Origin: Malania oleifera | Lineage: Eukaryota > Streptophyta > Magnoliopsida > Santalales > Ximeniaceae | DNA length: 64,000 nt | Direction: 5' to 3' | Assembly (NCBI RefSeq): GCF_029873635.1 | Contig: NC_080420.1 | Location: 54,583,457 to 54,647,456 of the forward strand | Part shown: positions 1 to 64,000 of the stretch, one piece after another | How the letters are laid out: each line of letters opens with the position of its first letter | Numbering within the stretch: the stretch's first letter is position 1 | Program-made: the position numbers and the translations under genes | The notes under the pieces: model-generated | Database searches by the model: none | What the model was told of the DNA's origin: nothing | Seen by the model: only the letters and a program-made list of their open reading frames with translations

Positions 1-1121
1 AAGAATGAACATCCTTTTGCTTGTCTCTGATTGAATACCCAAATCGTTTGTTTTACAATCAAAACGACAGAAAATTTTTGTACAATAAGAAATTCTCTCA
101 AAAGAGTGAATTTGTACAACTTAAAATCACTAATATACTCTCAAAGATAAGTTGCAACGAAACTCAAGAGGTTTTTTAGGTTTTCTAAATTGAAAGATAA
201 GCAATCAAAGAACAAAAGCTTGAAAAGATTTTGCAGCGAAGAAGAATGGCACACTGGAGTGTTTAAAAGATAAAATCAATGAGATTTTGTGCGATTAGGC
301 TACCCTAACATGATTAGGATTAGCCTTAAATAGATGGGTTTGAATTCTAACTATTTGCCCAAATTTTGGAAACAATATCTTTTGAAAACGGAAAGAAATT
401 GCGCTGTTCATTCAATAAATTGCACACTTCGATTGACTAAACCAGAACTTTGGTCGTCTGAACCAATTAAAATCCAGAATTTTGAACAGGCAGTTGCCTT
501 TCGATCGGTTGAACTTTAGGTTCTGTCACCTGAACTTGTTCGATCGACTGAACATTCACTCCGGTCGCCCAAACCAACACTGTTTGGGCTTTAACAATTA
601 GTAGTACCCATTTGGTTGACTGAACCATAAGGTCGATCTCCTAAACTCACTAATGCCATACCAGGTTGTTCAATTTCATGCATTTGGTCGACTAACCATG
701 AGCCTCGGTGATCCTAACACTCTGAAATTCATTTTTCCTTTTATTTTTTATTCTAGAAATCATATATATTCATTTAAAAAGATATTTGGAGTTTGAAAAA
801 CTATTTTCCGAGTTATTAAAATAAGTCTCTAAGTCCAATGATTTATCTTAAGAGTTTCATAAACAAACATAATAATTAAGAAGTACTCACATGAGACTTC
901 TATTACATTACATCTGAAATAAAAACTAAGTCTTCATGTCTTGAAGCTTTCATCCAAACTTTAACCAATCTTCATTTAGTTTGTGTGTTTCATGACTTTT
1001 AAACTTTAAATATGAACCATTGTGCTTGAAAGATATAATACCTATGAATGAACTTGAAAGCATAATTAGATTCCTTAATTTGTCATTATAGAAAACAAGG
1101 TTAAGTCTTGTTAGGCTAACA
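1..1121 (-). mobile_element. Ty1/copia LTR, cut by the window edge (LTR A)
   Basis: Read on the minus strand, this LTR begins at 1121 with TGTTAGCCTAACAAG, nearly the same start as the LTR at 16942-17738, so the two are probably one subfamily. A TATA-like CTATTTAAGG (minus) lies near 325-335. Upstream of it in the transcription sense (425-700) is a run of imperfect GTCGAC-type motifs, for example ttcgatcgactgaac and ggttgactgaacc. The U5 end lies outside the window. The piece 790-960 resembles 15833-16070. It has no coding content. Confidence 0.7.
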
Positions 1122-1760
1122 CCTTCATTTAGTTTGTGTTTGGTCGGTTAGAAATATATATATTCGTAATTTTGAAAGACACACAGATATTTTATCTTTT
1201 GACAAAGAAAAGAATATATGGTAAGCAGAGGTCGTGTGGCTGCGACAAGAAGGCAACATGCATGGCCATGGTAATGCCCCGTGCAAGTGGTGGGGTGAAA
1301 GAAGGTATCGTGTGGAGTAGAGCCGTCAGCCATATATGATGCATGCCAGTGCTCCCACGTATTAAACATCATGGCAAACGCGACAACTACGTACCATTGC
1401 TAACAACGGCGAAAACGTTGTCATTTATTCTGGTCGCAAAAAGGGAGCGAGTTCGGTGGACGAAGAACGGAAAGCTGATATTCCCCCGTCTTTTTTCTTG
1501 TTTGGGTAATCACCATCCACCACTTTCAACCAATAAAAAAAGGACAGCCATGACTCGTCAGCCACCCCACCCAGGGGTCAGAGGCCAGAGGCCAGAGGCA
1601 CCCAGCTTCATTTGTACTTGACCTATTTCTCAGATCACTATATAATATCTACGCACGCGAGTGTTTATTTTTGTGCGAACTCAGGCAGCAGGCACTGTTC
1701 TCCACCGTCCAGCAGCCAGTTTTTTACGAAAACATTTAATTTAAAATGAAATATACACAA
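1122..1760. other. Non-repetitive stretch with promoter-like elements and no gene attached
   Basis: This part is more GC-rich than its surroundings and does not look like the neighbouring LTRs. It has ccaataaaaa near 1530, a TATA-like ctatataatat near 1638, then a CT-rich leader-like stretch (ctgttctccaccgtcc near 1696). Short open frames occur here but none resembles a known family. It could be the promoter of a gene lost or displaced by the repeats that begin near 1760, or simply old intergenic DNA. This is inference from composition and motifs only. Confidence 0.3.
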
Positions 1761-1789
1761 TTGTGGGATAGGTGGGCTAATATTTATAA

Positions 1790-2290
1790 AAATAAACCCA
1801 GTCAACGATTAGAAAGTCGGTTTTAAATAAAATAGACTTTTAAAAAGTAAGTTTTAGTTCAAATGTCATCTCCAGCGGGTGGAGGGGAGCAAACCGACTC
1901 TTGGAAAACTGGTTTTTAATTTAAAAAATATTAAAAAATACGTTCAAGTGCGCATGGAAATCAGGGAGATTCAGAGGAGAGAGAACCGACTTTCCAAAAG
2001 TTAGTTCTGCATTTAAAAAGTATTTAAAATTATGTCGGAGTTAGAGGAGTCGGAACAGGGTCAGGGAGTCAGAAGTGAGAGAACCGACTTTCCATTAAAG
2101 AATGGAAAGTCGGTTATCTATTAAAAAATATTAAAATATGTATTTAATGGAGTATTAGTGAAGCCAGAGGAGAGAGAGTCCGTTATTGAAAAGTCGGTTA
2201 TGCCCCTCCATGCATGCAATGTACTTCCCATATGCATTTAAATTTTGTCATAGTTGTTATTTAGTAATCAATAAAAAATTAAAAAAAAAA
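1790..2290. repeat. Repeat with ACCGACTTT/AAAGTCGGT modules and a 15-bp hairpin
   Basis: The motif aaagtcggt or its complement accgacttt recurs near 1812, 1886, 1986, 2083, 2106 and 2193, each followed by AT-rich filler with attaaaaaata. At 2082-2096 and 2101-2115 two complementary arms pair over 15 bases around a 4-base loop (aaag). The tail gtcggttatgcc...ccatgcatgcaa (2193-2222) recurs at 3702-3730 beyond the LINE, so the unit is present twice. No coding content is seen and the element class is not recognised. Confidence 0.5.
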
Positions 2291-2295
2291 ATTGT

Positions 2296-3478
2296 AAAAA
2301 GGGTTGAAAGGCAAATTACAAAAGTTGAATTAATTTTTCATGTTTTAGGGAAAAGAAGAGGGACTTGCATATGATATTTATTGACCTTGAGAAAGCATAT
2401 GATAGGATATCTAGGGAAGTTTTATGATGAGTTTTAAAAAAAAAAAGTGTATGTAGTAGGTATACCGATGTCGTTAAGGATATGTACGATAGAGTAATGA
2501 CTAATGTAAGCACTATAGATGGAGAAATTAGAGAATTTCCAATCACCATAGGTGTATATCAAGGATCTGATTTAAGTCCTCATCTTTTTACTTTAGTGAT
2601 GGACCAATTGACTAAAAGTATTCAAAAGGAAGTTTCATGGTGTATGTTGCTTGCAGATGATATTGTATTAATTGACGAAATTAGGGATAAAGTAGAGGTT
2701 GAGTTAGTATTATGGAGAGAAGTTTTGAAATCTGGAGGCTTTAGGATAAGTAGAAATAAGACAGAATATATGAAATGTAATTTTAGTAATGATAGGAGGA
2801 ATATTGGAGACAAAGTTAAACTTGATGATGAAGAAATAAATAACACTTGTAGATTTTTGATGTCTTAGATCTATTATGCAAGCTGAAGGAGAAATTGAAG
2901 ATGATGTAATGCATAGAGTTAAAGTAGGTTGGGTAAAATGGAGAAGTGTTTCAAGTGTGCTCTATGATCATAGAATATCCTTAAAATTGAAAGAAAAATT
3001 TTATATGATAGCTATAAGACCAGCTATAGTATATGGATCAAAATTTTGGGCGATGAAGAAACATATTATCCAAAAAGTAAAAGTGTCAAGATGAGAATGC
3101 TTAGATGGATGAGTGGTATAACATTAAAAGACAAATTAAGGAATGAACATAGTCGTGGTAAATTAGGTGTAGCTCCTATAGAAGATAAGATAAGGGAGGG
3201 ACAACTCATATGATATGGACACTTACAACATAGGCCACATAGTGCACATGTGAGGAAGAGTAACTTAATTACTGTGGGGGGCAGTAGAAGGGGTAGGGGT
3301 AGACCTAAACTAACTTGGGAGGAGATAGTGAGTAAGGATTTAATATCTTTGAATCTATCAAAAGAAATGGTCCATGATCGCATAAATTGGCGGAAAAGGG
3401 TTCATATAACTGACCCCACTTAGTGGGACTAAGGCTTGATTTTGTTGTTGTTGTTGTTGTTGTTATTGTTGTTGTTGT
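2296..3478 (+). mobile_element. 5'-truncated RTE-type LINE (reverse transcriptase remnant)
   Basis: The conceptual translation gives the palm region of a non-LTR reverse transcriptase: DLEKAYDRIS near 2380-2412, the product-grip region ending in QGSDLSPHLF (2560-2590), the catalytic box LLADDIVLID (2648-2677) and the thumb motif RISRNKTEYMKC. Downstream are RTE-type C-terminal motifs (KVGWVKWR, GSKFWAMKKH, MRMLRWMSG). The reading frame is broken by several stops and frameshifts, so it is dead. The 3' end reads cccacttagtgggactaagg followed by a (TTG)n tail at 3437-3478, the usual tail of plant RTE LINEs. The endonuclease and 5' half are absent. A second copy lies at 18353-19172. Confidence 0.85.
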
Positions 3479-3533
3479 TTGTGCAAATAGTTTTACATTT
3501 TTTTAAATAATTACAAAAAATGGCACCTTTTAA

Positions 3534-3534
3534 T

Positions 3535-3588
<54 letters not shown>
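3534..3588. repeat. Compound microsatellite (TA)n(GA)n
   Basis: An uninterrupted TA tract (about 12 units) runs straight into a GA tract (about 16 units). It is a likely length polymorphism with no coding role. Confidence 0.95.
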
Positions 3589-3591
<3 letters not shown>

Positions 3592-4123
3592 CGATGATGC
3601 GGTTACTGTTGCTCTATGGGTTCAACAAAAGTTGGTTTTTCCCTTTGGTTCTAATTAAATATAAATTTGCATGAATTTTAGAAAAATTGATTTTTCAAAA
3701 GTCGGTTATGCCTTTTCCATGCATGCAACATCCTTCCAATTTATGTTTTTCATCTTCTTCATTTTCCTTGATTTGTTTTTAATTTTTTTTCCCAATATTT
3801 ATCTATTTTGGATTTTTATTAAAAATATTAGTTGTAAGGAAATTAAAAACAATGAGTTAATTTTTTAATTTAAAAATATTTATAGGAAATAAAAAAATAA
3901 TACTAGAGAGTTTTCATACTATTTGTTTGTGCAAATAGTTATTATGCAATATTTTATTATTGTATGTTGTATTCCCAAGTATAAATATAGGTTTGCTAAA
4001 TGCTTGCAAGCATACGTAATGAAGTTAAAATGAAGAAATAAAGGAAGTGCTTCGCTTTTATTAATATGGAATAAAAGTACAAACATACTATAAAGAAAAG
4101 GAACATATACATATAGTATAATG
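3589..4123. repeat. Second copy of the sequence flanking the LINE, then AT-rich DNA
   Basis: gtcggttatgcc plus ccatgcatgcaa at 3702-3730 repeats 2193-2222, and gtttgtgcaaatagtt at 3923-3940 repeats the sequence just after the LINE tail (3477-3494). The simplest reading is a tandem duplication of a few hundred bases, one copy of which later received the LINE. From 3945 to 4123 I see only AT-rich sequence with no recognisable feature. Confidence 0.45.
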
Positions 4124-4790
4124 TGTTAGTTGAGGTGTGATACCAAGAGGAGTGTGAATTGGGTATTTAAAAATTTTATACAAAGCTTAATCAATTTTTA
4201 CTATGATTTTCACAAGTGATCTAACTACTCAATAATAACAGTATTCTCAGTAGATAAACGTATCAATATTAATATGCTTGAATATAAATGAGTTTTTGCT
4301 ATGATTCCAATAAGTGATCAAAATACACAATAATAACATTATTCACAGCAGATAAATATCAATATAAATGTGCTTAAAAATAAAAGAGTTAAGGAAGAGA
4401 GAGTGACACTCTATTTTACAAGGTTCGGTGATTCGTACCTACGTTCTTGCCTCAAGTGAGTCGCTTGAGGATTCCTCTATACGCTCCTTCAATAGGTGAA
4501 GAAACCTCTCTCTTTTAGTAGGCGGAGACGCCTCTCTCCTTTAATAGGCAGAGATGTCTCTCTCCTTCAATAGCCGGAGATGCCTATAAAATTCCCTCCT
4601 TTACTAGGTAGAGATGCCTCTCTCCTTCAATAGTCCGAGATGCCTTTACAAACTCCCAAGTGAAAATCTCATTTCTCTTGTCAACAATTCACCCCTAGAA
4701 TCCTCAAGATATAAAGAACCAATCGAAGTCAAGTTGTATAGATAAAACTCTCGGAATAGAGTAGATTGAGTACACAAATCAAACATTAAT
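4124..4790 (-). mobile_element. Ty1/copia 3' LTR, R/U5 half (LTR B2, distal part)
   Basis: It starts at the plus-strand string tgttag...gtgataccaagagg...tgaattggg, the U5 end shared by all copia LTRs of this group read in reverse. It carries the conserved box acaaggttcggtgattcgtacctacgt (near 4419). At 4484-4645 there are about five copies of a roughly 38-bp leader repeat built on cggagatgcctctctcc. The LTR resumes at 6913 after the solo LTR insertion at 4791-6912. Confidence 0.7.
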
Positions 4791-6912
4791 TGTTGGAATT
4801 GGTGTATTCGCAAGAGGGGGGTGAATTGAAATTTTAAAACTTCTTCCTAACTTAAACCAGATATCAGTAATACACAACCTAGGGTCTTTCTAAGCATATG
4901 CCAATTGCGAAGATAAAAATAATATGCGGAAATTAAATCATGCGCAACATTCACAATATATTAAATATAACATACATGTGAAGGAATATAAAGTGCTATA
5001 AATTAAAAGTAAACACACGATATGTTATCAGGGTTTGGCCAATACTGCCTATGTCCCCGTCATAGCTTGCAAGCTCAAGGATTACTACTATTGCTCACTT
5101 AATGAGTGGAGCGGTACTATTTACAACACTAGGTCAAATTAACAGGGCTGACCCCAACCTTTACAACCTCTCCTTAAAGGGACAGAGAAGACCCACCTCA
5201 TGCTACACCTGAATTACAATCGATCCTTACGAGCTAGATCAACACCCCCTCAAGCCACGCTTGGAATACAACAATGAGTATAACATTTGCGTATAATTTC
5301 AATGCTTCTCCAATAAGCAAATATGTACTGATATGCACAAATAATAACCAATGCACTCACAAATAATAGTATTTAATGCTCAAGTAAGATCTTGAAAATT
5401 TGATTCAAGATAATATATTCAACAAGTGAATATTAAAGGTTACCTCAAAACCTAAATCAAGTATCACACAAATATTTTATCAAATATAATCATAGAAAAT
5501 ACTTAAGGTTTAAGCTTGCAATAGATTTATCAAAAGAAGTATGCAAGCTTTCAAATTTTGCAATAAGGATGCCAATACTCAGAAGCCAAAAACAAGATTT
5601 TCCCAAACAAATATTTATATGTGAAATATTGTGGGAAAATCACGCAAACAATTACTCTCAAAAAGATTTTCAAGACGTATGGTATTGTCAGAGTATTTTG
5701 CCAAGGAAAATGATTTTGAATGATGCACAATAACACAATCAAATCTTCGTACACCTTGCAATTGATTTGCTAGTTAGGAGAACTAGAAAAACAAACTCTC
5801 TATTTCAAAATGATATTTTCTAATAAATATGTAAGAGTATATTAAAAATATGCTTGGAATATTGAGTATATAGCAAAATAAGTATAAAAGATTTTAGAGA
5901 ATTTTTTTCCAATTACTTTTTCTAATCTACCTACTAATCAAGGCAAATGAGAGGGTATATATAAATATCCCTCAAATTTTGACCGTTGGGGACCTATTGG
6001 GGATTTTGAAAAAGTTTAATGAAAAATTAACTCCAATTACCCTTAATTAACTACGGTAAAAATAAGTCAACCCGAGAGTTTCAGTCGCCCGGTTCTTCGG
6101 GCCAGTCACTCGAACAGATTCACAGAGAAAAGTTAAGATTTTGAGTTCGAGTGCCTGAGGAAGAGCCCGGTTGCCAGAGCCAAGGTGACTTCCCAAACGT
6201 TCGAGGTTCGGTCTCTCGATGAACGATTCAGTATGCCGAACTTCATAACTCGGTCGTCGGGGGGGAATTTTGAACTAAACGTTCGGTCGCTCAAGGACAG
6301 TGGAAATGTGGCTTTTAAGCATTTGGTTTACCGGGGAAGTTTGTTCAATTTAAGTTTGGTCGGCTGAGAAAAGTCAAAAGTTGACTTCCTGGCTGTTCGA
6401 TCTATCAAGGCGTTTATAGTGCTGATGGTTCGGTCGACCGAGGTCTCTGGAAAACTTTTCTTCTTATTTTGACCTTATATGATTTAATCCTTATTTGTAT
6501 ATGTTTGCAATTTTGGCTTAAGGAACTTAGTCATGATGTGTCCTATGGTCAATCATGGCCTTGAGAGTTAACCCCAAAAATCTGATGTCAGTAGACCGAA
6601 GGTGATCCCTAAGGTCAATCTATGGTCTTGAGCATTAAACCCTATCATGCATGAGATGCAGTTATTACAGACCATAAAAAATTTATTACAACTACAATAT
6701 AACTTGAAAGGAAAACAAAAGAACTTCATGCTCTGCTCATTTTCAATATCATGAATTGCGTCGAATGATGTGCTCAATTAAGTGCTTCTCGACTTCCATT
6801 TCTCATTTGTCATTCATGCTTAGAAAAGTAAACCTATGCATAAACTTAGCACATAAATAAGATACCATGGTTTGGCATAATCAAAATAGGGATAAGACTC
6901 AAAAATTCAACA
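4791..6912 (-). mobile_element. Ty1/copia solo LTR inside LTR B2 (LTR B)
   Basis: On the minus strand the LTR runs from TGTTGAATTTTTGAGTC at 6912 to ...CAATTCCAACA at 4791, about 2.12 kb. It is flanked by ttaat (4786-4790) and ctaat (6913-6917), a 5-bp target-site duplication with one C/T difference. There is no PBS or internal sequence, so it is a solo LTR. A TATA-like TATTTATATATA (minus) lies at 5956-5967, with the GTCGAC cluster upstream of it at 6070-6460, including the 12-bp perfect palindrome TCGGTCGACCGA at 6430-6441. The conserved leader box lies near 5025-5085. Confidence 0.75.
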
Positions 6913-7823
6913 CTAATACACTCTCAATTCAATATTGAAATGAAGCTCAAAGAGTAGTTAGGGTTTTTATGGATTTTGAAAAGCAATACGCTTGAAAGGT
7001 AAACTTAGAAAAACTCTCAACAGTAAGCGGTGCTAATATTAGTTAATCTCTTTCACTAAACACGTTTAAGGCTAGGTATTTATATATAAGTTTCAATTCT
7101 AGTTGTTGGGCGTGTTTAATGGCTTGACAATTTAGAATCTTAGCAATTTTATGCCCATTACGATAATTATCACGCAAGCTTCGGTCAACTGAACTATGTG
7201 TTTGGTTTTTGAACCAATTTGATATGGAATTTCCAAACAGGAAGTACTCGGTCAACTGAACTCTGAGGTTTGGTTGTCCGAACCAACTAGGTCTGTAAAT
7301 TTAAAAATGTAGTAGCCACTCGATCAACTAAACCCTAAGGTTTGGTCGTTCGAACTACCTAGAGCCAGACTAGTGTTCAGACAGTATACATTCGGTCAAC
7401 TGAGCACTTAGCCTCAGGTGCCCAAATATCCTGGAACTACAAAATTCTTTATATTTCATTCCAAAAATGATTTTAGCATTTTGAAATACAATTTTTACTT
7501 GTACAAAAGATTTTTAAATCATTTTAAAAGTACCTAGGATCCATCTAAGTCAACTAAAAGCTTCGTCACAATGATCAAAAGAGGCATGCTTAGATAATTC
7601 CTAATTGCAATTACATAACAAAATTATTTATTTCTTTAATATTGGTCTTCAGATAAGCTTTATGTTTATAGCCAAATACCATCGTCTTGTATGCTTCATG
7701 GCTTTCCATTTTACATCTATTATTGTGCTTTAATATCTTAATACCTATATACACACTTAATAACACAATTAGATGCCTTGGTTTATCATTACCAAAATGG
7801 GATGAAAGCTAGATAGACCAACA
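6913..7823 (-). mobile_element. Ty1/copia 3' LTR, U3 half (LTR B2, proximal part)
   Basis: This is the continuation of 4124-4790. The U3 begins on the minus strand at 7823 with TGTTGGTCTATCTAGC. The GTCGAC-type cluster (cggtcaactgaac and variants, at least six) occupies 7175-7420, and a TATA-like TATATATAAATA (minus) lies near 7077-7090. Immediately upstream in the element sense is a polypurine tract, so this is the 3' LTR of an element whose body lies at 7824-8978. Confidence 0.7.
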
Positions 7824-7862
7824 ATCTCCCTTTTTTTTTTTTTTTTTTTTATGATGACAAAC
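7824..7862 (-). promoter_or_regulatory. Polypurine tract next to the 3' LTR (B2)
   Basis: On the minus strand, gtttgtcatcat, a long A-run and gggagatt lead directly into the LTR start TGTTGG. This is the usual plus-strand priming site of plant copia elements. The A-run (T-run on plus, 7832-7851) is unusually long. Confidence 0.7.
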
Positions 7863-8399
7863 AAGGAGCAACATGAGGTTGCCTTTACAAGGCTCCCTCT
7901 CACAATATGCATAAAGATAAAAATAACTAATGTATAATCTTTTAGGCATATTTGAATGAAGACTTAGAATTTTTCAAGTATTTGAATAAAGATTTAGAAT
8001 TTTCTAGTTGTTGTCTTCAAGTTGCTGTGTATTTGAATGTGTGATTAAGCCATGCTATTTGAAAGTCCGGTGAAATGTAAAATGAAATAATCATTTTACT
8101 CATAATTCTCCCTCTTTTGACATGAGCAAAAGGCCTAAAAAATTTGCATAAGATAGCAATTGGCATTTTTCTATACATTTTCCCATTTAATAAACCTTAT
8201 ATGATCATTCATTTCAATTGTCATTAAATAGAAATTGGACATTACCAACCAGCATATTATTGCCAACATAAGAACTCAACCAGCTTGATTTTTCCAACAT
8301 AAAACATCCAGATGCATACATGAATAATCATAGTGTTTTCAAAATTATCATACGCATAAGAATTATGCAACAAGCTCCCCCCCCCCCCCTAAAAGTTAG

Positions 8400-8978
8400 C
8401 TCTCCCTCAATCTAGTCTTCATTAGTTGTATCTCTATTAGATGAACTTTCACCCTCCTTGTCGTATTCCTCGTCCTCTTCAATTTGGCTTGCTTCCATAG
8501 GCGCTTTCCCTTCAAAAGCGGCAGCATCATCCAATTTAGTTTCAAGCCTTTCAAGTCTTTGGTTAAAGGATCCGAATTGGAATGAATGTCTTGTTAAAGT
8601 GCATTGAATTTGAAATCCATGTCATCATGAAGTATATTGAATTTTGAATCCCTATCCCGATGAAAGTCTTGATACCAATTAGTAGGAGCATTTGTGGCAC
8701 CCTCAGGAGCAATTGGCTCCACATGATGGGGATCATCCATTCGGGCATGTTCCCATTCCTCCTCCACATATGCATTGACATTACTATGCTAAGGTGGATG
8801 ACACTTAAGGATTCAACCATTTATCCCAACCAGTTGGTAGCCCATTTGTTTTAAAGTGGTGGATGTGAATATGTCATTGGGTTTGTGTGTGACAAACAAG
8901 GCACAGGGGCGAGTGATGCCTAGATGATCAAAAATGAGATTGAGAGCCCCTCCATAAGGGAGAATGACCCTTTTTTAT
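8400..8978 (-). pseudogene. Env-like/aORF-type remnant between copia pol and 3' LTR
   Basis: Translated on the minus strand from the LTR E junction (8978) downward, one frame gives LPYGGALNLIFDHLGITRP, then a hydrophilic stretch rich in H, D and E (VEEEWEHARMDDPHHVEP) and a charged, coiled-coil-like segment around FHRDRDSKFN. Stops and a frame change interrupt it. The LPYG...LIFDHLGI pattern resembles the additional open reading frames often called plant transposon protein domains in large LTR elements. Its position, just upstream of a polypurine tract and 3' LTR, is where SIRE-type copia elements carry an env-like ORF. Function is unknown and family membership is inferred. Its N-terminal side was removed when LTR E inserted at 8979. 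The stretch 7863-8399 is non-coding and includes a C-run near 8375-8388. Confidence 0.4.
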
Positions 8979-11127
8979 TGACCTTTTGAGTCTGATCCTT
9001 GTTTTGATGTTGATAAAGCACAAGTATCTTATGTATGTATTCAATATGTGAATAGGTTTATAATTCAACACATGCATATGGTAAGGGAAATGGAAGCCAG
9101 GAGGAACTTAAAGCTTATTCGCTTTGTGTATTCCATGAAAAATCAGAAGAGCAAAAGAAGAAGAAGAAGAAGAAGAAGACATATATTTTAATTTGTAAAT
9201 GCATTTAGGTTTTAGATTGTAATAATGCATGCAATGAATGATGTGATTGAAAGCTCAAATGACCATAGAAAGACCTTAGGGGGGCCTAAACTTTAATAAA
9301 TAATCCTTTTCATAAAATCTAAAATCATACAAGGGTTTTGGAACATTTTTAGGGTCAAAATCAGGGCAAAAATTTAAGTGTTCAAAGACCTCGGTCAACC
9401 GACCCTTACTAGTTCAAACTAGCCCAGTTGACCAATCATGTCTTAGGCCAGAAGTCAAAGTTTGACAAAGCTGAGTCGACCAGCATTTTTTTCAACTAAG
9501 TTTCCTTAGTCGACCAAACCTTATGAAATTTGAATTATGCTTTAAGGCTAGTCGACTTGTACATTCATCAGTCGAATGTACCTCATTTTTTGCCATATTT
9601 AAAAGCTCAGTCGATCGGCCTTCAAAACCCAGCCAACCGAACCTATGAAGGAGTAGAAAATCGCCTAAGGTCAGTCGACCAACACCTTGTAGAGTCAACC
9701 GACTCTCTCGGGTTGCTCAATTTTTCAACGCTAAAATATTTTAATTTTTAATTAAACAAAATTAAAATACCCTCTGTTTCCCAAAACGGTTATATTTTTA
9801 GAAAATCTATAAATACTCATTTCATTACACATTTTTTTAATTAATGCTCAGATTGAAAATCCTCCAAAATTTTTGTGCTTGATTTTACTCTCTCTCTCTC
9901 TCTCTCTCTCTCTCATTCCTTTGAAAAATCTTTTTGAAGGAGAGCATTGGGCATTTTTATTTATCATCAAAAGCACTTACTTTCTCTTAAGCTTTTGTTT
10001 TGAAAATTATTTTTAGAGAGTAAGTTTAAAGTTTCTTCCATATATATTCTTGATAAATATCTTTGGGGAAACTTGTTATAACTTGTGAATCTTTGCACAT
10101 CCATTGCAAGATTCAAAAGCTCACTTGTTCTTTATTACAAAATCTATTTTGAGCAAAAACCCTAAGCATCTCTCATATTCATTTTTGAAATATATTTTTG
10201 GAGAAAATCTTTGGGTGAGTCAAGAGAACCTTGAGCATACTTTCATATACATATCTTTACTTGAAATGTTTCTCAAATTTTGATTTTTAGAAAATCATTC
10301 AAAAGTAAAACCCTAGGTTCTCTTACGTTTTTATTGAAAAATATTTTTTGGAGAAATTTATTTAGGTTTAAAATCTTTAAAGCACTCATCATATACATTA
10401 CATTTAAAGATTGGAAAAATCATCTTGATAAAAATACACATTCTCTACTGAGCTTAAAACACATATCATATGAGAGTGCATTGATCCTTCATATTGTACA
10501 TCTATGCTTTTGTAAAAAAATTTTTATTTGTACAAAAAATTATTATCTTTGTATTCTAGGTGTGGCCTGAGGAGGAATACACCGTCCTATAAGGTGTACC
10601 AATTTGGTTTTAGTCCAGTTAGGTGAGCCGAGGAGACACTGCCTCATAAGGAGAATTGGTTTAGTTCTACCCGGTAAGTGAACTCAGGAGACTCCGCCTT
10701 ATAAGGAGAAATTAGTTTGGCTCAGCTTGGTGAGTTGAGCCGAGGAGACTCCACCTCGTGATGAGTAGTGTAAATGGCCTCGCTCTGCTCGGTTAAGTGA
10801 GCAAATAGTGGAATCCTTTTGTTAGTTAGCTTGAGGTGGGGACGTAGGCTGGATTAGCTGAACCTCGATAAAAATATCGTGTTCAATTTCTCTTTCCCTA
10901 TACGCTTTACTTTCTGTACTTGTATGCATTTTCTCAAACTATTGGGAATGTTTTCTTTGTCTTAAATATTTGCATACCTAAATATTTGTGGGAACTGAGA
11001 TTGGTTAGAAAGACCCTAGGTTGCGTTATACTAATTGTGGATTTCAAAATAATACACACCTGACCTATGAATATTTTTTAAATACCCAATTCACCCCCTC
11101 CCTCTTGGGAATACAACATTCACATCA
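8979..11127 (+). mobile_element. Ty1/copia 5' LTR (LTR E)
   Basis: The LTR runs from TGACCTTTTGAGTC (8979) to ...AACATTCACATCA (11127), about 2.15 kb, followed by a primer-binding site. A (GAA)n tract lies at 9147-9180. The GTCGAC cluster occupies 9385-9710 (ctgagtcgaccagc, gctagtcgacttg, gtcagtcgaccaac and others). TATAAATA is at 9808-9815, a (CT)n tract at 9890-9914, and leader repeats with ggagactccgcct at 10622-10765. The conserved copia box ggggacgtaggctgg...aacctcgataa is at 10837-10871. It is the same family as LTR I (55341-57360). Confidence 0.85.
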
Positions 11128-11301
11128 ATTGGTATTACAGCCTTATTGCAAATAGTTTAACCGCTTGTGTTAAAGATTGCAAAGGCTCAATTTGGTGTAT
11201 CCTCATTTCGTGAGGGATTATTTTATTTTTGGCCTCTAGTATTTTGCGATGAAAATTTTACCGCCTGGAAAATAAAAATGAGCATATTTTTAAAATTAAT
11301 G
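11128..11301 (+). pseudogene. Primer-binding site and start of copia gag, truncated
   Basis: tggtattacagcc at 11130-11142 is a decayed match to the initiator-tRNA-Met primer-binding site TGGTATCAGAGC. The frame then reads FCDENFTAWKIKMSIFLK (about 11238-11291), matching the N-terminal pattern F-x-G-x-N-(F/Y)-x-x-W-K-x-K-M seen in copia Gag. The sequence stops at 11301, where the minus-strand LTR F begins, so the rest of the element is missing here. Confidence 0.65.
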
Positions 11302-12430
11302 TGAGAATCTAGGTATACTCCCAAGAGGGGGGGTGAAATGGGTTTATAAAATTTTCTTTGAAACTTTACTTTAATACAACCCTTTTAAAATTAAGTTTAT
11401 TACAATTACACTTTTTCAACCAACAACCCAACTCTTATCAACCACCTTAATTATATCAATTAATAATTTTTGTAATGTTAATATGATGTTACCAATTCAA
11501 TTTTCAGTACTTCAATGTATAAGAACTTCAGAATTAATTTTTATTTTCAACAATGAACAATGATAACTTTAATGAATAGTTCCAATAAATCAATCTGAAG
11601 TGTCTTGTAAAAATAGATGAGATAATCACACAAGATTTAAATCAGTTGTATATTCAACAATTTCAGCTCTCAAGGTTTAACATAAAATTTAATCCAATCA
11701 AACTCCATGATTCCAATCAGTTTTCAATAATATCCCAACTTCCAACAAAATTTTAGTAAATATTTAAAACAACCACACAGTTAATATGTTTGCAAAAATT
11801 TAAAGAGATTTAGGGAAGAAGGAGAACAACACCAGATTTTTACAAAGTTCAGCCAGCAGCCTACGTCCTTACCTCAAGCAATCGTTGTAAGGATTTTCCT
11901 TTCCAACTTTATTTTAGGAAAAGTTAAAACCTTTCCATATCAGGTGGAGACCCCACTCTAACAAGAATACCTCTTCTTGTTAGCCAACGATTCAAAAACC
12001 CTAAATAGTCAAAAAATAACACGAGAAATAAGAAACAACTTGTGTACAAGAATAACTCTCAACAAGATCAGATTAGTATAGTTGAATACCAATATACTTC
12101 AATCAATAATCAATATAAAAAGATGAAGCTTGAGTAAATATCATTGGGGTTCTTTTTTAGATTGAAAATTTCAATGAAAGATCAAAGAACTGTGAGCTTT
12201 TATAAGCAAGAACACAACAGGTACTTCAGCAAAAATATAAGCAAGATAGCTTTGAAGAGTTGAAAGAATTTAGATTGATTGTTGTTTGTAGGTGTATTTG
12301 ATCTTTAGGTTTACCATGTATTTATAGATAGAAAAAGTAAGTTTACGTATTCCCTATTGACCTAATAGGTCATACTTGATTATGACAAATAATCAAGTAT
12401 TTAATGTTTATTAAGTTTGTGTGCACGTTC
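11302..12430 (-). mobile_element. Ty1/copia LTR, U3-truncated (LTR F)
   Basis: The U5 end (plus tgagaatctaggtatactcccaagaggg) and the conserved leader box (acaaagttcagccagcagcctacgt near 11846) identify the family. The TATA box TATAAATA (minus) is at 12319-12326. Only about 100 bp remain upstream of it and no GTCGAC cluster is seen there, so the U3 seems to have been lost at the junction with LTR G. The right boundary is approximate. Confidence 0.6.
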
Positions 12431-13189
12431 ATATTAGTAAGATCATTTGATGGCATATGAAGACTTGAAGAATAAAGACCCAGAAGATTCATTTGTTGTA
12501 ATTTATACTATCTTCATTTCGGGTCTATAATAGTAATATAGGAAAGGTCTGTAATAATGAATGCATATCATGCATGTAGGAACCAATAAGCTCAAAGACC
12601 TTAGAATGACCCTAGGTCCTTGCACTTACATGTAAGATCGTCCCCAAAATCACATGTAATATCAGGGGAATCAAGTGAATCAAAACATGACTTAAAGAAC
12701 TAAAAGAATAGGGTTTCAGGCTACTAAACCTTGGTGTTCAAAACACCTCGGTCAACCGAACCGTTGAAAGGTCAAATAGTTGACCTGACTTCGGGCGACC
12801 AAAAAAGGACTTCACTGTCCTCGGTCAACCGAACTCACACGCTTATCTTTTCACCAACTCGGCAGCTCGAACTTTCATGTTCAAAATTGCCTCGGGCTAC
12901 TGAATGGTCAAGTTCGGTAAATCAAACTTGATATCAGGTGAGGGACGTAGGTAGTTTTCCGAACCTCGATAACATATCTGGTGTCATCTCTCCATACTTC
13001 TTTATTGTGTATGCTTAATTAGATGACTTGTGCAGTTTAATTTCCACTGAATATACATTGATTTATTTTATCTGTACTAGATTGACCTTAGGTTTGTATA
13101 ATACTGCTACTAGTTTCTTGACCTAGGGAATTAATTTTTAAAATACCAATTCACCCCCCTCTTGGGATTACAATAAAGCTAACATTCCC
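12431..13189 (+). mobile_element. Ty1/copia LTR with internal deletion (LTR G)
   Basis: The U3 resembles LTR E (catgcatgtag, caaagaccttag). The GTCGAC-type cluster lies at 12745-12925 (cctcggtcaaccgaacc, gggcgacc, cggtcaaccgaac). It then passes abruptly, near 12935, into the leader box gagggacgtagg...gaacctcgataa, so the TATA region and leader repeats are deleted. The U5 end is near 13150-13189 (caattcacccccctcttggg). LTRs F and G stand head to head. Confidence 0.55.
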
Positions 13190-16070
13190 CAAGTTTCTTA
13201 GAGTGTTTCCCAAGTTTTCATAAAATTTGGGGGCTAAGTAATCAAATTTGGAAATTTTCCCTCGCTATTTTAAATTTGAAAATACGAAGGTCAGTCGACT
13301 GTGACTCATAGGATCTGTCGCCCAATCCTTTATAATTCAGCAAGTTTTCAAACACAAAATGGGGTCCGTCGCTTAAGCTTATGAGGTCAGTCACATGTCT
13401 TTATTTTGTCTATTCAAATTTTAACAACATAAAAATGTCAGTCGCCTGATCTTGTTTTTTGTGTTCACTTTATTCAGCATAAATATGTTAGTTGCCTAAT
13501 TGTCAAGACCTACTCATTTTTCACATATTTTTTTTTTTTATTATCAACACCATAAAATCAATACTACATATCCCACAATCTAGCTTAGCAGGTCACCATC
13601 CACCTGGACCCGTGGGTACCAGGGATATAACAAAACATATAGCAGAAGCCTATGCAGCAGAAAGTATAAAATTATATACGTCTCATCATAATGTACCCAA
13701 TACATACCAGAGTACTATAAACACTAACTCTCAGTATATATACATCCCAAAAATGGAATCTAGGGACAATTCCCACAAAAACCTAACTGTCCCTACCAAA
13801 AACTTACCCTTCGCAGAGGGCAGATAAACAACACTAATTCTGCGGGGCTTTTCCCGCTCTCCTATTCGGGGCTCCTGAAAAATGTATAAGATTTAGGGGT
13901 GAGACGCCTCTCAGTAAGGGAAATAAACTAATACTAGTGTGTGGCAACATGAGTAATTCGTGTTCAACATATATCATATATAACACATTTAGTACTGTTT
14001 CATCAAATCTGGGAAAACATATATATATATATATCAACATGGCAGAACATATTGCATTTTCATAACATATCTCAACTCATATCATAATAATAATAATAAT
14101 ATAAAACAATCCTGGTAGGTTAGCTACTGTTGTCATGTATTACCCCCACATGACTGGGTTGTGTGGCCCGAAGGCGGGACCTGACAATGGTTGGCCGACC
14201 ACTGCCAAGTCGATAGTCTAGTCTGTAGGTCCGATGGGTCTACCCAGACTGGTCCGTACACCAGGGGCAATAATAGCACACTTCTCCAACATAACCACAT
14301 CGACCATCTAATCTCACACCACTCCGTACAGCGGCGTTAACACAGATATCATGATCACGAGGACCATGGACACATAGCAACGGTACCGTGCAAGTGTTAG
14401 CCTAGACCAAGCCAACCAGGTTCTGATATCATATACATATACTAAAATCGTGATATATAAATATCTCATATCATTTATTTTCACATCAATCATATCATTT
14501 CACATATATACGTGTATCATGAAAATCATCGGCCCGTACACCAGTATTACACATTTTAACATAACACGGCCCGTACGCCGGCAAGTCACATAGCTCGGCC
14601 CGTACGCCTGCAAATCACATAGCCCAGCCCATACACTAGCAAATCACATAGCTTAGCCCGTACGCCGGCAAATCACATAGCACGGCCCGTATGCCGGCAA
14701 ATATATCCACATATATATATATAAACATCTCGGCCCGTATGCCAGTTTTCCATCATAAAAATTCATATCATCCACATTCCCATAAAACAACATTTCACAA
14801 CATTTTTACTCATGCCACACAGTAGATTTTCCACATATTCAACATACGATCATTTTTCACAGTATTTTGCAAATATAAAACATATATATATAAACATATA
14901 CATTTTTCGTAAATCAAATGATATATATAAGCATTTTCCAAAACAATACTAGCTTAGTTTATCCCCTTACCTGATTCCTGGAAAGCCCTTAATAAAACAG
15001 CCCCGCACCCGCAGGGTTCCTAACTCAACACCCTGAAAATAAAAAATTCCAAAATTAAAGTTCAGTATTTCGAAGCATACAATATTTTCCTCAACTGCCA
15101 AAAACCCAAATATTGGGTAGAAAGTTTTCACCCAAAAGCATTCAAGTCTAACACCTGAGAGGTTCCCTGACCAATACTCCGAAACTGAAAACCCCTTGTA
15201 TTAAACTTCAACATTTTCATGCGCACAATATTTTTTATGACTAGTGCAAGACCAAGTATAGCTTAAAAAGTCTTACCTCAACTCTGGGATGATTTCCAAC
15301 TAGCTTTCTCCCACGATCCGCTCCAGTAGATTTGGAGAGAACTACGCCAAGAGCGTCGTGGTGACTTCGGATCGTTAATTTGACAAATGGTGGGGCCGGA
15401 AACGTAGAGAGAAGGGAGAGAGAACCGTAGAGAGAGAGAGGAGAGAGAGAAGCTTCGTAAAAAAATGATATTTCTCCCGGATTTTTCATTCTTATAAAAC
15501 AGGATTTCGTCGACGAGCCCGACCTTCGTTGACAAGTCCTTCACAAATTTCGTTGACGAGACCTTGTATTCGTCAACGAAATTCAGGCTGCCTCAGAACC
15601 TCTCTCGGTATTTTCTCGTCGACGAAACCCTGTGCTTGTCGACAAATTCTCTTAAGCCTTCGTCGACGAATACAAGGGATTCGTTGACGAAGCCCTGAAA
15701 CTCCCCCTTTTTGTTTTTCTCTTCCAAAATGCAATGTCGTCGACGAAGTCTACGGCCTCCTTCTGTTCCCGGTTTTCATTTCCCTTTCCTTATTATTTAA
15801 ATTTCATTTTAAATTTGGGTCGTTACATTAATGGTGTCAAGTCAGTCGCTTGATCTTACAATTTTCTAAAAACTTTGATTTTTATCACTTTAATCTTTAA
15901 TCTTGGAAAAACTTAAATGAGACTTTAACATATTTTCTAGGGTTTTCAAAAACAAGTCTCTAAGTCAATAATGGTTCGTAAGAGCTTCAACAATTTATAT
16001 TGAAATTTATGAAGTACTTACATGAGACTTCTTAAAACTTATACATTCTAAATACCAAGTTTTCATGCTT
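13190..16070 (-). mobile_element. Remnant of a copia LTR (H') split by a gypsy solo LTR
   Basis: The two flanks, 13190-13500 and 15828-16070, are pieces of one minus-strand LTR. They carry gtcagtcgcctg/agtcagtcgcttg motifs, and 15900-16060 resembles LTR A at 790-960 (caagtctctaag, gtacttacatgagacttct). The interior, 13501-15827, is the later gypsy insertion. At 16070/16071 this LTR abuts gag coding sequence directly, so pol and the U3 start of this 3' LTR have been deleted. Confidence 0.5.
13501..15827 (-). mobile_element. Ty3/gypsy solo LTR, 2.3 kb
   Basis: On the minus strand it runs from TGTAACGACCCAAATT (15827) to ...GGTCTTGACA (13501). The flanks are ctaat (13496-13500) and ttaat (15828-15832), a 5-bp duplication with one C/T mismatch. 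The conserved gypsy-LTR box gcctctcagtaagggaaataaac is at 13907-13929, a conserved block follows near 14135-14270, and a tandem array of roughly 28-30 bp units (cggcccgtacgccggcaaat) is at 14525-14750. A GA-rich leader lies near 15410-15455, a TATA-like TTTTATAAG (minus) at 15491-15499, and the GTCGAC palindrome cluster at 15500-15750, including a perfect TTCGTCGACGAA at 15659-15670. There is no internal domain. Confidence 0.8.
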
Positions 16071-16913
16071 TTACTTCCATTCTTTGAATTTATCTTGACT
16101 TCTTTCTTCAATACACTTTAGCTTTATTAGATCTTCTCTCTTCGAGTCCAAGATTTTAATGTACTTCATCAAGCACTTTTTATCTGATTTCACATGCCCC
16201 TTTTTATCGCATTTATAACACCGGATTTCTTTCTTCTTCTTGGATTGATTTCGAAATTTCTGACTTGATCCATGTTTGGATTTTCCCTTGCCTCGCTCGT
16301 TATTACCCTTTACCACAAGCCCTTCTCCTTCATCACATATTTTCAATCTTTGATGAAAATTTAGCAAAACACTTGTTACCTCTTCTAGATCAAGAGTTTA
16401 TTTTCCCCACATAAGAGTGGTCACAAGATTTTCATAGGCAAGAGTTGAGGGCAAAGAGTTTAAAAACATCAAAGCTTTGTCATTTTCATCAAACTTAACA
16501 TCAACTCTCATCAAATCACCAATAATTTGATTGAAAGCATTAATGTGTTGATTCAGATTTGATCCTTCAATCATCTTAAGCCAATATAAATGCTACTTAA
16601 GAAAAAGTTTGTTATTAAGGGATTTAGACATGTACCGGTTTTCTAACTTTCGTCAGATTGCCACTAAAAAATCCTCCTCCATCACCCGATAGAGAACTTT
16701 GTCGGCCAAATACAAGCGTATTGTAGATGCGGCCTTTGCTTTCAAATCTACCCATGTTGCCTCATCCATTCCTCCCGGTTGAGTATCAAGTAGAGCCTTG
16801 ACCATCTCTTATTGCACAAGAATGTCCTTCACTCTCCTCTGCCATAAACCAAAATTCCCAATTCCATGAAAGTTGACGATGTCAAATCTTACAGAAGACG
16901 ATCCTAATGTCAT
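16071..16913 (-). pseudogene. Ty1/copia Gag, Tork/Tnt1-like, degenerate
   Basis: The frame opens on the minus strand at an ATG at 16913-16911, about ten bases after the primer-binding site, and reads about 280 residues. The N-terminus contains VNFHGIGNFGLWQRRVKDIL, the pattern of Tnt1-like Gag. The middle contains LNSLPSTLAYENLVTTL, the Gag-polypeptide (UBN2-like) region. The C-terminus is basic and holds a zinc-knuckle-like CYKCDKKGHVKSDKKC in which the last cysteine is two residues out of register with the usual CX2CX4HX4C. At least three in-frame stops (for example after LVQ, near 16811) make it non-functional. It is cut at 16070 by the LTR H' remnant. In an intact element Gag would build the virus-like particle that packages the element RNA. 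Confidence 0.75.
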
Positions 16914-16923
16914 AACAACAATC

Positions 16924-16935
16924 GCTCTGATACCA
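16924..16935 (-). promoter_or_regulatory. Primer-binding site (initiator tRNA-Met) of element H
   Basis: The plus string gctctgatacca reads TGGTATCAGAGC on the minus strand, the canonical copia PBS, six bases from the LTR end at 16942. Confidence 0.9.
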
Positions 16936-16941
16936 ATTTAT

Positions 16942-17738
16942 TGTAATATGGATTGAATAATTAAGATGCACAGTCGAATAAACACAACCAAAACAAAAAT
17001 AACATGATTTACTTGATTCGGCAATGCCTACATCCACGGAAGCAATGACACACAAATTTCACTATAGAAATCACAATGTATGCAATACACTTATCAAATG
17101 ATCACTCTCTCACACAATACATGCCCAAAATGACATATAAAAGAGTCTCTTAGAGGTTTCCCTCCATTTACCCAACCACCCAATGTTCAAATTCAAAAAT
17201 TTTAAAAATTGCTCGCAACCCAGAACTTGTCATCGATGAGAACAGGAGATTCGTCGACGAAGCCAAGAAGACCATTCGTTGACAATAATAGGCTTTCGTC
17301 GACGAGTCCAGAGTTCTAAGATTTTCTTACTCTCGGTATTTCTTGTCAACAATCACAGAATCTTCGTCAACGAGTCTTTGCTATCTTCTCGTCCACGAAT
17401 ACAAGGTTTTCATCAACAATCGTCTGCTGTGTTGCCCATTCATATTTTTCTTTCTTCCTTCTTTGCTTAAGAAAACCAAAGTATAAGAGCCACAAACAAA
17501 AAAAAAAGAATTCCTAAGTCTTCATGTCAAATAGCTTCAATAGTTTGTCCAAACTTTAATCAATTCTTCAATATGCTTCATATCCCTCGTCACTTGTAAC
17601 TTTAATTCTAAACTTCATTCAATCTCTTCAATCACGTTACCTTGTAAGATACTTGATTCCTAAAACTTAACTTAAAAACACACTAAGTAACCTGAATTTG
17701 TTATCATCAAAACGAGATTAAGTTTTGTTAGGCTAACA
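16942..17738 (-). mobile_element. Ty1/copia 5' LTR, 0.8 kb (LTR H)
   Basis: Minus strand, from TGTTAGCCTAACAAAAC (17738) to ...CCATATTACA (16942). A TATA-like TTTTATATG lies near 17134-17145. A GTCGAC cluster lies upstream of it at 17225-17410, with perfect TTCGTCGACGAA at 17250-17261 and TTCGTCGACGAG at 17295-17306. The conserved leader box (cttgattcggcaatgcctacat) is near 17011. This short LTR drives a Tork-like gag yet carries the same palindrome type as the gypsy LTR at 13501-15827. Confidence 0.85.
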
Positions 17739-17814
17739 TTGTACACCTTAAAATTTTTCCTCAAAGATTTTCAAAATATATTAATTGCATAAAAATAATT
17801 ATTATGATATCATA

Positions 17815-18352
17815 CAAATTAGGGAAGAGGGAGAAACAAGTAAAATTTCACCCCATGGGGTGGGTGGATGAGTTTATCTCTAGGAAGAAATAAAACCTCT
17901 TTTACCATCCACAACCAATAAGCCGCTGATGATGGGTTGTCAGCAACAAAACAATTGGGTGATTCAAGAAATTTCAATTTATTTTATATTTATATTTATA
18001 ATATATTCCATTAAAATTTTGCTTCTAATTTTAACAATTCTAGCTCTGATATTACAATGTAATATTAATTTGAATTTATGCTTTCTAGAAATTAGAATAT
18101 AAGAAGAGCATTATAAATTAGGGTTTCTAGATATACAACAGGAACCACATGAGGATTTGTTCATCTCTAAAAAGGAATAACACCACCTAATCATTCACGG
18201 CCAACAAGGTGCCAATATGGGTTATTGGCAACAAAATAATTTTCTATTCAAGAAAATCCCTAATTTGTTATATTTAAATATAGAATTTATTCCATGAAAA
18301 TTGTAGTTCCAATTTCTAGCGAATCTAGCTCTAATGCCACGTGTAGTAATAC
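17815..18352 (-). repeat. Two tandem copies of an LTR-end plus PBS segment
   Basis: 17883-18065 and 18168-18352 are diverged copies of one another: both have (cc)aataag/caaggtgcc...gatgggttgtcagcaacaaa-type sequence, then an AT-rich part. Each ends in a decayed primer-binding site (tagctctgatattac, tagctctaatgccac). They look like two minus-strand LTR U5-PBS fragments left by old elements. No coding content is seen. Confidence 0.45.
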
Positions 18353-19172
18353 AACAATAACAAAATTAAGCCTCAAGTCCCACTAGATGGGGTCAGTTAT
18401 ATGAATCATTTTTCGTCAATTTATGCAATCATGAACCATTTCTTTTGACAGATTCAGGAATATTAAATTCTTACTCACTATTTTCTCCCAAATTATTTTA
18501 GGTCTACCCAACCCCTTCTACTGTCCCCCATAGTAACTAACTCACTCTCCCTCACTAGTGCACTATGTGACCTATGTTGCAAGTGTCCATAGCATCTGAG
18601 TTGTCCCTCCCTTATCTTATCCTGTATAGGAGCTACACTTAACTTACTACAAGTATGCTCATTCCTTAATTTATCTTTCATTGTTATACCACTCATCCAT
18701 CTAAACATAAAGCATTCTCATTTCGACAACTTTTACTTTTTGTATATTATGTTTCTTTGTCGCCCAACATTCAGATCTATAAAGCATAGCTAGTCTTATA
18801 GTTATCTTATAAAACTTCCCTTTCAATTTTAAGGGTATTCTATGATCACAGAACACACTTGAAGCACTTCTCCATTTTACCCAACCTGCTTTAACTCTAT
18901 GCACTACATCATTTTCAATTTCTCCTTTAGCTTGCATAATAGATCCAAAGTATCGAAAGTTATGAGTTATTTATTTCTTCATCATCAAGTTTAACTTTGT
19001 CTCCAATATTTCTCCTATCACTACTAAAATTACATTTCATATATTCTGTCTTATTTCTACCTATCCTAAAGCCTCTAGATTTCAAAACCTCTCTCCATAA
19101 TTCTAACTCGGTCTCTACTATATCCCTAGTTTTATCAATTAATACAATATCATTTACAAACAACATACACCA
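18353..19172 (-). mobile_element. 5'-truncated RTE-type LINE, second copy
   Basis: This is in reverse orientation relative to the first copy. The same 3' end is present (ggcttaattttgtt with a short TTG-type tail near 18350-18375 and cccactagatggggtc). It encodes the thumb region (RIGRNKTEYMKC), the C-terminal motifs KAGWVKWR, YRSECWATKKH and MFRWMSG, and the catalytic box decayed to FVNDIVLID. Several frames are needed to read it, so it is inactive. It starts inside the catalytic region at about 19172, so it is even more 5'-truncated than the copy at 2296-3478. Confidence 0.85.
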
Positions 19173-20040
19173 TGGATTGAACGAGGACCCGAATCCTTCG
19201 ATTGAAAAGACCAAAAAACAATAGCTAGAGCTTTTGCTTCCTCTCTACCATGATGGCTTATCAATGAAGCTAACTTTTTTATGCTTTTTATGGAATTAAA
19301 TACAAAAGGGAATGGACCTAGCTTTTATAGAGTTAATGTTATATCTTAATTAAAACCTCTTCTCATCATGGATCTAATTAGGGTAAGACTTAATCTCAAT
19401 TCGTATCATTTCATCTAAACTAACATTCATTGAAGTCCTTTCTATCATGAGCTTCAATTAGGATAAGGCTCTTACACATTCTACCACATTCGCGTATAAA
19501 GTGACCTAAGCTACTAGGATGCAGTATTTGTACAATCTATCATTCTCTTTTAAACCATCATCTACACCATTTCTACAAAATCAAAAACTTATAATTAGTA
19601 TAAACCCACACATTAAAAAAGTGTGAACATGTTGCACTCGCTATCTATGCAAGAAAATAAATGAACAAATAAACAAGATACCAAACGATTTGATTTGATG
19701 AAGTTGCAAGCATTGTAAGACACTGATCACTACCATTCTTCCACTACCAATTTTTGGCACCACATAAAGCCAAACAAGGTCCATGACAATGAATACAAGC
19801 TTACCCGTTCATTTACTAGCACAGAATAAGTTTAATAGTTACAAAAATAAGTGTTTGGAAGAATCCAAAGTTTCCAATAGAAAGAAAGAAAGCAAGCAAA
19901 TTCCTTTGACAATATATAACAGAGATTTAAGGACAACCAAGTCAGCATAACAGATCAGAGCAGGAGAAATGAAGAACATTTGCTTACATCTATTGAGTTA
20001 CAACATCAATTTGCATAAATCACATTGTCCTAATTAGGCC
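19173..20040. other. Intergenic DNA and 3' untranslated region of the JAZ gene
   Basis: The part nearest 20040 must hold the 3' UTR of the JAZ gene; I see no clear polyadenylation signal to place its end. 19180-19560 has repeat-like composition but no LTR ends, TSD or coding motifs that I recognise. Confidence 0.4.
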
Positions 20041-22317
20041 TCATATGTCATGACCACCTTTATTTCCAGCTGAAACAGAAACAGCGGCAGCACCAGAAGC
20101 TGCAGAAGCACTCATGCCGTTGGATCCGGGCATGGCACATTCTGGAGATTTCTTGCCAAGGCTGTAAGGTGATGTGCTCATCACCCTGCATGATAAGAAA
20201 AGGCCATGAGTACTCAAATACTTGTACAATATTATTATCACATGTTTCAGCGTTTTAAATGAAACTGAAATCTGGGAGAGCCATCCCTGGAAGATAAATG
20301 GAAATTTTGTCATCTATAAAAAATTATAGATTCATCCCAATTAATAATTTATTTCCTAGGATATTGCGCAGACGTCAAGTTGGTTAGGCAGAAAACAGAA
20401 AAACCTGAAGGGCAATTTTCAGCACGAAAGTCCGAATCAACTACGGAACCCTTTAAAATTTGACTAGAGCCTTTATTATCATTTGAAGGCAGTACTTTCA
20501 TATTGATAAGTATTACTAACCTGGCAGCATAGATTGGAAAGTTAAGCTAAGGAATCATTGACTCTTCGATCCTTTTAAAAAAACTGTGTTTGATGGTTTG
20601 GTGTTCGGACCTTGGATTTAAATTTTCAAGGATTTGAACAAGAAACTATACAAAATTGTATGGTGCTTCATTGAAATTCACATAAATCTAAATCTAAGCC
20701 CCAAAATCCGTGCTTCCAAACTCATCCTTAATGCCCTCCTAAATTTTTTATGGTCCTCCAGTTTTTTAAACAAATCTATGAAATCAACAACTTTATTACC
20801 TTTCCCTCCGCTTCTCTAAAAATCGGGCCAAGGATGCTTTGCGAGCCTGTGGGACAGCTGCAGAAAGAGAAAAAGTTTGAATGTTAATCTCAAACGGTGT
20901 TTATAGCAGACTGATCAGTAGTCCTATTGCCAATGGAAAGAAAGGCATACTAATTGGCAAATGAAAGAGAATATGTATCTGGAGAATAGTAAGTGCGCCT
21001 AGAGCATATAAGCCTACATTATTATTAAGGAATTTTAGGAATTTTCAGAAGTTGTTCAAACTATTCACAATATTCATGAATAACCTTGATTAATCAGATC
21101 ATGTATAGCTATAAAAGGGTTGCATAGCCAACAAAATAATGTCATACCTGAAGGCATCATGGTTGTGGTAGCAACAGGTGCCACAGAACTGACAATATTT
21201 GGAGGTTCCAGCTTGCTAACTGGAGGGGTTGAAACTCCAGTGGATTTAGCTGCCATCAATTCATCACTGCTAGTAGATCCACTACCAGACTGAGGGCCAG
21301 GATTAGAAGAAACTGAAATGGGGCTTGAGAGAGCAGAGCAAGGCGGCGTATTTACGGATTGGTTCACAAGAACACCATCACCAGCTGCTATCTTTGCAGT
21401 AGGCGCCTGACCCTGAGCTTTCGAATGCATCATGTTGGAAGTCACGGAAGATCCATTGCGGGCCAATAACATAATAGCTTGAGCCTGGATCAAATAGACC
21501 CAGCATAAACACAAAAGGAAAAATAAAACAGGGCAAAAAGGCTGCTTCTATGCTCATCTACAGATCAAGTTATAAAATGAAACCAAAAAAGAGAGAGAAA
21601 ATAAACCTTCTCAGGAGGGATATCATCATAAACATTCACCTCACCCGCATAAAAGATTGTCAATTGAGCAGGAGACCCACCAGCCTTAAAGTTGTTCCTA
21701 ATAAATAAATCAATCTTGTTTCTCCGTCAAGAAATTCGCTTACAAATTACAACTAAATAAGTTTCAGGACGTCTTTTGATCTTGGTCAATGACAGAAATG
21801 ATAGTTAGGATTACCTTTGTTCATTAAACCCGGCAATGGAGCCAACAGAGTGAATAGTTGAATGTGGTCCCGCGACAGGAATACCTCCGAGTAATTGTTG
21901 CTTCACGGCACCAACTGCCAAGTTCTGACCCGTGGTAGCAAAATGAGTCTTGAAAAAAGGGTTGCTCACAGAAAATGCAACTGTTTGATTGGAGCCCTGA
22001 AACAGCTTCGCATTATGAGGACGATGCACAGAATGCACATCATCCTGTGCAGAATAAGCAGCCATTGAAAAATAGGGGCCGCCTTGCCTATCTTGATTGA
22101 AGGTTTTCTAGAAAGCGAGAGAAATGGAAAAATTAAATGCAAATTTCAGATAAAAATACTGAAATTTCAGGATTTAAGAGTTCAGCTAATCAATTGAATT
22201 CGTTTTTGGACACCCACGAAATAAAATTCATTTGATTTAGTTTATAAAATTTGAAGGAAGAATTCATTTTTTATACACAAAAAACTGAAATGATACAAAT
22301 CCCATCTGGTACCTGGG

Positions 22318-22367
<50 letters not shown>

Positions 22368-23321
22368 GAAGGGTTAAATAAAAAACCTGGATTTCAATGG
22401 GTGGGCGTCTGTGGCTGGGGTCAAATCCAGATGCAGCAAGGCGTTCAGATCCAATATTTTTTGTCCTGTCTTCTTGAGCAGCCTTAAGGGACATGAAATG
22501 AGGAAGCGCAGAGACCTTGTTGGAGAAGGGCCACTGTATCCCTGAATCTTTGATAAATGCTACAGATTTCAACAGTAAAGCAACAAACACTGCATTAGGT
22601 TAGCATATTTATCTAGTTTAGAAGAATCCACTTCAAATATGAATCACACAAACTCGTTTGCTACAAAATAAGCATGCGAAGACCTCAAATTATGAAAGAT
22701 GTTCAAAGTTCAAGTGTACAGAGATGAAATGAAAAATCAAAGCAAAAAACAAGCAGTTTGAAATTTCCGTGGACAAATTATCTGCATAATAAATAATTTA
22801 AGAACTCGAATCACTGACTTGAACTGGATTTAGTAAACAATACTTACTATAAAGCTTAAAAGAAATAGTATAGAGCAGTTAATGTACGCTTAAACAAATA
22901 TTTTTCCCCAATCTTGTAAAAAAACAAAAGAGTAATTAAATGGGATTAGTCCTATCCACTTTTAAATCCACCCCGTTCATGCATATATCGTGGTTTCAGT
23001 CAGCATCCGAGGACTAACAGCTAAACCAAAATTTCAGAGTATGAAAATAAAAGCAGAATGCAAAAGTAGTAATCAAAATTTCAGAACCAGAACTACATGA
23101 TACCGGATTAAAATAACTCCTAAATAAGATAATCTATCGGCAACAAACGGAAAAAAAAAAAAAAAGCAAGCAAGCAAGAACAACAACAAAAGCAAACTAT
23201 TCTAGCACTGTCAAAAGATCGACGACAGACAATTACCGGAGTCTTTGCCTCCATCAGTTGTCTCCTCCTTCACCACAACTAAGGAGTCTTTTAAATTCAA
23301 ACCCATGAAATCTCTCTCCAT
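20041..23321 (-). CDS. TIFY6B: TIFY6B/JAZ3-like jasmonate ZIM-domain repressor, 7 exons
   Basis: Coding exons (minus strand): 23237-23321, 22387-22559, 21815-22107, 21607-21697, 21148-21484, 20800-20857 and 20041-20185. All introns are GT-AG and the phases join without a break, giving 1182 nt or 393 aa, near the usual size of this subgroup. The start is the ATG at 23321 giving MERDFMGLN, the conserved TIFY6 N-terminus. The TIFY/ZIM domain lies at about residues 193-222 with TIFYAG at 197-202, split by intron 4. The Jas motif (VPQARKASLARFLEKRRERV...PY) lies at 328-353, split by intron 6. JAZ proteins act in the nucleus: through ZIM they dimerise and bind NINJA, through Jas they bind MYC-type bHLH factors and, with jasmonoyl-isoleucine, the F-box receptor COI1, which targets them for degradation. 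The degron start is VPQARK where LPQARK or LPIARR is common. This is the only intact host gene in the window. JAZ4-like paralogues cannot be excluded from sequence alone. Confidence 0.94.
20186..20799 (-). other. Jas intron (intron 6) of the JAZ gene
   Basis: This 614-bp intron separates the N-terminal Jas part (to KRRER) from the terminal X5PY part. If it is retained, the codons after the exon read GAA AGG TAA TAA, so translation ends right after KRRER at two consecutive stops. Retention of the intron at this position is known in plant JAZ genes to give repressors lacking the C-terminal Jas end. Donor GTAATA and acceptor TGCAG are both normal. Confidence 0.8.
22320..22365. repeat. (CT)n microsatellite inside JAZ intron 2
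   Basis: About 22 uninterrupted CT units (GA on the coding strand) begin roughly 20 bases downstream of the exon 2 donor (22386/22385). It is a probable length-polymorphic site close to a splice donor. Confidence 0.95.
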
Positions 23322-23600
23322 TTCAGATATGTCACAAGACCAAGAACAAAAAGCAAACAAAGCCCAGCTGAAATTTCACAACTCTTTTTAAGATTCACAG
23401 ATCAAAAAGCCTTCCCTTACAACCCAATCATCTCAGAGAAAGAGCAGAACCCTTATGCAGAGTGAGAGAGAGAGAGATAGAGAGAGGGGAAAGCCCTCAC
23501 ATCCGCCGATATGCTTCTAAGTGCAGCAAGAGAGAGAGAGAGAGAGGGAGGAAGAGAGATGGACAGGCCGATCTATTTCTATATTTATTTCTCGTGCTTT
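23322..23600 (-). promoter_or_regulatory. 5' leader and core promoter of the JAZ gene
   Basis: Directly upstream of the ATG the minus strand is CT-rich, with two TC tracts (plus gagaga at 23465-23487 and 23530-23548) as is common in plant leaders. A TATA-like AAATATAGA (minus) lies at about 23577-23589, which would place transcription start near 23545-23555. The leader would be about 230 bases and no splice site in it is obvious. Confidence 0.5.
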
Positions 23601-24399
23601 AGGTGATCTTGGGCAAACAGTTTTAAAAGTATGGGACATGTAATCTTTTTTATTTAATTTTATTATGTTTGTTGTTTATTATTATTATTTTGATAGCTCA
23701 ATTAAAAATTTGTACGCATCATTATTTAAAACAATTAATATAAACAACGAAAAACTCAAAAATGAATTAAACTAATTATGAGTTTATTCTATAGCAGAAG
23801 CAATAATTATGGATGGATTACTAGACATATAATTTTTTTGCATAAGTAGTAATTATGGATGAGTTACTAGATATATAATATCTTTTCATCAAATTTGACA
23901 AAAAAAATAAAAACTTTACAAATTTTAAAAATCTCATAAACTTTACTAAGATTTTAAAATTTTTCATCTCTCTCCTAATATTTAATATTTGCAATGACTT
24001 ATTCTTTAAAAAATTTATCTTTTATCAAATATAAAGAGAGATTTTTTTTAAAAAATCATAAATTACCCTGCAATTTTAATAAAAAGATTTTTAATTTTTA
24101 TTTAATTAAAAATAAATATTTTTAATATAATAAAGTAATTTTTGAAAGTATGAATTTTTAGCACTCAATTTAAAATTATGTAAATTTATAAAGAAAAAAA
24201 TTTACACTTCATTTAAGAACCAGATTTTCATGCCTCAAATTTAGACTCGTGTGATTAGAACAAAATATAGTATAATAGTTATATTAAATTAATATTTATT
24301 TTAAAAATTATTTAAAACAATGTAAATTTAAATATAAAACCAAAATTCTATTTTTTCAAATACTTATATTATATTATGTTTTGTCCATGTAATTTGAAT
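23601..24399. other. AT-rich upstream DNA
   Basis: Strongly AT-rich with short direct repeats (gcataagtagtaattatggatgagttactagatatataat-like sequence twice near 23800-23880). No gene, TIR or LTR end is recognised. Confidence 0.5.
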
Positions 24400-24905
24400 T
24401 CAAGGCCCGCAATGCACGGATAAGAGAATAACTATAGATATTGATGAAACGAGGTGGATGGGAGTGACCGGTTTATCCGGTCTACAACCGGCTAGTCCGG
24501 TAACCCACCACGTGCGTGCAAATTTAGTTCTCCCAAGCACACCCAACCGTCGGTGGCACTGCCAGTGTGTGCTATCATCAAGTGAGGCTGTGGGAGTGCG
24601 CCGCGTGCCCACCGTAAAAGTGCAGTGATTTTCGTGCGTCCGTCCGCCGATTAATCGCGGGCATTGGTTGATGATTGTTTGAGAGAAAATGGCATGTGAG
24701 TGAGGTGGATTAAAGTCTCAATTCTACTCGTGATGTGGGACCACGGTGTTGTGCAATGAGTTCTCGTGAGAAGGTTGAAAATATCGTGAAAATTTGTGGG
24801 CCCTTCGGAGGGCATGAAAGCGCCGTGGATGATGACACGTGGAGGCAGATGTGGTCCTGTTACACACGCTGCCACAGATTTAATTAGGGGCGGTGCCACG
24901 AGTGG
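24400..24905 (-). promoter_or_regulatory. GC-richer upstream segment with two G-boxes
   Basis: This segment stands out from its AT-rich flanks. Perfect CACGTG elements lie at 24509-24514 (inside ccaccacgtgcg) and 24836-24841 (gacacgtgg), about 1.2 and 1.5 kb upstream of the JAZ ATG. It also has ggtttatccggtctacaaccggctagtccggt, three CCGG-centred repeats at 24469-24501. G-boxes are the binding sites of MYC2-type factors that activate JAZ genes in the known feedback loop; that this segment serves the JAZ gene is inference. Confidence 0.4.
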
Positions 24906-25313
24906 GCCTCATTGGAGAATGGAGGATACCCTCCCAAATCCCAATGTCTATATCCCATAGTGCTCAATTTTGAATTCTACGAGTGGTTTGCAATTTTTCT
25001 CTTATTCCCTCCTATGACCAAATTTTCTTAAGGGATAATTTTAACATTTTTTTAATATTTGAATTTACAAAAAAAAAATTTCAAGTGAGAAGGAAAAAAC
25101 TTTTTGGGAAAAAAATGTAGAAAAAATTACCTTATTATTTAAATATTTAAAAATTTAATATATAGGTTATGATGATCTTCTCGCTCATATAAAATACTAA
25201 TATAAAAAGACATCCATCCCAAGCAAGAGGAATTGACATGTTCACCATTTTAAGGCATAAACAGCATCAATTTTATCAAATTCTTGTGTATGTTTAGCAA
25301 CTCCAAATATGAT
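24906..25313. other. Intergenic DNA, no feature seen
   Basis: AT-rich sequence with A and T runs. I see no coding, repeat or element boundary in it up to the SINE target-site duplication at 25314. Confidence 0.5.
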
Positions 25314-25332
25314 AACAAATGCAATACAAGCT

Positions 25333-25546
25333 ACCCCTGGACGCAAGCTCGGGTGATAAGGACGGAGTCCTGAGGGCGGCTTGCACAGTGGAACGGGGGT
25401 TCAAACCCTGTTTGTTGAGTGCATATCCGCGATTTACTCCTACACGTGTGGAGGGCACCGTGCGTGCAAGCGTGGGAATAGTCTAAAGGAGGGAGTGACA
25501 CCCAATGATCCTAGGACACTCGACATAATCAAAAAAAGAAAAAAAA
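25333..25546 (+). mobile_element. tRNA-derived SINE with perfect 19-bp target-site duplication
   Basis: The body has an A-box-like aagctcgggtga near 25345-25356 and a perfect B box GGTTCAAACCC at 25398-25408, the internal RNA polymerase III promoter of tRNA-derived SINEs. It ends in an A-rich tail (aaaaaaagaaaaaaaa). The flanks are aacaaatgcaatacaagct at 25314-25332 and 25547-25565, identical over 19 bases, which marks a fairly recent L1-type target-primed insertion. It is about 210 bp long. Confidence 0.88.
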
Positions 25547-25565
25547 AACAAATGCAATACAAGCT

Positions 25566-27783
25566 TATTGGAGTGGATAATCTTGAAGCTTCCTTTTGTG
25601 CTTAAAACTAATCACAAAATAGAATGGTAATTTGAGGATGCATATTAGCTCCCAATTGTAGAAGTTCCAACAGCTCGATGGGAAGAGTAATCCAAACAAA
25701 AGTTTGCCCATGTTAAGATGTACAAGTATAAATACTAACATTAAAGGATATCTTCTTATTAAGCAATTTGTTCTCTCTTTCAAAGGTAGTCCTTCGATTC
25801 GTTCACCAACTAGAAATCATAATATATATTAATATTTGAGGTCAGATGGAGAGAAAGTTTCTTAATAGGTTCATTCACGATCTATTAATATTGGAGGTCA
25901 AATGGAGAGAGAGTTTCTCAATATATTCAATAGAATGTGTTGCACTGTCGGTATGATTGAATTAATCAGCACTAAATAAGGAAAGCAAGAACTAGTCATC
26001 AACAATATTAACTATTGGTGTGCTCTAAGCCTCGATTGCAAGATCACCCCTTGCAAGTCTTTCTTTTGATAAGAACCTAAGATGTGAATACACGGGATTC
26101 TTTATATTCTTTGAGCATCAAGCCCCCAAATTTTGAAGAACTTATCACATGGTCAACTCATAATCTTTCTATTTTATTGGTAAAAGGGCCTACCATACTC
26201 CTCTCCAAATTACTTTTAATAAAATTTTATTTATTGAATATGAAAACAATGTTTACTAAATATGAAAACAATTTAATTACTTAAAAAAACATAAAGCCTA
26301 AAATTTGATAGTCCTATTTGACAAAAATCAACCACAAAGCCTATAATGTGAGTCCTATTTGACAAAAATTTAAAATTAAAAATTACCCTATATTTAATTT
26401 ATACAAAATTAAAATCTCGTCTGTGTCCTAAATTCCAATGTAACAACTCATCTGTGGTAACTTGAGCCGCCAAAATCTTTTTCCTCTTTATACAACACGA
26501 GAATAAATCCTAACATGATATTTGTAAGGAGTCTTTAATATTGAAAATTTTTAATTAAATTAGTATAAGTGACAAAAAAAAAAAACTCTTCACCCTCAAA
26601 TTTTTAATTAAATTAGTATAAATAGAAGAAATTTAGGGGAAAAAAAAAAAACACTCTTTTCTTAAATCTGATGTAATAGCATTCTAGGTGACCTTTAGGA
26701 TCAAAAGGAGCTAATCAAGTTTTGCTAGGGTCTAAGAAGCTATATGAAGTTGGTTGTGTTATTAGATCAAAGAGGGGTGAATAAAAAATGATTGGAACTA
26801 TTATGAATTGCAAAAGTTCACCAACAAAATGTGCTTAATTAAACAAATCATTTGAGCCTATTACAGCTCCAATGCTTTACAAAAAAAAAGACACTGATGT
26901 TTGGAAACCCAAATCAAATGCAAATATTGCACTTGTTAGTCAAAGCAATTCCAATATTGGCATCTTTTGAATCCATTGAAGTCATGACATTCCTCTTTGA
27001 TATGAGCTTAGACTTCAATGATACAAAAGAAAAAATAAATAAAAGAGCAGAGGATTTGTTCTGAAGAAAATAATAGTTCTTATTTCAGTGAATGTCAACG
27101 TGAACACATAAGCTATACAGGGGGTGGTATTTAAATGCATATACATAATGTAATTGTATATTATGAATCCCATAAATTCGTCGATGGTTTACTTCAGAAT
27201 TACATTCTGTCTGAAACCGTCGATATAACCATCATGGATAGGATCAATCATCATGGATGATGATAGTCAATTTTCAACTAGTTTTTTCACACCCAGAACC
27301 TTGCATGATTTAAAACAACAAAGGAATCAAAGAGAAACTCACAAAGTATGTATCGTTTAAGAGTATGGTATCAATGTACAAGATTCCAATATTTTCAACT
27401 ATCATACAACGAATAGGATTGTTTTATAAAATATGATGAATGAAAATTTTGATTTGTTTAAATACAAACACATAATCAACAAGATGTATGATATGGATTA
27501 CAGACATGGAGGAAATATTTTGACATTGCCGCAAAGTCAAAATCATCTTGTGTGTTACCACTATTTTTTTTACTATCTGAGCAACAAAACTGTTAAAATA
27601 AAAAAAAAAACAAAACAAAAACAAAAAAAAAAAAAAAACAAAACAAAACAAAAAAACTGTTAAAATAAGAATGTAAGAATGCTACAAAGAAAAAAGCAAT
27701 CTTATGGTACAATGAATAAGAGCATGTATGACATGCACTATTTTTTGGAAAAGGAAATAAAAGTGGCAAGAATTCATCCCTTC
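25566..27783. other. Intergenic DNA with a short tandem duplication
   Basis: At 25831-25872 and 25890-25926 a segment with gaggtcagatggagagaaagtttct is repeated with small changes. Near 26560-26660 a segment with aaatttttaattaaattagtataa plus an A-run and cactctt is repeated. 27600-27656 is an A-rich low-complexity tract. At 27178-27232 two cgtcgat motifs (ttcgtcgatggttt, aaaccgtcgatat) resemble those of the LTRs but no LTR ends are visible. No gene is seen. Confidence 0.45.
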
Positions 27784-27801
27784 AAATATATATATATTTT
27801 A

Positions 27802-28006
27802 CCCCCAGGTGTGGTTCAAGTGGTAGTGTGGGTTGCGGGAGTGCCTCTCACGAGATCAGGTGTTCAAACCCTCCCAGGTTCGTTTCCATCCCTGGATTCC
27901 TGAAATTTACCTCCTTTTGGAGTTATGGGGTCGGTTTCAAGGGGCGCGAGATTAGTCATGTGAATCGTAAAACGGACACGTGAAAACCTGGTGTATAATC
28001 CAAAAA
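27802..28006 (+). mobile_element. tRNA-derived SINE, second family
   Basis: A box TGGTTCAAGTGG at 27812-27823 fits the RNA polymerase III consensus TRGYNNARNNGG fully. The B box TGTTCAAACCC at 27861-27871 differs from GGTTCRANNCC by one base. The 3' end is an A-run. Flanking aaatatatatatat...ttta (27784-27801) and aaatatatatattt...ttta (28007-28027) look like an AT-rich target-site duplication. It starts acccccaggtgtgg. It differs from the SINE at 25333-25546. Confidence 0.8.
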
Positions 28007-28027
28007 AAATATATATATTTTTTTTTA

Positions 28028-28679
28028 CGAACATTTAAACTTTCTTTAATTTGAATGTCAGCATAGATATGGGTTGTCTCCCTTCATTGCATTTGTAATC
28101 TAATGATAATATTGCCTTATTTGCATCAAAGTTATCTTCTTCGTTCACATTCTATCTTTCTAATTGATAGCGCTATCTTTTAGTAAGAAAAACTAGGAGA
28201 CATGAGCTATTTGCATGATATTTCACATAAAAAATTTTCTTGTACATCAACAAAACAATAGCATAAATAAAGGAAGTGCTGTAATGATTCAATTTGTGTG
28301 GAGGTGCCATGTCTTTTTCTCATCATGCAAGTTAAAAGCAAATTCAAAGGGAAATTAACTTTGGATTCAGAATCATGACTTAATGAAGATTAAAAAAAAA
28401 AAAAAGTTATCAAGGAATCTTGGGACAAACAATTATATGGGCTGGTTTCATTCTTTCAGTATGCATGTGAAGATGACAAGTGATTAATTTGTGGTTGGCT
28501 ACAAAGCATGACTAGAACAAGAAACAAATGCAGGAACTAAGCAATAATTCTTGTCCTAATATAATTAAGAACATTAAAGCTTGGAAAGAAAAATAAATAT
28601 TTTTATTTTTGAGTCATGCATGTGGGAGCCAAGTATAATATTAATGAAAGGCCAAGCAAACCATAATAATAAGTAATGC
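28028..28679. other. Intergenic DNA, no feature seen
   Basis: AT-rich, non-coding by eye, with no LTR or TIR ends recognised. Confidence 0.5.
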
Positions 28680-29640
28680 AAGTTTTTAAAAATAAGTAAA
28701 ATAACATAAGATTATTATTTTTAATTAAGAATAATCTTGTTATTAATATGTATTTACAAGTAGATATGACTATCATATTAATTTATGTTAAAATTTTATT
28801 ATTAATTAAATTAAAATTTTTAATTTGTCTAAAGTTAATTTAAATTAATAGATGGTTCTTCTTCATCCAAAATTAAATTAAATTTTATGTCATAATATAC
28901 AATATAATAGTATATGATTTTTTTAATTATTTTTGACTAAAAATATTAATATTTTCTAATTAAAAATTTAATTGATAATTACTTTAATTATTTTTTAAAA
29001 TATAAATATTTTCTATTAAGTAAAATAATATAATATCATTTTTAATTAACAATAATATTTTTATTAAAGTCATTTATAACATATGATCGTGACATTAATT
29101 CATATTAAAAAGTACTAATTAATAAATTTAAAAAATTAACTTATTTAATGTTAATTAAAATTAATAGATATTTTTTTTTCATAATTGAATTATATTTCAT
29201 CAATAACTAATATGTTATAATACATAATAAATAATAAAAGATTTACTTTCTAACGTATTTTAAATTAAAAATAGTAATTTTTATAATTATAAATTTAATT
29301 AATAATCATACCATTATTATTTTAATTAGAATTTACATATTTTCATTAGGTAAAAATAAAATAATATTATTATTTTTAAATTAACGATAATTTTGCTCTT
29401 AATCTATATTTATAATTGTCATACTAATTTATATTAAAATAATGTCATTAATTAAATCAATATTTTAATTTTTCATTTAATGTTAATTTAAATTAATAGA
29501 TGGTTCTTCTTTTTCATCAAATAATTGAATTATGTTTCATTTATAATTAATATGTTATAATACATAATAAATCAATATATTTTTATTTTCTAATGTATTT
29601 TTTTAAACTAACAAAATTTTCATTAAAATTCATTATATTT
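28680..29640. repeat. Three tandem AT-rich units of about 320 bp
   Basis: The landmark ttaatagatggttcttctt recurs at about 28845, 29160 (decayed) and 29485, and each copy is preceded by ttaat(t)aacaataat...tcatattaatt and followed by a tgttataatacataataaa-type end. The period is therefore 315-325 bp. The units are very AT-rich and quite diverged. No ORF or known family is recognised. Confidence 0.65.
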
Positions 29641-30289
29641 ATAAAATTTATCCTCACTTACGAATAGTGTCACTTATAAGTGGTCAAAAATTTATCTTTT
29701 ATTAGTTATCAAAATTCACTTAAAAGTTCTTGCAAAAGTGGTTTAGTAAAACACTTTTGCAATAAGTGCTTGTCATAGTATAAGCCAAAGTCATATACTA
29801 TCATGTATTTTACTCGATCATTCAATTATTCAAAGTCATGGTTGGTAAATATTGAACTTTGTATTTGCTACTGATTATTTTAAAAAATTATTTTATATAT
29901 TTTTATAAATAATGACTCCAAAGGGTTCCTAGATACTCTTAACCAATGACATAACATATCAACTTCTCTACCTTTTTCAACTCAACATCAAAATTTTATC
30001 AAGTTTTTTTAAAAACTAATAAGATTAATTATTTTATAAAAAATTTTAGTTCACTTTAGAATATGGATTCCAACCATTCAATGTAAAATAAAAATTAATT
30101 TATTTTAAAAATAGGTAAAAATAGTCGGTGGTTTTTTTAATTTGTTTATAGATAGATATTTGCAATAGTTAGTTCGATTTTTAATACCATAATAATTACA
30201 CTCATTTTCTGAAATATATTATATTATATTAGAGGCTAAAAGACACTCACCTCCTTTGAGGTTTATAAAAAGACAAAGATCTCCCCTGA
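29641..30289. other. AT-rich intergenic DNA
   Basis: Low GC, no coding or element signature. The end near 30245-30290 (cctcctttgaggtttataaaaagac) leads into the duplication that follows. Confidence 0.45.
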
Positions 30290-30545
30290 GATTTCAAAAA
30301 TATCATAGATTTTCCCTGAGATTTGTCAAAAAATTAGAACCTAATACAAATAAAAAGTATACTTTAGGGCGAAATTCATTAATTAATCGATAGACAAGGG
30401 CATGAGGAATACTAACTCTTTCAAAAATATTAGAGATTTCCCTTGAGATTTGTCAAAAAACATAGAACCTAATACAAATAAAACATATACTTTAGGGCGA
30501 AATTCATTAATTAATTGATAGACAAGGGCATGAGAATACTAACTC
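30290..30545. repeat. Tandem duplication of about 127 bp
   Basis: 30292-30418 and 30419-30545 are near-identical: both begin ttcaaaaatat, pass through ccctgagatttgtcaaaaaa (or cccttgag) and actttagggcgaaattcatt, and end gaatactaactct. This is a recent local duplication. Confidence 0.85.
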
Positions 30546-32605
30546 TAAGTTCCAATTGGATCATTATGAAGATTCGAGAAAGACGTGGAAAGAACGATTT
30601 GTCTTTATCTAGAGTCCACACATTATAAAATACCGCGTTAGCACTTGGGCCCATACGACTAAAAAGTAAAGATAGGTGCAAACCCACATTTTCATTAATT
30701 AGTTGAGACGACAAGAATAACAATGTGGTTTTGCCCTAAAATATACTATAAGAATATAATTGAAAAAAATTAAAACATCGAGGGGTTGACGTTCGATAAT
30801 ATCTCTAAACTATAAGAATGTAAAGTAAATTTAGCCTAACTTTTTTATAAATAAATATTTACGTTGAATTAAAATTTTTAAATTTAAAAATATTGCCAAA
30901 AAAAAAACATAAACTTCGCCTCACCAAACTTATTATTATTATTATTATTAATCTTAAAAAATATTATTATCTTTTTCCTAAATTTTTTAGTGTCCATTAT
31001 CTTATATTATATTATATTAAAATTCAAAGGATGGATAGTCCCATAATACACACATTTAAGAATTCCTAAAGGTGCAACAATAAAAATCCAAAAGAAACAA
31101 TGGCATGAGTGGCTCTTTCCCATACACCCAATTAGTTTACTAATTTTTTCCTTATCGTTTTCTCCGGAGTCTACACGCCTTCCCAGGTCATTTCCCATGT
31201 GCTCTTTTTCCTTCCTTCCTCGACCCACCTGCCCTTTCATCTCCACTCTTTTTAAAATGCCATCTCCCTCACGCGCTTTTAATACCCTATTTTTATACAG
31301 TATTTTCAGCTATAAAAAATAGAAAAATAAGTACAGGACAGCTCAAGGTGGACTTTAATTAATATTACTTAAGCTGCCTAATTAGTATATTAATCCTTCA
31401 TCATTATGGACCCAAATTATAATTAATTGCATGTCGCCCTCCCGCTGTCTGAAAATTAGTTCATGCTTAACTCATGCCGTGCCTATGTTTATAATAGTCA
31501 ACAGCAAAACAGACCATTATCAACACCGTGCTTTTAATATTTGATGGGCACATCAATTTCAAGCACAAGGTGTTCTTTACATCTTAAACATCATTATCGT
31601 CAACATATTGTTTCAATATTTTAAATTGAAAGTATAGCGCAACACATGTTGGGAGAGGCATTGTGCTAATAAATTAAGAGGGTGTTTGGCTAATTGTCCA
31701 CTTAAAAATGACTTTTTTTTTTTAAAAGTATATTATGTTGAGGAAAAGAGTTACTCTTTCAAAGGAATATTTTTTGTTTACTTTTTCTTTAATTAAGATT
31801 CGTAAAATCAATAAAAAAAAAGATTTTAGAATTTGATATAATGTGGGTATTGTTTTATAATTTTTTTTTATAATACACACAAACATGTACAATTCTAATA
31901 GAATCGTTTAATAATAAAATAAAAATAATAATGATAATTCTTTTTTGATATTTGTTACGGAACTAGTAAATAGAAGAAAACACAATAGAAGAAAACACTC
32001 TTAATTGGATAAATTCACGGAAAATAATTCAGATAGTCAACCTCACTTAGTAAAATTTAAGACTTTTTGTTGTTATTGTAAGTATTATGGAACTAGTAAT
32101 TTCTCCAATAAAATTTTTTTCCATCTTTTTTCCATTAGACCACATGCCAATCTGTCAACAAAACAAAGAAGAGGCCTATTGAGATGTCGTGGACTGACCA
32201 CTGGCGCATATTTCTTATGCTTAAATCAGAATAAGAGTGAGAGGAGAGATCATCGAAATTAAAATAGTAGACAATAGTAAGTAATAATCACAATCAAGCA
32301 AACAATAAACGAAAACAATACCAACAATAGATTTTTGTAATATTTTGTGTGATTATTATTAATAAATAATTAGAAAATCAAAATCAAATATCAATAACAA
32401 TAATTAGAATAAAAATTGAAAATTATTATTATTATTTAGCTAAAAATGGTTTGGTGCCAAATTCTTTTTCCTACAGACATAATAGTTCCCTACTCCAGAT
32501 TAACTACTAGGCAAAGTAGATGTTGATCCGAATATGACACCCAAAAGAAGGAGGAGATGTTGAATTGGATTTATCAATCAAAATTAGTGAGATTAGAGAG
32601 ACTTA
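30546..32605. other. Intergenic DNA, mostly unique
   Basis: AT-rich, with ATT and TA tracts near 30928-30950 and 31000-31018. A segment at 31080-31260 is less AT-rich, with a short open frame but no recognisable family. 31678-31720 (gagggtgtttggctaattgtccactt) is a motif often seen at plant repeat ends, but no partner terminus was found. From 32440 to 32605 there is repeat-like sequence next to the copia LTR. No gene can be supported. Confidence 0.4.
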
Positions 32606-32979
32606 TGTTGTGTCAAGCACCTCACTTGTGCCAAACATCAATATTACAACTATCGCTATTGAATATATAAGCAAACTGGAGTAATGAAGAAACTAATAAG
32701 CAAAGACAACAATAAAAAACTATACAAGAATTTACGAGATTCGATAAAGAATTACCTACATTTTTGGGCGCCAACGATTAATCCACTATTTCCAAAAAAT
32801 TACAACTTAGTCAAATTTCAAACTACCAATAGTAATTAGAAATACCCTAAAGTGCAAATACAATTTGTAACTCAACAAAGTGGGAGAGCAATTTACAAAT
32901 GGTGAGGGAAACTCCTTATATACCCTCAAGGTAAAGGTTTTAAAAAACTTTCCCATCAATGTGGGACTAAAAATTAACA
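32606..32979 (-). mobile_element. Copia (Tork-type) 3' LTR, probable extent
   Basis: On the minus strand the LTR begins TGTTAATTTTTAGTCCCACATTG at 32979, right after a purine-rich tract (tcaaggtagata) downstream of the RNase H remnant. A TATA box (gggtatataagg, minus) lies near 32914-32925, and the copia leader box (atgtaggtaattctttatcgaatctcgt, minus) near 32739-32766. The end ...CTTGACACAACA at 32606 is my best guess; no second copy in the window confirms it. It carries no GTCGAC cluster and differs from the LTR at 49107-50909. Confidence 0.55.
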
Positions 32980-33029
32980 AATATCTACCTTGACAATAAA
33001 TTTAACAAATTTTTCAGTCACAAACATTC

Positions 33030-34545
33030 TTTAGAGTTCCACATCATTGGTGTCTTCCAAAAGTATTCAGACTTGCAGGATATTGATTAAGTCCAAACAA
33101 TGTTTGAATTTGATTGTCGTCACAACCTTGGTCAATATATCTACGGGATTCTTAGTTGTAGCAATCTTCTGAAGAAGTATTTTGCCTTCATTAATTATGT
33201 CTCGCATAGAGTGAAATCGAATGTCGATGTACTTCATTCGTGCATGGTAGACTTGGTTCTATCAAATGAATAGCACTCTGGCTATCACTAAATACAATAA
33301 TGTGCTTTTGAACAACTCCCAAATTTCCAAGTAAATTTTGCAACGAAATAACTTCCTTAATAGCCTCTAAAGCTGCCATGTACTCTGCTTCTATTGTAGA
33401 CAAAGTAATAGTAGACTATAAGATAGTCCTCCAACTCACTGGAGCAATAGTAAATGTAAATACATATTCAGTAGTTGATGGACATTTATCCAGATCACCT
33501 GCAAAATTAGAATCCACATATTCAACAACATGTTGATTAATAGTATTATTTTTCTCAAATACTATATCAACATCAATAGTCTTTATAATGTATCATAAAA
33601 TCCATTTCACAACTTACTAATGTCCTTTACCCGGATTATGCATATACCTGCTCACCATGCTAACAGCTTGTGAAATATCAAGTCTTATACAAATCATTGC
33701 ATACATTAGACTACCAACTGCACTTGCATAAGGAACTTGCAACATATACTTATGTTCCTTATCTGAATTAGGAGATAAAGATGCACTAAGTTTGAAGTGA
33801 GGAGCAAGTGGAGTGCTAACTGGTTTTGACTGCTTAGACATGCCAAAATTTTGCACTACCTTCTTCAAATACTATTTCTGAGTCAAACTAACTCTCCCTC
33901 TCACTCTGTCTCTATATATCTCCATGCCAAATATATTTTTGCTTCACCAAGATCTTTCATCTCGAACTCTTGATTTAACTGACCTTTCAATTTGTTGATT
34001 TCTTTTCTGTTCTTTAAATCTATCAACATATCATCAACATACAAGAGTAAATATATAAAATATCCATTTTTTAGGCTGTGAAAATAAACACAATAATCAT
34101 GTTTATTTCTTAATTTACTTGTGACCCATCATAAACTAATGAAATCGTTTGCACCACTATCTTGGAGATTGTTTTAAACCATACAACAATTTTTCCAGTT
34201 TGTATACCCAATTTTCTTTTCCAACAACCATAAATCCATCTAACTGAGTCATATAGATTTCCTCTTCCAAATCACCATGTAAAAATGCAATTTTTACATC
34301 GAGTTGAACTAGTTCAAAATCAAATTGTGCTACAGAAGCCAAAAAAAATTTGAATGGAAGAATGTTTAACAACTCGAGAAAATGCCTCATTATAATCAAT
34401 ACCTTCCTTCTGTGCATAGCCCTTAGCTACCAATCTAGCTTTGAGATTAACATTATTTGCATCTAAAAATACTTCTTTCTTTGCATAAACCCATTTGCAA
34501 CCAATTGCTTTCACCTTTGGGCAGCTAGGCTAGCTTCCAAGTTTG
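33030..34545 (-). pseudogene. Ty1/copia reverse transcriptase and RNase H, Tork/Tnt1-type, degenerate
   Basis: Read down the minus strand: [15 protein letters not shown] (34514), [32 protein letters not shown], then in another frame [19 protein letters not shown] and [15 protein letters not shown] (to 34157), then MSKQSKPVSTPLAPHFKLS and YASAVGSLMYAM (33868-33617), then the RNase H part STIEAEYMAALEAIKE...FSDSQSAIHL (33403-33191) and a C-terminal KYIDIRFHSMRDIINEGKIL to about 33040. Frameshifts and gaps occur, including loss of most of the YVDDML catalytic region between 34157 and 33868, so it is dead. VVKHSSI and [11 protein letters not shown] are typical of Tork/Tnt1. There is no integrase. 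Confidence 0.85.
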
Positions 34546-34840
34546 ATTCTTATGTTCAGATGGATTTTCTACAATGCATTTATCATGTTCAAAAGAAACC
34601 CTATACCCTCTATCACATAATTGACTTAAGCTCAAAAGATTACGCTTTAAACCACCCACAAGCAAAACATTATCAATAACGAGAGAGGGATCCTTACCAA
34701 TCTTACCTACTCCGATGATCTTCCCTTTGGCATTGTCTCCAAAAATCCTCAATCCTTTGGTGTGATGGAATCGAATTTAACTTTGTCACCCGTCATATGC
34801 CTCGAGCATCTGCTGTCCATATACCATTTGTCTTTGGTGG
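34546..34840 (-). pseudogene. Copia aspartic protease end and GAG-pre-integrase domain
   Basis: The minus strand reads WYMDSRCSRHMTGDKVKF at about 34833-34780. In copia proteases the active-site string is DSGCSRHMTG; here glycine is replaced by arginine, which would inactivate the enzyme. After a frame break comes IFGDNAKGKIIGVGKIGK...LLVGGLKRNLLSLSQLCDRG (34752-34575), the GAG-pre-integrase domain. The integrase core that should follow is absent and the sequence runs into Tork-type RT near 34550. The LKRNLLSLSQLCDRG pattern is of the SIRE/Maximus kind. Confidence 0.75.
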
Positions 34841-35398
34841 AGGAAGACCAGAAACATACATGCAAGAAGGATTTAAGTAACTACTTTTGGTACCCAAATT
34901 TTCTTAGGTCCTTTGGGGTTAGTACCCGATTCTCCCTTGACTTTCCAAACCATCTAAGTTTTAGTGTCCTTATTTTTGAAAGGACAATCGAATTTAATAT
35001 GCCCTCTCTTCTTGCATTTAAAACATGTGGTATGCCTATAGGAATCTTTATAGGGAATATATGATTTTGGCTCCTTTACAAAACATCCCATGTAAAGATT
35101 TTTCTATTTTAGGTTTTCCTTTCCATTAAAACCAAGACCTTCCTTGTCTAAAGATTTTCTTCGAACACCAAGGAGTTTTTCAAAGTTGTTTTGGCCTTTA
35201 ATAAATTCGTAGATAATGTTGGAGTCATCTTCTAGTTTTCTTTCCAAACTCTCAATTTTTAATTCCTTTTCTTTCATCAAAGCAAAATGAAACTCTTTTT
35301 GATTTTCCAAAAACTTTGACAAATCTTTAAGTTTATTTTTCAAAATCTGTGTTTTTCTTAGACATTTTCTCAAGCACTTTAATAACATGAAGATATAT
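34841..35398 (-). pseudogene. Copia Gag C-terminal part: coiled coil and second zinc knuckle
   Basis: From 35398 down the minus strand: VIKVLEKMSKKNTDFEK, then NKLKDLSKFLENQKEFHF and KEKELKIESLERKLEDD, a predicted coiled coil rich in K, E and L, then FIKGQNNFEKLLG. Near 35035-34990 is a CCHC knuckle, CFKCKKRGHIKFDC (CX2CX4HX4C intact). Frame changes are needed. It is the direct continuation of the gag at 43209-43245 and 47930-49049, now separated by insertions. Confidence 0.7.
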
Positions 35399-35411
35399 TG
35401 TTAAGGATTTA
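35399..35411. mobile_element. Left stub of the 1.28-kb solo LTR
   Basis: tgttaaggattta, the first bases of the solo LTR whose remainder is at 41934-43203. It ends with attta, the left target-site duplication of the gypsy element that starts at 35412. The flank gatat at 35392-35396 matches gatat at 43204-43208; two extra bases (at) precede the TG. Confidence 0.6.
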
Positions 35412-37706
35412 TGTGACGCCCTGAACTCCCGAAGTGGGGTCCGAGTGCCACGTGTTCCAATCACCTATATCTGGTACCATAATTAACATGCACGCAGTGG
35501 AATATAAATAAATGACCTCAAATAAATGCCAGAGTTCAATACAACAACCCAAAAACAAACACTACAACATTTAGATATCCGTATCCACAACCAGTATTTA
35601 AAACATAACCTAGTACAAATATATCTGTATATATATTCCAATATCTCACAATACCCCAAAAAGAAACCACCAAAAAGAATCCCAGCCTAGGCCTTCAAAC
35701 CCGATCTCCAGAAGAACCTGAAAAGTTGTTAATCCACTAGGGTGAGACATTTCTCAATAAGGGTGGAATAAATTATAACAGTGTGTGACAAATGAGTTTT
35801 AATATTTATATATCAAAATAAATCGCTTCTAATATAACATCAATAAAAAGTGAGAAAATGTATCATTAATAACATCACTGACTTCTAATATCATACACAC
35901 ACATCCAATATGCACAAGTACCTAATTTTTTTATGCAGGTGAAAGTCCCCAAGGATAGGGAAGATTACCCGCCTATACAAGTAGCTTTCTTCTGCTCTAG
36001 TACCTAAAAGATATCTACCAGAGCACTCACTTTACTCGGTAAGCCCTTAAGTGGAGGATTACCTCACCGTCAGTATACACATTTTTATTATTTTAAAGGC
36101 GAAAGTTTCCGAGGATCGAGATGTCTACCCGCCTATACAAGTAGCATCCCTTTGCACTGATAATAAGAAACTACCTAGCAGAGCACTCGCCTTTCTCAGC
36201 AAGCCCTCGGTGATATGTTTACCTCACCGCATGCACACACATGCATTCACAATATGTTATATCATTATTATTATGCTATAATTAAATTTACATGCGCACA
36301 ACACATCCACATAGGAATCATGCATCTCAAACTTCGTCTTCCAATGTCCTCAGTATGTGGCCCACACAGAGCAACTGCGTACATATCAGTACGTGGCCCA
36401 CACAGGCACCTACGTACTTCTTATCTACATATGACTCACACAGGCATCACTACCCACACATGGTACATAACATGGCCCACACAAGCGCCACCATCCACAC
36501 AGGATACATAACATGACCCACATAGGTGCCATTATCCACACAGGATGTAACGTGGCCCACATAGGCACCACTATTCACCAATATCCAATCCCCATGACCT
36601 ACCCATTGTACATTAGTAGAACAAGCTCCTCGACCTGCCAATGCCCTACCCCATATAAATGACAATATGACGAGCTCCTCGACCTGCCAACGTCATATCA
36701 TGATTTATATCTAGGCAATATAACAACCTCCTCATGCCAACGTTATATTGAGATGCATATGAATAACCACACCAGTTATTTCACATTGACGCATCAATGC
36801 AATTCCACATAGGAATCCAAAAGATCAACACATTCCCACATAGTAGTCCAATAGATCAATGCATTTCCACATGCAAATCCAAATACTACAGTAATTCATA
36901 TTCAATTTATTAGGAAAAATTGTTCCCATATCACACGAATTTAATATCATATGCAATTATCCCCAATATGAACCTTAAACAAAATCATCATATTCCAATA
37001 CTCAAGTTGTTCTAAAAAAAATCATATAGATAAATTAAAAATTTTATATGCTCGTAAATAACCAGTTCATCTCAATAAAATATTAATATAATTTTATTCC
37101 CCTTTACCCGATTTCCTGAACCACGCCTGCAGGATGCCCAAAATTATACTCACGACGCTTACCCGAACCCTGATTCAATCAAATCAACCCCAATAAAATA
37201 TTATTTTAACCTTTCCTAGTTTACAATAATTAAATAAAAATTAATTTCTAAATAACTCATTTATCCTAGTTTTGGGGCTATGCCTACAACGACCCCATGA
37301 GAACTCTGCTCCGCTAGACTTGTAAAGAACCATCCCTAGATTCTCTGTCTGATCGCCAATTTGGTTTAAAATTTAAGAAAATTTGAGGTAAAAGTGAGAA
37401 TTTGCCTTACCCCAGGAGATATGCTTACGTCGCTCTTATGACAAATCCACTTCAGTAGAAATGTCGGTGGTGGAGAATGGAGCCAAGTGGTATTCTCCAA
37501 TTTTCGATCGGCCGAATATTTGTTGAGAAATTGAGGAGAGAGGTGAACGGAGGAGTGAGGAAGAAAAAAAAAAAAAAAAAGGTGGACGCAGGCTAGTGTT
37601 GTCTTCGCAGGAAAATAGAAGAAAGAAGAAGTCTTCCTGAAACTTGGACACATAAATTATAATATGCTTATATATCGTATATTATAATATTATTCTTTTA
37701 TATACT

Positions 37707-37746
<40 letters not shown>

Positions 37747-37850
37747 TAATCCTCAAATTTCTTAATTTAATTAATTTTCTTAATATTAATTAATTAATTA
37801 TTATTATTAATAATTTTTTTAAAATTAATATATATTTTTTTGTCGTTACA
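35412..37850 (-). repeat. 3' LTR of the gag-only gypsy element
   Basis: Minus strand from TGTAACGACAAAAAAA (37850) to ...CAGGGCGTCACA (35412). It contains a gypsy-LTR box (ttctcaataagggtgg at 35750), the repeated cell cgaggat...cagagcactcgcc, and a tandem array with gtggcccacacaggcac at 36355-36570 (about six units of roughly 40 bp). A (CA)n tract is near 37721-37746. No GTCGAC cluster is seen. Confidence 0.85.
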
Positions 37851-37866
37851 TTCTCCCCTTCTTATA
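37851..37866 (-). promoter_or_regulatory. Polypurine tract of the gag-only element
   Basis: On the minus strand ataagaaggggagaa directly precedes the LTR start TGTAACGAC, the usual plus-strand primer. Confidence 0.8.
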
Positions 37867-38139
37867 AAATTTCATCCTCGAAATTCGCTAATCAATCCTT
37901 TTTCAGAACTCTAAAATTACTTAATCATCATTATACCATAGATTTAATATACTCCACAATTCTAAGTAAGCATATGAATCTAAAATCAAATCAATCTTTA
38001 ATGTAAAATCATACCTGCTTTTGCACCACAAGCAATATCCTTGTCAGCCGGAACCATGGTATACACATGCGCCGGACCACCACAAGGCAGTGGCTCATTG
38101 CTAATCAGGAGCGGGTGCGTTGTTCAGTAGTCCCCAACA

Positions 38140-39081
38140 ATCTCAGGCCATGTGGTCGTATCTGCCACACCGATAGCACTTAATGTTCTTGGCTAGGCAT
38201 TCTCCCCAATGCCTTAACTTACAACGAGCACAATAGGGAGGTGACGAATCGCTCTGATGTCCTCGATCACCTCTATCAGATCTCTATCCCCCAACATACC
38301 TATCCCTCTTCCACGAGCCCTGTCTGGCATCATCATAAAAACTGGGAGGCATAGGCCTCTTCCTCTGCTCTGCCATCTCTGCACTCCTCTGCAAACTCAA
38401 TTCTGCCACGGTGGCTCTATCCACCAGCTCTTAAAAGCTCCACACCTTCAGGACTGCCACTTGTTCGTGAATTTTTGGTTTCAATCCCCTCTCAAACCAC
38501 CTCGCCTTCTAGAACTCATATGGAACCATAAAAGGTGCAAAACGGGAGAGCTCCATGAACTTCGCAGCGTACTGCTGCACAGTAAGTTGCCCCTGAGTCA
38601 GGTGGAAGAATTCCTCTTCCTTTGCAGCCCTAGTGGTGGCAGGGAAGTACTGATCGTAGAAAAGCTCCTTAAATTGACTCCAAGTCATATCCGTGGGTAC
38701 TACCTGTTGTTCCTTTAGTGGCTTCACTGCTTGCCACCAGCGCTCGGCCTCCCCTGTTAGCTTAAAGGTAGCGAAGAGAACCTTATGTGCCTTAGTGCAA
38801 GATAACACTGCCAACATTTTCTCCATTTCTTGCACCCAACTCTCTGCTACAAGTGGGTCAACACCGCCTGCAAATGCAGAAGGTTTCAGGCGAGTAAATT
38901 AGTCAATCGAGCAGCCCTAGTTTACAGGTGGGCAGTTCTATCCTTCAGAGTCTCGCCTAATTTCTTCCCGAACTTGCCGAGCTAGACCCTGCAGTAAAGT
39001 GGACATATCGATCTCTCCTACACTGGTAGCTCCTACATCATTCTCCCCTCTAGCATCAATGTCCTTTCCCTTTGAATCCAT
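38140..39081 (-). pseudogene. Ty3/gypsy Gag of the non-autonomous element, degenerate
   Basis: The start is the ATG at 39081-39079 (MDSKGKDIDARGEND). After stops near 38930 the capsid part reads LFATFKLTGEAERWWQAVK...TWSQFKELFYDQYFP (about 38790-38650), then EFFHLTQGQLTVQQYAAKF and LSRFAPFMV, the standard retrotransposon gag domain with its AxxWW core. The C-terminus has two knuckle-like clusters, CARCKLRHWGEC and CYRCGRYDHMA (near 38230-38150), the second broken by a stop before its last cysteine. Several stops and one frameshift show it is no longer translated whole. No protease follows before the polypurine tract. Confidence 0.82.
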
Positions 39082-39422
39082 CCTATGGACAGGACAAAAG
39101 CAAATTTAGAACCTTCATATCACATTAGGTACAAGAACAAAAAATCAGTTTAACATTTAAATCCTCAATTAAAACATCAAACAACCAGCTTATCCCCAAA
39201 TCAACCTAACTCTCAAGTTCTAATTCTGAGTTCCAGTCTTTCTACTCAGAAACATCACCGTCAACGGATTTACCGTATCAAGGGATTTTTGTCTCTAAGC
39301 TAGATAACAAAACTCAAAATCTCCTATCAACATCCTAATCTACCCATTCCTATCCTTATCCTTATTCGTACCTATACTCTGGTATTAATCAATCCTAAAG
39401 TTTGCAGAATCTATAACCTAAT

Positions 39423-39434
39423 GCTCTGATACCA
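39423..39434 (-). promoter_or_regulatory. Primer-binding site (initiator tRNA-Met) of the gag-only element
   Basis: Plus gctctgatacca equals TGGTATCAGAGC on the minus strand, three bases from the LTR end at 39438. Confidence 0.9.
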
Positions 39435-39437
39435 CAA

Positions 39438-39640
39438 TGTGAACCCTCGAACTCGTCAAGTGGGGCCCAGGTGCCACGTGTTCCAATCACCTATATCTGA
39501 TACCATAATTAACATGCACGCAGCGGAATATAAATAAATGAGCTCAAATAAATGCCAGAATTCTATATAACAACCCAAAAATGAACACCACAACATCCAA
39601 ATATTTGTATCCATAACCAGTATTTAAAACATAGTCCAGT

Positions 39641-39676
<36 letters not shown>

Positions 39677-41928
39677 GTATATATATATATCAGTATCTCA
39701 CAATACCCTATAAAGAAACCACAAAAAATAATCCCAGCTTAGGCCTTCAAACCCGATCTCCAGAAGAATTTGAAAAGTTGTTAATCCACTAAGGTGAGAG
39801 ACTTCTAAGTAAGGATGGAATAAATTATAATAGTGTTTGACAAATGAGTTTTAATATTTATATATCAAAATAAACCACTTCTAATATAACATCAATAACA
39901 ACTGAGAAAATGTATCATTAATAACATCACTGACTTCTAATATCATACACACACATCCAATATGCACAAGTACTTAATTTTTTTATACAAGCGAAAGTGC
40001 CCGAGGATAGGGAAGATTACCCGCCCATACAAGTAGCTTTCCTCTGCTCTAGTATCTAAAAGATACCTACCAGAGCACTCACCTTACTCGATAAGCCCTC
40101 GGGTGGAGGATTACCTCACCGTCAGTATACACATTTTTATTATTTTAAAGGCGAAGGTTTCCGAGGATCGGGATGTCTACCGGCCCACACAAGTAGCATC
40201 CCTTTGCATTGATACCAAGAAACTACCTAGCAGAGCACTCGCCTTTCTCAGCAAGCCCTCGATTGTATGTTTACCTTACCGCATGCACACACATGTATTC
40301 ACAATATGCTATATCATTATTATTATGCTATAATTAAATTCACATGCGCACAACACATCCACACAAGAATCATGCATCTCATACTTCGTCTTCCAATGTC
40401 CTCAGTACGTGGCCCACATAGAGCAACTGTGTACATATCAGTACGTGGCCCACACAGGAACCTATGTACTTCTTATTTACTCGTGGCCCACACAGGCACC
40501 ATTATCCACACAGGGTACATAACATGGCCCACACAGGCGCCACCATCCACACATGATATATAACATGGCCCACACAGGCGCCATTATCCACACATGATAT
40601 AACGTGGCCCACACAAGCACTACTATTCACCAGTATCCAATCCCCATGACCTACCCGTCGTATATCAGTAGAACAAGCTCCTCGACCTGCCAATGTCCTA
40701 CCCCATATAAATGAAAATGTGACGAGCTCCTCGACCTACCAACATCATATCATGATTTATATCTAGGCAATATAACAACCTCCTTATGCCAACATTATAT
40801 TGAGATGCATATGAATAACCACACCACTTATTTCACACAGACGCATCAATGCAATTCCACACAGGAATCCAACAGATCAACACATTCCCACATAGTAGTC
40901 CAACAGATCAATGCATTTCCACATGCAAATCCAAATACTACAGTAATTCATATTCATTTATTAGGAAAAATTGTTCCCATGTCACATGAATTTAATATCA
41001 TATGCAATTATCCCAAATATAAACCTTAAACAAAATCATCATATTCCAATACTCAAGTTGTTGTAAAAAAATCATATAGATAAATAAAAAAATTTTATAT
41101 GCTCATAAATAACCAGGTCATCTCAATAAAATACTGATATAATTTTGTTCCCCTTACCTGATTTCCCAAACCACGCCTGCAGGGTACCCAAAATTATACT
41201 CGCGGCGCTCACTTGAACCCTGATTCAATCAAATCAACCTCAATAAAATATTATTTTAACCTTTCCTAATTTACAATAATTAAATAAAAATTAATTTCTA
41301 AATAACTCATTTATCCTAGTTTTGGGGCTATGCATACAACGACCCCACGAGAAATCTACTCCGCTAGACTTGTAAAGAATTATCCCTAAATTCTCATGGT
41401 GGTGTTTGATCACCCATTTGGCTTAAAATTTAAGAAAAATTGAGGTAAAAGTGAGAATTTTCCTTACCCTAAGAGATATGCCTACGTTACTCTTATGACA
41501 AATCCACTTCAGTAGAAATATCGGTGGCGGAGAATGGAGCCTAGTAGTATTCTCCAATTTTAGATCAGCCGAATAATTGTCGAGGAATTGAGGAGAGAGA
41601 GTGAGGTGGACGGAGGAGTGAGGAAGAAAAAAAAAAGTGGACGTAGGCTAGTGTTGTCTTCACAGGAAAGAAGAAGAAAGAAGAAGTCTTCCTGAAGCTT
41701 GTCCAAGCTTCAGGAAACATCAATTATAATAAACTTATATATATCTTATATTATAATATTATGATTTTATATACTTATATATATATATATATATATATTC
41801 CTTATATATGTATTTAAGCACACATAATCCTCAAATTTCTTAATTTAATTAATTTTCTTAATAATAATAATTAATTATTATTAATAATAATTTTTTTAAA
41901 ATTAATATATATATTTTTTCTCTTTACA
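39438..41928 (-). repeat. 5' LTR of the gag-only gypsy element
   Basis: Minus strand from TGTAAAGAGAAAAAAT (41928) to ...GAGGGTTCACA (39438). It is collinear with the LTR at 35412-37850, including the gtggcccacacaggc array at 40405-40625. It has accumulated many single-base differences and a longer (TA)n tract (39645-39690), so the insertion is not recent. Confidence 0.87.
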
Positions 41929-41933
41929 ATTTA

Positions 41934-43203
41934 TACTAAAATACATGCTTTATGTAATCAATTTTAGTATTTATTAATAATTTTAGTTATTTCATTTTAA
42001 TGAGAACCTTTGTGAGCAATGTTTGACTGACATTATTTATTTAATGATCATGCATGTGTGTCTTTTATTCTATATAGTAGGTGATCTAGTGTGTAGAGTA
42101 CGATTGATACACAAAAGATTAGACTATCAGTTCTTATAGAATATAAGTTATTGTTCACATTCTTAAATGAAATTGGACACACCATTGGTAGGACTATAAC
42201 ACAAGGTTTGAATAGGTCTGTCTTGACTATTGGGAATGGTACAGTTCCAACTCCTTGTGTTAGTACACTTTGTGTGTATTGAACATGACTGTCTTGGGGT
42301 AATTGTATTTATACTGACTATATAAAACAATTAATACCTCATGGTTATTATGAGTGCTTATGCTCTTAATCCCGATATGATTACTGGACACGTACATATA
42401 GTGTTTATTACTTTGATTCGTAGAAGAGTGAGATTCTTTATTGGTCAATAAACTCAGTGAATTGGGTGATGACATTATGTGTATAGTGAACATTAAATAT
42501 TGATGGAATCCACATCCCGGTATCAGGATTGATGATACCCCCTTGAGGAAGCTTATAAGTTTTGATTGTGTCAAACCCTACAAGTGGATTTTAAATCCGA
42601 CACATCAAATAAGTTAAGTGGAAGGTCTTAGGGAATTAATATGTCAATTAATTAAATTATCAGTAATTTAATTTAATAGACGGGTATCTGTAATCTTTAC
42701 ATGTGAAGATAAATAAGCATTTAATAATAGGAGCTTGCAATTTAATTTCAAATATGACAGGGAATGCAGTTATAATTCTTTAGTGGGATGAATTATAATT
42801 AACATAATTTAGGATGAATACAGGCCGGATTAGGAATTCTTAATTACATGGGAAGCCCTAGTCATATTTGCCCAGAGCTATAGCTTATATACGTGCTCCA
42901 CTCAGCAGCTAGGGTAAGACGAGTGAATTCTCACAGAGGCAAACGTTTTCGTGAGAGAAGAAAACCTAGCAGCCGCTTACGAGCCCACTCTCTTAGGATC
43001 AAGGTGTGTTCAAGGAATATAGTAGAAGATTCCTAGTCGTCTTTTAGAGCTCTTTTTCGTACTTGCAGATTTGGGATCAAATTAGATAGATCTCGTAGGT
43101 ATAATCCTAATCACAAAATCAGGGTTTGCATGATCAAATTATTATTTTTGGTTATCCATATGCACTATAGTCAGATCTTAGGGCTATTCTACAAGTCCTT
43201 TCA
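41934..43203 (+). mobile_element. Solo LTR of about 1.28 kb, interrupted by the gag-only element
   Basis: Joined with 35399-35411 it runs from TGTTAAGG to ...AGTCCTTTCA and is flanked by gatat (35392-35396 and 43204-43208). Removing it (and everything nested in it) restores an open gag frame: ...NELQ-stop-EYL is followed directly by HVIKVLEKMSKK. TATA-like cttatatacgtgc at 42887-42899 and a transcript-leader-like end (gatcaaggtgtgttcaagg at 43000) suggest plus orientation and a copia LTR. No PBS or internal sequence is present. Confidence 0.65.
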
Positions 43204-43208
43204 GATAT

Positions 43209-43245
43209 TCCTATTGCAATTCATTATATGTAGTTATGCTATTAT
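43209..43245 (-). pseudogene. Short island of host copia gag between two insertions
   Basis: The 37 bases read in frame with 47930: after YYSTDDSDDN comes SITTYNELQ, a stop, then EY, and the frame continues at 35391. It is the only host sequence left between the 1.28-kb solo LTR and the Ogre-type solo LTR. Confidence 0.75.
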
Positions 43246-44188
43246 TGTCACAACGTCCTAGACCCGCCAAAACACTAGCACGGGTGCAGCTGCGAACTGG
43301 GAAAAATGGTGGATTTTGAAAATGATATTTTCGTGGAAAACATGGTGTGATGGAGTCATCGCTAACCTTTTGAAGTATGGTTAGAACACATTATTACTAC
43401 CCAATTAAGGGTAGAATCGATATGCATTACCAAAGTTGGGCTCGGGCGTACGATTACACGAGGTGAAGGTATTAGCACCCCCTACACACCTGTCCTTAAG
43501 AACGGTACCAGATTAATCAAAAATTTTCCCTTAAACCTAAATTAATAAGCCTTTAAGATTACTCCTTTCCAAAAATAAAAAAAAATGAAAATACTATATA
43601 AGTATTCCCTCAGAACCGGAGCATATCATACTCCGAAGAGTTCATGCCTCCCTTTTGAAATCATCGAGATCGGAAAATCGAGAAAGTAGGGTACAAAAAT
43701 ACACTCCCAGGGCTTTTGAAATCTTTAGGACTTTCTAAGTATGAAAAATAATATTCCGGGAGGTTTTGAATTTATTTGGGGATGAAAAATCTTGTAAAAA
43801 TGAGTTTTCCAACTCAAAAATATTTTTTTATATTTTCCTATGATTTTTTTGAATTTTTATGTGATTTTCCAAGTATAAGAGTAATTTTGATCTCAAAAAT
43901 GATTTGCAGCTTTTGATTTGAAATAACACAAAGATAATGAAGCAAAAACAATAAAGATCAAGTCAAAAATTTTTTTAGATTTTTCCCCTGAATGTCCTAA
44001 TTTTTTTTTTTTGGAATTTTTTTAATGAATTTTTATGGACTTTTATGAGTTATTTGAAGTTTAAAAGATTTTATTCAAAATTAGAAATAAAAGAAAACCA
44101 GGGATAACTAGTTTGGGGAAGAGGGTAGGACCGGTTAAACGTTGACCGGTCCAATAGAGACAGTTTTAAGGTCGTTCAAGGCCATTGC

Positions 44189-44738
44189 CACGTGGTGTGA
44201 TGCGAGTGGATGGGCAGGATGAGTAAGGATAGCTGATGTGGCAACATCTCGCCCATTGCAGGGAAAAGAAGATTGAGCGGATAGGAATGGGCCACGTGAA
44301 GCATCTGCATGTGTAGAAGAGAGGATGCCACGTGTTAGTGATCGGGTGATAGGAACGGGTATCAAAAGGACTTTCGGTAAGGCCCAATTGTGGTCATTGA
44401 CAAGGGGAAGGATCCAATGACAATAGAAAGACACTTCCTAGCATTAATGATGTAGTGATTTAGTGCGCCATGCGTCCCCAGGAGGAGCGGGCTACCATTA
44501 ATGCTCCTGACACGGGAGATCTTATCTGTTGATGAGGTGCTGGATCCAACGGTTGAGAGACGAAACACATTCCAGCATTGATTGCTCGGGCCACGTGCTG
44601 TGTGACGGATGGGACATGCAGGTGCAATGATGGTCCCTGCTGCAGGGTGATCTTGTTCGTTGGTGCAAATCAGAGATCCAACGGCTATGGAAGGATCTGA
44701 CACGCGGCTTGATCGAACATGCAATGAGGCGACACGTG
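44189..44738. promoter_or_regulatory. Cluster of five G-boxes in the Ogre-type LTR
   Basis: Perfect CACGTG palindromes lie at 44189-44194, 44293-44298, 44329-44334, 44592-44597 and 44733-44738, most in the form gCCACGTG or gACACGTGG. They lie upstream of a possible TATA (gtatacgtaaaata near 44766) and a CT-rich leader. G-boxes are bound by bHLH and bZIP factors in plants. Confidence 0.6.
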
Positions 44739-45721
44739 GAGAAATTCTACTGTCCCTAGACAAAGTATACGTAAAATAACTTTGTTCGTTTTTCTCATTT
44801 TCTTCTCCCTTCCCTCAAGACCTTTCCCATTCTCTCCCTTCTTCTCTCTTTCCCTTTGCTTCTCTTCGAACTGAACTTAGAAACCCTAGGGTTTCTATGG
44901 CATCCTTCTCCCTTCTTTGTGACTCTCTTTTCTCTCCTCTCAATCTCTCTCCATTCATCTTTGCTCTCTTCTCTCTCTATAACTCTCTTTCTCTCAATCC
45001 CCTTGTTCTCCTCTCTGAAGCCCTAAAGTCCCTAAACCTGACCACGCTGCAACCCACACAGGCCCTTCACTCAACTCTCTTGAATACTCGGCTACAAATG
45101 GACATCCTAAACCCTAGCCTTCTATAGAAACCCACTCAGGTCTTTGTGGGCATATTCGAATGAATACAGGGCCCTTCGGTGAGACCATGGCGCATTGCGA
45201 GCACCACAAGAGGCATTTTGAGTAAGAAGATCGGCATGAATCCCTAGAAAACCCTTTCAAACGTCCCACGAAGAAGGCTAAGTCTCTTGTTACTTTACTT
45301 TCTAATTTGAGATTGTAGTGTCATATTATGTTCAGACCTGTATGATTTTTGGTTAGAAAGATGATACATGTGCCTCCTAACGTCCAGGTGTTCATGTGTG
45401 CACTTTGGGGTCCTAGATCTGTCAAAGTTTTTTAGGGTTCTGGTTCCAGGGTTAGAGACAAAGACGAGTCAACTCTTCTTCGACTCAGTGAATGAGTGTC
45501 AGGGTTGACTCATGCGAGTCAACCCAGTAAGGGTGTGTGTGTTGACCAAGTAGAACTTGGGTGAACTCGATGAGCTAAACCGGGCGAGGTGGTTGGCACG
45601 TGTCTAGGTCACGTGTGGACCTTGGGACTTATGAGAATGAGCTTGAGCGAATTGGGCCTGAGTTTGATTTCAAAAAATGGGCTTGAATTTTTAAATGGGT
45701 TAGATTTTCCTTTTTCAAAAA

Positions 45722-46035
45722 CAGGGCCGGCCCACCTTAGATTTTAAAAACAAGGTCCGGGCTTCTTTAAAATGGGGCTGGACCACTTCAGATTTTAAAA
45801 ACAAGGCCTAGGTTTCTTTAAAATGAGGCCGGCCCACTTCAAGTTTTAAAAATGAGGCTCGAGTTTCTTTAAAATGGGGGTCAACCCACTTCAAATTTTA
45901 AAAACGAGGTCTAGGTTTCTTTAAAATAGGGGCCAGCCCTCTTCAAATTTTAAAAACGAAGCCCGAGTTTCTTTAAAATGAGGGGCCAACCCACTCCAAA
46001 TTTTAGAAACAAGGCTCAGGTTTCTTTAAAATGGT
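45722..46035. repeat. Tandem repeat of about 58 bp, five to six copies
   Basis: Each unit contains ggccggcccacttcaa, ttttaaaaacaaggc and gtttctttaaaatg in that order. Copies differ by scattered substitutions and small indels. Confidence 0.88.
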
Positions 46036-46586
46036 GCCAGCCAAGGTTAGTGGGTTTAAAGGCAAGTGGGCTTGGGTTTAGAAGACTAGTGTTGGGCTTG
46101 CTTTTTTGAATAGGAACTGGGCTGGCTCTTTTAAAACAGGAACCAGGTGAGCTCAAGATAGACTACGGGTTCGGGTTTGAAAGGGTGAGCGAGTACAAGT
46201 CTTAGGTTCCAATCGGAACTTGGGTCTAGGGGGTTTTGATTAGGGTCTAAATCCAAATTCAAGTCATGGTTTGGGGCTCTGAGCTCAAATTCAAAAATCT
46301 GAGAGGGAGGGGTACTTGTGTTCACACTGCTCACACAATTCATAGGATGGCTTAAACTAAATAGAAAAAAAAAACTGAAATTTTACCTCAACCACTCCTT
46401 TCCTTCTTCTTCACTTCCTCTTCTCTCGCTATCTATTCTAGAATCTGGTTCTGAATCAGCTCTGGAATTCGACCCTTTTATCTCTTGCTTTTTGCTACTT
46501 GGATAGAGTGTCTCCTCTGTTTTTCTCTCTTCTCAAACTTCTTTCTTGTTTCTGGATTTTTGTAGAGTGCCCCTTACTCTCCCCAA

Positions 46587-46589
<3 letters not shown>

Positions 46590-46642
<53 letters not shown>
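46590..46642. repeat. (CT)n microsatellite
   Basis: About 26 uninterrupted CT units within the Ogre-type LTR. Confidence 0.95.
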
Positions 46643-46645
<3 letters not shown>

Positions 46646-46871
46646 TTTTCATAAAGTAATTTTGTGCTCCCCCCTAGCGGTGTCTTGCTACAGTGCTGGG
46701 ACTCCCTATTTATAGGGAGTCTGGGGTGGTCTTTGGCGCCAATTTCCTCAGCAATTCCCCACCAACAGCCTGTGTCAGGGAATAATTCCCTGCACATTTG
46801 ATCCCATTTTTCTTGATTTTGTGGATTTCTGGCTAACCAATTCTCATTCTCCTTTGCGCAGGTAAATTGTA

Positions 46872-46990
46872 GCTCCAGGTGGCAGATGAGGAATGGAGGG
46901 CTTTTGGGTGCTTCCAGGTTGTAGCCCGAGAATGGAGGGCCTTTGGGTGCTTCCAGGTTGTAGCTTGGGAATGGAGGGCTTTTGGGTGTC
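46872..46990. repeat. Tandem repeat of about 43 bp, three copies
   Basis: The unit contains gaatggagggcttttgggtg and cttccaggttgtagc and is nearly identical in the three copies. Confidence 0.88.
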
Positions 46991-47929
46991 TTTTGAATTT
47001 CCATATTTTTATCTGTTTTTATTTTTTTGATATCGATTGCTAATAGACTAATTCTGTCTTGTACGCAAGTGAGCTGGAGAGGTCCAGTTGGCAGCCCCAG
47101 AGTGGATGGAATGGAACTTTCTATTTTTCTCTTTTTGAATTTTCTTCTTTTTGGTAATTGTTGTATAAATGTAAGTACCCCTGTCTTTTCCCTGTACTAC
47201 AGCATTAATGTGTACACCAGTGACACTTGTATTTTTTGTAACTTTCTGCATGTACCCTATGTAACATTTTTCAGCGTGCACCTCAATGTGCATATGTGTT
47301 TAATACAGTTTATGATGCACTTTAATTTTGACTTCATAATTGACCACTCTTGAACACCAACTAGTGAATATGACTTTAATAACCCAATGCAACCTGTCCT
47401 GAAATTAAGACCCAACTTTAAAATAGGCTAAGGTTTTGGAAGCTCAATTCCAGCTTTGAAAATTCCCGGACTCATGGGAACTTAAAGGACTCTTAACTAA
47501 ACTAATTTTCAGATTTTGAGATTTAACTAAATGGTTTTGAAATCCACCAAATTAGAGATACCAATTTGAAAAGACTTAGTTTTTCGGATTCCTCAAACTC
47601 AATACCCTAATACCTAATTGGAGGGTTAATTTTGAAACTACAGGGTCCAATACTGTAGCCGAGATTAATTTTGCAACTAAAAGAGTTAAAATTAGCATAA
47701 ACATTTCCTAACAATTGGCTTGAAAACTTGAGATTTTGGACTAAAAATTTACAAGACTCAATTTTAAACCAATTTTTATTTTTGAAGCCTCGACCGACAT
47801 TAGGAGGAGTTGATTGAGGGACTAGGGTCTTAATTTCAAGAGGCAAGTTTAGTCATGGCTCAAAGTCAACTCCTGTTTTGTTGGGTTTCGTTGGGGTGGT
47901 CTGGTTAAAAATAGGATGTCTACAATTAT

Positions 47930-49049
47930 CATCAGAATCATCAGTAGAATAATAAGAAGATAAAGACCATGATGATAATACCTTATGGTCACTATGTGCC
48001 ATTAGGCACAAATTTGCGGCTTCATTGTCGCTGGACTCGCTATCTGAGCTGTTAGTACTGTGTTTGTTCCAAGAGGTAGCCTTCATTGCCTTCTTCTTCT
48101 TTTTGGAGTCCTTCTTTTGTAATGGGCTTTCTGGCTTGATATAGCCTACTTCATTGCAGTTTTAGCATGTAGGCGGATCTAATTTCTGCTTTCTCTTGCT
48201 CAACTCTCCTTTTTCTAATCTCAAGCTTTAGTATTTTCTGTTAAGTATTTTGTTCTTTTTAAGAAACTTGCCGAACTTTCGGGTCAACAAGGCTATGTCC
48301 TCATTGGAGTCTTGATCACCCTCTTCACTGGAGCTACTCGTCGAGGCTTTGAGGGTTGTGACTTTCTTCGTTATGCTCTTCTCGTTCATCCTCTCATTGA
48401 TTGCCATATCATATGTAATGAGGGATTCATTGAGATCATCCAGTGTCATAGCTTTCAAGTCTCTCCCCTCAACTATGGTAATAACTTTAGGCTCCCAGAT
48501 TGGAGGTAGACCTTTGAGTATTTTCCTAATCATTTCATATGTAGGATAAATCTTAGCATGAGCATTTAAAGAGTTTGTGATGTGCGTGAATCTCGTGTGC
48601 AAGGATTGTATGGATTCACTAGCAGTCATTCTAAATGCTTCATATTCACTCGTAAGCATGTCCGTACGATAATCTTTTACATCTTTAGTACCCTCATATG
48701 TGACCTCTAGTTTATCTCATATCTCCTTAGCTATTTTACAGGCCATAATTCTATTGAACTCATTTGCATCTAAAGCACAGTAGAACGCATTCATGGCACT
48801 AGCATTAACTTGAACTAATTTCATATCATCATCAGTAAAATCATCTTCATCTTTAGGAACACTCTTTCCTTTTACAGTTTTAACCAGTACATAATCTCCC
48901 TTGGAGACAACTCTCCACACTTTCCAATCTAAGTTTTGAAGGAAAATTCTCATCCTTTGTTTTGAAAAGGTGTAGTTAACACTGCCAAAGATTGGAGGCC
49001 ATGTGAATGATTGTCCCTCACCAAAAGGGGATACACCAAGATGAGCCAT
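47930..49049 (-). pseudogene. Ty1/copia Gag, SIRE-like, N-terminal part
   Basis: The ATG at 49049 gives MAHLGVSPFGEGQSFTWPPI, and the frame runs to MACKIAKEI at 48717, where a TGA stands at the position usually occupied by tryptophan (EIWDKLE); this fits a G-to-A change. It continues in the same frame with YRTDMLTSEYEAFRMTASES, the Gag-polypeptide (UBN2) core with LKGLPPIWEPKV, to about 48228. The first zinc knuckle near 48150 is decayed (Cys-stop-Asn-Cys-NEVGYIKPES: His to Tyr, last Cys to Ser). The basic and acidic stretch KKDSKKKKKAMKATSW and SSDSESSDNEAANLCLMAHS follows. At 47929 the frame is cut by the Ogre-type solo LTR and resumes at 43245. Confidence 0.85.
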
Positions 49050-49090
49050 TGCGATTTTTTACAAAAATGGTTAAGTTATTTTGCAACGTG

Positions 49091-49102
49091 GCTCTAATAC
49101 CA
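49091..49102 (-). promoter_or_regulatory. Primer-binding site of the host copia element (decayed)
   Basis: Plus gctctaatacca reads TGGTATTAGAGC on the minus strand, one base from the canonical TGGTATCAGAGC, four bases from the LTR end at 49107. Confidence 0.85.
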
Positions 49103-49106
49103 AGCG

Positions 49107-50909
49107 TGATTTTTGGTGTATTCCCAAGAGAGGGTGAATTGGATATTTTACAATTTCTAGGTCAAGTATGTCCTATTTTTAAAATCATAGCCAGTATTTC
49201 GCAAACTTAGGATTTTTCTAAGCAATCACAAATACCACATATATGAAGATGTGCAAATATTTGAATCATGCACAACAATCATAATAAGTCAAATATAAAC
49301 ATACAAGTGCTAAAAAATAAAGAGTATAAGCAGAAAGAGTGCAAACACAGTATTTTTACAAGGTTCGGCTGCACCCGCTTACATCCTCGCCTCAAGCCAG
49401 CCCACTTGAGGATTTCACTATACCGCTCCTTTAACTAGGCAGAGCAAAAAACTTGCAACACTCCTTACAGGGTGGAGCCCCGTTTGAGGAATTCACTATA
49501 CCGCTCCCTTAACCGGGCGGAGCAAACCACTTACAACACTCCTTACAGGGTGGAGCCCCCCTTTACACCACTCTTTCAATAGGATGGAGCCCTCCTCTCT
49601 AGGCGATACCCCACCCCTGACACGGCTCACTACTCGAACCGCAGGGATACAAAAGATAAAAAAAATTTTGTGCGTACAAATAAATACTTCTCAAAAAGTG
49701 AAGTTGTACAATATAAATTTATATGCACTCTCACAAGATGAGATTTATGCTCAATAGAGTTCTAGAGTTTCCTCTCTCAAAAATATTTCAAAATAAATGA
49801 GAGGATATGTGAGAAGGGGATCTTTGATCCAAAAAGTGAATTATGCAATAAATGCTTTCAAAGATCTAAAACCCCCAAGTGATTTCTCCAAAAATGATTT
49901 TCAAAAATTAAGTGTTGGAGAAGCTAGGGTTGTGCTCAAAATGATTTTTTCAATGAAAAGAATGAGTGAGCTCTTGAATCTTGTAATAGAAATGCTCAAA
50001 GATTCACTAGCTACAAATGGTTTTTCCAAAAATATTTTTTAAGAAAACAAGTGTAGGAGAAACAATGAATGTGCTCTCAAAAATAATTTGCAATAAAGAG
50101 AATGTGAGAGTAAATGCTTGAAAGATTGAGTAGATGGGTAAATGAATGATTGAGTATGATATATGCTTTTTAAAACTTCTTTAGACGGTGTTGGGCATTG
50201 TATTTATAGGCAAAGACCTCAAGTAGCAATCATGTGACCTTTGCCCATTAAAATAATAATTTATTTTAAATTTTTGTGATCATTGGGAGCTAAAAAATGG
50301 CTAAACCTAAGAGTTCCGGTCGGTTGCGACAAGGTCTAGTTGATTGGCCAAGGGCGATTTTCCATTTCCCCGAGGTTCGGTCGACTAGCCTTCTTGATTC
50401 GGTCTATCAGATCGTCACTGTGTGAAGTCCGGTCGACTGGAGTTTAATGTCTAGTTGACTGGGCCCTCTTTAAAATGCAATTCTAGCCAAGTGTTATATC
50501 CGTTCGACTGGGCACTGAAGGCTGGTCGACTGGCCCTTCTCAAAATATGCATTTTGGTCCTCTTTTGACATCAAAAGTATTTCAAACCTTTTTGTATAAG
50601 TTTATCATTTTAAGAAAAAGGTTTTCTAGGAAAACATTTATTCCTTAATTCAATATATGGTCAATATAGAGTAATAAATCAAATCATGTAATGCATGCAT
50701 TTACAATTCAAACTAGAAACAATACAATTAAAAAAATAGAATTGTCTTCACTTTTTTGCCCTTCAAGTTGCTAGGTGAAATGAACTTTAAGTTCCTTATG
50801 GCTTCCATATGTGTGTGCTGAAATATAAAATTGTTCAAGTACTAAATGCACACATGACATACTTGTGATTTGTCATTATCAAAATGGAATAGGACTCATA
50901 AATTCAAAA
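49107..50909 (-). mobile_element. Ty1/copia 5' LTR of the host element (LTR L)
   Basis: Minus strand from about 50909 (...GAATTTATGAGTCC) to ...ACCAAAAATCA (49107), about 1.8 kb. TATAAATA (minus) lies at 50201-50208. The GTCGAC cluster upstream of it (50310-50540) includes ggttcggtcgactag, ccggtcgactgg and ggtcgactggcc. The leader has a tandem duplication of about 80-95 bp (ttcactataccgctccctt and ccttacagggtggagcccc twice, 49408-49600). The conserved leader box acaaggttcggctgcacccgcttacat is at 49358. It belongs to the same group as LTRs B, B2, E, G and I. Confidence 0.83.
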
Positions 50910-51804
50910 AAAATTAATTTAGAAAAGTCTAAAGAACATCATGCAACCATACTCGATTACGAACAATCAACTAAACCCTAGCTTCATGAATCTAACTTAG
51001 GGTTTCATCACAACCAGAGAATCAGATAAATTAGCTACTCATCATGCACAAAAATCAAGAACAAAGACAAGATGAAAAACACGAATGTAAACATGGCTCT
51101 TATTGAAATTCATAACCAAAACAAATCAAAAATAAGAACTCAAAACTCTACAATTCAAAAAGCTAAAAACAATACAAAGCTTGACGGCCTCAAAAAATAC
51201 TCTCTATTATCTTTTACAAGTTTTAATTAATACCCCTCAGGGTTTACACACGCTCAAATTCAAATCAGAAAAAAATTCAAAATAATCTCACGAAACAAAT
51301 TTCTGGAGTCAACTGAAGTTGACCTGGTTGCACAGCCGAGGTCTCCTTGTCGCGCCTTGGTCGATACATTTTGGAAAATCTTCAATTATTTTTGTGTTCA
51401 ATTGATGGCTTTGTCCACCAGGTTGCACGTCCAAGGTCTTTTAGTCACGCCATAGTTGAGGGTCTCTGTGAACTTGCTGTTAACTAGCACTTTGGACTCT
51501 TTTAGATCAGCCTGGTCAACCTTTGTGACTTCTTGGTCGCCCCACATAGTCGATTAGGGAAATTGTGTTGTAGTTGAATTAAGGCCATAGAGAGCTAGTC
51601 GAGCACTTGGTTGAGCCTTGTGCTTCTTAATTCCTGCATTAACTCCTTGCACTACTTAACTCTTCGGTTTAAGCTCCAATTTCCTGAAACATCAAATATA
51701 CCGCGTGTAACTCTGAATAATAATAAGAAGTGATAATTACGGAGTAAATAGGAACATCACACAACTAAATGAGGGACTAAATAAGCATATTTAGGAACAT
51801 ATCA
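50910..51804 (-). mobile_element. Ty3/gypsy Tat/Athila-like 3' LTR fragment (LTR M)
   Basis: Minus strand: CTTTGCTCAAGGGCTAGC and AAGTGTAAGTTAGGGG (51840-51806) is the polypurine-side sequence seen before 3' LTRs of Tat/Athila-type elements, followed by TGATATGTTCC at 51804. The LTR continues to about 50910, where LTR L starts. Motifs of the GTCGAC kind occur at 51300-51620 (agtcaactgaagttgacc, tggtcgatac, agtcgattag, gtcgagcac), less regular than elsewhere. The lower boundary is uncertain. Confidence 0.45.
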
Positions 51805-51983
51805 TAACCCCTAACTTACACTTTGCTAGCCCTTGAGCAAAGAAAACTAAGGAAAACCTACAAAATAGAAACAAATTCCTAACTACCTCCTCTTTCGTGG
51901 GAAACATGATATCATTTATCGTTCTTAATAAGGCTTTGAACCCCTAGGTGACCCTAGTGGATGAGTTGTAGTGTCGTGAGGGT

Positions 51984-52388
51984 TGTAGACACCCTAATTT
52001 TAACCAGACATCTCCAAAGAAGACCCAGCTGAACAAGAGTTGACCTCGAGTCCTGAATAGTCCCTTTTTCAAAAAATAAGACCCTAATTCCCTAATCAAG
52101 TCCTTTTTCATTTTAGGTAGTCAAGCCCCTAAAACATCAAAAAATTGGTTCAGAATTGAGTCCTGTAAATGTTTAATCCAAGTCTTAGGTTCTAAAATAA
52201 GTGGTTAGGTAAAGTCCTTGTTGATTTTCATTAATTCTTTTATAATTAGTTTTTATTGTTATTAGTTAAAAACCCATTTCCCTTAGGTTGGTTATCAGGG
52301 TTCGAGTCTTAAAATCCCAAAAATTGAGTCCTGTTGAACAAAGTTTCTTTGACTTAGTTAATGTTAAAATTAGGATCTAGTCCCGCAT
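51984..52388 (-). mobile_element. Ogre/Tat-type LTR fragment
   Basis: The start tgtagacaccctaattttaaccagacatct is the reverse complement of the end of the solo LTR at 43246-47924 (aggatgtctaca preceded by tctggttaaaa). Further tagtcctg and aaattggttcagaa strings also fit that LTR. It is cut at 52389 by the gypsy LTR D. The 180 bases before it (51805-51983) are element-internal or junction sequence with no readable protein. Confidence 0.65.
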
Positions 52389-54448
52389 TGTAACACCCCT
52401 GAACACTCTATCTATATTATTATTTTTTTCCATTTTACGTAATAAACTCTAATACCACAAACTGTAAACAAAGTCAACCCGGATCCAAAGTGGGGTACTA
52501 GGGATATACCTGGTCATAAATACATATTAACTATGCAGCGGAAAACATGATATACTTGAACCTTAAACACAATACCAAAGTCCTACTAACTTCATAATTA
52601 TAAATATACATCCCCTAAAATCCATAGAAATATTCTAGGGACTCACACAAAATCCCTCTTCCAACTCAGTCACTTACCCTGCAGCTAGGGCAGTACTAAA
52701 ACCTCCTCTATCTCAGAGCTCACTCCACTCATCTATCTGGGTTTCCTAAAATGTTTAAATTTTGGGATGAGACACCTCTTAGTAAAAGGGATAGATTAGC
52801 ATCAGTGTGTGGCATAATAAATTTCTGTATGCATATAAATCATCTACTATATCTGTATAATACTGAAATTCTCCCCTGGATGGATAGTTAGCTAATATAA
52901 TATATTACCCCCACATGATTAGGTTGTGCAGCCCATAGGCGGCACCTACCAATGGTTGGCCTACCATGCTAAGCCAAAACTGACTTGTCTGTAAGTACTA
53001 TTGGTCTGCCTAGCTTGGTCCGGACTACCATGGGGGCACACTACTACACTATCCATTCACTGACACTCTATTTGAGACGTGTGGTGGCACTAATCTGAAC
53101 TAATAGCTACGGTACCATGCTCAGAAACTAAACTAAGCCATTCAAGTTCTGCTATCATATAATACATTTCATAAATAACTGTAATGTAACTATTTCATGG
53201 TTCTGTGTAAAATATGTCATAATAATGTTTCTAAATAAACTATTATAAATATATCTAGTCACGACATCTAGGCCGGCAGAAATATCATGGCATCTGGGTC
53301 GGGCAAAATATCATAACATTTGGGCTGGCTAAATTATCACAGCATCTGGTCCGGCTTAATTATCATGGCATTTGGGCCAACTAAATTATCATGGCATTTG
53401 GCCCAACTGAAATATCACGGCATCTGGGTCAGCTGTCTGGGTAGGCTGAATTATCATAGGATCAGGGCCGACTGAATTATCACAATATATCAAAAATATC
53501 ATAAGTTCTATACTGTTTATAGATTTTCTAAAATTCGTTATAAAAACATTCTTGTTCTGTGTAACCATAAAATAATCTGACATGCTAATATCTGCAATAA
53601 AGTATTTAATCTCATGCCACACAAGTGAGTGCTATTCTATAATATGTTGACTGTCTGGGAAGATTATATTTTTCTGAAAAATAACAATAAATCTGTTTCC
53701 ACGGTTTTCTCAGTTCAAACATTAGATTTCTCAAAAACTTACATTAATTCATATATGCAATTTCTAAATCAAATACTATATTTTAAACGGTAAACTTTAT
53801 GAAAAAACCTGACATAATATATCTCCTTGCCTGTTTCCTAGAACTATGCTTGTAGGGAATCCAATACTATGCCTGTGGTGCCCACACAAGGCCTGTATCC
53901 ATAAACCCTAATTCAATCAAATTAACCCTAGAATAACAACCATTCAACATACCTAGGCCGACATATTACCGATATAGCTAAACTTTTAAAAATAACCTCT
54001 TTACCCTGGCTTTGTAGTGGTGCCTGAAATGCCCGATTCACAAATTTACTTCGGTTAAACTACAAAGAATCGCCGTCGGGATCCCGAAATCACGTTTATC
54101 AGTTGATTCGGGTTGAAATCAGGTGAGAAATCGAGGAGAGAAGGAGGGAAAGCAGCAGCCTTAAGAGAAAGAAAGAAGAAAATTTGATTTTTCCTTTCAG
54201 AATATGAACTGCAGGATTTACATATAAGCTACTGCTAGACAACCGTTGACAGTTTTCCCAAAACCGTCGATGGTTTGGGTTTTAACCCTTCCATTTTTCA
54301 CCGTTTTACCATTACTGGGCTGCGATTACTTAAAAATGTCAACGGTTTTTTGAGCTCCCACAAAATTGTCAACGGTTTGGTCTACACCAAACCATTTTCC
54401 CTCTTTTCCTTTATTTTTCTTATTATTCCTATTTTCTGAGTCTCTACA
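52389..54448 (-). mobile_element. Ty3/gypsy 3' LTR (LTR D), 2.06 kb
   Basis: Minus strand from TGTAGAGACTCAG (54448) to ...GGGGTGTTACA (52389). It has the conserved box acacctcttagtaaaaggg at 52773, the block ttacccccacatgatta...ggttgtgcagccc at 52904, and a tandem array of catctgggtcggctgaattatcatgg-type units at 53255-53490. TATA-like CTTATATGTAAA (minus) is near 54217. The motif cluster at 54235-54395 is of a variant type, accgtcgatggtt and tgtcaacggtt. The polypurine tract ggaggggagga follows at 54449. Confidence 0.82.
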
Positions 54449-55340
54449 TCCTCCCCTCCTTATAAAAATTTCATCCTCGAAAATTGTCATCTATCTATAG
54501 TACCAATCTTAAAGAAAAACGCAAAAATTTTATTAATTACCCTCACTTATGGTGGAGGAATACTGTGGTTACATATATGATTCTAAGAGATTACAATTAC
54601 TAAATCAAATCTTTCCCAAAACAAACAAAAACAGAAAACTATTACATTCAATAAATTAACGTGCACAAAAATCTACTTACATACATGATTTCTTACCTGA
54701 ACCATTACTTTTCCCTGGCTAATGCTGGATCCTACTAAATAAATGTGGGTACTTTTGACACATTTCCTCCTCCAACTCCCACGAAACTTTCTCAACTGCA
54801 TGATTCCTTTAAAGTACTTTCACCAGTGGGATTTTCTTGGTGCGTAATTCTTGCTCTTTATGATTTAAGATTTGAACGAGAACCTCATCATAAGATAAGG
54901 TCTCACCAATATCTAGTGCTTTATAACTTATTATATGAGATGGATCTGGGACGTATTTCTTCAACATGGACAAATGAAATACATCATGGATTTTAGATAG
55001 TGCTAGGGGTAACGCTAACTTGTAGGGAACCAGGCCAACTCTTTTCAATGTCTCAAACGGCCCAATATACCTAGGGCTAAGCATACTCTTTTTCCCAAAT
55101 CTCATTACCTCTTTCATTGGTGCAATTTTCAAGAACACATTATCACCTACATCAAATTCCAGTGCTCATTGACGGGTATTTACATAACTTTTCTATTGTC
55201 TCTAAGCTATTCTAATTCTTTCCTAGATAAGCTTGATTTTATCAGAAGCTCGCTGTACCATTTTTGGCCCCAATATCTGTTTTTCTCCAATTTCATATCA
55301 ATATAACAGAGATCGACATCTCCGACCATATAATTCCTAT
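54449..55340 (-). pseudogene. Ty3/gypsy integrase C-terminal region of element D
   Basis: After the polypurine tract and about 230 bp of non-coding DNA, the minus strand reads VFLKIAPMKEVMRFGKKSML, SPRYIGPFETLKRVG, YKLALPLALSKIHDVFHLSM and [14 protein letters not shown] (55138-54930), the C-terminal DNA-binding and linker region of gypsy integrase, then a tail NHKEQELRTKKIPLVKVL to about 54809 where a chromodomain-like tail would follow. The pattern matches Tekay/Del-type chromoviruses. Upstream, the integrase core is cut at 55340 by insertion of copia LTR I. A Y-to-S or similar change at the motif GKKSMLSPRY is minor; frame breaks upstream of 55138 make it inactive. Confidence 0.8.
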
Positions 55341-57360
55341 TGGCTTTTTGAGTCAGATCTTTGTTTTTATGCTAACAAACACAAGTGTTTCTTATGTGTG
55401 TGTTTTAGTGCATGAATAGGTATTATTCAGGTCACACATAAGATCAAAAGAACATGGAAGCCAAGGCAGCTCTTAAAGCACAAATTTGGCGCATTCCATG
55501 ATGTCAAAAAGCAAAGGAGAAGAAGAAGACATGTTTTGATTTTTATATGCATTTAGGTCTTTATATTTTGGTCTGTAATAAATGCATACATTTTTCTTGA
55601 TATGACTTAATGCTCAGATAGGCCATAGACCTTAGGGTAGACTTGGTTGACTGACCTTGGGTTTTTATACCCTTTAACTAAATTTCCACAAGCTTATTCA
55701 CACAGGGTTGAAAAAGCACAGGGCTAAATAAGACTTAAATGCACATTTTTGAATAGTCTCGGGAGATCGAACCTTGGTTTTATAAATGCCTTGGTTGATC
55801 GAACCAACCTAAAGTCAAACTGTTGACTAAAGGTTGAGTGACCGAACTGTATTTGAACATATTGTTCATAGTCGACCGAAACTTAAAGATGACTTTTTCT
55901 ACCTTCCCTGGTCGCCCGAACTTTTAGTTCAAAATCACCTTGGGCGACCGAACTGTAAGGTTTGGCAAACTGAACCACTTGCCGGGAGATCGAACCTCGA
56001 ACGATTGGAAAATCACCTTGGTCTAGCCAACCAAACTCACACTTGGGTACCCGAACTCAAAAATTCATCTTTTCTCTTTGTGTTTGTTGGGTCGACCAGC
56101 CTTAAGGACCGGACGACTGAAACTATCAGTTTACCAAAAATTAATTGCGGTAATTAGGGTTAAAATTTAGTTAAACTTTTCTAAAATTCCCAATAGGTCC
56201 CCAATGGTCATATTTTTGAGAAAAGCTATAAATACCCATTTCATTTGTTTAATTAGCAACTTTGATTAACTTTAAAATTCTCTAAAATATTTTTTAATCA
56301 AAGTTCCTCCATTTTAATTTTTTTATTTCAAAATCTTTTATGGGGTAAAGTTTTATACTCTCCAAACTCTCTTTATTACTCTTTGGAAAATCATTTGAAA
56401 GAAAGTATTCATTTTTGATTGGGCATTTATTTTATGAAAAGCATTTTACTCTCATAAATTCTTTCATTGTTTTAAAATCATCATTGAGAGTAAATCTTGG
56501 TTTCTCGTGATTACTTTCTTGATAAATATTTTCGGAGAAACTTTTGTTATGCTTTAAGATCTTTGAAGTATTTTATTGCGTACTCTATTTTAAATCAAAG
56601 GTCATATACTTTTCATTTGTGCAAAAATTTCGTTTATATATCATACTCAAAGATTGCACAATTACTTTGAAAATACCCTTACTCTACTGAGCATTAATTT
56701 TATATCATATTAGAGAGTGCATTGTAGATCTTAAACGTGTACATCTTTGCTTGGATTTTTAGAAGCATTATCTTGTACAAAAATGATTTTTATTGTACTG
56801 GTAGGGTTCATCCCTTTGATTGAATTGGGAAGTCTCAGCCCCGTAAATGAGATCGGTTCGTTTCAGTCCGAAAATTGAACTGGGGAGTCTCAGTCCCGTA
56901 AGTGAGACAAGTTAGGCTCAGCCTTGTAATTGAGCTAGGGTTTTCCTTGTCCTGTAAGGAGAAAATGTAAACGGCTTCTGCTTCACTCGTTTAAGTGAGA
57001 AAATTTAGTGTAATCCTTGGGGGGTATGCCCAAGGCGGGGACGTAGACTGGTTTGGCCGAACCTCAATAACAAATATCGTGTATGTCTCTCTCCCTATCT
57101 CATTTACTTTCCACACTTTAATTTCAATATGTGTATGCTTGTTCATATTTTGTTATAACCATCTTGCATGCACACATAATTAATTTAAATGAGATATGCA
57201 GCACACGTGTATGTATGCACACATTGCTCACTTACTTTACATACATGTTTTTTTTCAAATGAGATATGAGATGTGGTGAATCCGCATAATTGTTTAAATT
57301 AGGGAAAAAGTTTTAAATGTCCAATTCACCTCCCCTCTTGGTATCACAACAATTCCAACA
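55341..57360 (+). mobile_element. Ty1/copia 5' LTR (LTR I), 2.02 kb
   Basis: From TGGCTTTTTGAGTC (55341) to ...ACAATTCCAACA (57360), followed by a PBS. The GTCGAC cluster (55640-56125) holds about ten motifs: tagtcgaccgaaac, ggtcgcccgaac, gggcgaccgaac, gggagatcgaacc and others. TATAAATA is at 56227-56234. Leader repeats (aagtctcagccccgtaaatgagat) lie at 56818-56950. The conserved box ggggacgtagactgg...cgaacctcaataa is at 57037-57071. It is close in sequence and layout to LTR E (8979-11127). Confidence 0.86.
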
Positions 57361-57700
57361 ATTGGTATCAGACCTTGATTGCAATAAAATTAACCGCTAT
57401 TTGCATAAAGATTGCAACGACTCATATTTCGGTGTATACCTATGTTGAGGGTCAAGCCTTTACAAATCCTCCCCTGATTTTATTGTGTAGATTTTACGGT
57501 TTGAAATTTGAAAATTATTTTTATAAAATCAATTGATTGGAGGATTTGGAAAGTGTTTGTGAAAGGAAATCATATCCCATAGAAAAATGATTTTAAAATG
57601 CATTGTTTCCCAATATTTGAAAATGATTTGTGCATGACCTGTGTCTTAATGTATATCATCTTGTGTGCCATGCATACTTTCACTGTGCCTTAGTCACTAA
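57361..57700 (+). pseudogene. Primer-binding site and N-terminal gag remnant of element I
   Basis: tggtatcagacc at 57363-57374 matches the initiator-tRNA-Met primer-binding site with one change. From about 57440 the frames give EGQAFTNPPLILL... and FENYFYKIN...LESVCEGKSYPI, a decayed copy of the copia Gag N-terminus (EGQS-x-x-RPP-x-F... then the W/Y-rich region). Several stops interrupt it. Confidence 0.6.
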
Positions 57701-58229
57701 TGCTTTTATAAGTGTATATATTTCTAAGTGTTAAGGATTTTGGGAACCATAAGAAAAATCGAGAGAGAAAAAGATACCACTTCAAGCTCAAACGCTTAAG
57801 AAGGAGTATAACACAAAGGTATATTGTTCTTCCTTCTAATTTATTAATTTGTTCATGTTACGATTCACTTGATGCATTTTGTGTTAGATTATTATTGTGA
57901 ATCATATAAAATTTCTTTGATTGCATGTCATCTTATGAAAAGTTAATTAGGAATATTTTTTTTTTAAATACTCATAAGATTTTAGAAATTGTTGTAAATA
58001 GGGTTATAATGCCTTAAATGCTTAAAAATAGTGTATATTGAACCTTAATATGCACTATTGTTATACTGAGAACCCTAAGAAAATCTAGCCAATATGTGAG
58101 TTTTAATTGATATATCCAATCTAAACTTAATATATACATATTGTCATGTTTGGATAATATAAATGTATTGGCTATCCCCTTCATATGGACAATGGTTTTT
58201 AATTTGAGAAATAATGCTATATATGTGCT

Positions 58230-58273
<44 letters not shown>

Positions 58274-60597
58274 CATACTATTTTGTCCAATCACTCTATA
58301 ATGAGCTTTAGGAAATTTATCTTTTGTTATATAATGTTTAATCCTAAACTCATCATTGAGCTTAAATGATAAATCATTTTAAAATGATAATTTTAGTAAA
58401 AAGGAAAATTTAAATTCTTCCCCATATTTGAAAATATTTGTTATGCCAAATACTTTTAATTAAACATAAATTTTTTTTGACTACATAACTAAGGGGGAGC
58501 AGAGAATTTATATTGAATTGCAAATCACTATCCATATACTGAGATGTTTAAAGTGTTGGTGGATAGTTAATCATAATCATTACTTTGAATGCTCACGGTC
58601 CATACTTCATTCAAAGATTAATCATATAAAGATGGATGAACTATATTTTTTATGAACTACATTGAACTAAATGCTGAATGTCCATTCTTGTTTAAATTTT
58701 CTATTGACTGTATAATTTTATTTGTTATCTACTTTGAGCTGAATGCTATCCATTGCTTGTAAAAATGAATATACTGCTTAAATGGATAGTCTATATTGAT
58801 TGACTACTGGAATGCATGCCTGTACTGAATGCCTCCTGCATGGCTGATGCAGTGATGTGAATTGCATATTGGTAGATATGATAGGTTCTCACATGCTCAA
58901 ATTGAATTATTTTGAATTGCTTGCTTGAATCTATTAGGTTTAGTGCATGAATTTTTTGGGAAATGTCCTATTTGTAGACGGAATGCTGCCAAAATTTTGG
59001 TAGAACTATTCCCAAAAATGAAGCCATGTTTTAGGATAATAATTTAATGCATGCTAAAATATTTTTGAAAGATGATTGAATCATAAAAGAATATTATTTT
59101 TCATCCTTAGTTATAGGTGCATGTTGAACCGTTTGTTGGAGCATGTTGAATTTTAAGTGTTATATGCTAAACTAGAAAACATGCACAATCTATATGTTTA
59201 TTTCCTAGGATGCTAGTTAATTAAATAGGTTAGTACATGTAAATCCAAAAAGCTATAAATTAAAAGATGTACACATTATGTTGTCCTAGGAGGGACTAGT
59301 TCATGGACATCATTTGGTCCAAATCTTTGGGTTATGCACTTTCACTCACGACCTAAATGGTAAAGCATCATCTCTGAAATTTAATGTCACATGTTCTGAT
59401 AATGGTCCATAAACTAGGGCAATTGTATGACTTAGGGGGAGGCTTCGTTTTGTACACACTCATTGTATTTTTGAGTTGTGTCATCATTTTTTAACCCCTA
59501 TTGCATTACCTGTGAAGTGTAGCCTTGATTGGCTATCATGTTTTAAATTAAAATGCAATACGTCTTGTTGTGTGCTAAATGCTTATTATTCGTTGCATAC
59601 TGAAATCCTTTGATAGGATGAATACGTAAGGAATGGGTTTAAATGACTATCATCCTTGAACTTAATGCAAGTATGTATGCATGCAAATATATAGGGGGAT
59701 TTTAAGCCCCACTTTTAGGAAAAATGAACAAAGAGCTTAACATATGAAATCTATTGCACGCTAAGTTTTGTTAAGAAGGGTGAACAAATGATAGATGTGT
59801 TTAAATGAAATTCATCCTTGCCCTTAAATGCACTTATGTATGCTTGAGACTATACCTGGGAGCCTAATTCCCATCCTTAAGATAAGGATAAAAGTCACCT
59901 GTCCCATGAACTCACACTGTTATTGTTTCTACTTTTTGAGTCTGAAGTCCTTCTAGGTACCTTGAACATCATATCCTATCTATATTGAATTAATATTTGA
60001 TATGGATCATTCTACGCACACATGAACACCATGCATGACTTAGTAATTGATTTTTAACGCATGTATGTTTAGGAATAGTTTTACTAGTGAAATTAAATTG
60101 GTTTAACATATATCTAGTAAAACATTTTTAAGAATGTGAATAGTACTTATACTGTTTGAACGCTTAATGAACTTTCACAGTCTGTGTCAGTATAAGTAGC
60201 TAAAAGCATCTAAGCACGTATTCAAATTGATAGGGGGAGCATTTGAAAATGATTTTCTATCTTGTTATGCTCATCAATTTTATTGGCTTAGATCCGTGTT
60301 TTGAATTCACTGTGACTCTTATTCTTAAATGTGATGACTGTATTGAAAATATTAATTTGAAATGTATTACTTTGCTTAGCCACAATGTTTTAGGTTTGCC
60401 ATATGATCCCTATTTTTAAATTTTTTTAATATCTTTGGATCTATATGGTTGCATTTTTCTAGTACTTTGTGAGTTGTACTTAAATGATAAATCAGAAAAA
60501 TAATGCTTTTTTGAGTTTTGAATTATAGTTTCTTTTTTTTTTCCTAGCAAGCATAGCTCTCAGTATTTATCGAAAATCATATGGGGATATATTTTAT

Positions 60598-60672
<75 letters not shown>

Positions 60673-60799
60673 CATAATTCAATTGCAAGAAATGAAGTTT
60701 CATAGAATATATTTTATTTCTTGCTTGTTTGCTTTATGCTTCCTGACTTGTGCTATCGTGTCTTAAAACTTTTATGTCATGAAATTATCTTAAGGGTGT
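57701..60799 (+). other. Non-coding, element-derived region with purine-tract motifs
   Basis: This stretch of 3.1 kb between the gag remnant of element I and gypsy LTR J has no readable retrotransposon protein and no host exon. Four agggggag-type strings occur on the plus strand: ctaagggggagcagag (58489), cttagggggaggc (59430), atagggggattt (59690) and gatagggggagcattt (60230). In SIRE-type copia elements repeated polypurine-like tracts lie upstream of the 3' LTR, so this may be the 3' non-coding part of element I. A (TA)n tract is at 58240-58268. The 3' LTR itself is not seen. Confidence 0.4.
60602..60662. repeat. Compound microsatellite (CA)n(TA)n
   Basis: About 17 CA units followed by about 13 TA units without interruption. 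Confidence 0.95.
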
Positions 60800-62544
60800 T
60801 GTAACGACCTGCCTAATTTACCACACATCAACCATATTAATTATAATTAATTTAAAACATAGTAACGTCAACCTGCACCCATGGGTAACGGGGAAACAAC
60901 TATCATATACAGCGGAAACCTAAGAAGAAGTAAATATAAATTCCATTCACCAAACCATAAGGTACATTATACCAGAGTTACCTACATTCCACCATAATAC
61001 TGTATATGTACAATCCTCAAAACATCAAAAGATAAAACTAGGATATTACATCAAAAACCTACTAACCCTAGTTCAAAAACTCACCCTCCTAGTGGGATAG
61101 TAATACTACCTCAACGGCGGGCTTGGTTCGCCTGTCTTTCTGGGTTCCCTGAAATGGTTTAAACTGGGGTGAGACACCTCTCAGTAAGGGAAATAAACTA
61201 AATACAGTTGTGTGGCAACATGAATATTTAGTGCTATAATAAATATGCAGTACATGTCACATACTTGAAAACACGGATAATATCATAACTGAGTAGGCAT
61301 ATAATTTCATAATTTTACTAAATCATACTATATCTAACTGTTCATAAAATCATCTAATATAACTAGTAATTTTGAAATTTACCCAGGATGAATAGCTAGT
61401 TGATGTCATGTATTACACCCCATGATAGGTTGTGCAGCCTGAAGGTGGGACCCGACAATGGCTGGACGACCATTGTTGAGTCAAAAAGGTCTGTAAGTAT
61501 GATGGACCTGCCACACCCTGGTCTGGACTGTCAGGTGGACTTCTACAACTCTACACTGAAAGCCACATCGACTATCCATCTCCCACCCCTCTACTAGCAG
61601 GGGCAGTTAGCACAAATCTGAACTGAAATGAACTGTATAACTACGGTACTGTGCTCTTGATAACTAATATGAATTATCATCCAGGTTATGATAACATATA
61701 ATACATGATAATATATTGTTTGAACATAAATAGATTGATAGCATTTTCTATTTTTGTAATAACATAAATAATTACGGCCTTGCGCCAATTACATTCATAA
61801 CTGCGGCCTTGCGCCGAAAACATGCATAATCCACAAGCTTGCACCGGCTATCAATCACGGCCTTGCGCCAAACATTTCATACATACCGATCTGAATAAAT
61901 GTACTATTTATCATGTATTTTGAAATCATAGTTTATTGTATTATCCTATTATTTCTGAAAATCACTGAACATGCTTTTTTTGTAAAATTAACTTAACATA
62001 ATAAAATATGTGTAAAATAATATTCATGCCACACAATACTAAATACAATCATAAATTCTATTCTAAAATCATATTTCCTGACATTTCATACTAAAAATAC
62101 ATATTCCTGTGTAATAGCAGTATTTTCCCAAATATACATTTCTACAAATATGCTTATATATAGTACATGCTTTATAAACATAAATTTTCTATTAAATAAT
62201 AATAATTTTTATGGAAAATTACTGTTTTAGTTTATTCCCTTACCTGACTACTAAAAAGCCCCTACAGTGTCTAGTCCTACAACTGCAAACACCCTAAAAA
62301 CAATATCTCCCTGAACAAAACTTCAGTATTTCTTCGAGTACTATATTTCCTACAACTGTGGGAAAGACAAATACAAAATAAAAAACCTTACCCTGAATTT
62401 GGGATGGAGTTCAAGTCAGCCCCACAAATGATCCACTCTAGCAGACTTGAAGAGAACTTTCGCAGGAGTGTCGTGGTGGCCTTGGATCGTCGAACCTGCA
62501 AGAATCTGGCCCAGAGTCTTAGAGAAAAGGGGGAAGGGACGTAC

Positions 62545-62610
<66 letters not shown>

Positions 62611-62940
62611 TTCTCTGCGTGGTTTCTACAGAAAAATCGAGTTTAGGCTATTTATACACCTGCACTCGTTGACGAGCCATGTCACTTCATCGACGAGGCC
62701 ACAATGGGATTTCATCATCAAACACTTACTCCTTATCGACAAAATTCAGAACTGAAAGATAGCCTCTTGGTATCTTCTCGTCGACGAGACACGTGTCACA
62801 CTCGATGATCTCATTAAGCATGTTTGTTGACGAACGTGCTGTGTTCGTAGAAGAGACCCTTGTTGAATCCTTAAATTCAATTTCATTTCTCTCTCATTTC
62901 CCTTATTATTTAATTATTATAATTCCTCTGGGTCTCTAAA
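60800..62940 (-). mobile_element. Ty3/gypsy 3' LTR (LTR J), 2.14 kb
   Basis: It runs on the minus strand from about 62940 (TTTAGAGACCC, where TGTAGAGACC would be expected) to ...GGTCGTTACA (60800). The box acacctctcagtaagggaaataaac is at 61171-61195, the conserved block gttgtgcagcctgaaggtgggacc at 61429, and a short array of acggccttgcgcc units at 61774-61870. The (GA)n leader tract is at 62547-62607. TATAAATA (minus) is at 62649-62656, with GTCGAC palindromes directly upstream at 62660-62860, including a perfect 14-bp TCTCGTCGACGAGA at 62776-62789. Confidence 0.83.
62547..62607. repeat. (GA)n microsatellite in the leader of LTR J
   Basis: About 30 uninterrupted GA units, just downstream of the LTR TATA box in the transcription sense. 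Confidence 0.95.
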
Positions 62941-62953
62941 TTCTCCCCTCCTT
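62941..62953 (-). promoter_or_regulatory. Polypurine tract of element J
   Basis: Minus strand aaggaggggagaa next to the LTR start, matching ggaggggagga in element D and aaggggagaa in the gag-only element. Confidence 0.8.
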
Positions 62954-63189
62954 ATAAAAATTTCTTCCTCAAAATTTACTATCTATATGCTTCACCATCC
63001 CCTAAAGATAAATAGTCTACTTATCTTATTACTTACCCTCACTTATGGCGGAGGAACACTGTGATTACATTAAAAGTTTTGGGAGATTACATATATAAAA
63101 TAAAATTCCCCCAAAACTAAAATATTACTTACTGACTAAACTAATACATATACTGACTAACCTGTAAAAGAAACATTGCATAGCTATTT

Positions 63190-64000
63190 ACACTTTACCT
63201 AGTTATAACTGAACCTCTTGGAACAATTTTGAGTATTTCTGCCTTATCTATTCCTCGTGCTCCCAAGAAGCTTCTTCTATTGCGTGGTTTCTCCACAAAA
63301 CTTTTACTAGAGAAATCTTCTTATTACGTAATTCCTATTCTTTCTTATCCAAAATCTATACTGGTACCTCCTCATAAACTAGTGAATCAATGAACTTTAA
63401 TTCACCATAACTGATTACATGAGAAGGGTCTGGGACATATTTCCTCAACATGGAGACATGGAATATGTCGTGTATCCTGGACAACACAGGTGGTAGAGCT
63501 AACCTGTAGGCAATTGGCGCCACTTTCTCTAGAATTTCAAACGGGCTAATGAACCTAGGGCCAAGTTTACCTTTCCTTCCAAATCTCATAACTTCTTTTA
63601 GCGGAACTATTTTCAAAAAACATATGATCACCGATATCAAATTCCCATTTTCTACAGCGGTTATCGGCGTAACTCTTTTGTTGGCTCTGAGCTGTACTGA
63701 TTCTATCTCTAATGAGTCGAACCTTATCATACGCTTGATGCACTAATTATGGTCCCACAACTCGCCATTCACCCATCTCATCCCAATATAAAGAAGAACG
63801 ACATCTATTACCGTAAAGTTCCTCAAACGGTGCTATGCCAATACTAGCCTGATAATTTTTATTGTACGCAAACTCCACCAGCAGCATGAACTGAGTCCAA
63901 CTACCCCCAAAATCCAACAAGCATGCTCGAAGCATATCTTCTAATATTTGAATCATCCTTTTAGTCTACTCATCTGACTGAGGATGGAACACCGTGATAA
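63190..64000 (-). pseudogene. Ty3/gypsy integrase C-terminal half with chromodomain-like tail, element J
   Basis: From the window edge the minus strand reads TVFHPQSDE, a stop, TKRMIQILEDMLRACLLDF, FMLLVEFAYNKNYQASIGIA and APFEELYGNRCRSSLYWDEM (to 63747), the end of the integrase catalytic core. After a frame change: [60 protein letters not shown] (63640-63410). The tail ISLVKVLWRNHAIEEASWEH (63310-63240) is a chromodomain-like ending of Tekay/Del-type elements. At least four stops are present. The rest of pol lies beyond the window. It is the same family as element D (52389-55340), which has a nearly parallel sequence. Confidence 0.85.

What the first reader, a model, noticed from the sequence alone, without database searches (positions are those of the whole stretch)
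15500..62860. GTCGAC-centred palindrome clusters upstream of the TATA box in copia and gypsy LTRs alike
Short palindromes or near-palindromes centred on GTCGAC, spaced tens of bases apart, occur in at least a dozen LTRs here, always in U3 upstream of the TATA box. In copia LTRs they have the form (T)CGGTCGACCGA(A) and variants: 425-700, 6070-6460, 7175-7420, 9385-9710, 12745-12925, 50310-50540, 55640-56125. In the 0.8-kb Tork-like LTR (17225-17410) and the gypsy LTRs (15500-15750, 62660-62860) the form is TTCGTCGACGAA or TCTCGTCGACGAGA; LTR D has accgtcgatggtt (54235-54395). Perfect examples are 6430-6441, 15659-15670, 17250-17261 and 62776-62789. These lineages do not share LTR ancestry at that level, so the motif has either spread between elements or been acquired repeatedly. 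A host factor binding site multiplied as an enhancer, or a silencing target, would both fit. The gag-only element, the Tork LTR at 32606 and LTR F lack it.
Basis: partly seen in the sequence, partly recalled or inferred. Interest (0 to 1): 0.78.

Follow-up and report, generated by a model that had tools for sequence, protein, structure and literature searches.

The report
Shared palindrome module in retrotransposon promoters
In this tree genome, two unrelated classes of jumping genes carry the same roughly 190-base promoter module, built of regularly spaced mirror-image DNA words upstream of the transcription start signal, which suggests that a control switch passed from one class of mobile element to the other.

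Summary
GTCGAC occurs 20 times in the window against 2.7 expected. The genome (Malania oleifera) holds 37,861 TTCGTCGACGAA against 67 for the reversed control, and 17,197 TCGGTCGACCGA against 47.

It is not one motif. (1) The copia form GGTCGACC is in print: CGGTCGACCG is the repeated motif of a grape Sirevirus. (2) The TCGTCGACGA form is a composite module: up to eight or more palindromes, best spaced 21-25-20-46-20-25-21 bp, with a non-palindromic block (sense ATACCGAGAG) four bases after one unit. In 15 of 31 arrays a TATA box lies exactly 9 bp from the last unit. A copia family carries the same spacing and block, in three copies not chosen for the block (window, L032, L033), two beside copia gag. 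Shared spacing plus block means one homologous module, so it spread between superfamilies. (3) Gypsy LTR D has a third form.

Best reading: a promoter-proximal enhancer of host-factor sites, captured by recombination. Homology is well supported; function and mechanism of transfer are inferred. Repeated U3 palindromes are known; sharing of a phased module between gypsy and copia was not found in the papers searched.

The parts
15507..15746 (-). TCGTCGACGA module in gypsy LTR A, nine units
   Evidence: units and spacing; LTR 72% identical over 537 bp to the L005 LTR, which adjoins an integrase piece
15602..15611 (-). conserved block ATACCGAGAG, gypsy LTR A
15487..15496 (-). TATA box of gypsy LTR A, 10 bp from the last unit
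15817..15827 (-). probable 5' end of gypsy LTR A (TGTAACGACCC)
   Evidence: reading as an LTR end is recalled knowledge
62666..62854 (-). TCGTCGACGA module in gypsy LTR B
62763..62773 (-). block of gypsy LTR B with one mismatch
62646..62656 (-). TATA box of gypsy LTR B, 9 bp from the last unit
62925..62953 (-). polypurine tract and 5' end of gypsy LTR B
63359..63742 (-). gypsy integrase C-terminal piece (SH3_Tf2-1) upstream of LTR B
   Evidence: E 4.1e-22
17230..17420 (-). TCGTCGACGA module in a copia LTR, spacing 21-25-21-47-20-25-21
17330..17339 (-). block ATACCGAGAG in the copia LTR, 3 bases after the fourth unit
17132..17142 (-). TATA-like TTTTATATG of the copia LTR, about 90 bp from the array
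   Evidence: missed by the scan
16924..16935 (-). primer binding site TGGTATCAGAGC of the copia element
17720..17738 (-). probable 5' end of the copia LTR
   Evidence: the stretch 17641-17738 is 75-78% identical to LTRs at window 1025-1121, L034, L013
54242..54376 (-). third form, AAACCGTCGACGGTTT-like sites, gypsy LTR D
54812..55165 (-). gypsy integrase C-terminal piece (SH3_Tf2-1) upstream of LTR D
   Evidence: E 3.9e-22
9392..9681 (+). GGTCGACC-form array in a copia LTR, TATA at 9807
50378..50532 (-). GGTCGACC-form array in a copia LTR, TATA at 50203; the gag at 48231-48716 lies downstream
55869..56119 (+). GGTCGACC-form array, TATA at 56226
6082..6440 (-). GGTCGACC-form array, TATA at 5958
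541..694 (-). decayed GGTCGACC-form array in an LTR whose 5' stretch resembles that of the copia LTR at 17.7 kb
7182..7402 (.). decayed GGTCGACC-form array
12749..12831 (.). decayed GGTCGACC-form array

Best explanation
The TCGTCGACGA clusters are copies of one composite U3 module of about 190 bp: typically up to eight 10-12 bp palindromes, in the fullest copies spaced about 21-25-20-46-20-25-21 bp (nearly mirror-symmetric), with a conserved non-palindromic block in the central interval. Shown: the module is shared, in register, by Ty3/gypsy LTRs and one Ty1/copia LTR family, and in gypsy-type LTRs it usually ends 9 bp from the TATA box. Inferred: it is a promoter-proximal enhancer whose palindromes bind a dimeric host factor, in pairs two helical turns apart. 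Inferred: the copia family took over the array, not the gypsy TATA box, by recombination or by a nested insertion that became part of its U3. The GGTCGACC arrays are a separate module that matches the Sirevirus repeated motif, with the same core hexamer and probably the same kind of role.
For: Spacing: 120 of 134 intervals in 19-22, 23-25 or 43-48 bp. TATA 9-19 bp from the last unit in 20 of 31 arrays, exactly 9 bp in 15. Block exactly 4 bases after a unit in 23 of 31. Anchored on the block alone: 14 of 31 occurrences have a unit with at most two mismatches at that place, the other 17 have six to nine mismatches, about 0.1 expected. Copia window copy 21-25-21-47-20-25-21 against gypsy-type L004 21-25-19-45-21-25-21 and L002 21-25-19-47-19-24-21; block in register in 0, 0 and 2 of 5,000 spacer shuffles for window, L032 and L033. 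Copia gag beside the array in L032, homologous over 1,040 bp with the window copy; gypsy integrase pieces beside arrays in the window, L031 and L005. Block plus unit 2,849 times in the genome, control 0; copia spacer plus block 47, control 0. 137 of 172 changes in units are CpG transitions, 12 on the four non-CpG positions.
Against: No expression or binding data. L020, a copia copy, has lost the block register (3,489 of 5,000 shuffles as good), and spacer similarity with units masked is weak for L032 and L020 (summed score reached by 10 and 110 of 500 shuffles; best single score by 19, 142 and 42 of 500 for window, L032, L020). The window copia copy has the block 3, not 4, bases from the unit and so is a miss. 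In the copia LTR the TATA box lies about 90 bp away, not 9. Eight of 31 arrays had no TATA by my scan and three lay at 54-122 bp. L004 and L002 are the best matches among eight gypsy-type modules listed; others differ by missing or added units. Arrays also fold strongly as RNA, which fits a silencing reading too.
Confidence: 0.6

Rival explanations
1. Silencing target: the arrays persist mainly because their RNA folds and feeds small-RNA-directed methylation, not because they drive transcription.
For: Folding z-scores -5.7 and -5.9 for two gypsy-type arrays, -2.9 for the copia array, -2.6 for a GGTCGACC array. In maize, small RNAs were reported in excess over Sirevirus palindrome clusters (the 2016 paper is cited in PMC10760457, passages). 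The mutation pattern fits methylated CpGs.
Against: A silencing target gives the element no reason to keep the palindromes at a fixed distance from TATA or to preserve order and spacing. It does not exclude both roles.
Confidence: 0.14
2. Nested debris: the copia array is a gypsy LTR fragment inserted into copia copies, with no role in the copia element.
For: Nesting occurs: L038 has the copia LTR next to a gypsy-like reverse-transcriptase frame (read by eye), and L001 joins a gypsy-type array to a GGTCGACC array at the TATA box.
Against: Nine copia copies carry the array at the same place in the LTR (window, L020, L032, L033, L035-L039; the last five were chosen by the block), and copia spacer plus block occurs 47 times genome-wide, control 0. 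It may still have begun as one insertion.
Confidence: 0.08
3. Convergence: copia and gypsy LTRs gained the palindromes independently because both use the same host factor.
For: The GGTCGACC and AACCGTCGACGGTT forms show that different LTRs can carry different GTCGAC-centred palindromes.
Against: Within the TCGTCGACGA form the spacing vector and a non-palindromic block are shared in register.
Confidence: 0.07
4. Neutral tandem growth: the arrays are by-products of slippage in a 45-bp unit and have no function.
For: Spacings 21+24 repeat as 45, and L015 has three exact 24-bp tandem copies.
Against: Neutral growth would not fix the distance to TATA, nor keep the non-CpG positions (12 of 172 changes; units were chosen by similarity, so this is a lenient test).
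Confidence: 0.08

Closest known systems
Repeated palindromic motifs (RM) of Sirevirus LTRs, Bousios et al. 2010, PMC2829016 (passages and section 9)
   Same: Clustered palindromes upstream of TATA in the LTR; the grape RM CGGTCGACCG is the copia form of this window (6431-6440 exact).
   Different: Described as Sirevirus-specific with a CGG-CCG core (except Tnd-1). The TCGTCGACGA form lacks CGG-CCG, lies in gypsy LTRs and in a copia family, has a fixed spacing vector and a non-palindromic block.
Maize Sirevirus palindromes linked to small RNAs (Bousios 2016; not held; known through PMC10760457 passages)
   Same: Palindrome clusters in the LTR cis region, strong RNA structure.
   Different: Other sequence (CACCGGACNNNGTCCGGTG). 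PMC10760457 reports that maize palindrome also in Helitrons; small RNAs were not tested here.
Repeated U3 activator boxes of plant copia elements such as Tnt1 and Tto1 (recalled, no call)
   Same: Short repeated sites upstream of TATA that drive LTR transcription.
   Different: Known from single element families, other sequences.

Membership tests
Sirevirus RM (Bousios 2010), applied to the GGTCGACC arrays | palindrome with CGG-CCG core, repeated | tested here: met
   CGGTCGACCG exact at 6431-6440; decayed copies around it; TCGGTCGACCGA 17,197 in the genome against 47 for the control
Sirevirus RM (Bousios 2010), applied to the GGTCGACC arrays | cluster upstream of TATA in the LTR | tested here: inconclusive
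   TATA downstream in 4 of 7 regions
Sirevirus RM (Bousios 2010), applied to the GGTCGACC arrays | element is a Sirevirus | tested here: inconclusive
   copia gag PF14223 at 48231-48716, E 7.2e-11; the Sirevirus lineage is recalled from the gag sequence, no tree was made
Sirevirus RM (Bousios 2010), applied to the TCGTCGACGA module | CGG-CCG core | tested here: not met
   core is TCGTCGACGA in 56 of 100 GTCGAC sites of the sample
Sirevirus RM (Bousios 2010), applied to the TCGTCGACGA module | restricted to Sireviruses | tested here: not met
   gypsy integrase pieces adjoin arrays in the window, L031, L005
Sirevirus RM (Bousios 2010), applied to the TCGTCGACGA module | additional copies upstream of an ENV gene | not tested
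   no ENV-like gene was searched for
Transcriptional enhancer | raises transcription from the linked promoter through bound factors | not testable with these tools
   no expression or binding data
Homologous module shared by copia and gypsy | same order, spacing and non-palindromic sequence in both | tested here: met
   spacers alone weaker

The most novel reading that the evidence does not exclude
A promoter module moved between Ty3/gypsy and Ty1/copia elements inside one plant lineage, and LTRs of at least three kinds in this genome have converged on one host factor that reads GTCGAC-centred palindromes. Many of the genome's retrotransposons would then share a single regulatory switch, passed on by module capture.
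Probability: 0.33. Interest if true: 0.85.

Novelty: new variant of a known kind. Interest (0 to 1): 0.68.

Why it matters
Copia and gypsy LTRs are not expected to share sequence. A phased multi-site module common to both would show that retrotransposon control regions can be exchanged across superfamilies, could explain joint amplification of unrelated families under one host signal, and offers thousands of natural variants (37,861 perfect 12-mers; 2,849 block-plus-unit sites) for finding the host factor and the silencing pathway that read the site.

Tried and rejected
One motif for all LTRs: rejected, spacing and flanks differ between the forms. Chance: rejected. Base composition: rejected, since the reversed control strings are themselves palindromes of equal composition and contain no CpG, while the real words contain CpGs that should make them rarer. 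Integration-target reading: PMC6911290 reports only a weak preference for palindromes (passages), which would not fix the distance to TATA. Spread to other plants: a peptide read across an array (L015:3352-3792) was searched in the protein collection, since such frames can be annotated by accident elsewhere; 492 candidates, none at E up to 10. This is weak evidence, the peptide being repetitive. L001, a gypsy-type array joined to a GGTCGACC array, was seen once; its copy number was not obtained. The genome count of AACCGTCGACGGTT was not obtained. No lead to a host factor for GTCGAC came from one literature search.

Sampling cautions: 60 places were drawn and 20 fetched, within assumed minimum contig lengths, so chromosome ends are under-sampled. 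The 200 kb hold 24 perfect TTCGTCGACGAA where the genome count predicts about 5, so the sample is rich in arrays by chance or the genome count is low; I do not scale the sample to the genome. L001-L008 were brought in by the motif itself; L035-L039 were chosen by the block or by copia spacer plus block; neither set is independent for those features. In one search the 17 comparison modules are called gypsy-type from their array and TATA layout; only some adjoin gypsy domains. L036 was scored on the wrong strand. The orientation of L008 and L019:3255-3443 is unsure because they lack the block.
Full report
WHERE IT IS. The window lies at G000:C4:54583457-54647456 of a genome of 1,494,336,490 bases in 510 contigs. 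A piece of a gene on the sampled stretch L022 (C7) is 100% identical over 94% of the query to KAN1 of Malania oleifera, on a contig of 111,994,049 bases, the length of C7 here. The published assembly has about 1.5 Gb, 13 pseudo-chromosomes, Copia 28.9% and Gypsy 30.0% (PMC10199050, passages). So this is the garlic-fruit tree.

THE OBSERVATION. GTCGAC occurs 20 times in the window; 100 shuffles give a mean of 2.69 and at most 8. The four cited perfect palindromes are exact. Unit positions are listed. Genome-wide, TTCGTCGACGAA occurs 37,861 times and its reversed string 67 times; TCGGTCGACCGA 17,197 and 47 times. The reversed strings are palindromes of equal composition without CpG. That sample is rich relative to the genome count (24 perfect 12-mers, about 5 predicted), so I do not scale it up.

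THREE FORMS. Intervals between successive TCGTCGACGA units (up to two mismatches, up to 130 bp) in the sample fall at 19-22 bp in 68, 23-25 bp in 27 and 43-48 bp in 25 of 134; 14 lie elsewhere. For CGGTCGACCG units in the sample plus the window, 7 of 28 intervals fall in those classes, and 32, 40 and 72 bp recur. Gypsy LTR D (54242-54376) has AAACCGTCGACGGTTT-like sites, seen also in L027 and L033.

THE MODULE. Thirty-one arrays with four or more TCGTCGACGA units were collected: 19 in 14 of the 20 random stretches, three in the window, eight in loci brought in by the motif search and one in a locus brought in by the rbcL search. In 20 of 31 a TATA box follows the last unit at 9-19 bp, in 15 at exactly 9 bp; three lie at 54, 89 and 122 bp; eight had none by my scan. 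A non-palindromic block (sense ATACCGAGAG) follows a unit end by exactly four bases in 23 of 31 arrays; the others show 3, 5 and 1 bases, three other values and two none. To test this without choosing arrays first, I searched the window and the 20 random stretches for the block alone with up to one mismatch: 31 occurrences. In 14 the ten bases that end four bases before it are TCGTCGACGA with at most two mismatches; in the other 17 they have six to nine mismatches. About 0.1 would be expected by chance. The window copia copy is one of the 17, because its gap is three bases. Block plus unit as one 24-base pattern occurs 2,849 times in the genome, its reverse never.

SUPERFAMILIES. Gypsy: integrase pieces adjoin array-bearing LTRs in the window (63359-63742, SH3_Tf2-1, E 4.1e-22), L031 (SH3_Tf2-1, E 4.5e-25) and L005 (rve, E 4.6e-6 but 27.3 bits against Pfam's cut-off of 32.6); a frame near the L002 array gave no family. 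LTR A of the window is 72% identical to the L005 LTR over 537 bp. Copia: the element at 16.1-17.7 kb has, on the minus strand, LTR, PBS TGGTATCAGAGC and gag in order; 16349-17339 aligns at 72% over 1,040 bp with L032, gag and array included, and L032:1606-2034 is copia gag, PF14223, E 4.5e-26. L020 and L033 hold further copies of this LTR with the array. Two places predicted from a block variant (L035, L036) and three of the 47 places with copia spacer plus block (L037-L039) are also this LTR; L035 also matches an internal part of L032 at 76% over 338 bp. At E up to 1e-5 the copia LTR matches the gypsy-type loci held only inside the array; the best is 72% over 149 bp to L021, E 1.6e-9.

SAME MODULE IN BOTH. 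With up to three mismatches per unit the window copia array reads 21-25-21-47-20-25-21. Among eight gypsy-type modules listed beside it, L004 reads 21-25-19-45-21-25-21 and L002 21-25-19-47-19-24-21, with the block after the fourth unit in each; the other six have missing or added units. The vector is nearly mirror-symmetric. Shuffling copia spacers 5,000 times with units kept in place matched the block in register 0 times for the window, 0 for L032 and 2 for L033; for L020 the register is lost (3,489 of 5,000 as good); L036 was scored on the wrong strand; L035 (1 of 5,000) and L037-L039 (0 each) were chosen by the block and are not independent. With all units masked, summed similarity of copia spacers to 17 gypsy-type modules was reached by 0 of 500 shuffles for the window copy, 10 for L032 and 110 for L020; the best single score by 19, 142 and 42. 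I take this as homology of the whole module: strong by spacing and block, weaker by spacers alone.

TRACES OF EXCHANGE. The 5' stretch of the copia LTR (17641-17738) is 75-78% identical to that of LTRs at window 1025-1121, L034 and L013, which carry the GGTCGACC form: related LTRs with different arrays. L001 joins a gypsy-type array, at its TATA box, to a GGTCGACC array; it is a single case and may be a deletion between neighbours.

DECAY. Of 157 units (up to three mismatches, in arrays of the random sample) 54 are perfect; 137 of 172 changes are CpG transitions and 12 fall on the four non-CpG positions. Units were chosen by similarity, so overall conservation is overstated, but the split by position is fair. 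It fits DNA methylated in the germ line (inference).

HOW IT MOST LIKELY WORKS. Fixed distance to TATA, pairs of palindromes 20-21 bp (two helical turns) apart and preserved order point to a bank of sites for a dimeric host factor just upstream of the promoter (inference). Because U3 is also transcribed at the 3' end of element RNA, the array can fold: z-scores -5.7 and -5.9 for two gypsy-type arrays, -2.9 for the copia array, -2.6 for a GGTCGACC array. The same sites may both drive the element and expose it to small RNAs, a balance proposed for maize (PMC10760457, passages). The copia family has the array but its own TATA box about 90 bp away, as expected if the array alone was captured (inference). 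Gypsy as donor is a guess from the wider spread of the module there.

WHAT IS KNOWN. Bousios et al. 2010 (PMC2829016; passages and section 9) describe palindromic repeated motifs upstream of TATA in 13 Sireviruses, call them Sirevirus-specific, and list CGGTCGACCG for a grape element. The copia form here matches that. Searches of the held library for GTCGAC with palindromes and LTR retrotransposons (none), for the strings themselves (67 papers hold at least one, 20 listed, none of those about LTRs by title), for palindromes with TATA and gypsy (3), for palindromic U3 regions (4), for modular exchange (3) and for copia-gypsy sharing (5) showed, in titles and abstracts plus the passages read, no report of such a module in gypsy LTRs or of its sharing. 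The library lacks most subscription journals, and the 2016 maize paper is not held.

Noticed in passing
L009, L010, L011 and other places: The genome holds many nuclear copies or fragments of the plastid rbcL gene, 34 matches, several with stops.
   Followed up: no
L034:4337-5459 and window 1-1125: An LTR-bearing stretch is repeated in the same orientation about 3.7 kb apart at 92% identity, with copia-like frames before each copy: a tandem duplication.
   Followed up: partly
window 13285-13500 and 15838-15860: A further repeated word, GTCAGTCGCCTGA-like, in what looks like another LTR split by the gypsy LTR A.
   Followed up: no
window 35411-37850 and 39437-41928: A direct repeat of 2.5 kb at 89% identity with a PBS-like word at 39423-39434, without the palindrome arrays.
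   Followed up: no
L015:3440-3540: Three exact 24-bp tandem copies of unit plus spacer, a snapshot of array growth.
   Followed up: no
L006, L010, L029, L033 and window 62790: ACACGTG/G-box-like words (CACGTG) often sit between palindromes in gypsy-type arrays; enrichment was not tested.
   Followed up: no
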